Assembly (NCBI GenBank): GCA_030737835.1
Contig: CM060854.1
Coordinates: 12,755,334 to 12,819,333, forward strand
Direction: 5' to 3'
Length of the DNA: 64,000 nt
Origin: Acorus gramineus
Lineage: Eukaryota; Streptophyta; Magnoliopsida; Acorales; Acoraceae
Shown: positions 1 to 64,000 of the stretch, in pieces
Numbering within the stretch: the first letter of the stretch is position 1
Layout: the number at the start of each line of letters is the position of its first letter
Notes under the pieces: generated by a model
Database searches by the model: none
What the model was told of the DNA's origin: nothing
Seen by the model: the letters and a program-made list of their open reading frames with translations, nothing else
Position numbers and translations under genes: made by a program

Positions 1-222
1 TTTTTAATCCTCAATTTCAGTCTAGACATGTGTTAAATTTTTTAAAATTAATATACCTTATTAAATGATGTATACATTTTTATAAAATAAAACACATATT
101 ACAATGAATTTTACGAGTCTATTTGTAATAAATGTGAAAAAATTATGATGCATGGATAATACTGTAACAGAGGTCAAATTATAGAAAAATGGACTGTGTA
201 ACGAGTGGAAGATGGAAGTAGT

Positions 223-383
223 GGCCCAATTCAGCCCGCTTGGGTCCATGGACCGGCCCGAACCCCCACACATCCCATGTAACCGCCAAGTCCATAACAA
301 CCCGATCTCTCTCTCTCTCTCTCTCTACTCTCCTTCGATCAGAAACCCTAACCTGCTCTTCTCCTCTCTTTCTAAAAACCCTA
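223..383 (+). promoter_or_regulatory. eIF3l promoter/5'UTR motifs: site II and two telo-boxes
   Basis: GGCCCA at 223-228 is the reverse complement of a site II (TGGGCC) element. Telo-boxes (AAACCCTA) lie at 343-350 and 376-383, and a TC dinucleotide run at 306-326. Site II plus telo-box is the known pairing upstream of plant translation-machinery genes, which fits the eIF3 subunit starting at 411. The transcription start cannot be read from sequence; the telo-boxes probably lie in or near the 5'UTR. Confidence 0.6.
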
Positions 384-410
384 ATTTCCCCCAAAAAGAT
401 CCCTCCATCC

Positions 411-3400
411 ATGGCGAGCTACGACTACGACGAGCGTTCGATGACGACCTCCGTCTCCGACTACCAAAACCAGGGCGGCGGCGGCTCCCAGTCCCTCTAC
501 GATCCGGACTTCGTCCCGGACGCCGTGAAGACCTTCGTCGTCCACCTCTACCGCCACATCCGCGAGAAGAACGTGTACGAGATCCACCAGATGTACGAGG
601 GCTCCTTCCAGAGGCTCTCCGAACGGATGTTCAAGGAGTCCCCCTGGCCGTCGACGGAGGCCGTCGCCCCCTACGTCGATAACGACCACGTCTTCTGCCT
701 CCTCTACAAGGAGATGTGGTTCCGCCACCTCTACGCGAGGGGGAACCCCGGCCCGCGTCAGAGGGCCGAGTCTTGGGACAACTATTGTAGTCTGTTTGGG
801 GTGGTGCTTCATGGGGTGGTGAACATGCAGTTGCCCAATCAGTGGTTGTGGGACATGGTGGATGAGTTCGTGTACCAGTTTCAGAGTCATTGCCAGTATC
901 GGGCGAAGCTGAAGAACAAGAGTGAGGAGGAGATGCAGCTGCTCAGGCAGTACGATCAGGTATATCTGTTGAATTGGATTTTTGCTGGGTTTATGGTTGT
1001 TTGAGTTAGGTTTTGTGTTTAGGTGTCTTTTTGTTTTGTTTTGGTTAGTTAACTTTTTTATATGTGAAATTTTTGTTTAAGATGAGTGTTTTTGTAAAGG
1101 GCGCCTAGACACTCAGATATTCTTGCAATCATGCCTGTGATCATAATTCCTAACCGAATCGAGTATATTCATTCTTGTATATAATTCATATTTTGTGAGA
1201 TATTTTCATTTTTTAGACAGATATATGCCTACCAAAAAAATTACAAATATATTGGGACTGCAAAATTGATTGCAGGAATGACTTTTTTGTCCTTAATATT
1301 TTCCTTTTTGCAAAGGAATAACAAAGGAATTATCAATTGGACTGTTGGACTGTTGGGAGATCTAAGTAGGGATTTTTTTTTATGGTAATGGTAGGCTATC
1401 ACCTTTGTACTAATAAAAGGCCAAAGCCCAAAGAGAAGATACAATTAAAGATAAATAACACAAGGACCCCCAAGCAAAGGGAACGCGAGGAGAAGAGACC
1501 CTGCGTTTAATGTGACAATGGTAGAAGAGAGCTCTATGCATGAAACAGTAAGACGAACTCCTCCCTCCCGACCCCTTCCGAAAGAGATCACGAGATCATC
1601 ACCTCTCCCCCCAACACCCTCATTGACTGTGCCCCTCCACAAAATTTTCCCCATTCCTAAATGAAACAAATTACCATCTCTCAATTTTTTTTCGGCATAA
1701 GCAGCTTGGCCTCTAAAGACTGCCGAGATATAGGATTGGGAATCTTAGCTCGCAAAGACCGATCACCAGGTGTCCGCAATCTCCTACCCGCCTCCCACAT
1801 CCTTCCACATCATCAAAAGTAATCCTCATAAACTCAACCACCTCCACACCTACCGGACAATGGGGCACCCCACAAAGAGGTGATCCACCATCTCCATCTC
1901 CTGACCACACAATGCACACGTTGTATCAATCGCGGGAGCCCATCGAGCAAGTGTATGGACCGTTGGATCACTGGGACATCTAAGTCCAATGAAATTTAAA
2001 ACCACTGATTTTATTGTAGCACATCAACAAAACAGCAGGGGTTTTTGTTTCTTTGCCCAGTTGATGTTTCTAATCTCTTATGATATGTGGTTGGGACTGA
2101 TTTTATTTTTATGTATTGGTTTTTGAGATGCATGACCGAACCAAAATGGGGATATAGTACATATCATTATTTTATATGTAATGCTTGAGGGTTTGAAGCT
2201 TCTGTCTACTTCTAATTATTTTTTTCATCCCCACCATATGGAAACTGTAAGGTTGTTTTATTGGATGATGACACATTTATGTTAGTACACTTCATGGGCT
2301 ATTTTTGCATGCATTTTGACCAATGTCACAGATTCCCAAATGCTCACAGTAATTGAATCAAAGTACTGCAATTCTTTTTTTCTTAAAAAGAAACAATAGG
2401 CATTGTACCACAAAACTCCATCCTGGGGTACAAAAGTTGATCCATGCATTTGCTGGGAGCACAATGGCGCATGTATTTGTTAAAGCACAATGGTTCTTGT
2501 GGAATGGCATTTCCATTATAATTACATATGCTATCATATCAACGATCATATAGGGTCTAAATTAATCATAGTATCTCCTTTTCTCTGTGTTCTTTTTGGT
2601 AGGCATGGAATGTTTATGGTGTGCTTAACTACCTGCAAGCCCTTATGGAGAAGTCCCAGATCATCCAGATTCTGGAAAGGGAGAAAGAAGGTCTGGAACA
2701 GTTTACAGCAAATGATGGCTATGACTACAATGGTGGAAGCAATGTTTTGAAAGTGTTAGGTTATTACAGCATGGTGGGTTTGCTCCGTGTGCATTGTCTT
2801 CTGGGTGATTATCAAACTGGTCTCAAGTGTTTAGCCCCCATTGATATCAGTCAGCAGGGCCTTTACACTATCATAATTGGAAGCTACATCACAACCATCT
2901 ATCATTATGGATTTGCAAATTTAATGTTGCGAAGGTAAAGTCAAATTTTCAATGATAATCACTTGTCTATGTTGAATGCAAACTGGTCCATTTTTTTAAT
3001 TGTTATGCCTGTTTCTGGTTTGTTTGGACATTCTATAAGAATGTAATTATTAATTTCCCATCCTTTTCAAGAAGTTATATGTTACTTTTGGGATGGTATA
3101 GCCGAGTTTAGAAAGAGTAGCAAATCAATATGAAAAACATGGACGGTTAATATGTCCTGTGAAAGATTGTGGCAATTGATTGGGATTTTGAAAATTTACA
3201 ACTGTCGGGGAGCTAGTGAGAACCGCCTTCAAGTGGGCCTCACGTCCCCCAATACTCAAGTGCACTAGGAAGCTTCTTTGAGTATCGATCCACCAGTGGT
3301 TCCCAGTCCCTTCTTTTCAAATTTTAAGCTCCTGCCTTTATTCCTTTTGTTTCTCCCCAATTTATATCCAGTTTATCAACTTACCTCAAATTTGTTCTGA

Positions 3401-5758
3401 ATACTTGAGTTACATCATGCCACTATGCCAGCACCTTATACGGGTTTTCTTATAGATGTGTAATATATTGTCTTTCATGCTCGTTATCTTCTCTGACTGC
3501 ATTTTGAATTCATTTTCGCTGTGGTTGATAAGTATCTTCCATACAGGTATACGGAGGCAATCAGCGAGTTCAATAAAGTTCTTCTGTATATTTTGAAAAC
3601 CAAGCAGTATCATCAGAAATCTCCACAGTTTGACCAGATCTTGAAGAAAAATGAACAGATGTATGCACTACTGGCTATTTGTCTCTCATTGTGTCCCCAA
3701 GTCAAACTTGTTGAAGAGAATGTCAACACTCAACTGAGAGAGAAATATGGTGAGAAGATGTCAAGGATGCAGAGGTATGATGATGAGGCTTTTGCTCTTT
3801 ATGATGAGCTCTTCTCTTATGCCTGCCCAAAATTTATTACACCATCTGCCCCAATATATGAAGAACCCATAGTAAATTACAACCAGGTAGGTTTTTATAT
3901 ATTTATTTATTTAAAGTATGGTAGATGCTTTGTTTTTGCTTGGTGTCTTTTGTTCATGTTGATATGGGACACCTCTGGGAGTGAAATAAAGCACTCCTAC
4001 CTTTGTCAATGTTTCCTGAGCCAATATATATCTGTGGACTTTATATGCTCAGGACGCCTATAGACTTCAGCTGAAGCTCTTCCTTCATGAAGTGAAGCAA
4101 CAACAGTTATTATCAGGTGTTCGCAATTACCTCAAACTGTACTCGACCATTTCTCTTGGGAAGCTCGCAACTTATATGGAAGTTGATGAATCCACACTGA
4201 GGTTGATGTTCCACCATTTAAAATGCGATTTAATTTTCCATGTAGACTTGCCCCTCATTTGATGCTGCTGCTGTTGTGTTCCTTCAGGGTCATCTTGATG
4301 ACTTACAAGCATAAGATGCATGCAGTTAATAGTTCTGGGAAAATAATCTCTAATGCGGATGTGGACTTTTACATCAATGAGGTACATCTCTGTTCATCTT
4401 GAATTGAAAATTACAGGTTGGGCTGACATATTGTTGGACTCTAATAGCTTAATAATAAATCTGTTGTTTCTGTTTTTTCTCATTTTATTGGGTTTTTTGT
4501 GTGTATACCATAAAAAAATTTGTTATTTATTTTTATACCATTAGAATTTTTTTTAATAAAAAAATGTGCCTCTCTTTTATCCTTTTTAGCCAAAATGAAA
4601 CTTAACCATAGTTAGATCTTAACCAAGAAGTAAAAATGACATAATTAAACTCAACATAATATTTGTCATAATACCCACAAAAAAAAATATTTGTCATAAT
4701 GTAAATAATTAAACATAATAACCTAATTAATCTTTTGTTCTTTCCAAATCAACTATGAACTATTCAACTTTATCCCTTCTTTCCTTTTGTTTCAATCAAG
4801 ATTTAAGTTTATTTTTTTTAAATTTGTCATTTTGTAATATACATGATTAATTATTCTCAAAATAATTTTATTTCATTTCTATAAAAGTTAGTATTACTAA
4901 ATACTATGTCTTAGATAATAAATAGTTTGTGTGTTTAATTTTTATGTTTGAATTTAGATGAAATTTATCATTTTTATGTTAAAATTAATATTTTTATTTT
5001 TACAAATATTATATTTGGTAAGGTAAAATATGCAAAATAAAAAAATAAAGGTAATTTGGTCATTTATGCATGACTTTAACTGTTTTAATAGAAATTTGGA
5101 TGGAAGTTAACTAGGATAATAAATATGCATAATTTTTACATATTTCAATGGTATAAAAATAAATAGGTTATTTGGAGTGGTATAAAAACAATTAATATAT
5201 TTTTAGATGGTATACATGCAAAAAGCCCCATTTTATTTAATAAAGTAGCTTTGTTTGAGAGTAATACAGCGAGTCCCTTTCGGATCGATTATTATAATCA
5301 GGCCATTTATTGGTTGCATATTGTTTTTAAAAAAACATTGTAACTAATCACTCATCTCTGATCTCATCCAAAGTTTAATGGAGTGTTAATATGGTCTTGT
5401 TGCCACTTAGTGATATATGGGCATATCAATGGATAATGCCTTTTCATATGATGAAACAATACTATTTGCCTATATCTTGTATGTTTTTTTCTGAAGGCCC
5501 TTGGACTGATCCAGTGTATTTTTTTGGGTATATATTCTTGATTGAAGGATATCGTACATGTCATGGACACGAAACCAATTAAGCGATACGGTGATTATTT
5601 CATGCTCCAGACATTGAAGGTTCGTACTAAATGTGTATTTCTGTTGCTACACATGAGCAACTCATTTTAATTCCCTATGGCCTGAATTATTTCTGTCCCT
5701 TTTGTTGTGTCAGTTTGAAGAGATAATTGGTGAGTTGGACGGAGTAAAAGTGGAGTAA
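411..5758 (+). CDS. eIF3l: Eukaryotic translation initiation factor 3 subunit L (eIF3l)
   Basis: Subunit of the eIF3 complex, which in the cytosol helps recruit mRNA to the 40S ribosome. Exons: 411-959, 2603-2934, 3547-3886, 4053-4201, 4288-4381, 5548-5619, 5714-5758. All introns are GT-AG and phases join, giving 1581 nt and 526 residues, close to plant eIF3l length. The Paf67/eIF3l family is recognisable throughout: SLYDPDFVPDAVKTFVVHLY near the N-terminus, WDMVDEFVYQFQ and KVLGYYSMVGLLRVHCLLGD in the middle, and RVILMTYKHKMHAV in the C-terminal PCI-like part. The start at 411 was chosen because family homology begins there and the ATG sits in a GC-rich plant-like context; the upstream in-frame ATG at 240 would add unrelated sequence. 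The first half of exon 1 is GC3-rich, later exons AT-rich. Intron 1 (1643 bp) and intron 5 (1166 bp) carry transposons. Confidence 0.95.
1096..1290. repeat. MITE-like fragment in eIF3l intron 1
   Basis: A segment beginning AAAGGGCGCC with degenerate 'TTGCAATCATGCCTG' and 'GATTGCAGGAATGAC' arms matches, imperfectly, the inverted-repeat element in ROPGEF intron 5 (11246-11496). The ends are blurred and no TSD was found. The same tract holds no coding sequence. Confidence 0.35.
1368..1971 (-). mobile_element. 5'-truncated L1-type LINE in eIF3l intron 1
   Basis: On the minus strand, bases about 1971-1850 read the zinc-binding end of a LINE reverse transcriptase: CALCGQEMEMVDHLFVGC, a C-x2-C...H-x4-C pattern, preceded by a matching zf-RVT sequence. 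The 3' end has a short A tail (T-run at 1373-1381). A 14-bp TSD with one mismatch, TGGGAGATCTAAGT at 1354-1367 and TGGGACATCTAAGT at 1972-1985, flanks it. The frame stops soon after the zinc finger, so it is a dead, severely truncated copy. Confidence 0.75.
4490..5229. mobile_element. Non-autonomous inverted-repeat DNA transposon in eIF3l intron 5
   Basis: The AT-rich 740-bp segment starts GGGTTTTTTGTGTGTATACC and ends with the near-inverse (reverse complement GGGGCTTTTTGCATGTATAC). Similarity continues inward through repeated 'TTTTTATACCA' motifs. An 8-bp direct repeat, ATTTTATT, lies at 4482-4489 and 5230-5237. It has no open frame, so it must depend on a transposase elsewhere. TSD length suits hAT, or Mutator-like within error; the superfamily is unresolved. 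Confidence 0.65.
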
Positions 5759-6600
5759 ATCTTTCCATCGACATCAACAATGTCTGTTCTTGGTCGGTTA
5801 TTCTGTACTGATTTTCTGGAGGGTTTTAATGGGGAAATTTTGTTTGATGAATAGGCCTTCTAGTTTGCTTTTCTTTTTTGTGCTATTGCATACCTTTTGA
5901 ATACTTTTGATGGTTGTCAAATGAGCACCTCTTTTTGGTGAGTTAAGTTGAAGTGGTATTGGATTGGTGCTTGCACTGCCATTGTCTCCCCAGGCATTAG
6001 AGGTGCAATTGGACGGGTTGAGCTTGATCCAACCCAACTGTTGAGCGGGTTTTCAGTGGGCGAACCTAACCCGAATCGAGCAAATTGGAATCCGATTTGG
6101 ATTGGATTTGAGTTGAGGGATCTGATTACTTCTTTCCAATCCTGATGAGGTGAGTGGTAAATTTAATGGTTCCATCAAATCTAGACAATTTCAAGTGAAA
6201 TGAAATATTGAGGTAACCAATTATTTTTGTCCTAATATTTATCACACTAACATGGTTTCATTTTTCTGTTCTATCCGATCACCCCCTCGATGGGTTTTTT
6301 GAAATGATTATTTTCTGTTACTATTGTTATCAAGTTTGAAGTTCTTTGAAGTATATAGAATGGAGCTTAACTTTGAACCCAACTCTTATTTAAATCAAAT
6401 AGGAATCCAATGCGAACCAATTCCAATTATGGGACATGGTCTTTGTTTGAAAGTTGGATGTGGATTGAGTTTCGGTCCGATTATTATTATTATTTAATTA
6501 TTTCATTGTGTCTTCACACCATAATCTCAACTATATATATTCAACCTCTCTTTTATATAATTTTTTAATTTAAAATAAAAGAAAAACACCAACTTCCATG
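5759..6600. other. eIF3l 3' flank and intergenic spacer
   Basis: No gene seen. Contains the likely eIF3l 3'UTR, then AT-rich sequence with 'ATTGGATTTGAGTTG'-like degenerate repeats near 5990-6130 and 6400-6480, and a (TTA)n stretch near 6481-6500. Confidence 0.5.
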
Positions 6601-6622
6601 GAAGACCACGAGAAAGGATAGG

Positions 6623-6695
6623 CTTATCCAGTCATCAACCACGTGTCACCCCATCAGTGGCCATCAACAATCCAAAACCCAGTATGCCACGTGGC
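6623..6695 (+). promoter_or_regulatory. Light-responsive promoter cluster of PSAH (I-box and two G-boxes)
   Basis: CTTATC (6623-6628) is an I-box (GATAAG) on the reverse strand. CACGTG occurs at 6640-6645 and in the perfect palindrome GCCACGTGGC at 6686-6695. I-box plus G-box is the classic light-regulatory pairing for nuclear photosynthesis genes. No convincing TATA box lies between them and the ATG at 6791; many photosynthesis promoters lack one. Confidence 0.65.
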
Positions 6696-6790
6696 ACGTC
6701 CTCAGCCAACCGATCTAAAAAAATCCACCCAAAATAAAAACAAAAAAGTCCATCAGTCACAGTTTCACAGTGAGTGTTTCAAAAGAACCG

Positions 6791-9261
6791 ATGGCGTCAA
6801 TGGCGACGGTTATGACCGTACAACCGGCGACCGTCAAGGGACTCGGCCGGAGCTCTCTGAAGGGGACCAACCTCTCCGTCAGGCCTTCCTCTCTCCGGAG
6901 CCCCAGAGTCAGGTGAGAGAGAGAGAGAGAGTGTGTGTGTGTTATTCGTTATTCTTGTATAATGTTATACCGAGAGCTGTTTGGATGGCTTTGTTGTCGA
7001 AGGTCGGGTGGAGGAGGAGCTGTGGTGGCGAAATACGGGGACAAGAGCGTGTACTTCGACCTGGACGACATCCCTAACACGACTGGTCAGTGGGATTTGT
7101 ACGGCTCTGATGCGCCCTCCCCTTACAACCCCCTTCAGGTTCTCATTTTTTTTTTTTTTAGTTTTTCTTGTTTTTGTTTCTGTAGTTTTTGTGATTTTTT
7201 TTTTGGTCAATACATGTTTTGATTTTTTATAAAATAGTAGTCAATGCTTTTATGAAAAATGAAGCATATACTCGAATTGCATGGATACATTTAGAGAAAA
7301 TGTAATTTTTTTTAATTGAAGTATATACTTCGTTAATGTAAGTATATGACTTTAACTAAGTATACGAGACTAAAATTGGAGCTAGAAAATGGATTGTGTG
7401 TAACGACACCCTTTTTTTTTTTTGGGTTTTTTAGGGGTAGTTTTGGGTACCCAAATTAAGGAATTAGTGATGCAAGTGTAAATGAGTAACTCCATAAAAG
7501 GCACTGATATACGCAGTCATTCCTGTAGTTTTAATGAGTATATGATTTTTTCTGTTTGATTATATGGTAGGTTAGGTGAGTAATTAAATTATTTGAGTAT
7601 GAGCTTCATTTTTTGTTGTGAAAATATGTATTTCATTAGATAAATATCGTGCATAAAAATTTTGAAATTTGTTGAGATTGTAAAAAGTGACTATAGAGGA
7701 TTGGTTACCCCTAACATTTTAATACTTTTTTTTTGGAAAGAATCATTACTTATAGAGTTTGTGTATTTGAAAAGGAGACCATTTTAGCATAAAATACACT
7801 TGTATCAGTATTTTTTTTTATTATAACAAACCATATTGTCCGTCCATTAAACAAATCTTGATATTAATTTTAAAACTTGTCCGGACCGGCTGGTTCAACT
7901 GGTTGAATCATACATCTGCCTGGATTCCGGTCCTAGTCACTCTCAAAACCTGGTAGTGTATTTTTTTCTCAAAAAAAAAAAAAACTGATAGTGTACAATT
8001 ACCACTTAAATTTTAAAAACCGGTCCATCCACCAGGTTCAACCGACTGTTTTGAGAATGAGCTACATGTTGCTTGAACAAGATAATTCTTAAACTATATA
8101 AAAAAATAACATAAAAAATCAAAGGGGCCTTAGGGCTTCTGTTCTTACCCTCATTCTACTTTCACAAAACCCAAAAAGAAAAAACGTTTTAAATATATAA
8201 TTCTTATGGTTTTATTCATTTAAGTTGTAATTTCTTGTTTCTTAAAATATTGAGTTTAATAAAATTTCACATAATTAAATCATACCATCACATGCTATTG
8301 CGATGTTATATAGACTTATAAAGAATATTAAAAGATAAGAGATATAATTGTAAAAGAAAATTCTAAAGTTTTTATTTGTTTTGCAAAATTTTTAGTTAAT
8401 AACAATAATTAATATATTCATTATGTCACAATCCTGGTTAACACGACGGTTGAAATTATAACCCCTTTATCCAATCGTTTTTTTGGTTCACTGAATGGTA
8501 TGATGTTTAAAACATTCGATTTTGGATGTAGAGACTTCAAAAAATATAAAAACTCTCCATTTCTTTTTAGGCTGCCTTTGGAAACATGTTTGAAAAGTAT
8601 GATTTTGAATAAAGTAGTTTAAATAAAATCGATTCCTGGGAAGCTCACTTTATGTGCTTTTTAGAAAGCATACTTTTTGTACTAAAAGCTTTTTAAATTA
8701 AGTTTCCTTTTGTGAAGACATTTGGAAACATGTTTGCGCTTTTCGCTATTTTAAAAAGCAAAAGCGCGTTCAAACGCGTTTCCAAAAGCTAACTTAATCC
8801 CACAAAGCAATCCTTGTGTATGCAGGCCATAAACCGATATCTACTATTGCATGATTATAATATGTGTGTTTTTTCAAATTATTTTGGAAGCAGCTTGCGG
8901 CCTTGCGCCTTGCTAAGGTGCTGTTTAATTTTATTTTTTTTTTAATATAATTCGCATTAGAGGTTATCTGAATCCTTTGTATGCATGTGATGCTGTGCTA
9001 TGAAATCCTCTGCTTTCATTTGCTTCTATGCTTACTGATATTCATGTTCTGTGTTGGTGGGGAACTTTGGGCGTAATGCAGAGCAAGTTCTTTGAGACAT
9101 TTGCAGCTCCATTCACCAAGAGAGGCCTACTACTCAAGTTCTTGATACTGGGTGGTGGCTCAACCCTCGCCTATGTCAGCTCCTCTGCAACCGGAGATGT
9201 TCTCCCCATCAAGAAGGGCCCTCAGCTTCCACCAAAGCTTGGGCCGCGTGACAAGATATAA
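6791..9261 (+). CDS. PSAH: Photosystem I reaction center subunit VI, chloroplast precursor (PsaH)
   Basis: Small thylakoid membrane subunit of photosystem I; in plants it provides the docking side for LHCII during state transitions. Exons: 6791-6912, 7003-7138, 9082-9261, all GT-AG and in phase, giving 145 residues, the usual precursor length. Residues 1 to about 50 are a Ser/Thr/Arg/Val-rich transit peptide with few acids. The mature part begins around [20 protein letters not shown]. One hydrophobic segment, [20 protein letters not shown] (about 102-121), is the membrane span, followed by the conserved tail [16 protein letters not shown]. The ATG at 6791 begins the transit peptide; another Met at codon 4 is possible. 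Intron 1 starts with a GA/GT microsatellite and intron 2 is 1943 bp. Confidence 0.96.
8577..8786. repeat. Inverted-repeat MITE-like element in PSAH intron 2
   Basis: TTTGGAAACATGTTTG (8577-8592) is mirrored by CAAACGCGTTTCCAAA (8771-8786), with AT-rich sequence between. The same terminal motif recurs in ROPGEF intron 2 (about 12728-12815). No TSD resolved. The rest of this intron (7139-9081) is AT-rich, with a degenerate 'CCGGNTGGTTCAAC' inverted pair near 7880-8050. Confidence 0.45.
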
Positions 9262-10291
9262 ATGTCCCCACCCCTTGTGTAGTCATTGGCATGTAAGTAG
9301 TGCTTAAAGTGATTTTATGTCATCTCTTGTATGTTATACATTTGGAACTGCATTTACTTTGATTGTCCATGTTGATTGTAATCCCTGTTGGATTCAATGT
9401 GTGGATGATTACGTCTCATTTTAATTATAATACAATGGCTTTGATTAGTGCACATATCACCATTTTATGTAGTCATGGAAGGAAATCATTTTATGTACAA
9501 TGGATGTAAGCTCTCCAGGATTACATTTCCTAGTCTCCTATGGCTGACAAGGGAAGTGAGTTTGCAAGTTGCAACTAATCTAGGATTACATAATGAAGAC
9601 TTGATACAAGCTCCATAGAACTCCTAATGAGTCATAAGCTTCCTTTTTGGATTTATGGACAAAACTTAAAAATCCCATAGCCTAGGGTTTCAGAGATTCA
9701 CTTGAGAAGTCTCAGCTCCTAGGTACACCCCACAATTATAATGGCATTGATGTGGCATGATGTAACACACGTCATGCCTCTGTCACTTAGTTGTGCCCTT
9801 CGGAGTCAATGAGTCAGCACTCGGCCCGAAAAGCAATTTGCAACTCTGAGTGGCATCCAAAAGGTCTGGCCTATTGTATTAGTCATCCGGATGCTATAGC
9901 TGACAAATACAGCCTATCAAACCATCCATGTCCGCCATGATTTCTGGTCAGTTGGCTCCACTTCTGAGGTTCATCAGATGCTTCTACGCCTCCATTAATG
10001 AATCTGCATCAGGTTTGGGCTGCATCAACTTCCCTGACATGTTAAGATAGTCCGTGCATAGTATCATTAAGAGATGAATGTGAAAGTCAGAATCCAACAT
10101 CAACAGAAGATACCAGTTACTACAAAGCCTTGAAAGACCCTCTATAAATTACAAATGGAAAGGTAGAACCAAAATGCAGAAGACACAACATATAAGACCA
10201 AAATCATGCTTGTCTCTTTATGGATCTGAAGTATTTACATTTGAATTCATGTTCTCTCTTCATTAGTTTCTTTTTTTTTGCATTCTGATTT
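9262..10291. other. Intergenic spacer between convergent PSAH and ROPGEF
   Basis: Contains the PSAH 3'UTR (to perhaps 9440) and the ROPGEF 3'UTR (perhaps from 10180). Nothing between them resembles a gene or named repeat. Confidence 0.5.
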
Positions 10292-13200
10292 TCAATGACG
10301 GGCTGTTGGGCTTCTCAACCCACCCAGGTTCTCAAGCTTCTCTATATATGAGACCTTCTTGTTGGTCACTATGTTAGGAGGCTTACTCATGAACTTCTCA
10401 TTATCCGTGCCCAAGTAATCATCCAAGTTTCCCGAGTCCTTCTTCTGATCACTGTCTTGGTCCAAATGCCATCCCATGAAATCTGAAAGCGTCATAGATA
10501 CTGGAGGTTCCATAGAGTTTAACTTCTCAATCTCTTCTTTATGGTTTGGAACCAACTCGGTATCCATCATTGGAGGTTGCTTGTTTGATTCTGCTAGTGA
10601 AGGATTCTGGGTGAGTGAATCTGCGTAGAGAACATCCTCTATCCTCGACATGACAGTGAATGCCAAACTCTCGAGTATCCTTGAATAGCTTTCTAGTATG
10701 GACTGCCCCACATCCTGCCCGAAAAAAACAAAAACAAAATCCACTGAGAAGTCTTAACCGTCTAGGTAGTGAAAAAATTGATGTATACATCGAACGATTT
10801 TTATTGCTTACCTTGTTGTATTGGATTTTACTGATGTCGAGGGTTGATTGAGGAATGCCGGGGAACCTGTGCTTGAGGAGGACTAGAATAGTCTCTGATC
10901 TTTCTTCAAACATCTCCCTCTTTTCGAGGCTTACAGCAGATCCCCAAGAAGACTTGCCATCCTTGGAAGTGGCCTTCCTCTTCCATATGACGGCACAAGC
11001 CTCTATCCGGTTCTTGAAGTCCAGAATCTTGTGTTCGGTTGACAGGTCTAGAGTTGATAGGAATTGCTCGGGGTCGAAGTTATCCCCGGTTATGCTCTTG
11101 TACAGCGAGTCACCAAGGCTTACCCTTCCATTCTGGAAATAGAAGTAGTTCATAAGAGCCTTGTAAATTCAATCATGTACACAATTGGATACCTCAAGCT
11201 CAATTATAGAATGAAATGATGAGATACTTTTGTATCAAATTTTTTAGGGGCAGTCATTCCTGCAATCACTTTTGCAATCACAACACATTTTGAATTAGAA
11301 GGTATATACTTATCTAGTGAAGTACATGCCTTTACAAAAAATTGAAGAAGATACTCGAATGAATTGAATGCATATCTTATTACATTTTCCCAAAAATCGA
11401 GTATATACCCAGGTGAGTATATACATGATTAGAGATTTCAGTTAGGACTGTAAGAATGACTGCCAAACTAACTGGGTGTATCAGCGCGCCCTTTTGTATT
11501 ATGAGTTGTAATGGTGTTTTAACTGAAATGCCTTTCAAGCATAAAAAAATCACATAGATTGGCTTTCTTGTATTTCGGAACTTGAATGTCAAATATGAAT
11601 CCGTTGAGTAAATTTTGAATCTTCCATTAAAATCTATCACTCTCTTTCTAACTCTACCTTGGGTAGGGATTCCATATAAGCATCTGGGATATCCATTTCT
11701 GATAGAACCTGGGCATTGATGGCCATAGCAGCCTTAAGCACTTGGTTGACAGACTCCTTTTGGAATTGCAACCATTTCCTTGAAACCTCTGAGAGGCCAT
11801 TTGGGGGGACCTTCGCCGTGGGAAGCCACCACTTGTCTCCTTGTCTCGGCGTCCCTCCTTTTTCTGATTCATCCGCGTCTCTGGAGACATACCAGAACTC
11901 ATTTTGGTCCTTGAAGTTGTCGAGGTAGTCCTGTTTTGGATAAAACATGAACACATTGAATTATTATAAATGAATTATGAAAGTTAGGTGAAATGACTTT
12001 TTGTCTTACAATGAGCATTGCATCGAGCTTGCGCAATGCAGGGATGTTCATGTGAAGGTCTGTCCGTTGGCGAGTCACCATTATCTGTATATAATAGAAA
12101 TAAAAAAATGTAAGTTAATTCAGGTCTTAATATCAAAACACTGATAGGATTGAATCATTACCTCCATGTTTGTTCCATCCTTTGATTTCTGTTGGGAAGG
12201 AACAAATTCGACAATGTGATCAGTGACTGATAGAAGCCAATCGATCTCTTTCCTCCACCTTGCCTTCCTCTCTGGGGACATGGGTTCCAACCGCCATTGC
12301 TCCCCAAAAACAGAAGCTGAAATCAAGATTCAAATGGTAGTTATAAATTTTTGCCAATTTGAAAATCATCTACAGATTTGTTTTTGTTTGTTTTTTGTTT
12401 TTTTCCTTTCATTAACCACTAATTCTCTGAACAACAAAAGCTACAATACTGTTAAGGAGATAAAAAACCAACAATACAACAAATGTCAAACATTGTAAAA
12501 AGGCTGTGATTCCATGAATATTTTTTTAGTTGTATCTATGATTCATTCTCTGCCTTTAAAAATAACAAACTCCAATTGTAAAAAAGGCTGTGATTCTATG
12601 AATTCATAAGTTTGAAAAAGAGTTTTTAAACTTTTGCAAACAACTCTCCATGAAACGCCTTTTTTTTTTTTTATATAAAAAAAACTGAAAGTTGTTTTCC
12701 GTTTTATTCAAAAGCAATAATCATTGGGGATGTTTGGAAACGAGTTTGGTTTATGTTTCTTACAAAAGAATAATCTCAATAAAGCTAACCAAACCCGTTT
12801 CTAAACGGTATCTAAAACAACCTCTAGGCCGCTTAGGAACATGTTTGGGTTAAACATGATTCTTTATGCAAAAGTAGAATCGTCCAAACGTATTTCCAAA
12901 CACTATTGAATTGATGAAAGAGATAAAAAAGTGTTACCTGCAAGATTGGTAATTGCATTTGACAAAGCCAAAGCTGATGAAACACCCTTCCCCCCACCTG
13001 ACATATCCTCACCCAAAAGCAGTTTTGCAAACCTCTCCTTCATCATCTCCACATCTGAAAAAAAGGAAAATCAGATTAGCCAGGAAAGCCAAAACAAACA
13101 TATATTGGGTTATATTTCATAATGTGCAAAGCATTGAATTTTAATTTTCCAATGAAACAAACACTACCTGAAGCAGGTCTATCTTTGCCACCACCGCCGG

Positions 13201-13411
13201 AGCCTCCACCATCCTTGCTGAGGCGAGACCTGGGAGCCTGATTATTCCGACCAAGAGCCCACCCGATATGCTGTCCCTCCAGTTGGCGATCAGAGGACCT
13301 CGCGCCATGGCTCCTCGACAGCATCTTATCGTCGACCACCGGAGATGATGATCCATTGATGCTATCCAATATCAAGCTCTGGGCCTGTCGCCCCGTCGGG
13401 ATCTCAAACAT
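10292..13411 (-). CDS. ROPGEF: ROP guanine nucleotide exchange factor (RopGEF, PRONE domain)
   Basis: Plant-specific activator of ROP/RAC small GTPases: the PRONE domain exchanges GDP for GTP at the plasma membrane, usually downstream of receptor kinases, in polar growth. Exons (minus, 5' to 3'): 13411-13168, 13054-12938, 12316-12162, 12084-12010, 11930-11658, 11132-10812, 10714-10292; GT-AG and in phase, 535 residues. Residues 1-80 are the variable N-terminus. PRONE runs from about 82 ([20 protein letters not shown]) to about 440, with [20 protein letters not shown] helix, [20 protein letters not shown] and [20 protein letters not shown]. The rest is the variable C-terminus. The start is ATG 13411 (MFEIPTG); a longer frame upstream begins only with GTG. 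Paralogue number cannot be assigned. Confidence 0.94.
11246..11496. repeat. Inverted-repeat MITE-like element in ROPGEF intron 5
   Basis: Left arm GGCAGTCATTCCTGCAATCA is inverted at the right end (reverse complement GGCAGTCATTCTTACAGTCC), followed by a terminal GCGCGCCCTTTT. Related sequence is in eIF3l intron 1 and, as a short fragment, in PSAH intron 2 near 7500-7560. AT-rich, non-coding. Confidence 0.45.
12728..12815. repeat. Stem-loop MITE-like repeat in ROPGEF intron 2
   Basis: GTTTGGAAACGAGTTTGGTT and its near-perfect inverse AACCAAACCCGTTTCTAAAC form a hairpin inside the intron 12317-12937. A second related half-copy (AACATGTTTGGG ... CCAAACGTATTTCCAAAC) follows at about 12838-12901. 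Confidence 0.5.
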
Positions 13412-14249
13412 CTGTAATTCTTGTTGTTCTTGGATCGAAAGAAGCGACACAAAGGCAAAGAACTAGCTATTGGAGCCGGATTGAATCCGACCCATTGATA
13501 ATTGGATGAAAACGGAGCACACCCAAGCCTTCAACAATGGTTTGGATTCAGAGAGAAAGTGATTGAAAATTCAAATGTCTCTGAATTGGTTATTTGTTTT
13601 AATGGGTGGTGGTGCGCATGTTTTTGAGGAACAAAAGGAGAGGCAATGTGGGGGAGGAGGAGATATTATAAGTTAATGTGAGAGGTTTGTTTTGCTGTTT
13701 TTTTTTTTGTTTCATTTGTTTATCTTTAGAGATGTTTTTTTTTTTTTTTTTTTTTAAAAATTGTTATTTTTAATTTTTTTGGAATGGCAAAGAAAACCCG
13801 GGAAATCTGGTTCTCCTCTCTCTCCCTGTACCTCTTATTTAAAATGGGTGGTTGACCTGTAAAGAGTCCTTATGTGATAATTTGTGGGTTTTTTTTATTC
13901 AATGTAATAAAAATTATAAAAAGTGAAACCTGAATTTTCCCTTATTTAGGATGGGTGGTTGGGTTGGATATATTTTGGGGTACTTTTTTTTTTTTTTTGG
14001 GTTTTTCGGGGGTGATTCTCTCCGTTTTGTTTTTATCAATAGGTTTTGTGGATTTTATGTATGCGTGTCACTTTTCAATTGGAGATTGGATAAAATTTAT
14101 AATTTTTTAAATAAATATTTGTGCTCTTATATCAATTGTTTGCCTTTGAAAATGCACGGGAATAGGTGAAAAATAATATTTAATTCAGTGATGCAGATAA
14201 TTCATTTTATCTTTTTATTTTTTCTGAAAATATTGTGGATGTTTATACT
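13412..14249. other. ROPGEF upstream region
   Basis: Presumed 5'UTR and promoter of the minus-strand ROPGEF. Long T-runs at about 13735-13756 and 13984-14000; no recognisable gene. Confidence 0.45.
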
Positions 14250-14260
14250 AATTTAGTCAG

Positions 14261-15113
14261 GCACGGCTATCCCCACTAAGCAATTTTCTTACCCCACCAA
14301 TCGGGAAAAAAAAATCGGTGTTTTATCTTTTCCCACCGATCCAGCCAGGTCGACCAGATTTGGTTGCCACTTCAGGTTTTGGACGACCGGACTTGGTCGC
14401 TATTTCTGATTTTGGGCGACCGGACTTGGTCGTCATTTCAAGTTTCGGACGACCGAACTTGGTCGAACAGGATTTGTAATAAAGTTTATAAATTTTTTTC
14501 TTGGAAACATAATCCCATGATGTATATCTTCCTTGAATCCTTCATATATATTCCAAGTCTGAGTTGTAATGTAAGAAGAATCAATTATTATTCTTAAATG
14601 TAGAATATAAGAACAATTTTTTTTTACATAAGTGACGGACTAATTTTCAAAAGCCAAATATATAATGTGTTTGGATCAACTTATAGGTTTTTTTTTGTTT
14701 TCAAAGGAAACTTAAAAATGATATATATTTGTCTAATAAGATATTTTTCTATAAAAATTTGAATTAATTGAAAGTATACCTACTTACATTTTTTTCGGCC
14801 CCTTAGCTGTTGTTTGAATAAAAGAATAAATGTAGACTATGATGGATAAACCCAAAAAGTTATTTGTTTACAAAAAATAGGTAGATATAGTTTTGAACCC
14901 TGTTCGACCAATTACGGTCGCCCAAAACCTGAAATGGCGACTAAGTTCGGTCGCCTAAAACCTGAAATGACGATCAAGTCTGGTCGCCCAAAACCTGAAA
15001 TGGCAACCAAGTTCGGTTGACCTCGATTGGTGGGAAGAGGCAAACACCGATTTTTTTTTTTTTTTTTTTGATTGGTGGGGTAAGAAAAACGCTTGGTGGG
15101 GATAGACGCGCCC
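14261..15113. mobile_element. Non-autonomous Mutator-like element with long subterminally repeated TIRs
   Basis: Both ends carry an inverted repeat of about 200 bp. Outer ends are GCACGGCTATCCCCACTAAG on the left and, reversed, GGGCGCGTCTATCCCCACCA on the right; then TTCTTACCCCACCAATC on both. Next come three or four tandem copies of a motif like CGACCGGACTTGGTCG with 'CATTTCAGGTTTTGG' linkers. The identical 11-bp repeat AATTTAGTCAG lies at 14250-14260 and 15114-15124. Long TIRs, G-starting ends and a 9-11 bp TSD fit MULEs. The 430-bp middle has no transposase. Confidence 0.7.
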
Positions 15114-15124
15114 AATTTAGTCAG

Positions 15125-15960
15125 GTATAACTATCCACTTTTATTTTCATGATACAGATATAAATAGATGTCTATCACATGAAATGTTATTCCTAATTCA
15201 TTAATCCCCCCCCTCCATGGGTGCGACGTAAGTTTACTCAGGATATATAGCTATTAGGACAGAAATTATTTGGTTACATTTTTTTCTTGTTTTGTTATCA
15301 TTATTGTCTTTAATATTTTTCGAAATGTATGAAACATGTATAAGATATGTTATCCACTTGAAATTACTATCAAGACTTATATTACTTTTCTTAAACAAAT
15401 TATTTTTTAAAGCCTTTTCCATTCATTCGGCCTTGATTCCTCACCCCAAACAGAGTTTATCAGATGGCATAATTTAAATCTTCTATATTATTCGCTTATT
15501 ATATTTAAAGATTGGATCGTTCTTAAAAAATCATCTCATAACGATTCTTCAAATGAAAGCCAAACTAAAAAAAAGAAATATTTAGAAAAAAAGGTTGTCC
15601 ATGTTAAAATTTGTCTACTTGATCTTTCTTCTAGGAAGATTGTTTTTCTTTTATGCTATTTTGGGTTGGCCCCTTTATTAATTGAAAGGTGAAAGTCTAT
15701 CGTTCTCTTTAAAAAAAAAAAAAAAATACAAAGTTTGTCTCTTTGAGTAATCTTTAAAATTAACTCACATGGGTGTAGAATATTAATCCACAATTATTAT
15801 TAAATAAATCACATCAAACTACCAAAGTCTCTCATTGACTCAAGCATCAATGTACGTGGATCACATGAAAATGCATGAATTTTTCTTTGACGTTTATTAT
15901 ATGCAATCTGTGTATACAAGTTGACATAGAGATATACATGTTTTCTTAGTTGAAGCTAGT
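15125..15960. other. AT-rich spacer, nothing recognised
   Basis: Only poly-T/poly-A stretches and chance frames. Confidence 0.4.
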
Positions 15961-16490
15961 TTTTTTTTATTTTATTTTATTTTGAAAGAAGGTACTCGGT
16001 AGATGTTTACTATCCGATTTTATTACTGAATTCGAATTACGAATTCTGAAAAGGAAGGAGAATAGACTTATATGTAAAAAAAAAGATAAAGGGGATAAGA
16101 ATCCTACAAGTAAACAAACGAAACTAGGCCACTGAAGTTGCCCAAACCCTGGTTAGATTTTGCGATGTATCGTCCCCAATCTCTTATACAAGCTTGGAAC
16201 ATTTCCCACATGTTCTCTTGATACACCCTCGCTCCAATGAAGACAACCGCGTTCCTCGTTCTCCATATAGTCCATGCTCTCACTGGTACGATTGCCTGTG
16301 AGATCACCGCGGCTAGACTGATGTCCCCTGCTTTCTTCATTTTTTTCCCCGCGATCCACAGCTCTTCCAAGGACTGGAAGGTGGTCTTCATCCCTATTTG
16401 TTGGTCGATATTGGTCCAAAAAACTCATGTCACAGCACAATTGCAGAAGAGGTGATCAACTGTCTTCGGCCAGACTGATTTTTTTATTTT
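15961..16490 (-). mobile_element. 5'-truncated LINE 3' end
   Basis: On the minus strand the sequence reads WPKTVDHLFCNCAV (zf-RVT end of L1 ORF2), a stop, then a Trp-rich tail typical of plant L1 ORF2 (VRAWTIWRTRNAVVF). It ends in an A-rich tail (complement of 15961-15983). No clear TSD. Dead copy. Confidence 0.7.
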
Positions 16491-18424
16491 ACTTAGGGGG
16501 CATTTATAATTATTGAACTATGTGTTTCATTTTTATGAAATTACATGCTTCTCAAACCCATAAATAACAAACAAACATGACCATTTATTGTTTAGATTAT
16601 AACTTAGGGCAATATTGCTTTTACAAAATTGCAAAATCAATTTCAAACAAAAGAAAATAAAAAGAATCTGATTATTCTTGTATGAATACCTTGTATTGCA
16701 CACGAATACCAAAAGTTATTACCCTTGGAATTTGAATATATGTGCACAAGTCGATTACGATATCAATCATAAATCCAGTCATAGGTATATTTTTATTGCG
16801 AAACTAATTGAGTCTACATTTTATAAAATTGTATAAATTAGGAGGAGAACAAATATAACAAAAAAGTCACACACACAAACGCACACAATTTTTTTGATGA
16901 GTCTTGAATTATTTTTTAGTGATTCAGATAATAAAAATTACATCAATTGAAAATCCGCACAACATAAATTATCATTGTATTTAATCTATTGTCACACTTA
17001 AAAACAGTGTTAGATGATTATTAGTATATTTGATGTATTTTCATGAAGACGATAAAATAAAGATATGTCACATTTATTACAGAATAATAATACGAAAAAG
17101 ATAAAAAAAATCCAATAACTATAACTAAGAATACTTTGATGATCAAAAACGATGAGAACCAAAAATAATATGATCAATCATTTTTAAAATAATAGTATAT
17201 GATGATTTATTTTTGTCACTGGTTCAAAATCAAATTAAACACCAAATTAATCAAATTTTGAAAAAATCAGGCTTTTCTAGTGGTTCGATTCAGAACAAAT
17301 ATGCCTGGTACAACAATTTTTAACACAATATTTTTAAAGGTACAACTCGAGCGAGTTAGGTTAGATTGGAGCTCAATCTTAACCTGACACGAGATTGGAG
17401 AAAGCTAACCCAAACTCAACCTGACCCTCGGGTTTGAGAAGGTTAACACAACCCATCGGGTTTTGTTCGGGTTTGGGTTTAAGTTGTAAAATGTATTATT
17501 TTAAACAATTAAAATTTTACAAGAGTTAATTCTTCTTATAACAAAAATAAAAAAAAGATGAAAATGAAGAACATTTTTAGTTAGAAATTAAAGATATGTA
17601 AACTATAGATGTAAAATATTCTAGAAAATAATAAATTGTACAATTTAAATTTTATCGTACAAAATAAAAAATTATAATTTTACTTAAAATATTTTACTTA
17701 GATATGGAAACTTTGGATTTGGGTTGGTTTGGATTATCTTCACTCTCAACCCCAACCCAATCCAAATTTCGGATTGAAAGAATTCAGGTTACTGAAGTTC
17801 ATATTGAACTCAAACACTAAAACCCAAACCTATAGGAGTTGCACTACTAAATATTTCACATTAGGCCGGGCATCGCTACAGGCATCAAAGTCAAATTGAA
17901 GATATGCACCATAAAAAAAATAAAAAAGATATGTTAAATAAATAATAATGTAAAGTAAATAAATAAATAAAACTGCCGCTGTGTGTGTTTGGTTGACTTG
18001 TAAAAAGTACATATAATTTTATTTACATCAATGTCTTTTTTCTTTCACAACAAATATCTTGTCCCCCAACCCCTTCTAATGTCAAAATTATATATTTAAT
18101 AAACAAATGGAATAAAATGTAATGTGGTCCCACAATTCCGAAAATAATTTAAGAAATGTGGCTACTGTTGGAGAGATTTTTAACCTTCCATCCAAATTGT
18201 TATTTCGATCTAAAAAACAAGGTGGGATTTATGAAAAGTGAAACATTTTATGTATGTTTGTGCGCTATTATGCACAATTTGTAATGGGATTATTTTTATT
18301 AAATGAATTTTTGTAAGATGAATTTTTTGTGCACTGGATGTATTCATTGGAGCATGTATATAATATGCTTTAAATGGATGTATATGTTTAATTAGTTATA
18401 TGATATATACATTTTAATAAAAAT
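16491..18424. other. AT-rich region without genes
   Basis: No coding sequence. About 17340-17820 has GGGTTTGGGTT-type and AACCCAAACC-type blocks at its ends, possibly an eroded non-autonomous hAT-like element, but the termini cannot be fixed. Confidence 0.35.
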
Positions 18425-18872
18425 ATTTTTTTATTTTTAAGTCCCCATAAACTATGTTATTTAGTGTTCAATATCTCACTCCTTCATATTTCAGTTTAAG
18501 TCCCTAAAATTGATGGATATATTTATTTTAGTCTCTCATAAGAACTAAAAATAAAACTAAATAATTTAGTGATAGGTCCCTCGTAGGGACTAATAAGAAA
18601 CATACTTTTTAAACTAGAGATTAAAATTAAAATATAAAAAAGTGTTCAATATCTCACTCCTTCATATTTCAGTTTAAGTCCCTAAAATTGATGGATATAT
18701 TTATTTTAGTCTCTCATAAGAACTAAAAATAAAACTAAATAATTTAGTGATAGGTCCCTCATAGCGACTAATAAGAAACATACTTTTTAAACTAGGAATT
18801 AAAACTGAAATATAAAAAAGTGAGGATCGATCACTATATCATATAGTCTATAGGGATTAAAAAATAAAAAAA
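18425..18872. mobile_element. Palindromic MITE copy A, with internal tandem duplication
   Basis: Ends TTTTTAAGTCCCCATAAACT and, inverted, TTTTTAATCCCTATAGACTA. The arms contain 'GATCGATC' and 'AGGGACCTATCACTAAATTA' and pair with each other. About 178 bp is directly duplicated (18466-18643 and 18644-18821), making this copy longer than the roughly 260-270 bp relatives at 25440 and 26818. Non-coding. Confidence 0.6.
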
Positions 18873-19891
18873 CCTAAATAAAAATCAAATCATACGAGTA
18901 TCAAAAGAGTAAAATTGCATGAGCCATAAATTAAAGAGTTCGACAACCACGCATAAGACTCAAAGCACATTCGAGGACTATAAAAAAAGATGGTTTTTTT
19001 TAATAGTAAGTTCAAAGAAAAAAAAATTGTTTCTTTTTAACTAATTAAGCTTATATGAAAAATAGTTGACATTGTTTTTTAATCGAATCAATTCAAAATA
19101 ATTGCAATCACATCACCTCTTGATAATTTGTTAGATGTACCACTTTTCATTAAAAAATACGAGTCTTATTATATTGATAAAAGAACGATTAACTAGAAAA
19201 TAAATATATTTGCCTACCAAAATAAAATCACATTGATTCCTAACAGTTGCATTTGCAACGCATAGATGGGAAATAAGATCATTTCTATGTCAAGACTGGT
19301 CACCCAACTAATTGATCCATTAAAAGTAAAAGATTATCCACACAATGGGTTCCCCAATGCTTACAGTCATGGTTGTTAATGAATGGTATTTGATCTTGTG
19401 TGTGAATGATATAGAAAGATCATGTTTGAACGAAATTACACTATCACATAAATGGCATAAATATATCCCTTAAAAAACATGCATGATTTTTGCATCACCA
19501 CTCGCTTAAGTGAGTTTGTTGAGATGCACCCTCCCTATTTGTGGCTTTGCCACCTATACTTAACATATTCTTAATGACTGACAAGAGATCCATTGTGGTT
19601 GTGACACATAGGTCTAGATCGACTCACTGAAAACACCCAATGTAGAATTGTAGAGTGGATCAACTACCTATAAACATTTAATTGTCCAATGGAAGAGGAG
19701 GATTCATCTTGAATTCTTGATTCCCTTTTTGTGTGTGAATTTTGTTGCACCAAGACGAAAACATGCACGCATGTCTCACCACCCTTTGACGAAAACTTCT
19801 AATCATTGTCACTAATAAACGATATATAAGGGCCAGTGAGAGGGCCAACTGGTTGAAAGGCTGATTGACATGTTTTCTTTGAAAATCATAC
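18873..19891. other. AT-rich spacer, nothing recognised
   Basis: No gene or repeat identified; a 71-residue minus-strand frame at 19678-19893 has no family resemblance. Confidence 0.4.
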
Positions 19892-20061
19892 ATTTTTTTT
19901 GGTAAGGTGGCCTGTGTCAGGAATTCTATATTTCAACAAAATTAGACACAAAAGGAGCCGTTGTCGCCAATATAGAACTTTGTACAAAGTTTACATAGTC
20001 ATGAACACTATATATCACCGTCTAATTTTCCTTCTTATAACTGGATCCTGCAACTGCTGAG

Positions 20062-21371
20062 TTCATTTTGACTCCAGCCTTCCACAAGCATAGCGCGCCA
20101 ACTTCTCCGGTGCACAAACCATGTCTCGAGGAACCTTGCAAAATGCTATATCTGCATTATTAGCAATTTGATATATGTCCTGGACAATATCAAGGATTTG
20201 TGGAGGGCCTAAGCCACCCGATTGAAGCATCTGAATAACTGGTAAGCAATCTGAGCAGACCCGTAGTCATTTTGCTCCAACATCCCGGGCTGCTTTAACT
20301 CCCATTTTGATCGCTTCAGCCTCCATTTGAAATGGAAGCCCATGGCCAACCCGCATATCCCGCTCCTAAAATTTTAAAGGGAATAGGCTGAACTAACAAA
20401 AAAGCAGCACCAGCCCCATAACCCTGCAAATTTACACTTCCATCTGTAATAACCAGAATTTCTGTGTGATCCCCTGTCAATTGCAATAGAACTCTCGACA
20501 ATGAGGGCTCTTGAGACTTTAAATATGTGTCTACTAAAAGGATTTTATCATCTGTTCCTGTTACCAACTTCTCCAAGCACTCCCGTACATGTACTAATGC
20601 TTTTGACACAATTATACAAGGCTGAATAGATTTTTGTGTAAAGAACCACTCATTCCTACTTGTCCAAATATGCCAAAGCATAAAAGCCAACATAATTTTC
20701 CGACTTACAGAGTACCTACTATGTTGCCACACCTTATCAGAGAAAGCCTCCAACCATGATTTTGCACTCCAAATGCAATGTGGTGGTTGCAATCTGGAAG
20801 GAATTAGTCGCCAACATTCAGCACCAATATAGCAGCGAGAGAACAAGTGGTATGTAGACTCTGGGTATGCCGAGCAAAATGCACACCGTGTGTCCATATT
20901 CATACCAATCGAGTCCAAGTATTCCTTGGTTGGTAACCTGTTCCCAACATAATTTCCATAAAAAAGTTTTAACCCTTGGAAAAATAGGAAGAGACCATAT
21001 AATTTTCCATGTGTTGGTTTGAGAGTTTAGCCTCTCCGGTCTAAGCAGTTGATAAATATCTCGAACTCTCGGAACCTCTGAAATTGATCCTTCCCAACAC
21101 CAACTAGATTTCCCAGTTGACGAACATTTTGGGGGATCAGTTCCAATAATAAAGTCGACCCAAAATTGTGGCAGCAGCAGACGAAGAGTATCAACCTTCC
21201 AGCCTGTCTGTCAATTACCTGCGATAATCTGAAATCAAGACTAGCCCATTCCATATTTATTATAGTTGGAATCCGAGAGAAAGGAATAGGGGTAAGCCAA
21301 GGATCTCGTAATAAATCAATATCGGATAGGTCTCCAGGAATTCGTCTTAAAAAGGGACTAATTATTTTCAA
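20062..21371 (-). pseudogene. L1 ORF2 C-terminus: zinc finger plus RNase H (disrupted)
   Basis: The frame at 21027-21371 continues ORF2. At 20316-20918 zf-RVT (CAFCSAYPESTYHLFSRC) is followed by LAFMLWHIWTSRNEWFF and an RNase H start (ITDGSVNLQGYGAGAAFLL). The rest of RNase H follows in another frame (AEAIKMGVKAARDVGA, then SDCLPVIQMLQSGG) to a stop near 20062. An RNase H domain after the RT marks the plant L1 branch that carries one. Confidence 0.8.
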
Positions 21372-21429
21372 ACCAGTGAAGCATTTTTGGATTCCTCAAT
21401 GTCCCAAGGGTTTCCTCGCCATTTATATT

Positions 21430-22770
21430 TCAAGGCAAAAAAGGGGAAGATGAGAGAAAATTAATAAGAAATTTAAATGCAAGGATTCCCAACATGGCCT
21501 CCCGCATTAAACATAATTTGTGCAAGCCCAAGCCCCCCTCAGCCTTAGATTGTGTCACAACATCCCAACTAATAGTATGGATTTTAGGTTGTCCCAGTGT
21601 ACCATTCCAAAGAAATGATGGAGCACTCTTCTCTACGTCCATTATTGCTGAAATGGGCATGGCAGCAAAGAGTATATAATGTTGTGGAATAGCATTCACC
21701 ACAGCTTGAATGAGCACTCTCCTTCCTGCCATAGAGATAAAGTGAGCTTTCCAGTCTTGTAATTTCCTTGAAACCACATCTTGTACAGCCATCCGACGTT
21801 GCCGCATAAGATTCGGACCTCCAATCAACAATCCTAATATTTCCAAGAAGTTGAATTGGCCTTAACACAGAGAATTCGACTCAATATCACACAAGCCGCG
21901 GATGAACTGATGGGGAGAACTTTAGAGAACTTTTCTCCCAATTTACAGTTAAACCTGTCAGTTCTCTAACTTCCTCCATTACCATTTTAATCACTTTACA
22001 TTGCATCGGAGTAGCAGCACTACAATCAATAAATCGTCAGCATACATTACATGAGTAAGCCCTGGTGGGAATAGTTGTCCATTGAGGCGTACATCGGGTT
22101 GATATCCCCACAACTGTCCCTCTTGTTGAGCTTTTCTCAACAATCCTGAAATAACCTCCGCAACAAGAACAAACAAGTATGGAGAGAGAGGATCTCCCTG
22201 ACGGAGGCCCCTACCCATACTGAACCAGTCTGTAGGTGTACCATTCACAAGGATAGCCATACGAACTTTTGACACACAACATCTTATCCATTTAATCCAT
22301 AGATCAGGGAAACCGAATCCCTCGAGGATATGGAACAAACCAGCCCATTCAACTGAGTCATAAGCCGCTGCCAAGTCTATCTTTGCAGCCACCAATGCAT
22401 GTCGCCCCCTCCGAACTCTCAATGAGTGCATAATATCTTGGAAAAGGAGTAAATTAGCATGAATTGATCTATGAAGTACGAAAGCTCCCTGTTCAGTTCC
22501 AACCAAGTAAGGGAGAACTCTTTTCAGACGATTCATAAGGAGTTTGGAGATAATTTTATATTTAGTATCATAGACACTAATAGGCCTGTACTCCTTGAAT
22601 GTTTTTGGGTTCTCCACTTTCGGGATGAGTGCAATATTGGTTGAACCCCAAGTAATTGGCATTTTAGAGGTACGATGAAAATGATTCACAGCTTGATAAA
22701 TATCCTCTTTAATGAGATACCAAAAATTCTGATAAAATTCACTTGGAAATCCGTCCGGATCTGAAGCCTT
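21430..22770 (-). pseudogene. L1 ORF2 reverse transcriptase (disrupted)
   Basis: RT motifs are intact in one frame over 21991-22689: NIALIPKVENPKTFKEYRPIS, GRHALVAAKIDLAAAYDSVE, GRGLRQGDPLSPYLF and catalytic HVMYADDLLIV. A frameshift follows the YADD box; the connection continues at 21430-21846 in another frame (KLQDWKAHFISMAGRRVLI, PSFLWNG). It cannot give one protein. Confidence 0.85.
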
Positions 22771-22795
22771 ATTCTTAGGTCAAATAGATTGGTTA

Positions 22796-24360
22796 TAAAT
22801 ACGTTGCATCTGATGTTGTACACCATCTTTTTGAATGTTGACGTGGCATGCTTTAGTGAACAAATTGGCGTGGTTGCCCTTCCACTAAATATGTAGAACA
22901 TCTATTTCACATTCACAAGCTTCATAATGATTAGAAGATGTGGCCACCAAAAACCTGTAAAATAAAACTCCAAGATATCATTGTACCATCACACGTAGAT
23001 ACATAGCCTATTTGTGAGGATCTGAAAAATATCTTGAATCTGCACATAATATTCTTTCAATAAAAAACCATTAGTGGAATTCTTTGAGTAGAATAAACCA
23101 ATATATGTTGTTTGATGGACAAATATCTCACTTGGGTTTTGCTCGATTTGCAGGCCGAGACAATATTTAGTTTTCGCGAGGTCTTTCACTTCCAATTCAT
23201 TCATAAGATATTCTGCAGTTTTGTTGAGCTCTTCAAGAGTCCCAATTGAATTTATGTTATCAACATAAACTGTCAAAATAGCAAATCCCTTAAAAGATAT
23301 ATTTATAAGGACACACGGGCAAATTGAATTGTTTTCGTATCCTTCTTTTATCAAGTATTCACTAAGACGGTTGTACCTACTGCGTTAGGTTGTACAATGA
23401 ATGTCGTAGCTTTATTGAGTACATACTCTTTGATTTTGTTTTAGGCAATTTATATCCTTCAGGGATTAATGTAAATTCCCATATAGATAAGCTGTTACTT
23501 CGTCCATTAGTCTGATATTGAGTTTTCCAGAACTTTGAGATTTTATGGGTAATGGAACGTTATTGTATCTATGACTGATGAGTATGTTTCTTCATAGCCA
23601 AATCCCAGGTTTTTGCAGAAAACCTTGTGCCACAAGACGTGTCTTATATCTAGCAATTTTATTTTCTCATTTCAGTTTCTTACAAACACCCATTTGTAAC
23701 CTTCAAGGTTAACATCTTTTGGGATATGTATTATAGGTTCGAATACATCACATTTTTCAAAAAAAAAAACCCAATTATGCTTGAATAGCACCTGTCCACT
23801 TTGGAAAATTATTTCTTTGTCGACATTTATTTATGTTGTGTGGTTCATTGTAATCATCGCCCTTTGAAATTTCAGTAGCTACTTCGTATGATAAATATGT
23901 AATCGATGATCATTTATTTGCGATTCCACATTTCTCTTATATGCATATAAAATATAGAGATCTCAATATTATTAGGTATCTTTTCCTCTTCAAGAGTTTG
24001 TGTAGTCACTTCTGTGACTCATTTCTCTTCAGGGACATTATATTCTTCTAGAGTTTTAGAGAAAGTGGATCTATTGTTTATAATCTCTTCTAGAGCATTA
24101 TGTATAACTTCTTCTGGAGCATTATTAGGGTATGATTTTTCATTTGATCTCCACTTCTGGGGAGCTGAATCTTTTGAACCTATAGGTCTGTCACGCTTCC
24201 GGCATGCATTAGGAATTTGATTTTCACGTTGAGCGGTACGTGAGTCTAGATGAGACAAAGTGGATGTATTCTACAATAATTCTCGTCGTTCTTCAGGAAC
24301 AGATTGTACTTCAAATACGTTCTTTCCTCCCCCTAACGGCGGAAATATTTTCTCATTAAA
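22796..24360 (-). pseudogene. Copia polyprotein fragments (linker, RT, RNase H end)
   Basis: In element order: 24258-24019 includes CRKRDRPIGSKDSAP, the linker before the copia RT. About 23690-23560 holds RT start pieces (GYKWVFV, RYKTRLVAQGF). 23354-22989 is the RT core (LTVYVDNINSIGTLEELNK, TKYCLGLQIEQNPSEIFVHQ). About 22900-22796 is the terminal ADLFTKALPTSTFKKMVYNI-like end. The catalytic YVDD box reads YVDN, and RNase H is mostly deleted. Confidence 0.8.
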
Positions 24361-25439
24361 ATGAGAAACCAAAAAAAATAATAACTATAATCAGATGAAA
24401 GAATCTTCTGGTTCTTTAATGGGTATGCAATTGACTTTTTAATTGTTTGAAGCATCATTATGTAATCCATGATCATATGATGTTTGCTCTTCTAGAGCTT
24501 TCAAACAATTTTGTAATATTCAAGATATAATATTAAAATTTTCATACTTTATTCTACGAAAGATGTGAGAAGAATAAGATAAATCTAGAAATGTAAATTG
24601 CATTTCATATAACAAAGAAAAATAAAGACATACAAATAAAATCGACAAATGTTTAATCGTATATCATGTACATGACAGATAAAGTGTTTAAGCGTACTTC
24701 AGGTACGTAACCAATTTAAAAATTTGGACATACTTCAGCTACGTGACCAAAATTATTTCTCAAATACCATATAGATGACAATAATTTTCCTTTGCATTGT
24801 AGGGATTTGTTATGCAAACTTTCCCTTGCTTTCATTCAATAGCATTCCACTTCTGGTGATTTCCAATAATTTGTCATCTCTACAATTGTTATGATTATAT
24901 TAACCATGATTTATCCCTTGAACATGATCATGTTCATACCTTAAAATAAAATAAATTCATTTGCTTCAGGCAAAGATGTTAGAGTCAGTATATTGGGTTT
25001 CAGGATTTTTATTATTATTATTGAAGCTCATTGTTCAACAATGAAAAGACATAAAAATTGATAATAATAAAAATATTGCCCTCGATATTGCTACTACTAA
25101 AGCATATTTGAGGCATAATGGTCGATGGACCATTATCAACGAGGTATTTATCTTTAAATCCTCTCATTATAATGGTGAAAATTAACCACACTTTTTACAT
25201 GTTCCTACCGGGATACATGTAGCCACTTTTTTTTTTTATATGATCATTCAAGGACCCATAAATTTTTGTAATTTGTACAGTCATACAGGACCCAAGTAGC
25301 CATTAATTTTATATAATCTTTCAGGGATAATAAAATTATTTATGTAATCCTTTATGGACACTTTTAATCATATCTTTTAGGTGATCCTCCATGGATCCAT
25401 GTAATAATTTTTGTATATTCATTCGGGGATAAAATAAAG

Positions 25440-25700
25440 GGATTTTTATTTTTAAGTCTCCATAAACCATAAGATTTAGTGATCGATCCCTCAATTCTTC
25501 ATATTTTGATTTTAATCCCCAGATTTAAAGGATATGTTCTTTTTTAGTCTTTGAGAGGGACCTATCCCTCAATTATTTAGTTGGAGGGACTAAAAAAGAA
25601 CATATCCTTTAAATCTAAGGACTAAAACTAAAATATGAAAAAGTGATGGATCGATCCCTAAATAGGTATGTTTACAAGAACTGAAAACTAAAAAACCCTA
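25440..25700. mobile_element. Palindromic MITE copy B
   Basis: Starts ATTTTTAAGTCTCCATAAAC and reads as a near-complete palindrome centred near 25570. The arms share GATCGATCCCT, TTAAAGGATATGTTC and AGGGACCTATCC with their inverse. Lies inside the copia leader region and is a diverged sibling of copies A and C. Confidence 0.65.
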
Positions 25701-26464
25701 AAATAAAATAAAATTTTGCATGATTCTTCAAGAATTCATGTAATCATAATTTTTGTACAGTCCTTCAGAGATAAAATAAAATTTTGCATAATCCTTCAAG
25801 AATACAATATAATCATAGTCCTTCAGGACATATAATTTCCTGAATCCAAAAAAATCAATCCAAAATAAAAGCCTTAAATATCATGGATGCCAATTAGAAC
25901 CTCCTCTTTATTTAATTATAAAACCAATGAAATAGATGGTTATCCCGAAATTTGCATCCTAGAAGATCATATTCAATTCATGCATACATTTTGAATTTAT
26001 GCATGCACTAAAGATAAAAATAAAACACATGCATATATGAAACGACAACTCTATAATAAAATGCATGAATTATTGGGTTTGATTATAAATCATAGATCCA
26101 AGCGCATAATCACCAAGATGACATTACATGGCCGAAACATTTTTTTTAATACTATGCTATAGAAAATGCATAAAGAAATGCATTCTTAAAACAAACCTAT
26201 AAAAGAATATGACGCATGGGTATATTTAATTATTTAGCATGGAGTAAGAAAACCCATTTTTCTTTATCAAAAAGAAAATCATAAAATTGTCTACCATGTT
26301 GTATACAAAATCTAAGATAAGATAAATCATGATGATTTGAACATCATAAACTTACCAAAATTATAAATATTTGGGAATCCTTTTTATTTTAAAAGAAAAT
26401 ATATAATTTTATGAACCCACCAAATACAAACCTTTGATCTCTTTTAACAAAGAGCTTCTCGTGC

Positions 26465-26778
26465 TGATAACATCTTATAAACTAAGTAGAATACATATAC
26501 ACAAGTATACATAAACAAAGCACATAAGCATAAAGAGAAAAGAAGTAGAGAAAGATTTCTTATTCTTCTATTTGTTGGTTGGTTATGGAATACATTACAA
26601 ACCTCTCAATTTATAGGGTCCATGGAGAAAACTCAATGGTTGGAAGTTACAAGTAATAAGAGGTGGAGGTACATAATGGGGTGTTAAAGAGGTGGGGGGT
26701 TAGGGAAGTGAAGAGAGGGGGTTATGGAGAAAGTGGTAAGAGTTGCGGTGGTGGTGGTAATCCACAATATTCGCAACA
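26465..26778 (-). repeat. Putative 5' LTR of the copia element
   Basis: 314 bp with TG...CA ends in minus orientation and an AT-rich promoter-like interior, followed immediately by the element leader. There is no partner LTR to compare, so boundaries are tentative. Confidence 0.4.
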
Positions 26779-26817
26779 TGATTTATTTTGTTCTGATTGT
26801 TCTATTTTATTGTTAAG

Positions 26818-27090
26818 TTTTTTTTATTTTTAAGTCCTCACAAACTATATGATTTAGTGATCGAACCATCACTTCTTCATATTACAATTTAAGTCCGCAG
26901 ATTTAAAAGATATGTTTCATTTTAGTTCCTTGAAGGGACTAAAAAGAAAATCAAATAATTTAATAATAGGTCTCTCCCAGGGATTAATAAAAAACATACC
27001 ATTTAAATCTATGGGCTTAAATTATAATATGAAGAAATAAGAGATCGATCACTAAATCATATAGTGTACAGGGACTTAAACATACCCTTT
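26818..27090. mobile_element. Palindromic MITE copy C
   Basis: TTTTTAAGTCCTCACAAACT at the left and GTGTACAGGGACTTAAACAT at the right (its inverse). The arms share GATTTAGTGATCGA and TTTAAATCTATGGG-type blocks. Lies just beyond the copia LTR. Confidence 0.65.
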
Positions 27091-27204
27091 ATGTATAATG
27101 TATTATGTGAGAGACTTGATTAATGAAAAATCGGGTGGTGATAAATCTTTGTTTTGATTGTATCTCGACAGAGGATCCAAAAAAACAGAGAGATCGAAGG
27201 TTTA

Positions 27205-27345
27205 TCGTTTTATATATCGGATGTTATATATATTATAGTGTAATATATTGGATGCTATATTTGATGTATATATTGAATGTTATATTAAATGTTATGTATA
27301 TTGGATGTTATGTACATATTGGATGTTATATATTATTGTGTTACT
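27205..27345. repeat. AT-rich minisatellite
   Basis: About eight degenerate repeats of a unit like TATATTGGATGTTATA. No gene. Confidence 0.65.
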
Positions 27346-27620
27346 AGTCATGTGTATGCGCACGTGTTGTTTATTATATTTTGAATATAATTTCTTTCAT
27401 TAGTAACAATTTTTTTTATTGAAAACTATAAACATCTAACAATCTAATATCAAATAAATTGAACTTTAAAAGACCAATATATAGATGTTTTGCATAAAAA
27501 AACATGAATGGATACAATTTAATTCTGGTATGGTTATGCATCATTGATAAAGCTTAAAGTTTAAAGTAAAGTGTATACTAAAAAAAAGAAAGAGCCACTA
27601 AAATAACTAACCAAATCATC

Positions 27621-27695
27621 CACAACAAGAAAACAGACCAAAGGCGACGGACTGCCTTTCCTTTTGGCGACGGCTTAAAGCCGTCACAAAACAGT
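27621..27695. repeat. Possible CACTA-type transposon end
   Basis: CACAACAAGAAAACAG resembles the plant CACTA terminus (CACTACAAGAAAA) and is followed by GGCGACGG direct repeats and the small hairpin GACGGCTTAAAGCCGTC, typical subterminal structure. No matching opposite end was found in the window. Confidence 0.3.
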
Positions 27696-27905
27696 GACAG
27701 TTATAAGCCCTCGCCGAAATCATATGCAACTAATGACAACATATTATATGGGCTGATTGCTCATTTAGTACAACAGTAAACTGTAAATGTGGGGGAGTGG
27801 GGCTGTGGGCGTGGCTGAAAACCCTAATCATGTTCTCTGTCTATCCCTTGCTCTAATCTGTCCGTCTCTCCCATCGATCGCCGCTGCGAATAACTCTAAT
27901 CACTC

Positions 27906-28046
27906 ATTTCCACCCTTTCAGAAATCCCTCTCTCCTCCAACCCGAAGACCTTCGCCACCGTCTTTATCTCCATCGTCGACGTTGGCTTCCTCAGCCTCCA
28001 TCACACCTTCATGCGCTCCGAAGGATCCCTCATGATCGAAGGATCC
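27906..28046 (+). pseudogene. AVT3-like vacuolar amino-acid transporter pseudogene, fragment A
   Basis: Reads LSSNPKTFATVFISIVDVGF then LSLHHTFMRSEGSLMI, matching the N-terminus and first membrane helix of AVT3-type (AAAP family) transporters, whose family sequence is LSSQTKTFANVFIAIVGAG-like. It is GC-rich, unlike the surrounding AT-rich DNA. No in-frame ATG is close upstream; a 'CTAATC'-rich 5' region lies before it. An 18-bp tandem duplication (GAAGGATCCCTCATGATC, then GAAGGATCC) ends the fragment at the insertion point of the solo LTR at 28047. Confidence 0.7.
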
Positions 28047-28584
28047 TGTCACGCCCCGGGCGTCCCCGAGACGCGGCAAGTGTATATAAAATATCAGAAT
28101 CTACACAGGAGGTCAATAATATCATACACAAGCTACTAGAATGACATACAGACAACAAAGCAGGGCTGACATGATATATACACCAAATGCGGATAACTAA
28201 AGACTGAATCTGTAATCAAAACACACTACAGACTCCATACATAATCACATGTCCTGTGAGAGCCAATATACATACAAAGATGTCCAAATACAACACAAAC
28301 GCGTGCCCAAGCACGGAAAATAATACATACTGGTACAAGGGATGCTGATAGTCTCAGAAACTCGTGGGACGTGGCGCTACTCCGCTACTGATGAAGTCCC
28401 TCGGGGAGCTCCTCCTCTGGATCTGACTCAGATGACACTGAAGAGAAAAGATTATGCGAGGGGTGAGCCACACGCTCAGTGAACGGCACAACCCATGCAT
28501 CACATACAATATTGACCACAACCAGCTATCCTTATTATCCACAATTCATATTACTTAATCCACAAACGATAGCACAACTCAAAG

Positions 28585-28935
28585 CCGTGGGTTGCTCAAT
28601 CGCCAACCCACTACACCCTCACCCTCACCCTTCAATGGGTGACAAAGGATATTGGGACTGGCTACACATAACCAGCGGGTCGCTTCCGCCAACCCGCCAC
28701 ACCCTCACCCTCACCCTTCAATGGGTGACATAGGATATTGGGACTAACTGCACCAAAAACCAACGGGTCGCTTCCGCCAACCCGCTACACCCTCACCCTC
28801 ACCCTTCAATGGGTGACATAGGATTTTGGGACTTACAAGCATCCAATCACAACTCCAGTGGGTCGTTCATCGCCAACCCACTACACCCTCACCCTCACCC
28901 TTCAATGGGTGACATAGGATTTTGGGACTGACTAG
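28585..28935 (-). repeat. GGGTGAGGGTGA minisatellite in giant LTR copy a
   Basis: Four tandem units of about 85-100 bp. Each contains, on the minus strand, CCCAATATCCTATGTCACC, a GGGTGAGGGTGAGGGTG core and GGGTTGGCGATGAGCGACCC-like stem sequence. Similar arrays lie in the other copies. Confidence 0.85.
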
Positions 28936-29819
28936 GCTGTTGGTCACCCTTGGTCCACCGATAGTCTCTCCTCCACTCCGTAGGCCGCCTGGTCTACTCC
29001 CACATTCAGCACAGTCCGTCCTAAATCAGGAGGTGCCTACTGATGGGAGCCCTCTGTCAGGAAGGCCTGTCTAACGCTGGGGTAGTCTCTACCGGATCCA
29101 ACGAAGGGAACAGAACAGCCTACCCATCGCATATGATCCATTTGGATCCGCAGACGGCACATTATAACAACACTAATGTTCTGAATTCCTCAGAACCCAC
29201 CAGGGCGCATAACTACGATGCGGGGAACATGCATAAGGTTATAACAGGGTAGAATATCGTTGGGGAAAGAAACTCGGGAGGGCAGCGTGAGTTCCCGTTA
29301 TAGGACACCCCGACAACCAAACAAGGAACACGGTGTACCCTAACCCGGGTCTCACCGCTGTCCTCGCAAGGCCCCTCCCCTATAATATTCACTATAACAT
29401 GCATTGTAAACAAATACTAGCATTTAATCAAATAAATAAACTAGTAGGGCACATGCATCGGCCGGGCTTCCTAACATGGAACCAGGGGACATGCTGCATG
29501 GCTCATACACATATCCTAAGGGTGCAAGTCCCTAACATGCAAAGTCTAGGGTAACATGCATTCTACAATTTAATCATGCTCGCATGATATACATATCATT
29601 GCAGGTTAATATTTATCCATGACGCCCCAGGAGAGGTCGGTATACGCCCAAATGCGTATGACCCCTCTCTACTGGGTTGGATTGTCCCACTCACCGGTAT
29701 CTGGGTCGTCGCGCGACCGTCCGTCTAGATCTGCAAGACAGACATTCAATATAGTGAGAACAATACATAAAATACCCAAAAATACATCTAAAATACCCAA
29801 CACTCGGATAAACGTACAT

Positions 29820-30850
29820 ACGGCCCGTACGCACGTGTATCCGAGCATCCCGAGCGCACAGCCGAGCCTCGGCCCGCGCGCCAAGGCGCACTGCAGAGCC
29901 CAGCCCGCATACCCAGACACCACCGGCGCACTGTCGCACGCCGGCCCGCGCGCCCCGACGCACCGCCGCACGCACGCGCACACTCGCGCGCGCCCGCGCG
30001 CACCGTGCGTCCAGCCCAGCGCGCCCCCGCGCGCACTGCACGCACGCCCCAGCACGCGCACGCATTGGCCCCCAGCACCGCGCGCACTGGCCCCCAGCAC
30101 CGCGCCCAGGCGCATGCCCAGGCGCCCTGCCCAGCACCCAGGCGAAGTGCCCAGGTGCCCTACCGCGCGCGCGCCCGCGCGCACCCGCGCAGACCCCCGC
30201 TGGCACCCCCGCGCGCGCCAGCACCCGCGCGCACCCGTGCACCCACTTCGCGCGCACCCGCGCACCCGTGCGCACGCACCCGCGCACGACTGCACGCCCG
30301 ACTGCGCCCGCCAGCGCCCAGCACCCGGCACCCGCGACCCGCGCCCAGCGCTCAGCGCCCAGCACCCGGGACCCTCACCCAGCGTCCACGCGCACGCCCG
30401 CGCAACACGCGCCCAGCGCGCCTGGCAGCACGCGCTCAGCGCGCCTGCCAGCCTGCCCGCGCTGCTGCCCGCGTTGCCTGCCTGCGCGCGTCGCCGAGTG
30501 GCCCGAGCACCGCTCGCCTGCACGCCCGGGGCACTGCCCGCCTGATGCCCGAGCGCCCCTGCCCTGCTCGCCTGCGCGCCCAGCCAGCTCGCCCGGCCTG
30601 CCAGCGCGCACAGCCCAGCAGCCTGCTCCGCACGCCTCCCCCTGCACCCCCCGAGCGCACGCCCGCGTGCGCGCCCGCGCGCACGCGCTCGCGCGCCCAG
30701 CAAACTGGTGCCCTGCTCCCAGCCTACCCAGCTAGCCCTACCAGCCTAGCACCCGACTAGCCCTGCACGCCCAGCACCAGGCACGCCCAGCGCCAGCCCG
30801 AGCGCACGCCCGCGCGCACGCACGCGCGCGCCCTGCCAGCGGCCCTGCCT
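29820..30850. other. Hypervariable GC-rich core of giant LTR copy a
   Basis: About 1 kb of CpG-dense sequence dominated by GCGCGC, CACGCG and CCCGCGC runs. Long open frames on both strands (up to 344 codons) exist only because stop codons are AT-rich; none resembles a protein. Confidence 0.8.
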
Positions 30851-31647
30851 GCTGCGCCTGCGGCTGCTGCGCCTGCTGCTGCTGCCCTGCCATCCTGCCC
30901 GAGCCCGAGCTCCTCTACCACCCACCTCCGACCACCACCACAGCCTCCGACCGCCTCCCACAGCCCTCTGACGGCCATCCACCGCCGCCAACCGCCTCCC
31001 AACCACAAAACCACCCCCCTAGCATTCATCTATGCAAGAAAAAGAGGGAAAGGGGGCTTACCAAGGGGAGGAGGGGAAGTCCGGTGGCTCTCCGCGCGCC
31101 GAAAACTTTCTCAAAGGCTCTCATACGCCCCGATCTACCTCCACCGCCGAGATGGCTCAAATCAGGGACGAAGAGAGGGCGGATGGACGGGCAAAACTCG
31201 CCGGAATTGGGATTTGAAAACACCGGAATTGGGACCCGATCTACACTTCCCGTGCTTTAGGTTTTAAGCTTTGAGGGCTCTAGGGGGCTTGAAAGTGAGA
31301 AAAAGAGAGAGGGGAGAGAGAAAATGCGTTTGGGGAAGACGATGAACAGTAACTCGGGATTTTAGATCCCACTTATTTATAGTGCGCGACTTAAAAACCC
31401 GGATACGTTCCGGAACTACGAAATTTTTACAAACGATGCCAGAATTCGATTAAATTTTCATGAGTGGCTTAAAATGGCACCAGGACACCAAATATGCAGT
31501 TAGATTTTCAATCGGAGTCCTCTAGCTCAGACGATAGCTAACAGTCTGAAATTATGCGGTTCCGATCGAAAAACCCTAAAAAATTTTAACACTGCCAAAA
31601 ATGCTCCAACGGTTACCAGCAGGCTAAAAAGTGACACATATATAACA

Positions 31648-31734
31648 GATCCCTCATGATCGCTGTCATCGCCTTCCTCACCTACCACTACATGATGCTC
31701 CTCGTCCTCTCCCGCTGTCGCTTCGAGTCCCGCC
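31648..31734 (+). pseudogene. AVT3-like transporter pseudogene, fragment B
   Basis: Continues fragment A in frame: GSLMIAVIAFLTYHYMMLLV then LSRCRFESRL, the second helix of AVT3-type carriers (family pattern LTYxxMMLLVxxRRKLES). Bounded left by the solo LTR ending 31647 and right by the gypsy LTR starting 31735. Confidence 0.75.
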
Positions 31735-32165
31735 TGATAGGAAGGACCTATCAAACAGTTGTGATCCAAATAATAAGAAAAGAAGAAAAGGTCGAAAGAG
31801 ATTTCAGAGAAGAAGGAGAAGAACAAGAAGGAATTTGGAATATTCTCTACCCTTCTTTATTCCTTCGTAAGGCTTATATAGCCAAACATCTAACAACTCC
31901 CTACAATTCAAGGATTTTCCTTCAATCAAAAAATCCAAATAAGGAAACTAATTAACCTACAATTTAGGGATTATCCTTCAATCAATAATCTAAACAAGGA
32001 AACTAATTAAGTTTACAAATAAGAAAACTAATTAAAGCTAAATAATTAATTCATCCATATCAATATCTTTGAGATCTGACCGTCAACCTTGCATGTCCAT
32101 GTCCCGCACCTTCTGAACGCCCCGCACCAGCCGAGCACTTGGAATAAGCATGCCAACCTGGGCTA
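31735..32165 (-). repeat. Gypsy 3' LTR, distal part
   Basis: Near-identical to 51014-51414 plus 52023-52045. Interrupted at GGCTA by the giant-LTR element; the remaining 20 bp are at 44979-44998. Confidence 0.85.
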
Positions 32166-32817
32166 TGTTATGCCTGTGTCATTTGGAGCGCTCTGATTGA
32201 AAATTTGGCTACATAAATTTTTTCTAAGTTATGTATTCCCGATTTGGTATTTGAATTTGATTTTGCTAAAATCCAAGATGAAGTAGTTTAAATATGATTT
32301 TATTATGAGATGTCCAGTTTTGAGTTAGCTTTCGTACAAAAGTGGAATTAGATCAACTGGATTCATGTAGTAAAAGTTATGGGTATTTTTTCAAGTATAC
32401 CCCGGGGATGAGAATTCTGGCAACAGCTCTGTTCTATGTTTAGCTCTAATTTTGGAATAGCTGGAGAGATTATTTGATCTTGGCATAAACATGAAAGTTG
32501 TAGATAATCGTCTTGGCTTTCCAACGGACTTTGAATTGTGCAATTCGGAGCTATATTGAAGAAGTTATGGCTGTTCTAGTGAAGCATGCGTAGAATTTCT
32601 AAGTCAGGGATGAAATGGTCATTTTCATCCCTCTCTAGATATTTATTTGGGCAAAATATCTTCTCTCCCTCTCTCTCCCACATCCCACGTCCATTTTTCT
32701 TGTCTCTCTTTCTCTCTTTCAAAGCCCCCCAAGTGTTTGTGTTTATTCCCCAAAGAGAAGAGAAAGGAGAAGGTGAAGGAAGAAGAGAAGGGTTTGTTCA
32801 TGTGTTGTTGTTGATCC

Positions 32818-35800
32818 TGTTATATATGTGTCACTTTTAACCTGTTGGTAACCGCTAGAGCGTTCTGGCAGTTTTCGGTTTTTACCGGTTTTTCGATCGG
32901 AACCGCTTATTTTTGGACTGTTAGCTATTGTCCGAGTTAGAGGACTCCGATTGAAAATCTAACTGCATATTTGGTGTCCTGGTGCCATTTCTGACCTCCC
33001 ACGAAAATTTCATCGAATTCTGGCATCGTTTGCAAAAATTTCGCAGTTCCGGGGCGTATCCGGGTTTTTAAGTGACTTGTTAATAAAAGGAAATCAAATA
33101 AAACAAAAAGGCACTATTCATCGTCTCTCCCGACGTGATCCCTCTCTCCTCTCTCTCGTTTTTCACCCTTTCAAGCCCCCTAGACCCCTCGAAATCGAAA
33201 ACCCAAAGCACGGGAAGTGTAGATCGGGTCCCGATCTACACACCGGTGTCTTCAAATCCGAGTTCCGACGACTCTAGCCACTCCGTCCCCCTCTCTTTGT
33301 CCTCTGTTTTGGCCCGGTTCGAAGGCCGTGGTAGATCGGGGCGTAAGAGAGCCTTTGGGAAAGGTTTCGGCGCGCGGAGAGCGTCCGGACTTCGCCTCCT
33401 CCCCTCGGTAAGGTCCTTTCCTTCACTTTTCTTGCATAGATGTATGCTAGGAGTGGGGTTTTTGTGATTGGGGGTGGTCGGCGGCTGTGGGGGTCGTCGG
33501 AGGGCGGTCGGGGGTGGTTGGAAGGTGGTGGTGGCGCTCGGGCAGCGGCAGATCGTCCGGGCCGAGCAGCAGCAGCAGCAGCAGCCCCGGGCGGCGCCAG
33601 GTCGGGTGCGCGCGGGCGCGCGGCGTGCGCGCGAGGGCGCGCGGGCCTGGTGCAGGGGCTGGTCGGCCTGGGCGGGCAGGGGCTGGTCTGGGCGCGCGCG
33701 GAGGGCGCTGGCGCGGCAGGCTGAGCGCGGGGCGCGCGCGGAGGGCGCTGGCGCGGCAGGCTGAGCGCGAGGCGCTGGCGGAGGTGCGTGGCGGTGCGCG
33801 GAGGCTGCGGCGAGGCCGTGGCGGTGCGCGGAGGGCGCGGTGAGGCCGCGGTGGTGCGCGCGAAGCGCGGCGAGGTGCGGCAAGGCGTGCGAGGTGCGTG
33901 CGAGGTGCGCGCGAGGTGCGGCAAGGCGTGCGAGGTGCGCGCGAGGTGCGGCAAGGTGTGCGAGGTGCGTGCGAGGTGTGCGCGAGGTGCGGCAAGGTGG
34001 CGGAGGTGCGCGCGGGGTGCGCGTGAGGCGGGGCACTGCGTGCGGGGGCGCGCGGGGTGCTCGCGGACCGGCGCAAGGCGTGCGGGGCCCGCGGCGGCGC
34101 GTCCGGGCAGTCGGGTGGCCGTGCGGGCGGTGGCCGGCCGTGCGGGTGGTTGCCGGGGGCCGTGCGGGTGGTTGCCGAGGCCGCGGGTAGTTGTTGGGGA
34201 GGTGTTGGATGCTTGTTGTGGGTTTTGGGGTGGTTATGTATGTATTTAATGATAATTGTGGATTAATACTAACCAGTGAATGTCTGTCTTGCAGATCTAG
34301 ACGGACGGTCGCGCGTCGACCCAGATACTGGTGAGTGGGACAATCCAACCCAGTAGAGAGGTGTTATACGCACTTGGGCGTATACCGACCTCTCCTGGGG
34401 CGACATGGATTATATTAACCTGTAATAACATGTATTGCATGTGAGCATGATGAAAATGTAGAATGCATGCTACCCTAGACTCTGTATGTTAGGGACTTAC
34501 ACCCTTAGGATACGTGTAAGAGCCATGCATCATGCCTCCTGTTTTCATGATAGGAAGCCTTGGCCTATGCATGCGTCCTACTAGTTTATTTATTAAATTA
34601 AATTAAATACTAGTGTGTTAGATTCATGCCCATGATAATATGGTTTGTATAATTAATAGCATGCTTAGAGAATGTTATAGGGGAGGGGCCTAGCGAGGAC
34701 AGCGGTGAGACCCGTGTTAGGGTACTCCGTGTTCCTTGCATGGTTGGCGGGTTGTCCCACATCGGGACCCCAGGTTACCCTCCCCAGGTCTCTTTTCCTC
34801 ATATTATTCTGTATGTTCCCCGCATCTTGGATATGCGCCCTGGAGGGAATTCTGATGAATTCATGGCACTATAGAGAATATTATAACCTCGGGGTTATAA
34901 TATATGTTTCCCCGCATCTTGGTTATGCGCGCTGGTGGAATTCTGAGGAATTCGAGACATTAGAGTGATAGACTTGTGCTGTCAGCGGATCCGAGTGGAT
35001 CATATGCGATGGATAGGCTGTTCTGTTGCCCTGCGTTGGATCCTTTAGAGACTACCTCGGCGTTAGACAGGTTGTCCCGTGCAGGGCTCCCACTAGTAGG
35101 CGCCTCCTGGTTTGATGAAGGACTGTGCTGAACATGGGAGTGGCCAAACAACCGCGGAGTGAGGAGAGACTATCGGTGGACCAAGGGCGACCAACAGCCT
35201 AGTCAGTCCCAAAATCCTATGTCACCTTTGGAAAGGTGAGGGTGAGGGTGTAGTGGGTTGTCGATGAGCGACCCACTGGTTTTGTTTATGAATGTTTATC
35301 AGTCCCAAAATCCTATGTCACCTTTGGAAAGGTGAGGGTGAGGGTGTAGTGGGTCGGCGATAAGCGACCCGCTGGTCTTGTTTATTGATGATAGTTAGTC
35401 CCAAAATCCTGAGTCCCCTGTTGAGGGGTAAGGGTGAGGGTATGATCTGGATTGGATAAATGGTTATGTTGTTCCTGCCCCTTTGAGGCGGGATGAATGG
35501 CTGGATTAATATGTTGTGGTCAATATTGTCTGTGATGCATGGGTTGTGCCATTCACTGAGCGTGTGGCTCACCCCTCGCATATGTTTTTTCCCCAGTTGC
35601 CACTGAGCTGGAGCTGGAGCCGGAGCAGCAGTTGGAGCTTTCCGAGGGATTTCTTCAGTAGCGGAGCAGCGCTACGTCCGCGAGTACCAGAGGCTATCAG
35701 CATCCCTTTCCTTGGCTGTATGTATTGGATTTCCGTGCTGAGCACGTGTTGTATATATTCAGTTGTTATTTGTATATATTGGCTCTCACAGGACAGATGA

Positions 35801-36004
35801 TTGTGTATCGAGTCTGTAGTATGTTTTATTTACAGACTCAGTCTTTTGCTTCCGCATTAGGTGTATATATCATGTCAGCTTCTTGTCATTGTGTGTCATT
35901 CTGTTTATTGTGTATGATATATATTGTTGACCTCCTGTGTAGGTTTCTGATATGATATGTATACATTTGCCGCGTCCCGGGGTTGGCCGCCCTGGGGCGT
36001 GACA
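32818..36004 (+). mobile_element. Solo giant LTR, copy c, nested in the 5' LTR of copy b (3187 bp)
   Basis: TSD GATCC at 32813-32817 and 36005-36009; the uninterrupted homologue is at 42120-42135 in the 3' LTR. Starts TGTTATATATGTGTCAC like copy a, so it is the same subfamily. Donor CCTCG/GTAAGG at 33417/33418, GC-rich core about 33480-34190, acceptor ending 34294, mini-exon 34295-34330, acceptor ending 35596, and a frame ending LELSEGFLQ and stop at 35659-35661. It also has the GGGTGA minisatellite at 35200-35445. Confidence 0.88.
35200..35445 (+). repeat. GGGTGAGGGTGA minisatellite in copy c
   Basis: Three units of about 90-110 bp starting AGTCCCAAAATCCTATGTCA, with GTGAGGGTGAGGGTGTAG and paired GGGTCGGCGATAAGCGACCC arms that could form a hairpin. 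Confidence 0.85.
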
Positions 36005-38757
36005 GATCCTCCTCTCTCAAGCTCCCTTTTCATGACCCTTCCCCCCCTGATTTTCAGCCAAGAAGGAGGCTGAGGAGAGGCTGAAGAGGTGGTGGTGGTT
36101 GAGGTGGCCGTGGGCGCGTCGAGAGCCCCGCATCTCCCCCTTTCCCTTTCCCTTTCCCTCTTTTGGTAAGTCCTCTTCCCCTTCTTTTTGATTTTTAGGG
36201 TTGTTGGGATGGTTAGGGTGTTCATGCATGCTATGCATATGAGTTAGAGTGTGTGTGAGGGGTTGGGGAGGGTTAAAAAGGGGTAAAGGAAGGCTGGGCG
36301 CGCGCAGGCGCGCACGCAGAAGGGCGCTTGCGCGAGCGGGGGTGCGCGAGGCGTGCGCGCGAGTGCACGCGGGCGCGCGCGAGCGTGCGCGCGCGCGGGG
36401 CAGTGCGCCTGGGCATGCGCCTGGGCGCGGGGCTGGGGGCCAGTGCGCGCGCGCGTGTGCGTGCGCGTGCTGGGGCATGTGCGGGGTTCTGCACGGGCGC
36501 GCAGTGCGCGAGAGGGCGCGCGGCAGTGCGCCATGGGTGCTGGAGCGCGTGCGTGCGTGCGCATGCGGGAGGCCATGCGTGTGGCTGCCCGAGGGTTCAG
36601 GTAGGTGTCGGGGCACTCGGACTCGCGTGCGTATGTGCGTGCTCGCATGCGTGCGAGTCCGTATGCATGCTTGTCCGAGTATTTGGTATTTCTAGTAAAT
36701 TTCATGTATATTTGTGTAGTTTACTCACCATAATTGATGCCCCTACCTTGCAGATCTCGTCAGATGGGATGCGCGAGGTCCCGGGTTGTAAGGTGAGTGG
36801 TTCGATTCCAATCCCCCCCCTCTCTTGGGGTGCGCTCGATGCGCGTAGACGCGCGTCGCGCATCGAAGGGCCCCCCTAGCTATAATATGTAGAAACTATG
36901 TTAATGCATGTTTTACTATGATGTAACCATGCCATATTAGACATTGTATGCTAGGGATATACATCCATGTATCATGTATAGAGGCCCATACATGCCTAGA
37001 CACCATGTCCCATGCTTGAAAAGCCTTGATCTATGCATGTTTCCCATTTAACTTAATTTATTTAAATCAAAATGAGATTATATTGGTATAAGCATGCCGT
37101 AGAGAATATTATAACCTTGTTGTTATAATATATGTTTTCCCGCATCTTAGTTATGCGCCCTGGAGGAATTCTTGAGAATTCATGACATTAGTAGTGTTAG
37201 AAATCGTTGTCGACGGATCCAAGAGGATCGTATCTGTGTGAGTAGGCTGTTTTCTCCCCTTCGTTGGATCCGAGTAGGGACTCCCCGGCGTTGGAAAGCT
37301 GTCCTGATAGAGGGCTCCCATCTGTAGGTACCTCCGATGCGTTCAGAGGGTGCTGATCGTGGGAGTATACCAGGTAGAGGCTACGCGAAGGAGAGGCTAC
37401 TGGTGGACCAAGGGTGAAGAGCAGCCTAGTCTGTCCCAAAAGGCCCATGTCACCCCTAAAGGGTGAGGGTGAGGGTGAGGTGGGTCGGCGATGTTACGAC
37501 CCACTAGCTTGTACAGTTACTCCCGTTTAGGGACTTTAATTATTTTAAGGTTAATATGAGTTGTGTTGCATAGATTGTTGTTATGCCTGTGTTTTGATAT
37601 CTCGATATGTGATTATCGAGAGTAGTTGTTTTTCATTGGGTTCGCTTTGCGAACATGGGATCGTTCTCCCCTTCGTTGAATCCGATGTAGGAACTTCTCG
37701 GGATTACAGCTGTCCTGACAGAGGGCTCCCATCTGTAGGTACTACCGATGCATTCGGGAACGTACTGACCATGGGAGTATACCAGGTAGAGGCTACCCGG
37801 GGAAAGGGCTACCGGTGGACCAAGGGTGTAGAGCGGTGAGTTGAAGAGGCCGGGTTGTAGCTGTCCTAACAGAGGGCTTCCATCTGTAGGTACCACCAAT
37901 GCATTCGGGAGCGTACTAGTCGTGGGAGTATACCAAGTAGAGGCTACCCGGGAGAGGGTTAACGAATGATATTGGTGAGGGTGAGGATGAGGCGAAGACA
38001 CATCGCCGCGTGACCCATTCGTTGTTCGACCGTTCCCATAGTTGTTGGGTCCGGTCTCGTAATCGATGTTCAAGGACATCGTTGGGCAGTTATCTAGATG
38101 TAGATGATCCAGTAGCGTTGTGTAGACCAGTAATTCCGGGTCTCTTCGACCGACGGTATGGTCTCTCCCCAAAAGTCCCAAGAGTCTCCCTCCGGGAGTG
38201 AGGGTGAGAGTGAGGTTGGTCGCGCTGTCGCGTGACCCTGTTATCCATGGGTTTCCACCCATGTTTTCCTTGAAAGGAAAGTGCTTATGTATTGAACTGT
38301 TGTATGGTGATTGGTTTCCAGCCACTCACTGAGCTTGTAGCTCACCCCTCGCATACTGTTTCTTTTCAGGGGCAGTGTTGGGCGTGGAGTTGGAGCTTTC
38401 CTGTGGCGTGGTCTTATGGGCGTGGAGCGTTCTTTCGGCGGGTGGCGAGTGCGAGGCTGTCAGCAGTCCTAGAGTCATTGTATGTATTGTAAATCGTGCA
38501 TGTGGCACAGGTTGTATTTTCTTTGGTCTAGACTTGGCTCTCACAGGACAGTGATTGTGTATTCGAGTCTGTAATAATGTTTTTGGTTTACAGACATTGT
38601 TTATATATTATGCTTTCGCTTTTCAGTCAGTTATCATTATCCTTGCTTTGCCACCTCGTGTGTTGTTGTTGGAGTCTTTATTGACCTCAGGTATTGATAG
38701 CTGATATTTTATTATTGCCACGTCTCGGGGACGGCCGCCCTGGGGCGTGACAAAAGT

Positions 38758-38769
38758 TGGTATCAGAGC
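38758..38769 (+). other. Primer-binding site of giant-LTR element copy b
   Basis: TGGTATCAGAGC, complementary to the 3' end of plant initiator-Met tRNA, 5 bp after the 5' LTR end. Confidence 0.9.
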
Positions 38770-38876
38770 CTGGTCCTGTCAGAGCCTAAGTCTAGTCGTA
38801 TAGATGATGAGTCGTAGGATTGCATCCGAGTACTCTTGTGTTAGAGGTATATCTTAGGTTGCTGACATGCCTCCTC

Positions 38877-41400
38877 GCATCCGTTGACGTGGACGTGACC
38901 CCCTAGACCCACCCTTAAGTTGTCGACTGGGTCGACTAGTTAGGGTCAGTTGTTGGATCCCTTGTTGTGGGATTAAGGCTTGGGTAGGAGATTCCAGCCC
39001 AGTAGTATGATAGTGATGAATTGGTCACAATTTCTAAGGTATGGATTGCGTCTCGATAATGGAGCTTCTTTCTCGTGCATCGGTATCGCTAGTAACCATT
39101 GAGTTCACGTGCAGCGCCAGTTTCAAGTTTTGAGGGTGTGGCGTATTGCTCATTAAGGGGTGATGTCTTCTTCCAGTCTTCCTACTTAGGATAAGGGGCC
39201 TTGCAGGGTCAGCGTTGAGACCCGGGCTAGGGTACTCCGTGTTCCTTGTTTGGTTGTCGGGATATCCTATATCGGGACCTCATGGTGCCCTGCCAAGGTT
39301 CTTTTCCCAGTCAAGGAATACCATTGAAGCATCTATAAGATGATGGATTTTTCCTCTCACTTGGAAGGTGCTGTAGCGAGTGGTGATGCGTACGATCGGG
39401 ATTGGGTGCATCCTATTGCAGCTTGGTGGGCGATTGCTTGTGGACTGGGTTCCATAGTGGCATCTGGAGTCGCTTCGATATATCATTGTGCGTTGTAGCT
39501 GCCCGGTTGAGGGTAGAGCCCTGTGAGGTGCTCCCAGATACTATGCTTGTTGGTGCTCCCATATGGCAGAGATAGTGGGCTTGGGAGGCTACCAGGTAGA
39601 GGCCACACTGGGAGAGTGCTACTGGATGATGTCGAGAGCGTGGACTCCCTATGATGAATCTGCCCATGGAGTGCAGGATGCTGGAGTTCCAATGGTTATA
39701 GTTGAGCGACCTATCTCTGGCGGCATGTGAAGCACAATTGTGGATACTGTCGCGTTTTGCCCCACATTGGTCACAAATAAGGAGACGCGATGCTAGCGTT
39801 CGTGATGGGACTCAACCGCCCTATCGGATAGATGACGTCGCATAGGCATTGTCGAGGTCCGACGACCCCTTATTGCGTGTCTTGTGGATTAAGTGCGGTT
39901 GAGCGGCTTACCAAGCGTGTAAGTGTCATCATGAGCGTCAGCCATGCTCGAGGAGCAGAATTTGGACTTAATTGTTCGAGGTGTTGTTTTGATCTCCCCG
40001 TGGAGGTTGAAGATCAATTACCTTTGTCGCGAATCGATGATCTGTTTGACCAGCTCTGGGAGCGAGTGTCTGCTGTTAGATCGATCTTCGCACAAGGGTA
40101 CCACAAGTCGGAGATCCGGGAGTTAGACATCCCGTAGATGGCCTTTCGTGACCGTTCAGGCACTATGAGTTTTAAGTACTGCTGTCGGGGTTGACGAATG
40201 CGCCGGATGCCTTCGTGGATCTCAAAAGTTTTATTGGGTTCCGTGGACTACTTTGGGGTAGTCTTCATTGAGATTGCTGTGGTGTGATGAAAAGGTGATG
40301 TGGGTGACCTTGTTTCCCCAGGTTGGCATGCCCTCAGGCAAAGTTCGAGAATCATCATTGAATGGAAAGCGTCAGTCCATGGAGATTCCTCAGTGGACGT
40401 GGGAGTGGGTTATCAGGGATTGTTGAGGACTCGCTAATGTCACGTTCGGGTCACGACACCGTCTAGGTGATCATTGACCGACTGACTAAGTCCGCGCTTC
40501 CCTCCCTATCTGACTGATTGAGTCTCTGGACGCCTTGACGTGGGTTTTCACCTTCGCGATTGTTCGTCTTCATGGCACTCCGGTCGGCGCTATTTTCGGT
40601 TGAGACGCGAGGGTTACTTTGAGGTTGTGGCGCAGCCTTGGCAGGCTTTGGCGCGAGCCTCCATTTAAGTATAGCGTTTCATCGCCAATGGACAGCCAGA
40701 CAAAGAGGATGATTCAAACCTTGGAGGACATGATAAGTTCTTGCGTGCTCGATGATGAGGGAAGTTGGGTGAGGCACCACCCATTTGTTGGGGTATGCCT
40801 GCAAGACGACTGCCATTCGAGCATCCAGATGGATCTGTGAAAGGCACTCTACAGGCACAGTTTATACCTCCCTTGTGTTGGGACGGTTGAGGAGCGCCAG
40901 TTGGAGGGGCCATAAGTTAGTTGTTTGACCTTGCGGTGGCCAGGTTGGTTCGTGTGTGCATCTGCACCTCCCAGAACCGACAGAAGGGCTACGCAGGTCA
41001 TCGTCGCCAAGAGCTTACCTTTGGGTTTGGCGACCATGTTTCCTGAAGGTGTCCCAGTTTAAGGGCACCCTCTGTTTCGACGTTCAGGGCAAGCTGAGTT
41101 GGCTCTTTAATGGGACCGTTTCTCGTCATTGAGTGGATTGGGGAGGTGGCTTGTCATGTAGCCTTTCCCCCACAGCTGGCTCATGCCCACGACGTCATCC
41201 TTGTCTCATGGCCGAGGCGTTATGTCCAAGATCCTGCTCATGTCACTCCGTTCGACCGTCTCATTCTCGAGCTGGATTTATCGTTCGTGGAGCAGTGGAT
41301 CGAGGTCAGAGACCAGCATGAGAAGAGGCTCCACGCTAAGACCGTTCCTTTGATTATAGTGTGTTGGTAGCGCTAGTCCGGTGCAAAGACCACTTGGGAG
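38877..41400 (+). pseudogene. Degenerate Tekay-like gag/pol pieces inside copy b
   Basis: A gag-like start MPPRIR (38877) stops at once. About 39195-39310 is an LTR-derived block. About 39380-39680 is homologous to the segment after the RT thumb/RNase H start in the copy at 56110. RT palm pieces are at 40020-40260 (RIDDLFDQL, YHKSEIRELDIP, SGLTNAPDAFVDL). Integrase core pieces are at 40370-40910 (VIDRLTKSA-like, RLHGTPV, IQTLEDMISSCV, YNN-like decay, ERQLEGP). The integrase C-terminus is at 41110-41400 (GPFLVIEWIGEVA, LAHAHDVILVSWPRRYV, EKRLHAKTVPLI). Many stops and frameshifts; no protease or intact catalytic domain. Confidence 0.75.
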
Positions 41401-41470
41401 CAAAAGGTCTATGCATTATACTTTCGATCTTCCCTTTGGGTTTCCTTAAATTTCGAGGACTAAATTTCCT

Positions 41471-41483
41471 AAGGGGGGAAGAA
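41471..41483 (+). other. Polypurine tract of copy b
   Basis: AAGGGGGGAAGAA directly before the 3' LTR TG. Confidence 0.85.
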
Positions 41484-44400
41484 TGTTATGCCTGTGTCAT
41501 TTGGAGCGCTCTGATTTAAAATTTGGCTACATAATTTTTCCTAGAAGTTATGTATTTCCGATTTGGTATTTGGATTTGATTTTGTTAAAATCCAAGATGA
41601 AGAGGTTTAAATATGATTTTATTATGAGATCTCCAGTTCTGAGTTAGCTTTCGTACAAAAGTGGAATTAGATCAACTAGATTCATGTAGTAAAAGTTATG
41701 GGTATTTTTCCAAGTATACCCCGGGGATGAAAATTCTGGCAGCAGCCCTGTTCTATGTTTAGCTCTAATTTTGGAATAGCTGGAGAGATTATTTGATCTT
41801 GGCATAAACATGAAAGTTGTAGATAATCTTGGCTTTCCAACGGACTTTGAATTGTGCAATTCGGAGCTATATTGAGGAAGTTATGGCTGTTCTAGTGAAG
41901 CATGCGCAGAATTTCTAAGTCAGGGATGAAATGGTCATTTCCATCCCCTTTAGATATTTATTTGGGCAAAATATCTTCTCTCCTTCTCTCTCCCACATCC
42001 CACGTCCATTTTCTTGTCTCTCTTTCTCTCTTTCAAAGCCCCCAAGTGTCTGTGTTTATTCCCCAAAGAGAAGAGAAGGAGAAGGTGAAGGAAGAAGAGA
42101 AGGGTTTGTTCATGTGTTGTTGTTGATCCTCCTCTCTCAAGCTCCCTTTTCATGATCCTTCCCCCCCCCTGATTTTCAGCCAAGAAGGAAGCTGACGAGA
42201 GGCTGAAGAGGTGGTGGTGGTGGTTGAGGTTGGCGTGGGCGCGTCGAGAGCCCCGCATCTCCCCCTTTCCCTTTCCCTCTTTTGGTAAGTCCTCTTCCCC
42301 TTCTTTTTTATTTTTAGGGTTGTTGGGATGGTTAGGGTGTTCATGCATGCTATGCATATGAGTTAGAGTGTGTGTGAGGGTCGGGGAGGGTTAAAAAGGG
42401 GTAAAGGAAGGCTGGGCGCGCGCAGGGGGTTGTCTGAGCGCGTGTGCGCCCAGGCGCGCGCGCAGAAGGGCGCTGGCAGGCGCAGGCGGGCGCTGGCGCG
42501 AGCGGGGGGGGGGGGGGGGGGGCGCTAGTGCGCGCGCGCGGGGCAGTGCGCCTGGGCGCTGGGCTGGGGACCAGTGTGCGCGCTTGCGTGCGCGTGCGTG
42601 TGCGTGCTGGGGCATGCGCGGGGTTCTGCACGGGCGCGCAGTGCGCGTGAGGGCGCGCTGGATGGACGAACAGTGCGCGCGGGCGCGGGCGAGCGTGCGC
42701 GCGCGTGCGGCAGCGCGGCAGTGCGCCAAGGGTGCTGGGGCGTGTGCGTGCGTGCGCATTCGTGCGTGCACGTGCGGGGGGGGGGGGGGGGGGGGCGGCA
42801 TGCGTGTGGCTGCCCGAGGGTTCGGGTAGGTGTCGGGGCACTCGGACTCGCATGCGTACGTGCGTGCTCGCATGCGTGCGAGTCCGTATGCATGCTTGTC
42901 CGAGTATTTGGTATTTCTAGTAAATTTCATGTATATTTGTGTAGTTTACTCACCATAATTGATGCCCCTACCTTGCAGATCTCGTCGGATGGGATGCGCG
43001 AGGTCCCGGGTTGTAAGGTGAGTGGTTCGATTCCAATCCCCCCCTCTCTAGGGATGCGCTCGACCCGCGTAGGCGCGTGTCGCGCATCGAAGGGGCCCCC
43101 TAGCTATAATATGTAGAAACTATGTTAATGCATGTTTTACTATGATGTAACCATGCCATATTAGACATTGTATGCTAGGGATATACATCCATGTATCATG
43201 TATAGAGGCCCATACATGCCTAGACACCATGTCCAATGCTTGAAAAGCCTTGATCTATGCATGTTTCCCATTTAATTTAATTTATTTAAATCAAATGAGA
43301 TTATATTGGTATAAGCATGCCTTAGAGAATATTATAACCTTGTTGTTATAATATATGTTTCCCCGCATCTTAGTTATGCGCCCTGGAGGAATTCTTGAGA
43401 ATTCATGACATTAGTAGTGTTAGAAATCGTTGTCGACGGATCCAAGAGGATCGTATCCGTGTGAGTAGGCTGTTTTTCTCCCCTTCGTTGGATCCGAGTA
43501 GGGACTTCCCAGCGTTGGAAAGCTGTCCTGACATAGGGCTCCCATCTGTAGGTACCGATGCGTTCGGAGGGTGCTGATCCTGGGAGTATACCAGGTAGAG
43601 GCTACGCGAAGGAGAGGCTACTGGTGGACCAAGGGTGGAGAGCAGCCTAGTCTGTCCCAAAAGGCCCATGTCACCCCTAAAGGGTGAGGGTGAGGGTGGG
43701 GTGGGTCGGCGATGTTACGACCCACTAGCTTGTACAGTTGCTCCCGTTTAGGGACTTTAATTATTTTAAGGTTAATATGAGTTGTGTTGCATAGATTGTT
43801 GTTATGCCTGTGTTTTGATATCTCGATAAGTGATTATCGAGAGTAGTTGTTTTTCATTGGGTTCGCTTTGCGAACATGGGATCGTTCTCCCCTTCGTTGG
43901 ATCCGATGTAGGAACTTCTCGGGATTACAGCTGTCCTGACAGAGGGCTCCCATCTGTAGGTACTACCGATGCATTCGGGAACGTACTGACCATGGGAGTA
44001 TACCAGGTAGAGGCTACCCGGGGAAAGGGCTACCGGTGGACCAAGGGTGTAGAGCGGTGAGTTGAAGAGGCCGGGTTGTAGCTGTCCTGACAAAGGGCTC
44101 CCATCCGTAGGTACCACGGATGCATTCGGGAGCGTACTGATAGTGGGAGTATACCGAGTAGAGGCTACCCGGGAGAGGGTTAACGAATGATATTGGTGAG
44201 GGTGAGGATGAGGCGAAGACACATCGCCGCGTGACCCATTCGTTGTTCGACCGTTCCCATAGTTGTTGGGTCCGGTCTCGTAATCGATGTTCAAGGACAT
44301 CGTTGGGCAGTTATCTAGATGTAGATGATCCAGTAGTGTTGTGTAGACCAGTAATTCCGGGTCTCTTCGACCGACGGTATGGTCTCTCCCCAAAAGTCCC

Positions 44401-44973
44401 AAGAGTCTCCCTTCGGGAGTGAGGGTGAGGGTGAGGTTGGTCGCGCTGCCGCGTGACCCTGTTATCCATGGGTTTCCACCCATGTTTTCCTTGAAAGGAA
44501 AGTGCTTATGTATTGAACTGTTGTATGGTGATTGGTTTCCAGCCACTCACTGAGCTTGTAGCTCACCCCTCGCATACTGTTTCTTTTCAGGGGCAGTGTT
44601 GGGCGTGGAGTTGGAGCTTCCCTATGGCGTGGTCTTATGGGCGTGGAGCGTTCTTCCGGCGGGTGGCGAGTGCGAGGCTGTCAGCAGTCCTAGAGTCATT
44701 GTATGTATTGTAAATCGTGCATGTGGAACAGGTTGTATTTTCTTTGGTCTAGACTTGGCTCTCACAGGACAGTGATTCTGTATTCGAGTTTGTAATAATG
44801 TTTTTGGTTTATAGACAATGTTTATATATTATGCTTCCGCTTTTCAGTCAGTTATCATTATCCTTGCTTTGCCACCTCGTGTGTTGTTGTTGGAGTCTTT
44901 ATTGACCTCAGGTATTGATAGCTGATATTTTATTATTGCCACGTCTCGGGGACGGCCGCCTTGGGGCGTGACA
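41484..44973 (+). repeat. 3' giant LTR of copy b (3490 bp)
   Basis: Near-identical to the 5' LTR except in the GC-rich core (about 42410-42835), which here has two G-homopolymers of about 19-20 (42504-42522 and about 42776-42795) not present in the 5' LTR. Donor 42294/42295, acceptor ending 42978, 39-nt mini-exon 42979-43017, acceptor ending 44590. From 44591 an open frame (GQCWAWSWSFPMAWSYGRGA...) runs to a stop near 44711 in both LTRs. Confidence 0.88.
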
Positions 44974-45017
44974 GGCTAGGTCTAGCAACAACCTATCACC
45001 CGCTCCCCCTTCCAAAT

Positions 45018-46947
45018 GAACCTTGTCCTCAAGGTTTAGATGAGAAAACTAAAGCTTCAATCTCTTTTAAGGTTCCCAAGTAGCATTCTCCAATGGTAGC
45101 CCCGAGTAGTTGACCATTCTTTGGCTGAAGGTACACTTCTTCTGGTTCACCACGAGCCTATGTTGTTGGAGCGTTTGGAACACAAATTGGAGGTGATGCA
45201 GGTGCTCATCCCATCCCCTGCTATAAACCAAAATATCATAAAAAAACCCAATGAAAAACTGGCGGAGGACGAATCTGAATGTGTCGTTCATCAAGGCCTG
45301 GAATGTGGTTGGAGCATTGGTAAGGCCAAACGGCATCACCACGAACTCATAATGTCCGTCATGAGTATGAAAAGCGGTCTTATGCACATCTTTCGTCGCT
45401 ACCCGTATCTGGTGATAACCGGATTTCAGATCCAGTTTAGCATAATACACTGCCCCATGTAGTTCATCCAGCAGCTCATCGATCAACAGAATTGGGTGTC
45501 TCTCCTTTACGGTAATCTTATTCGGAGCACGATAATCGACACAAAATCGGTAGGACCCATCTTTTTTCTTGATCAGCAGGACAGGTGAAGAATAGGGATT
45601 GGTGCTCGGTTGAATAATGCCTTCGCTTAACATCTCTCATACCAGGCGCTCGATCTCTGTCTTTTGAATGTGGGGATACCAATGCAGTCGAATGTTAGCA
45701 GGTTCTGTCCCGGGGCTGATTGCGATCTAATGATCATGGGAGCACTGAGGTGGTAGCTGTTGTGGCATCTCAAATATATCACCGAACTCCTTCAGCAAGT
45801 ACCGCAATGGTGACTCTAATTCCTTGTCCTCGTGGTACTCTGTCGGTTGGTTTTCCATCATGATATACGCCCTCACCCAGTGATGTAATAGGCTCTGTAT
45901 AGAGTGCATTGTTCCTGGTAGCACCGGCTTACTAGTATCTCCTACTAATTGGTAGTGATCACCATTCACCGTGAATTCCTTGGTGAGCTTCTTCTAGTCG
46001 CAAATCACGTGGCCCAAGCTCCTTAGCCATTGGATGCCTACTATAATATCTGAGCCTTTGAGTTTCAAAGGATATATGTTAGTAGAGAAACAATATCCTT
46101 GTATTTGAATTCCCACCACTCTACATATCTCCTTGCACACCAACTTGTTACCGTCGACCACCATTACCAAAAATGGTATTGCGGGTGACGTAACGTAACT
46201 GAGCTACTTGATTAACCGATCATTGACAAAGTTATGCATACTACCGCTATCAATTAGAATGGAGACCCGTCGACCTTCCATGACTCCTAACACATGCATT
46301 GTTTGTGGGGACGTGCAACCTAACAATGCATGTATCGAGATCTCGGGCAAATCAGGTCTCAATAATGTGCCATCTGTCTCCTGGGGCTCTTGATTCCAAT
46401 TCTCCTCCTCAACAGTAGTTTCTTCGCTCGTCTTTATGGATCCATCCAATAGGAATAACTGTTGAGTCTTGCAAACATGGCCTGGTATGAATCGTTCATC
46501 GTAGTTATAAAAAAGGTTCTTCTCGCATTGTGCCTGCATCTGTTCCCATATCACCCTTTTGAACCCTACCCCTGCTTATGGTCGTGGAGGACCTGGTGTT
46601 TGGAAAAATCAGGTTGGTGTTGTGGAAAACGGTGGTGCATGAATTGTCGCGGTTTTAACGGGGGATTGCAGCAGTGCTGGTTGTTATTGAGGTGTAGGTA
46701 GGAGCCCCATCCGTGGGTTTGACCTTCGGACATGCAAGATCTTGTCCTCGTGCAGTCGCGCAAGACCAACGGCATATGCCATTGTCATTGGTCAAAATAG
46801 TTTCACCTCCATCTAAATGTCTTCCCTTAACCCGCTGATGAAACTACCGAGGAGCGCCTCTTCTGGCCAGTTTCGAACCCGAGATGCTTGGCGTTTGAAC
46901 TAGGTTTGGTACTCACATACAGTTCTAGTTTGTTGGAGCTTGGCCAA
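45018..46947 (-). pseudogene. Gypsy gag-end, protease and reverse transcriptase (degenerate)
   Basis: In element order: gag tail (LAKLQQTRTVCEYQT, WPEEALLGSFISGLREDI), a decayed zinc knuckle in which cysteines became Phe/Tyr (LFYNYDERFIPGHVC), and protease with an intact LIDSGSMHNFV core (46204-46554). A linker is at 45727-45969 (YLLKEFGDIFEMPQQLPP). RT is at 45067-45633 (SSPVLLIKKKDGSYRFCVDY, YYAKLDLKSGYHQIRV, MPFGLTNAPTTFQALMN). The catalytic FxDD box reads FFYDILVYS, so the first Asp is lost. RNase H and integrase are deleted: the frame passes from RT to an LEDKVHLEGG-like polyprotein end and the PPT. Several stops. Confidence 0.85.
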
Positions 46948-47479
46948 TGTCACGCCCCAGGGCTGGCCGACCCCGGGACGCGGCAAGTGTATATATGATA
47001 TCAGTAAACAGGAGATCAATAATATACTCACACAACAACTCAAATGACAACACAGACAACAAAAGCAGGGCTGACATGATATATACACCAATAGCGGAAG
47101 CTAAAAGACTGAATCTGTAATCCAAAAACATATTACAGACTCGATACATAATCAACTGTCCTGTGAGAGCCAATATATATACAAAGGCATACAATAATAC
47201 ACAAACGTGTGCCCAAGCACGGAATAAATACATACAATCACAAGGCATGCTGATAGCCTCTGATACTCGCGGGACGTTGCGCTATTCTGCTACTGATGAA
47301 GTCCCTCGGGGAGCTCTTCCTCCAGATCCGACTCAGATGACACTGGAGAAAATATTACGCGAGGGGTGAGCCACACGCTCAGTGAACAGCACAACCCATG
47401 CATCACAGCTATATTAACCACCAGATATTATTAACCCACAATCACATTATTAAAAACCACAAAATGGCAACAGCTATAC

Positions 47480-47720
47480 AGGCCAGTGGGTCGCTATCGC
47501 CAACCCACTACACCCTCACCCTCACCCCTCAATGTGGTGACATAGGATGTTGGGACTGACTAGCCTGATAACATCCATACACAATCATACACCCTCACCC
47601 TCACCCCTCAATAGGTGACATAGGATATTGGGACTTACAATCCAGTAGGTCGCTACATCGCCAACCCACCACACCCTCACCCTCACCCCTCAATGGGTGA
47701 CATAGGATATTGGGACTGAC
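47480..47720 (-). repeat. GGGTGAGGGTGA minisatellite in copy d
   Basis: Three units of about 75-105 bp, each with ACACCCTCACCCTCACCCCT on the plus strand and CCAACCCAC stems. Confidence 0.8.
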
Positions 47721-47991
47721 TAGGCTGTTGGTCACCCTTGGTCCACCGATAGTCTCTCCTCCACTCCGTAGGCCGCTTGGCCTTCACCCACACTTCAGCA
47801 CAGTCCGTCACAAATATCGGGAGGCGCCTACTGATGGGAGCCCTCGGAAGGGATGACCTTTCTAACGCTGGGGCAGTCTCTACACGGATCCAACGAAGGG
47901 AAACAGAACAGCCTATCCATACGCATATGATCCATTCGGATCCGCCGACCACACATCTCTACAACTCTAATGCCTTGAATTCTTCAGAATT

Positions 47992-48757
47992 CCAACAGGG
48001 CGCATAACCAGGATGCACGGAAACATGCGTTATAATAATAAAGAGGTTGGAATATTAACGGGGAAAGAATCCTTGGGAGGGCAGCGTGAGGTCCCGATAT
48101 AGGACATCCCGACAACCAAACAAGGAACACGGAGTACCCTAGCCCGGGTCTCACCGCTGTCCTCGCGAGGCCCCTCCCCTATAATATTCACTAAGACAGG
48201 CTAATAATCACATGCTCGCATTTTATTTAAATAAATTAAACTAAATGGGAACATGCATCGGTCGGGGCTTTCCTAGCATGGAAAACATGATAACAGGGTG
48301 CGTGGTTCTTATACGGGTCCTAAGGGTATAAGTCCCTAGCATACAAATCTAGGGTGGCATGCATACTACAGATTCCAACAGGGCGCATAACCAGGATGCA
48401 AGGAAACATGCGTTATAATAATAAAGAGGTTGGAATATTAACGGGGAAAGAATCCTTGGGAGGGCAGCGTGAGGTCCCGATATAGGACATCCCGACAACC
48501 AAACAAGGAACACGGAGTACCCTAGCCCGGGTCTCACCGCTGTCCTCGCGAGGCCCCTCCCCTATAATATTCACTAAGACAGGCTAATAATCACATGCTC
48601 GCATTTTATTTAAATAAATTAAACTAAATGGGAACATGCATCGGTCGGGGCTTTCCTAGCATGGAAACATGATAACAGGGTGCATGGTTCTTATACGGGT
48701 CCTAAGGGTATAAGTCCCTAGCATACAAATCTAGGGTGGCATGCATACTACAGATTA
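47992..48757. repeat. 383-bp direct tandem duplication within copy d
   Basis: 47992-48374 is repeated at 48375-48757 with only a few differences (e.g. ATGCACGG vs ATGCAAGG, one A indel). Other giant LTRs have this segment once, so it is a recent local duplication. Confidence 0.85.
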
Positions 48758-50620
48758 TCATGCTTACATAGTTTTCATATTAAACAGGTTAATATTTACT
48801 ATGGTGCCCCAGGGGAGGACGGTACACGCCCAAGTGCATGTAACGCCTCCCTACTGGGTTGGATCGTCCCACTCACCGATAGTCGGGTCGTCGCGCGACC
48901 GTCCGTCAAGATCTGCAAGATAGGGTACTCAAATCGGTGAGTAAAATACACAAATAAACCCAAAAATACTTAAAAATACACAACACTCGGACAAGCGTAC
49001 ATACGGCCTGTACGCACGCTAGCCCGAGCACCCCGACTCACTCCCGCACCCCCGGGCAGCCATACGCACGGCCACCCGCACGCGCACGCACGAATGCGCA
49101 CGCACGCACACACCCCGGCACCATCGGCGCACTGCCGCGCACCTGCCCGCGCGCCCAGACGCGCTGCCGCACGCATGCGCACGCTCGCGCGCGCACCACG
49201 CGTCCAGCCCGCGCTCCGTGCGCAGCACCCCGCGCACGCCCCAGCACGCGCATGCACGCACGCGCACTGGTCCCTAGCTCCGCGCCCAGGCGCACTGCCC
49301 AGGCGCCCTGCCCCGCACCCAGGCGTAGTGCGCGCACCACGCGTCCAGCCCGCGCTCCGTGCGCAGCACCCCGCGCAATCCCCAACACGCGCACGCACGC
49401 ACGCGCACACGCGCGCGCACTGGTCCCTAGCTCCGCGCCCAGGCGCACTGCCCAGGCGCCCTGCTCCGCACCCAGGCGCAGTGCCCAGGTGCCCTGCCCA
49501 GCACCCAGGCACATGCCCAGGTGCCCCGCCCGCGCGCGCGCACGCTCGCGCGCACCCCCGTTGGCACCCCCGCTCGTGCCAGCACCCGCGCGCACCCGCG
49601 CGCCCGCTCCGCGCGCACGCACCCGTGCGCGCCTGCGCGCGCACGCGCGCAGACTGCGCCCAGCGCGCGCCCAGCCCACTCTAACCTCATTTTCACCCAT
49701 CCCAACCCCTCACACACTCCCTAACACACCTACCCAACATGCATGACCTCCCAACCAACCCCTCAAGCCAAGAAAACCAAGAAAAGGAGGGGAGGAGCTC
49801 ACCTTGGGAGGGAAAAGAAAGGGGGAGGTTCGGGGCCCTTCGCGCACCGAAACGCCGCCACCCGGAACCACCACCACCACCACCACCACTCAGCCTCCTC
49901 AGCCTCCTCTTCAGCCCTCTATGGCAGCAAAAACAGGGGGGGAGATCATGCAAAGAGAGCTTGAGAGAGGGGAGAACAAACAACAACCAAACCTAGCCAA
50001 GATCCACCACCACCTCCACCACCACCTCCTCCTTCTCTTTGAAACAAATCATCAAACACTTGGGGTGCAAATGAAAAGAGAGAAGGGGGACCAGAATTCT
50101 GGTCGGAAGTGAGAGGGGAAGGGAGAGAGAGAGGAGATATTTATCACAAATATCAAGGAAAATTACTAAGTCGCCCTCCGACTAGAAATTCTGCGCAAGC
50201 TTCACTGGAACAGCCATAACTTCCTCGATACAGCTCCGAATGGCTCAATTCCAAAACTGATGGAAAGCTAAGAAGATTATCTACAACTTTCATGTTTATG
50301 ACATGATCAAATAACCTCTCCAGCTATTCCGAATTTAGAGCCAAACATGGAACAGGGCTGCTGCCAGAATTTCCATCCTTGGGGTACACTTGGAAGAATA
50401 CCCATAACTTTTACTACAAGAACCCAGTTGATCTAATTCCGCCTTTGTGCGAAAGCCAACTCAAAACTGGACATCTCATAGTAAAATCAAAATTAAATCT
50501 CTTCATCTTGGATTTTTACAAAATCAAATCCAAATGGCAAATTGAAAATACATAACTTACGAAAAAAATTATGTACCCAAAATCTTCAAACAGAGCGCTC
50601 CAAATGACACAGGCACAACA

Positions 50621-50995
50621 GCCAATGCTTCATCAAAGTTTTCATATTCAGAGTCTTTTGATAAATGAAGAATTGTTCTGCCCTGTAGATCCATCTAGTT
50701 GGATCCTCCCTCGACAAACGGGAAAAATCAATCCGAGCATAACGAAATTGCACTCTCCCATTTTCTGGTGACTGGAAACGGTTTGGTCGGTCGTCACAGT
50801 CCAAGCTACCCAGTGACTCCAGCGTTCTCTCTCCTTCATGAGGGCAGACATGTTTGTAGCAATTGTGTCAAGATGGCCTGAGATGGTCTCAACCTGATCG
50901 GTGTGCTTGCGTTGCGTCATCTGTAAGACATGCACATCAACTTCAACTTTCGATACTCGATCTTCATCGGAGGTGGAGCGGGTGTTGTTAGACAT
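50621..50995 (-). pseudogene. Gypsy gag N-terminal part
   Basis: ATG at 50995 (MSNNTRSTSDEDRVSKVEVD), only 4 bp downstream of the PBS. A coiled segment (TISGHLDTIATNMSALMKERE) follows, then after a frameshift FSRLSREDPTRWIYRAEQFF, the typical gypsy gag entry. Interrupted at GCCAA by the solo LTR copy d. Confidence 0.8.
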
Positions 50996-50999
50996 ATAG

Positions 51000-51011
51000 G
51001 CTCTGATACCA
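51000..51011 (-). other. Primer-binding site of the gypsy element
   Basis: Reverse complement reads TGGTATCAGAGC (initiator-Met tRNA), 2 bp from the inner LTR end at 51014. Confidence 0.9.
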
Positions 51012-51013
51012 AT

Positions 51014-52072
51014 TGATAGGAAGGACCTATCAACAGTTGTGATCCAAATAATACAAAAAAAAGGAAGAGGTTGAAAGAGATTTTGGAGAAGAAGGAGAAG
51101 AAGAACAAAGAGGAATTTGGAATATTCTCTACCCTTTATTCATCCGTAAGGCTTATATAGCCAAATACCTAACAACTCCCTACAATTCAGGGATTCTCCT
51201 TCAATCAAATAATCCAAATAAGTAAGCTAATTAACCTACAATTTAGGAATTCTCCTTCAATCAATAATCCAAATAAGGAGATTAATTAAGCTTACAAATA
51301 AGGAAACTAATTAAAGCTAAATAATTAATTCATCCATGTCAATCTCTTTGATATTTGACTGCCAGCCTTGCATGTCCACATCCCGCATCTTCCGAACGCC
51401 CCGCACGAGCTGAGTGTTGGAAATTTTTTTTTCGAAATCAGATTAAACAAGCATGCAGTGGACCAAAAAACAGAATAGGAGATAGAGTTTCAGAGATGGC
51501 CTGGATGGAGGCACGTTATACGCTGTCTTAAGAACATAATCACCCCCTCAATCGCACAGGGTACTCAACGATTTACTCCCCGGATACAACCACCCAGCCT
51601 AGCTGATCTTCTCCTCTGATGCAGCAAGAAGAAGATATGTGAACGCTGACTTGAACAATCACCAAAAGAAAAAAATATTTTTGGACCAAGAGAGAGAGTC
51701 CAGATTGCATATGACATGCGGTCCTTTAGTCTCTTTTTATAGAGGCTATAAGGAAGAGAGCCGTTTCAAAGAAAACGCTCCGTCCATTTCACAATCGTCC
51801 GCCCCTATTCACGAGGAGGTTACAATCCTTCATTACTGTTACCCATTGAGTGGAGATTCTCTCTATCTCTATCTCTTCTTAACCTAGACCCAGACCCAGA
51901 CCTAGACCAAGAAAACATATAGAGGGAAAACACTTTTCCTCTAAAATATTTTAAAACTTTTGAAACATTTTGAAATAAAATGGGGGGAAACCCAAAGCTT
52001 TCACAAAGTTTCTAACACTGAGCGCTTGGAATAAGCATGCCAACCCAGGCTAGGTCCAGCAACAACCTGTCA
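51014..52072 (-). repeat. Gypsy 5' LTR, interrupted
   Basis: 451 bp after removing the 603-bp solo LTR and its duplicated CTGAG. Same sequence family as 31735-32165. Confidence 0.85.
51415..52017 (-). mobile_element. Solo LTR of 603 bp nested in the gypsy 5' LTR
   Basis: Starts TGTTGGAAATT and ends GTTTCTAACA with TSD CTGAG at 51410-51414 and 52018-52022. On the minus strand a CTATAAAAAGAG box suggests minus orientation. No coding content. Family unknown; not related to the giant LTRs. Confidence 0.8.
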
Positions 52073-52073
52073 T

Positions 52074-52185
52074 CCGCCTCGACTTCTCAAAGATCTTGTC
52101 TTTCGACAACCTTGGCTTCATCTTTTCCGGGCCCCTCGGCCACCTCTCCATCGACCTCATGACCGTCTTTAGTCAGGCCGGGTTT
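52074..52185 (+). pseudogene. AVT3-like transporter pseudogene, fragment C
   Basis: Joined to fragment B across the gypsy TSD it continues the frame: ESRLDFSKILSFDNLGF, FSGPLGHLSIDLMTVFSQAGF. This matches the AVT3 SSFGDLGFAVxGPxGRxxVDxMIVLSQAGF region. After AGF the similarity ends and stops appear, so the pseudogene is also truncated at its 3' side. Confidence 0.75.
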
Positions 52186-52239
52186 GATTTATGGTATGAT
52201 CTATTGTTTTGGTGTTTTACCTAATACGATTTGCTTGTT

Positions 52240-52480
52240 ATTCAAAGAAATCTTGACATTTGTAAATGGGTATCCTCTGGATATCATAATGCGATTTTGA
52301 CATTTGTTATTCAGAATGTGATCCTAACATTTGTATATGGGTATCCTCTGGATATTAGAATATTGACATTTGTTATTCAGAATTTGATCCTATCTTTTTG
52401 GACTCACTCCCCACTTCTTGTAAATGGGTATCCTCTGGATATCCCATTCTATTCCTCCCTTTGTAACCCTTTCAATGTAC
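52240..52480 (+). repeat. Minisatellite with TTTGTAAATGGGTATCCTCT units
   Basis: Three degenerate units of about 70-90 bp, each with AATGGGTATCCTCTGGATAT and 'TTGTTATTCAGAATNTGATCC' blocks. Non-coding. Confidence 0.8.
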
Positions 52481-52564
52481 ATTTGTAAGTTTCAAAGGCA
52501 ATAGAAATCATAGTTTATCAAGCAAAAAAATAAAAAAAGATATCTTGACATTGTTTCACAAAAT

Positions 52565-52630
52565 AAAAATGTTAATATAAATTCATCACAAAATAAATTT
52601 ATTTTGTGATGAATTTATATTAACATTTTT
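52565..52630. repeat. Perfect 66-bp palindrome
   Basis: Two 33-bp arms, 52565-52597 and 52598-52630, are exact inverse complements with no spacer (AAAAATGTTAATATAAATTC ... inverted). AT-rich and cruciform-capable. Confidence 0.9.
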
Positions 52631-52639
52631 ATACAAGAT

Positions 52640-53790
52640 ATGAAATTGTAATAAGGAATGATTCATGTCAGTTTAATTCATTATCCCCTCCCCTTTTAAG
52701 CTTTTCCACCATTATTTTATTATATGAAGAAATTGAATTCTCATTGGATTACTTTTCAAATGAACTGGGTAACCACTCATGGTCACTGCAAGCTCAACTA
52801 GCAGAAGAACTCAAAAGATTAAGGTTCACAGTGGAACTTGAACATATTTTTGAAATGCAGCTTTCAGTGTTCTCGTACCATCATAAATCTAGGAAGTGTA
52901 CATGTATATAAAGACTTGTTTTTATGATTAAAGAATTTACTTTAATCATGGTATGATCTACTTAAATTGTGTATAAGAAAAATGTGCTGATTTTGGAAAA
53001 GATGTCTATTTAGTAGAGAATCCTTAACAGATTATGATCTCAACTAATTATCTAAATCTATAAACTATGATCCTAACATATTATCTAAATCTAAATAATA
53101 ACAAACACATCTTTATTTAATCATAACTAATATTCAAATTTGAATTCAAATCAATATTTTAAATTCAAATCTAAATGTAGATCCTAAACAATGAAATAAA
53201 ATTCTAACAAACTGAAAACTGCCAAAAATAGCAAAAATAACATTCAACCCTCGATTTGACCCCCAAGACAATCTCAGAACGCTCCAAAATTTGGCATAGT
53301 AGCATATCAACTACTCTTGTAGGGCACGTCGAGACGAACGCGTGGACATATAATAATAGTGATTCTGATCTACGGTTTGAAAGTTATAGCCATTTGAAGT
53401 TACGGTGCTACCAAACGATCGCGAAGTCTTCTTCTTTTTTGGTTCGTCCGTCCATATAATGTGTGGCTATTATTGGTGCCCAATTTTATAGTGACCTACT
53501 GCGGGCCGGGTTGGGGATCTCGTCGAACCCGTCCCAGTAAAATAGAGACCCGAACCTTCTAAAACGGGCAGGGCTGCAAGTCCTCTCAAGGCCTACCCGA
53601 TCAAGCGGTGGCCCAACCTGCCCTAACCCGAAACCGGTTCGACCCAAAGGCCCACGCCTGACTAACAGCAGCAGACCAAGTCAGTATTTACTCTATCTTA
53701 TCCTCGCTGATTCACCTAAATACACTGCATTAAATAATAATTATCAGCATTCAATCTCCATCAATATTGAATAAACCACCAAATCAGGTC
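52640..53790. other. AT-rich spacer
   Basis: No gene recognised. About 53490-53680 has GGGCCGGGTTGGGG and CCCGAACC-type blocks reminiscent of eroded hAT-like ends, without boundaries. Confidence 0.35.
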
Positions 53791-53799
53791 ATCATTGAC

Positions 53800-54564
53800 T
53801 GTGTCAACCAAATCCCTATGGGATCTAGGTATATATGTCAATCCATAATTAACCGAATCAGGGATTATATCTTTTGTCTCTGGACTAATGGTTGATGAAT
53901 TCTCATCTGTCCGATGGAGAAGGGTCGATCCGGAGCCCTAGCACCATCCCAACTCCTCTATAAATAGGGGACAATAACACACAAAAGAGGTAGGTGAATT
54001 TTCTTTTTACAAAGGCTCTTTCATTAGCCACCTGGACTGACTTGAGCGTCGGAGGGTCTTCTGCAGATCACCCACCTCCCTGTGGCGGCGGATTCCAAGG
54101 TGTGTTCACCGGCATCATACGACACAATCGGGCGGTGGAGAACGGTTGAGGCCGGATCCGTTTACCCAAACCTGGTAAGCCAGATTTCTGCCCCTCCAGT
54201 TTGACGTCGTCTGTGGGACACAAACGAAAAGCCTAGCTTGTCATTATGCCTAACAAGAAAACTCCCCCGCCTACGTCTGTGCCGGCCAGCACGTCTGCAG
54301 GCAATCCATCATCCCTTCTCGGCATGACCGAGGGTGTCGAGCCAAGTCCCTAAGTCATCACACTACGGCAGTACTGCGATTAGGCTCTCACCCGGGCAGA
54401 GCATGCAAAGAGGCGGGTCGAAGAGTTGATCCGGACAATAGAAGTGGCCTGAGAAGAGAACGACCGTCTTTGGGCCGAGCGGGGAAACACGAATCCCCCT
54501 AGCCAGTGGCGGCCGATGTCCCCGGTGCCTAACGACCCCCAACGGACAAACGGGCACATAAACC
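53800..54564 (+). mobile_element. 5' end of a Tat-like Ty3/gypsy element (LTR end, PBS, gag start)
   Basis: CTATAAATAG (53958-53967) is a likely LTR TATA box. TTGACGTCGTCTGTGGGA (54201-54218) resembles the primer-site/leader signature TTGGCGCCGTCTGTGGGA of Tat-lineage gypsy elements. A gag-like frame begins ATG 54246 (MPNKKTPPPTSVPASTS), with stops from about 54352, and continues as degenerate gag (RAEHAKRRVEELIRTIE). Cut at 54565 by a giant LTR. The LTR start is not fixed. Confidence 0.55.
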
Positions 54565-54941
54565 TGTTATGCCTGTGTCATTTGGAGCCATTTCGGTTAA
54601 GCCTTGGTCACATCTGGGTCATTCAGGGCCTTTTAATTTTTCGATCGGAGTCGCTAAAATTTTGGCTTTTAGCCACCTGCGGGAGTTGGAGTACTCTGAT
54701 TGAAAATCTAACTGCATATTATGGGTCCTGGTACCGTTTAGTACTACCCATAAAAATTTCATCGAATTTCGGTAACGTTTTGAAAAATATGCAGTTCCGA
54801 ACCGTATCCGGGTTTTGAGAGTTCCTGGTTGGTCGAATAGTGTGAGATATTTTGGGGATGTGGTGACCCTTGGTAACCTTACCCCCACCTTGCTTGGGGA
54901 TGAAGAAACCATTGGTTATTTGATTTGTGAGTGGGTGAGCC

Positions 54942-55743
54942 TAGGCCTGTCAACGGGTCGGGTCCGGGTCGGGTCGGGGTGGACCCAGACCTGACCCGTG
55001 ACAGGACCCGACGGGTCCGGGGAAATGTGAACCCGGACCCGGACCCGTCGGACCCGGGTCGGGTCCGGGTCCGACCCGACCCGGTGGTTGGGTAAAAAAA
55101 AAAAAAAAAGAGAAGAGCTCATGTATTTGTTTGCCTTATCATTCTATTTGAAATTTTTTGTAATAAAACATTATTGTTAATGAGACTATGTTTGAATATA
55201 ATTTTATATTCAAAAAAAGTAAATGAATTATTAAACAACATCCAAAACAATAATCACTAACATAAAAAACATATTAACTTAAATAATAAACATAACTAAC
55301 ATAAACAACATTCAAAACAATATTAACCTAAACAACATTCAAAACAATAAACACTAACATATTAACCTAAATAATATACATAAATCATGCAACAAACTAA
55401 TTAATCATACAAATTCAAAAGCTAATAAGTTAATTGTCCAAAAGAAACGGATTTATAGGCTTGTTATGATTATGATTTATGAACTTGTAGATACAAAAAT
55501 AAGTTAAGTAAGAAATAAAATTATGTATCAACTAATACTAATGGTCTTATAATATATGAGCATATTTTAATAAAACAATCGGGTCTCGGGTCCAACGGGT
55601 CGGGGCTGGGTGGACCCGGACCCAACCCGTTTGTTTGTTCCAGTCCGCCGGGTCGGGTCCAAATCGGGTCGGGTATATTACACGTGTAATTGGGTCCGGA
55701 TCGGGTCGGGTCCGGGTCTGGACCCGACCCGTTGACAGGCCTA
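54942..55743. mobile_element. Non-autonomous hAT element (802 bp)
   Basis: TIR TAGGCCTGTCAACGGGTC at the left with its exact inverse at the right, and 8-bp TSD GGTGAGCC at 54934-54941 and 55744-55751, diagnostic for hAT. Subterminal regions are GGGTCCGGGTCGGGTC repeats in opposite orientation at the two ends; the middle is AT-rich and non-coding. Confidence 0.85.
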
Positions 55744-55885
55744 GGTGAGCCTAACCCTAACTTCACCCCCTTATGGTCACCCCTAAACACTATTTGGGCA
55801 GACCCGGACCCGTTGACAGGCCTAGGTGAGCCTAACCCTAACTTCACCACCCCCTTACGGTCACCCCTAGACACTATTTGGGCAT
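55730..55885. repeat. Tandem duplication of the hAT right end plus flank
   Basis: The last bases of the hAT element and about 60 bp of flank (GACCCGTTGACAGGCCTAGG ... CACTATTTGGGCA) are repeated directly once with small changes, so the second hAT end is not a separate insertion. Confidence 0.8.
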
Positions 55886-58407
55886 GAAAAAGATATTTTT
55901 GCCCTTTCTCTCTCTCCCCCTCTCTCCAATTTCGTGGAACTCTCTCAAGCTCCCTCTCTTGGTCTTTTTTTTCCCTCTTTGTGTGTGGAGGAGGAGGAAG
56001 AAGCAAATGAAGGAGAAGGTGAAGAAGGAAGCACAAAGAAGGTGAGTTTTGTGTGTGTGTTGTTGTTGTTGTGGTTTCTCCTCTCTCAAGCTCCCTCTCA
56101 TGTCTTCCCTGTTGTGCCTGTGTCAGTCGGAGCGCTCTGATTGAAAATTTGGTTACATAATTTTTTTTTCCCTAAGTTATGTATTCCTGATTTGGGGTTT
56201 GGATTTGATTTTGTTAAAATCCAAGATGAAGAGGTTTAAATATGAGTTTACTATGAGATGTCCAGTTTTGAGTTAGCTTTCGTACAGAAGTGGAATTAGA
56301 TCAACTGGATTCTTGTAGTAAAAGTTATGGGTATTTTTCCAAGTATACCCTGGGGATAAAAATTCTGGCAGCAGCCCTGTTCTATGTTTAGATCTAATTT
56401 CGGATTAGCTAGAGAGATTATCTGATCTTGCCATGAACATGAAAGTTGTAGATAATCTTCTTAGCTTTCCATCGGTCTTGGAATCAAGCAATTCAGAGCT
56501 GTATCAAGGAAGTTATGGCTGTTCCAGTGAAGCTTGCGCAGAATTTCTAGTCGGAGGGCGACTTAGTAAATTTTCCTTAGATATTTGTGATAAATATCTC
56601 TCTCTCTCTCTCTCCCTCCCAATGTTGTCGACAACCTCTGCTGGGCTCTCTCTTCCTCTCATTTCAAGCCCCCCATGTGTTTGATTGAATGACACAAAGA
56701 GAAGGTGAAGGTGGAGGAGGAAGTGGTGGTGGATCTTTGTGTTGTGTGGTTGATCTTCCCTTCTCTCAAGCTCCCTATACATGATCTTCCCCCCCTGATT
56801 TTCAGCTGAAGAGGAGGCTGAGGAGGAGGCTGAGGGGTGGTGGTAGTGGTGGTGGCGGTTGAGGTGGTCGCGGGTGCGTCGAGGGCCCCCGAACCTCCCC
56901 CTTTTGTTCCCCCTCCAAGGTGAGCTCCTCCCCTCCTTTTCTTGATTTTTTTGGCTTAAGGGGTTGGTTGGGAGGTCATGCATGCTTGGTAGTTGGGTTA
57001 GGGTGTGTGTGAGGGGTTGGGGAGGATGAAAATGTGGTTAGAATGGGCTGGGCGCGTGCTGGGCGTCGTCTGCGTTCGTGCGCGCGCAGGCGCGCGCAAG
57101 GGAGCGCTGGTGGGCGCGCAGACGCGCGCGGGCGCGTGCGCGCGGGTGCAGGCGCGAGCGGGGGTGCAAGCGGGAGTACGCGCGGGTGTGCGCGGGCGTG
57201 CGCGCACGCGGGCAGGGCACCTGGGCACTGCGCCTGGGTGCGGGGCAGGGCGCCTGGGCATGCGCCTGGGCGCGGAGCTGGGGACCAGTGCGTGCGTGTG
57301 CTGGGGCGTGCGCGCAGTGCGCGCGGGGGCGCGCTGGGCTAGATGCGCGGTGCGCGCGGGCGTGCGCGTGCGTGCGGCAGTGCGTCGGGGCGCGCGGGCA
57401 GGCGCGCGGCAGTGCGCCGATGGTGCCGGAGTGCGTGCGTGCGTGCGCATTCGTGCGTGCGCGTGCGGGTGGCCATGCGAGCGGCTGCCCGGGGGTGCGG
57501 GAGTGAGTCGGGGTGCTCGGGCTAGCGTGCGTACGGGCCGTATGTACGTTTGCCCGAGTGTTGTGTATTTTTAGTGTATTTTGGGGTATTTGCGTATTTT
57601 ACTCACCAAGTTGATTACCCTGTCTTGCAGATCTTGACGGACGGTCGCGCGACGACCCGGTTATTGGTGAGTGGGACAACCCAACCCAGTTGGGAGGCGC
57701 TATATGCACTTGGGCGTATACCGTCCTCCCCTGGGGCACCATAGTTAATATTAACTGATTAATATGTAATTTGTGCAAGCATGATTAGTGTGTAGAATGC
57801 ATGCCACCCTAGACTTGTATGTTAGGGACTTGCACCCATAGGATATGTGTAAGAGCCGTGCATCCTGTCACCCTGTTTATATGATAGGAAGCCTCGACCT
57901 ATGCATGTGTCCTACTAGTTTGATTTATTAATTAAATGCAAACTTATGATATCTTAGTATGCCTTGGGGAATATTAAGGGGGCCTTGCGAGGTCAACATT
58001 GAGACCCGGGCTAGGGTACTCCGTGTTCTTTGTTTGGTTGGTGGGATGTCCTATATCGGGACCTCAGGTTGCCCTCCCAAGGTTTCTTTTCCTCATTATT
58101 ATCTTATGTATTCCCCGCATCTTGGTTATGCGCGCTGGAGGAATTCTGAAGAATTCAAGACATTAGAGTTGTAGAGATGTGTTGTCAGCGGATCCGAGTG
58201 GATCATATGCGATGGATAGACTGTTCTGTTCCCTTCGTTGGATCCGTGTAGAGACTGCCCCGGCGTTAGAAAGGCTGTCCCGTGCAGGGGCTCCCATCAG
58301 TAGGCACCTCCTGATTTGGTAGACGGACTGTGCTGAATGTGGGAGTGGCCAAACGGCCTACGGAGTGGGGAGAGACTATCAGTGGACCAAGGGTGACCAA
58401 CAGCCTA

Positions 58408-58672
58408 GTCAGTCCCAAGAGCCTATGTCATCTATTGAGGGGTGAGGGTAAGGGTATGGTGGGCCGGCGATGTGGCGACCCACAGGATTGTGTAAGGATG
58501 ATTATCAGCCTTGTAAGTCCCAATATCCTTTGTCACCTATTGAGGGGTGAGGGTGTAGTGGGTTGGCGATAGCGACCCGCTGGATTTGTGTAGTTAGTCC
58601 CAATATCCTATGTCACCTATTGAGGGGTGAGGGTGAGGGTGTAGTGGGTTGGCGATAGCGACCCACTGGATT
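58408..58672 (+). repeat. GGGTGAGGGTGA minisatellite in copy f
   Basis: Three units starting AGTCCCAATATCCTATGTCA, with GGGTGAGGGTGAGGGTG and GGGTTGGCGATAGCGACCC stems. Confidence 0.85.
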
Positions 58673-59320
58673 GTATAGCTGTTGCCATTTGGTGGCTTTT
58701 AATAATGAGATTGTGGATTATTAAGATCTGGTGGTTAATATAATTGTGATGCATGGGTTGTGCTGTTCACTGAGCGTGTGGCTCACCCCTCGCATAATAT
58801 TATTTCTCCAGAGTCATCTGAGTCGGAACTGAAGGAAGAGCTCCCCGAGGGACTTCATCAGTAGCGGAGTAGCGCCACGTCCCGCGAGTATCAGAGGCTA
58901 TCAGCATCCCTTGTGATTGTATGTATTATATTCCGTGCTTGGGCACGCGTTTGTATTGTATTTGGATGTCATTGTATATATTGGCTCTCACAGGGCAAGT
59001 TGATTATGTATCGAGTCTGTAATATGTTTGGATTACAGATTCAGTCTTTTAGCTTCCGCATTTGGTGTATATATCATGTCAGCCCTGCTTTGTAGTCTGT
59101 GTTGTCATTTTAGCTGTTGTGTGAGTATGTTATTGAACTCCTGTTTAGACTGATATCATATATACACTTGCCGCGTGCCGGGGACGCCCGGGGCGTGACA
59201 AAAAGTTGGTATCAGAGCCTGGTCCTGTCAGAGCCAATGGTCTTCTTTTCGTAGAGATGAGTCCTAGGATTTCTATATGAGTATTCTGATCCTAGTGTCT
59301 GGTTTTCTTGGGTTGCTGAT

Positions 59321-59748
59321 ATGCCTCCTCGTGGAGGACGGCGCGGACATGGTCCCTCTCGACCTTTGGAGGTTTCTGGACCTATCAGAGGCGAGGATGC
59401 TACTGGAGAGTCCACGGTTGTGAGGCCAGGATTGGCGCAGGAGCCTCCCGCATGGAAACGTGCATTCGCTCGATAGCGGATTTGGTGGAGACTCAGACCA
59501 AGGCACTGGAGGCCCAGACTAGAATGTTGGCAGAGCAGGCACGGGAGACTCAGGAGCTGCGGGCGGCCCGTGATGCAGTTCCACAGGTCCCCTTGATGGC
59601 AGATCCGCCAGTGGTACCCGAAGTACCCCCAGTCCCCGTGGTGTTCCCAGCGGTGAAAGTTCAGGATCCCCTGGTGAGGGAGGTGGAGCTAGAGGCTGTA
59701 GCGCGAGTATTGAGAATGGTTGTTCGAGTTGAGGAGGCCGGGTTGTAG
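59321..59748 (+). pseudogene. Gag fragment of copy f
   Basis: ATG 59321 opens MPPRGGRRGHGPSRP and stops near 59475; a shifted frame from 59452 continues with a coiled segment (LVETQTKALEAQTRMLAEQA) and a Pro/Val-rich tail. Similar to Tekay-type gag N-termini that begin MPPR. A frameshift prevents one protein. Confidence 0.65.
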
Positions 59749-60450
59749 CTGTCCTGGCAGAAGGCTCCCATCCGTTGGTACCACCGATGCAGTCGGAGGG
59801 GTACTGATAGTGGGAGTATGCCCGGTACAGGCTACCCGGATGGGGATCAATGAATGATGTCGCGAGCGTGGAATCGTTCTCCCCTTCGTTGGATCCGATG
59901 TAGGGACTCCTCAGCGTTAGAAAGGCCTTCCTGACAGAGGGCTCCCATCAGTAGGCACCTCCTGATTTGGGTTCGGACTGTGCTGAATTGTGGGAGCGGA
60001 CCAGGCGGCCCACGGTGTGGAGGAGAGGCTACCGGTGGACCAGGGGTGTAGAGCAGTCTAAGTCTCTCCCAAAGTCCCAATATGTCTCCTTTCGGGAGTG
60101 AGGGTGTGGATGAGGCGAAGACGCGTCGCCTCGTGACCCAATTGTTGTTCGACCATTCCCAAGGATGTTGGGTCCGGTCTTGTGATGGATGTTGAAGGAT
60201 ATCGATGGGTGATTATCTAGATGTAGATGATCCAGTGGGGTTAATAGTGTTCTTTAAGGGTGATGTCTTCTTCCAGACTTCCTACTCTGGATGAGGGGCC
60301 TTGCAGGGTCAGCGTTGAGACCCGGGCTAGGGTACTCCGTGTTCCTTGTTTGGTTGTTGGGGTATCCTATATCGGGACCTCATGGTGCCCTGCCAAGGTT
60401 TCTTTTCCCAGTCAAGGACTACCTTAGAAGCATCAAATTGATGGTGGATT

Positions 60451-60800
60451 AAGTGCGAGTTTTGGTTGGAGAGTATGGCCTTTCTGGGCCACGTGATTTT
60501 CTGGCAAGGGCATATCTGTGGACCCGGATAAGATGCTCGCCGTGTTAAATTGGCGTCGACCGTCGAACCCCGCAGAGATTTGGAGCTTCCTGGGCTTGGC
60601 GGGTTATTACAGGAGGCTTGTCGAGGGTTTCTCGAAGATAGCTGTACCTCTTAACCGCCTCGCTCGGAAGGATGTCCGGTTCGAATGGTCCCCGTCTTGC
60701 GAGGAGAGCTTCCTGGAGTTTAAGCGAAGGCTCACCTCAGCGCCAGTTCACCCCTTCCGTCTGGGAGGGGTGGGTTCGCAGTTTGCTCCGATGCATCGCG
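60451..60800 (+). pseudogene. RT thumb/RNase H start fragment in copy f
   Basis: [16 protein letters not shown], then [32 protein letters not shown] and [20 protein letters not shown]. This is the RT connection to RNase H of Tekay/Del gypsy elements. It lies upstream of the RT palm piece, the reverse of normal order. Confidence 0.8.
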
Positions 60801-61439
60801 GTTGGGTGTGGTGATGCGTTCGATCGGGATTGGGTGCGTCCTATTGCAGCTCAGTGGGCGATCGCTAGTGGACAGGGTTCCACAGTGGCATCTGGAGTCG
60901 CTTCGATAAATCATTGTGTGTTGTAGCTGCCCGGTTGAGGCCAGAGCCCTGTGAGGTGCTCCCAGATCCTATGCTTGTGGTTCGCCCATATGGCAGAGAT
61001 AGCGGGCTTGGGAGGCTACCAGGTAGAGGCCACACCGGGAGGGTGCTGCTAAATGATGACGAGAGCGTGGACTCCCCGTGATGAATCTGCCCATGGAGTG
61101 CAGGATGCCGGAGTTCCAATGGTTGTGATGAGCGGCCTATCTCTGGCGGCATGTAAGCACAGTTGTGGATACTGTCGCGTTTGCCCCACATTGGCCGCGA
61201 ATAAGGAGACGCGATGCTAGCGTTCGTGATGGGACTCAACCGCCTATCAGATAGATGACGTCGCATAGGCATTGTCGAGGTTCGACGACCCCTTAATGCG
61301 TGTCTTGTGGATTGAATGCGGTTGAGCGGCTTACCTAGTGTGTAAGTGTTATCATGAGCGCCAGCCATGCTCGAGGAGCAGAATCCGAACTTGATTGTTC
61401 ATGGTGTTGTTTTGATCTCCCCGTGGAGGTAGAAGATCA

Positions 61440-61700
61440 ATTACCTTTGCCGCGAATCGATGATCTATTTGACCAGCTCTGAGAACGAGTGTCTGCTGTT
61501 AGATCGATCTTCGCACAAGGGTACCACAAGCTGGAGATCCGAGAGTTGGACATCCCGTAGATGGCCTTTCGTGACCGTTCGGGCACTACGAGTTTTAAGT
61601 ACTGCCGTCGGGGTTGACGAATGTGCCGGATGCCTTCGTGGATCTCAAAAGTTTTATTGGGTTTCCGAGGACTACTTTGGTAGTCTTTGTTGAGTTGCTG
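61440..61700 (+). pseudogene. RT palm fragment in copy f
   Basis: LPRIDDLFDQL, YHKLEIRELDIP and GLTNVPDAFVDLKSF are recognisable, with stops and a deletion between them. Colinear with 40020-40260 of copy b. Catalytic FxDD box absent. Confidence 0.75.
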
Positions 61701-61779
61701 TGGTGTGATGATAAGATGATGTGGGTGACCTTGTTTCCCCAGGTTGGCATGCCCTCAGGCAAAGTTCGAGATCATCATC

Positions 61780-62109
61780 GCGTGAAAAGCGTCAGTCCAT
61801 CGAGATTCCTCAGTGGACGTGAGAGTGGGTTGTCAGGGATTGTTGCAGACTCGTTAATGTCACGTTCGGGTCACGACGCCGTCTGGGTGATCATTGACCG
61901 ACTGACTAAGTCCGCGATTCCCTCCCTATCAGACTGATTGAGTCTCTGGACGCCTTGACGTGGGTTTTCACCTTCGCGATTGTTCGTCTTCATGGCACTC
62001 CAGTCGGCGCTATTTTCGGTTGAGACGCGAGGGTTACTTTGAGGTTGTGGTGCGAGCCTCCATTTAAGTATAGCGTTTCATCGCCGATGGACAGCCAGTC
62101 AATGAGGAT
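61780..62109 (+). pseudogene. Integrase core fragment in copy f
   Basis: Reads degenerate QWTxEWVVRDC, SRSGHDAVWVIIDRLTKSA and, after a frameshift, RLHGTPVGAIFG. Breaks off at 62109 where LTR-like sequence begins. Confidence 0.75.
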
Positions 62110-63977
62110 GAAATTTGGGGTCATTATGATATCTGTGGTGTAAGTTAGAACCAGTTTTGCATGGCCTGTCCAGATTCGCGTAGGAATTGACCTGCTTCTG
62201 GAAATAATTTGTTTCGGGCTTGTAGAGGCAAAATTCATGGATTATGATCTCAGAATATCAGAGAATGTGCATGATTTATTTCATAATTTTTGGAAGTGTA
62301 TTGGGTGCTGTGGAGACCAATTAGTAGGGCTGGTTGCATCAGGTTTGGCAGTTTTGCTTGGTTGAGTGTCAAGGAGTTGTTTGCATGTGTCTTGTGTGAT
62401 AATATGGAATTATCAAGGGTTAGGGTATTCATGAAGTAAGCTTATTTGTGTGATAGGAGGTTCCATATTTTAATTGTGGATCATTGGTTGTATTTTGCAG
62501 ATCTCGTAGACCGGACGCGCGACGATCCGGGTATCTGTGAGTGGTTTGGTCCAATCCCCCCCCCCTCTCGAGATGCGCTCGACGCGCGTAGTCGTGCGTC
62601 GCGCATCGATGGGGCATCTTAGCTATACTACTTGTGTAGATAAGTAGTATGGCCATGCTTAAGCTATAAAATGTTAGATATCTTGCATGCTAGGCTTATA
62701 TACATGTATTGTATCCATGTATGAATGATTGTGTTGCATGCGCCCCTCTAGTATGGGCATGTATTTTTTTGTAATGTGTATGGATGTATAGAATATGGCA
62801 TGCCTTAGGTAGTATTGTAATACTACTCTCACCATATTAATTGGAATATCCAGTATGATTAAGTCTGGGTTAATAACGGGCACCTGCCTAATATTCCCTT
62901 GCGATAAGACTCGAGGGAGTGGTGTAGTTGTTGCGCCCATGCTAATGGTGCGAAGCTATGACCAACTTCATGAGATGATGATCTCTCTCGCCCTCTCCCT
63001 CTGAACGAACTGAGTAAGTAGATGCGATTTCCTACTCGACTCAGGTTCGTTTGGAATATTGGCATGCACCTGTTAGTGCGCGAGATCGCGCTTGACCCTT
63101 TCTTTTAAGTTGGTGATATCCAATGCATGCTTAAGTTATGCCTTGTGTGCTTATGATTAATGGCCACGTATGCAGGATTAAGTGGGCCATACCTTGTATG
63201 CATGTTGTATGATTGCTGTTTATGATGTAAATCAATGATTAGGGAGTATCCCTATGATTAATTGATATGTGATCGTGCATATGGTTCATGCACGTAGCTA
63301 AGATTTATCTCTCCTATAAAATATATGCGCATGTTAAAACTAACCAGGCCTATCTGAATTAGGCGTGGGTATGACCCGTTGTCGGTTTGTACCTTATTAG
63401 TTAGAGCGCTAGCGATGTAATCGCCCCCATGCATCCGAGCAATGCACTCGTTTTGGAATTCAGGAGAATTCGTTATCTTATCGTTTAGTTAAATCGGTAG
63501 TTGTGGCATTAAGCTAGGCCTACCCGTGCTAGGCGTGTATATGAACCGCCTGTTGGGTTATGTGCCTTGGGATTATTTCTGCGTGAGAGCAGAGGCAACC
63601 CCCCCCCCTTTGTGTCCGAGTGACGCAACCGTGTGGGAGTACAATAGTGTTCGATATCATCGATATGTGATTATTGAGAGTAGTTGTTTTTCCATTGGGT
63701 TCGCTTTGCGAACATGGAATGTTTACTCCCAATGTCGTCCGAGTTGAAGAGGCCCAGGTTGTAGCTGTCCTGACAGAGGGCTCCCATCCGTAGGTACCAC
63801 CGATGCGTTCAGAAGCGTACTGATCATGGGAGTGTACCAGGTAGAGGCTACCCGGGAGAGGGTTAACGAATGACATTGCGAGCGTGGAATCGTTCTCCCC
63901 TTCGTTGGATCCGATGTAGGAACTTCTCGGCATTGGAAAAGTTGTCCTGACAGAGGGCTCCCATCCGTAGGTACCAC
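62110..63977 (+). mobile_element. Partial giant-LTR-like segment, copy g (runs off window)
   Basis: Joins the integrase fragment abruptly. It lacks the GC-rich core and has AT-rich sequence to 62490. It then shows the family module: acceptor TTTTGCAG ending 62500, a 36-nt mini-exon 62501-62536 and donor GTGAGTGG. After that come the same GCGCTCGACGCGCGTAG-type block, a short C-run (about 62559-62571) and GGTACCACCGATGCGTTC modules near the end. No TSD can be checked. Confidence 0.55.
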
Positions 63978-64000
63978 CGAGGCGTTCGGAAGCGTACTGA

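Follow-up and report, generated by a model that had tools for sequence, protein, structure and literature searches.

A nest of long LTRs

The window, by which we mean the whole stretch of 64,000 nucleotides analysed, holds a nest of retrotransposon copies with long LTRs, which was mapped by reading starts, ends and flanks directly and by an all-against-all BLAST of the window (Table 1). The earlier note on this DNA had described a complete copy whose LTRs are longer than its internal region, together with three solo LTRs, and the mapping bears this out: copy B retains both LTRs, a primer binding site (PBS), a polypurine tract (PPT) and its TSD, and the solo LTRs A, N and C each have a perfect 5-bp TSD. 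The PBS of B we take, as its tRNA assignment, to be of the initiator-Met type.

Table 1. Positions of the LTR elements and their parts in the window
Feature	Position	Strand	Details
A, solo LTR	28047..31647	-	3601 bp; A-type 5' end (U3 side), type-2 3' end (U5 side); TSD GGATC
B, complete copy interrupted by N	32166..44973	+	TSD GGCTA
B 5' LTR, first part	32166..32817	+	from BLAST and end reading
N, solo LTR nested in B 5' LTR	32818..36004	+	3187 bp; A-type 5' end, type-2 3' end; TSD GATCC
B 5' LTR, second part	36005..38752	+	3400 bp in total with first part
B internal	38753..41483	+	2731 bp, without coding capacity; pol remnants match aa 633-740 and 1144-1491 in a plant gag-pol of 1505 aa
B primer binding site TGGTATCAGAGC	38758..38769	+	follows B 5' LTR
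B polypurine tract	41469..41483	+	precedes B 3' LTR
B 3' LTR	41484..44973	+	3490 bp; B-type 5' end, type-1 3' end
C, solo LTR	46948..50620	-	3673 bp; hybrid, B-type 5' end, type-2 3' end; TSD TTGGC
X-type LTR, 5' part	54565..56109	+	pieces 54565-54943 and 55744-56109, with a break near 54944; D inserted at 56110
D 5' LTR	56110..59200	+	3091 bp; hybrid, B-type 5' end, type-2 3' end
D internal, partial, rearranged	59201..62107 (end approximate)	+	pol aa 770-876 piece upstream of aa 644-736 piece
D primer binding site	59207..59218	+	follows D LTR
X-type LTR, resumed	62108..64000	+	continues beyond window end to about +659 bp

The start motif, allowing up to three mismatches, matches the window 11 times against 0.58 expected from shuffles; seven of these matches are LTR starts, two fall at matching places inside the LTRs of B and two lie outside the nest. 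The end motif with up to two mismatches is not above chance (16 matches against 11.4 expected from shuffles), and its six exact copies in the window all lie at LTR ends. The observation in the earlier note is confirmed, except that the piece at 63.6-64.0 kb is not part of D: it belongs to the X-type LTR, a broken LTR of another type, which hosts D and resumes at 62108.

The internal region

Further loci were sampled from one contig of the genome (C1), where they were chosen by an exact 16-mer of the LTR start. Upstream of PPT-marked sites on this contig the same degenerate internal was read in ten of ten cases, with a PBS-to-LTR spacing of 2.70-2.83 kb in seven, 3.1 kb in one and no PBS in view in two. 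In ten internals that were aligned, the longest ORFs span 90-155 aa, where shuffled sequences give a mean of 115 and a 95th percentile of 162, and the two remnant frames display no protein-like codon-position bias across the ten, third positions in the IN remnant frame differing slightly more (0.108 vs 0.083 and 0.091). Most of pol is missing, and the same loss is common to the internals compared; at the cut-off used for loci (E 1e-10), one of them (L011) gives no pol match.

What remains of pol is most like Ty3/gypsy polyproteins, which places the group in the Ty3/gypsy superfamily. The RT piece of D is 60-70% identical to plant Ty3/gypsy polyproteins among the best 120 of 387 matches, and an SH3_Tf2-1 match (E 3.5e-6) falls below the curated cut-off of that profile. 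No chromodomain match was found in the 18 ORF pieces scanned, and no Rfam family was matched at gathering scores; by their ends, PBS and PPT the copies may belong to the Tekay/Del chromovirus lineage. These comparisons show that the internal derives from a Ty3/gypsy pol by deletion.

We rejected the idea that D is a less decayed ancestor: its internal is rearranged, with the piece for aa 770-876 placed upstream of the shared one for aa 644-736. An RT ORF at 45070-45636 on the minus strand (RVT_1, E 1.7e-33) was set aside as a candidate partner because, by eye, it looks like part of another minus-strand element interrupted by C. Neither an autonomous partner nor intact gag-pol between these LTRs, a finding that by the earlier note would speak against its non-autonomous reading, was seen among the copies read in the window and on contig C1.

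A large retrotransposon derivative (LARD) has an LTR pair with TG...CA ends and a TSD, a PBS and a PPT, and an internal region that lacks coding capacity and is conserved between copies; a LARD internal also has a conserved RNA structure, and the element is mobilised in trans by an autonomous one. B has such an LTR pair within its GGCTA duplication, PBS and PPT are found in B and at most of the ten contig C1 loci, none of the ten internals has an ORF longer than 155 aa, and the ten align at 88.9-96.1% identity over lengths of 2706-2833 bp. The LARD-like, non-autonomous layout that had been proposed from the window is upheld by these copies, which also support the view that the group was amplified many times when already coding-dead.

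Relations among the LTRs

Under the rule that members of a single LTR family are at least 80% identical, only two of the 15 whole-LTR pairs in the window qualify (B5/B3 at 96% and C/D at 86%); A/N reach 75% and the other 12 pairs 48-70%. The claim of one family is not supported: by whole-LTR identity the window holds a number of related LTR lines, between which modules have been exchanged. No consistent TATA, CCAAT or AATAAA sites were found in the 13 LTRs scanned, and so we use 'U3 side' for the first 400-500 bp and 'U5 side' for the last 600 bp. Trees of the 5' and 3' sides of the LTRs conflict (AU p 9e-5 and 2e-6), trees across 5'-side types being weak because these types are only 40-56% identical to each other and hardly alignable. 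In a tree test the internals reject monophyly of the B-type carriers; at least two types of 5' (U3-side) block are found on one and the same internal. Between D and B the two end blocks are separated by intermediate bins of 60-83%, so that their breakpoints are not clean. The LTRs are shown to be mosaics whose 5'-side and 3'-side blocks differ in ancestry.

On contig C1 the PPT precedes 23 of 100 sampled LTR starts, which implies that for each complete copy there are about two LTRs that are solo or broken, and a further pair of LTR starts on this contig is framed by the TSD GATAA. Solo LTRs with a TSD matching at five of five positions occur at eight of 20 loci; that solo LTRs are common, as had been suspected from the window, is borne out by both counts.

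Origin and significance

The best reading of these data is a LARD-like non-autonomous element that reassorts LTR modules with its relatives. We consider it probable that this Acorus group is derived from Ty3/gypsy, is mobilised by a helper and reassorts its LTR blocks by template switching. By deletion, a gag-pol element gave rise to a derivative with a dead internal of ~2.7 kb between long LTRs, which when already dead inserted many times, its copies retaining what a helper would need in cis, namely TG...GTGACA ends, 5-bp TSDs, a PBS of the initiator-Met type and a PPT. Genomic RNA would be made from the LTR promoter, and an unseen autonomous relative would supply the Gag, RT and integrase that package this RNA, copy it with tRNA-Met as primer and integrate the product; recombination between both LTRs of one copy would leave a solo LTR. 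Were RNAs of related elements co-packaged, template switching could reassort LTR blocks, and through such reassortment the dead internal may acquire new promoters.

That the copies instead belong to an ordinary autonomous Ty3/gypsy family, inserted intact and stripped of their genes later, would suit the gypsy pol remnants in the internals and the fact that the copies are not new (LTR divergence K of 0.037 and 0.044 in the two dated copies), but independent copies agree in the length of the internal and in the stretches of pol that they lack, and the LTRs within a copy differ by only ~4%, too little for a separate gene loss in each; we regard this account as strongly disfavoured and highly improbable. 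A single short burst from one dead source copy, or DNA duplication, would need no lasting helper relation and suits the short inner branches in the tree of internals, as it does the flanks shared by at least nine pairs among the 100 sampled sites, which mark those pairs as DNA duplications. Most sites nevertheless have different flanks, the eight solo LTRs have TSDs of their own, the internals carry more than one U3 type, and they differ by 4-11%, which exceeds the divergence within the LTR pairs of both dated copies (3.7 and 4.4%); we judge a burst or duplication improbable.

The mosaic LTRs could also have arisen by gene conversion or ectopic recombination of genomic copies, and not during reverse transcription. 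Many related LTRs adjoin in the nest, and the solo LTRs attest that LTR recombination does occur; crossing over between copies, however, should break the TSD, whereas that of hybrid C is perfect, so that C was already hybrid when it inserted, and B has one hybrid type in both of its LTRs. We regard genomic exchange as an unlikely source of the mosaics, though one to which we give some weight.

A search of research papers listed no description of this Acorus retrotransposon group, and the accessible text of two Acorus genome papers (PMC10282084, PMC10281966) gives general repeat contents only. The rice LARDs Spip and Squiq are, like the Acorus group, large and non-autonomous, and their LTRs resemble those of their gypsy partners, RIRE3 and RIRE8 (PMC1940013); for the Acorus group no partner was found among the copies read. 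Retrosat2 of rice similarly has LTRs of more than 3.2 kb and ~2.6 solo LTRs per complete copy, but it has ORF0 and ORF1 (PMC3485330), and no such ORFs are present in the ten Acorus internals. In wheat, degenerate subfamilies of RLC_Angela, and RLG_Sabrina and RLG_WHAM, were amplified beside autonomous elements, and the authors propose that such elements may change partner when LTRs are transferred, through either conversion or template switching (PMC9744471); Angela, however, is Copia and the Acorus group Ty3/gypsy, partners are identified in wheat while none was found among the Acorus copies read, and Sabrina and WHAM can keep gag whereas the Acorus internals lack coding capacity. The non-autonomous RLG_Quinta of einkorn has LTR termini, PBS and PPT in common with RLG_Cereba, and recombinant lineages are attributed to template switching (PMC11302176); Quinta is centromeric and its gag ORF is intact, whereas in the Acorus copies such an ORF was not seen.

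A further possibility, which we put forward tentatively and hold to be somewhat doubtful, is that one dead internal persists by repeatedly capturing new U3 modules, which act as promoters, from relatives packaged together with it. The same internal would then be driven at high copy number by two or more unrelated U3 types, and in this small genome the LTR ends and the internal would evolve as cassettes independent of each other. Acorus is sister to all other monocots and has a genome of about 400 Mb. Genome annotations that group elements by LTR identity only can divide such families or unite what does not belong together. If our reading is true, parasitism of the LARD type extends to Acorus, and this group would lend itself clearly to the question whether LTR promoter swaps allow dead elements to survive.

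LTR relationships and layout of the nest

Only 2 of the 15 LTR pairs in the window are more than 80% identical, namely the two LTRs of the complete copy B (B5/B3, 96%) and solo LTR C with the LTR of D, a copy represented by its 5' LTR and part of its internal region (C/D, 86%); the solo LTRs A and N are 75% identical and the remaining 12 pairs 48-70%. The single family proposed in the earlier note is contradicted by these figures. Common to the window LTRs are their ends, their PBS and PPT context and blocks of sequence, and the exact 16-base LTR start has 2633 matches in the genome against 0 for a reversed control. The LARD-like structure described in that note stands, as boundaries, PBS and PPT read directly show B to be complete with a TSD, and perfect 5-bp TSDs flank solo LTRs A, N and C; the partial state of D was likewise read from its boundaries. 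From 28 kb rightward the long-LTR elements form a nest (table below). Solo LTR C apparently interrupts a minus-strand retroelement of another kind, the join being judged by eye, and the range of LTR lengths likely stems from minisatellites and tandem repeats inside the LTRs.

Features of the window (G000:C8:12755334-12819333; assembly of 398.6 Mb in 137 contigs)
Feature	Position	Strand	Remarks
eIF3l (Paf67) host gene	222-4259	+	left end of window; 99% identity to Acorus calamus protein, then 85% for next best
RopGEF host gene	10295-11168	-	PRONE domain
L1-type element remains	20319-23384	-	RVT_1 and zf-RVT; best named protein match Acorus calamus, 63%
Minisatellites in LTR interiors	28601-34193 and others		GC-rich; tandem repeats of 80-96 bp
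Direct repeat flanking the nest	31735-32135; 51014-51414		88% identical; contains 56-bp tandem unit
115-bp module in B internal	39194-39308		recurs at sampled loci
Retroelement of another kind	45070-46575; 50651-51139	-	open pieces; RVT_1 at 45070-45636, E 1.7e-33
Tandem duplication within solo LTR C	47960-48756		~383 bp; recent; 97-100% identical
X-type LTR	starts 54565, resumes 62108		hosts D
Insert in X-type LTR	54944-55743		~0.8 kb; edge LTR stretch (~10 bp) on both sides, target-duplication-like

We also read 20 loci of 10 kb at the LTR starts listed first on contig C1. A solo LTR with a 5/5 TSD is present in eight, seven of 3.28-3.96 kb and one (L028) spanning 6.0 kb; L010 and L023, where the TSD matches only over 7-9 kb, were left out of this count. 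An LTR end followed by a PBS occurs in three (L011, L016 and, after a longer span, L015), a PPT precedes the LTR start in two (L012, L017), and five are unclassified (L009, L018, L020, L021, L026). The 115-bp module recurs, often twice running, next to blocks resembling an LTR of a different type, and was found in 8 of the 20 loci (L010, L015, L016, L018, L020, L022, L023, L028). L012 (1-4142; G000:C1:8742931 on) has a tandem form, in which an internal end and PPT are followed by an LTR shrunk to 889 bp, a PBS, a second whole internal and a full 3' LTR.

Mosaic LTRs

Nineteen LTRs were compared, six from the window and 13 from the sampled loci, with the seven loci lacking a clean LTR omitted. 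Three types can be told apart by the first 500 bp: the B type comprises B, C, D, L013, L017, L019, L022, L024 and L025, with L027 intermediate; the X type comprises L011, L012, L014, L016, L021 and L026; and the A type consists of A and N. Setting L027 aside, identity between types is 40-56%. The last 600 bp divide differently: type 1 unites B with every one of the 13 loci (81-98% identical) and type 2 comprises A, N, C and D (73-93%), with 58-65% identity between the two. Binned at 200 bp, D starts close to B (89-90% identity across the opening 400 bp), drops to 60-83% in mid-LTR and ends at 39-49% across the final four bins; its identity to A rises from 32-52% within the initial 1000 bp to 75-89% thereafter. 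With 18 LTRs, the 5' side rejects type 2 as a group (AU p 9.2e-5), and the 3' side rejects both the B-type grouping (p 1.8e-6) and a grouping of B, C and D (p 9.2e-5); the ten internals reject monophyly of the B-type carriers (p 0.0086).

The 100 listed LTR starts split into 44 B-like, 43 X-like and 13 other ones, and those marked by a PPT comprise 13 B-like, 6 X-like and 4 other, so one internal is common to different U3 types. Because solo LTR C is a hybrid with a perfect TSD, it was already hybrid when inserted. Template switching between co-packaged RNAs would produce mosaic LTRs and is the simplest mechanism for those seen here; conversion may instead have made them.

A shared and decayed internal region

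The window's internal is present at all ten further PPT sites read upstream, with a PBS-to-LTR spacing of 2.70-2.83 kb in seven and 3.1 kb in one, and two without a PBS in view. Ten internals were aligned (the window copy, L011, L012, L089, L091-L095 and L098), omitting the cut, incomplete or rearranged L015, L090, L096 and L097; they are 88.9-96.1% identical. Their longest ORFs measure 90-155 aa, and in 300 shuffled versions of the window internal the value averages 115, with 162 as the 95th percentile. The non-autonomous reading of the earlier note is upheld. Differences per codon position are 0.092, 0.082 and 0.094 in the first remnant frame and 0.083, 0.091 and 0.108 in the second, so that any third-position excess is slight at most and confined to the second frame.

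Against a Platanthera gag-pol of 1505 aa (P0285; E 1e-10 for locus copies), the B internal aligns to aa 633-740 and 1144-1491. In L012, L089 and L091-L098 at least one of the two stretches is matched, extending as far down as aa 1098, with no listed match to aa 1-632 or 741-1097 at that threshold, at which L011, L016, L017 and L090 show no P0285 match. The D internal differs from B in its matches and their order (aa 770-876, then 644-736, then 1170-1233), and other gypsy pieces lie in L020 (aa 780-880) and the L027 flank (676-814); two other plant proteins, P0243 and P0250, reproduced the layout of B and D. The shared absence of these pol stretches shows that the deletion came before amplification of the internal. 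Beyond Ty3/gypsy, a placement in Tekay/Del is putative.

Solo LTRs and related elements

A PPT precedes 23 of the 100 listed LTR starts, all exact 16-mer matches on contig C1. With one 5' LTR allotted to each complete copy, ~54 solo, broken or other LTRs remain per 23 complete copies (~2.3 to 1). In nine or more pairs of sites the 28-base flank is identical (L021/L041, L062/L100, L063/L085, L075/L101, L077/L107, L080/L109, L081/L110, L082/L111, L086/L088), which points to probable duplicated DNA blocks (G000:C1, 28.05-29.0 Mb, and L021/L041); counting each pair once lowers the ratio to ~2 to 1, the flank check being inapplicable to PPT sites. For rice Retrosat2, PMC3485330 reports a ratio of 2.6 to 1.

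This kind of element is already known from rice (Spip/Squiq), wheat (Angela/Sabrina/WHAM) and einkorn (Quinta); the exchange of LTR modules is the finding added to the earlier note.
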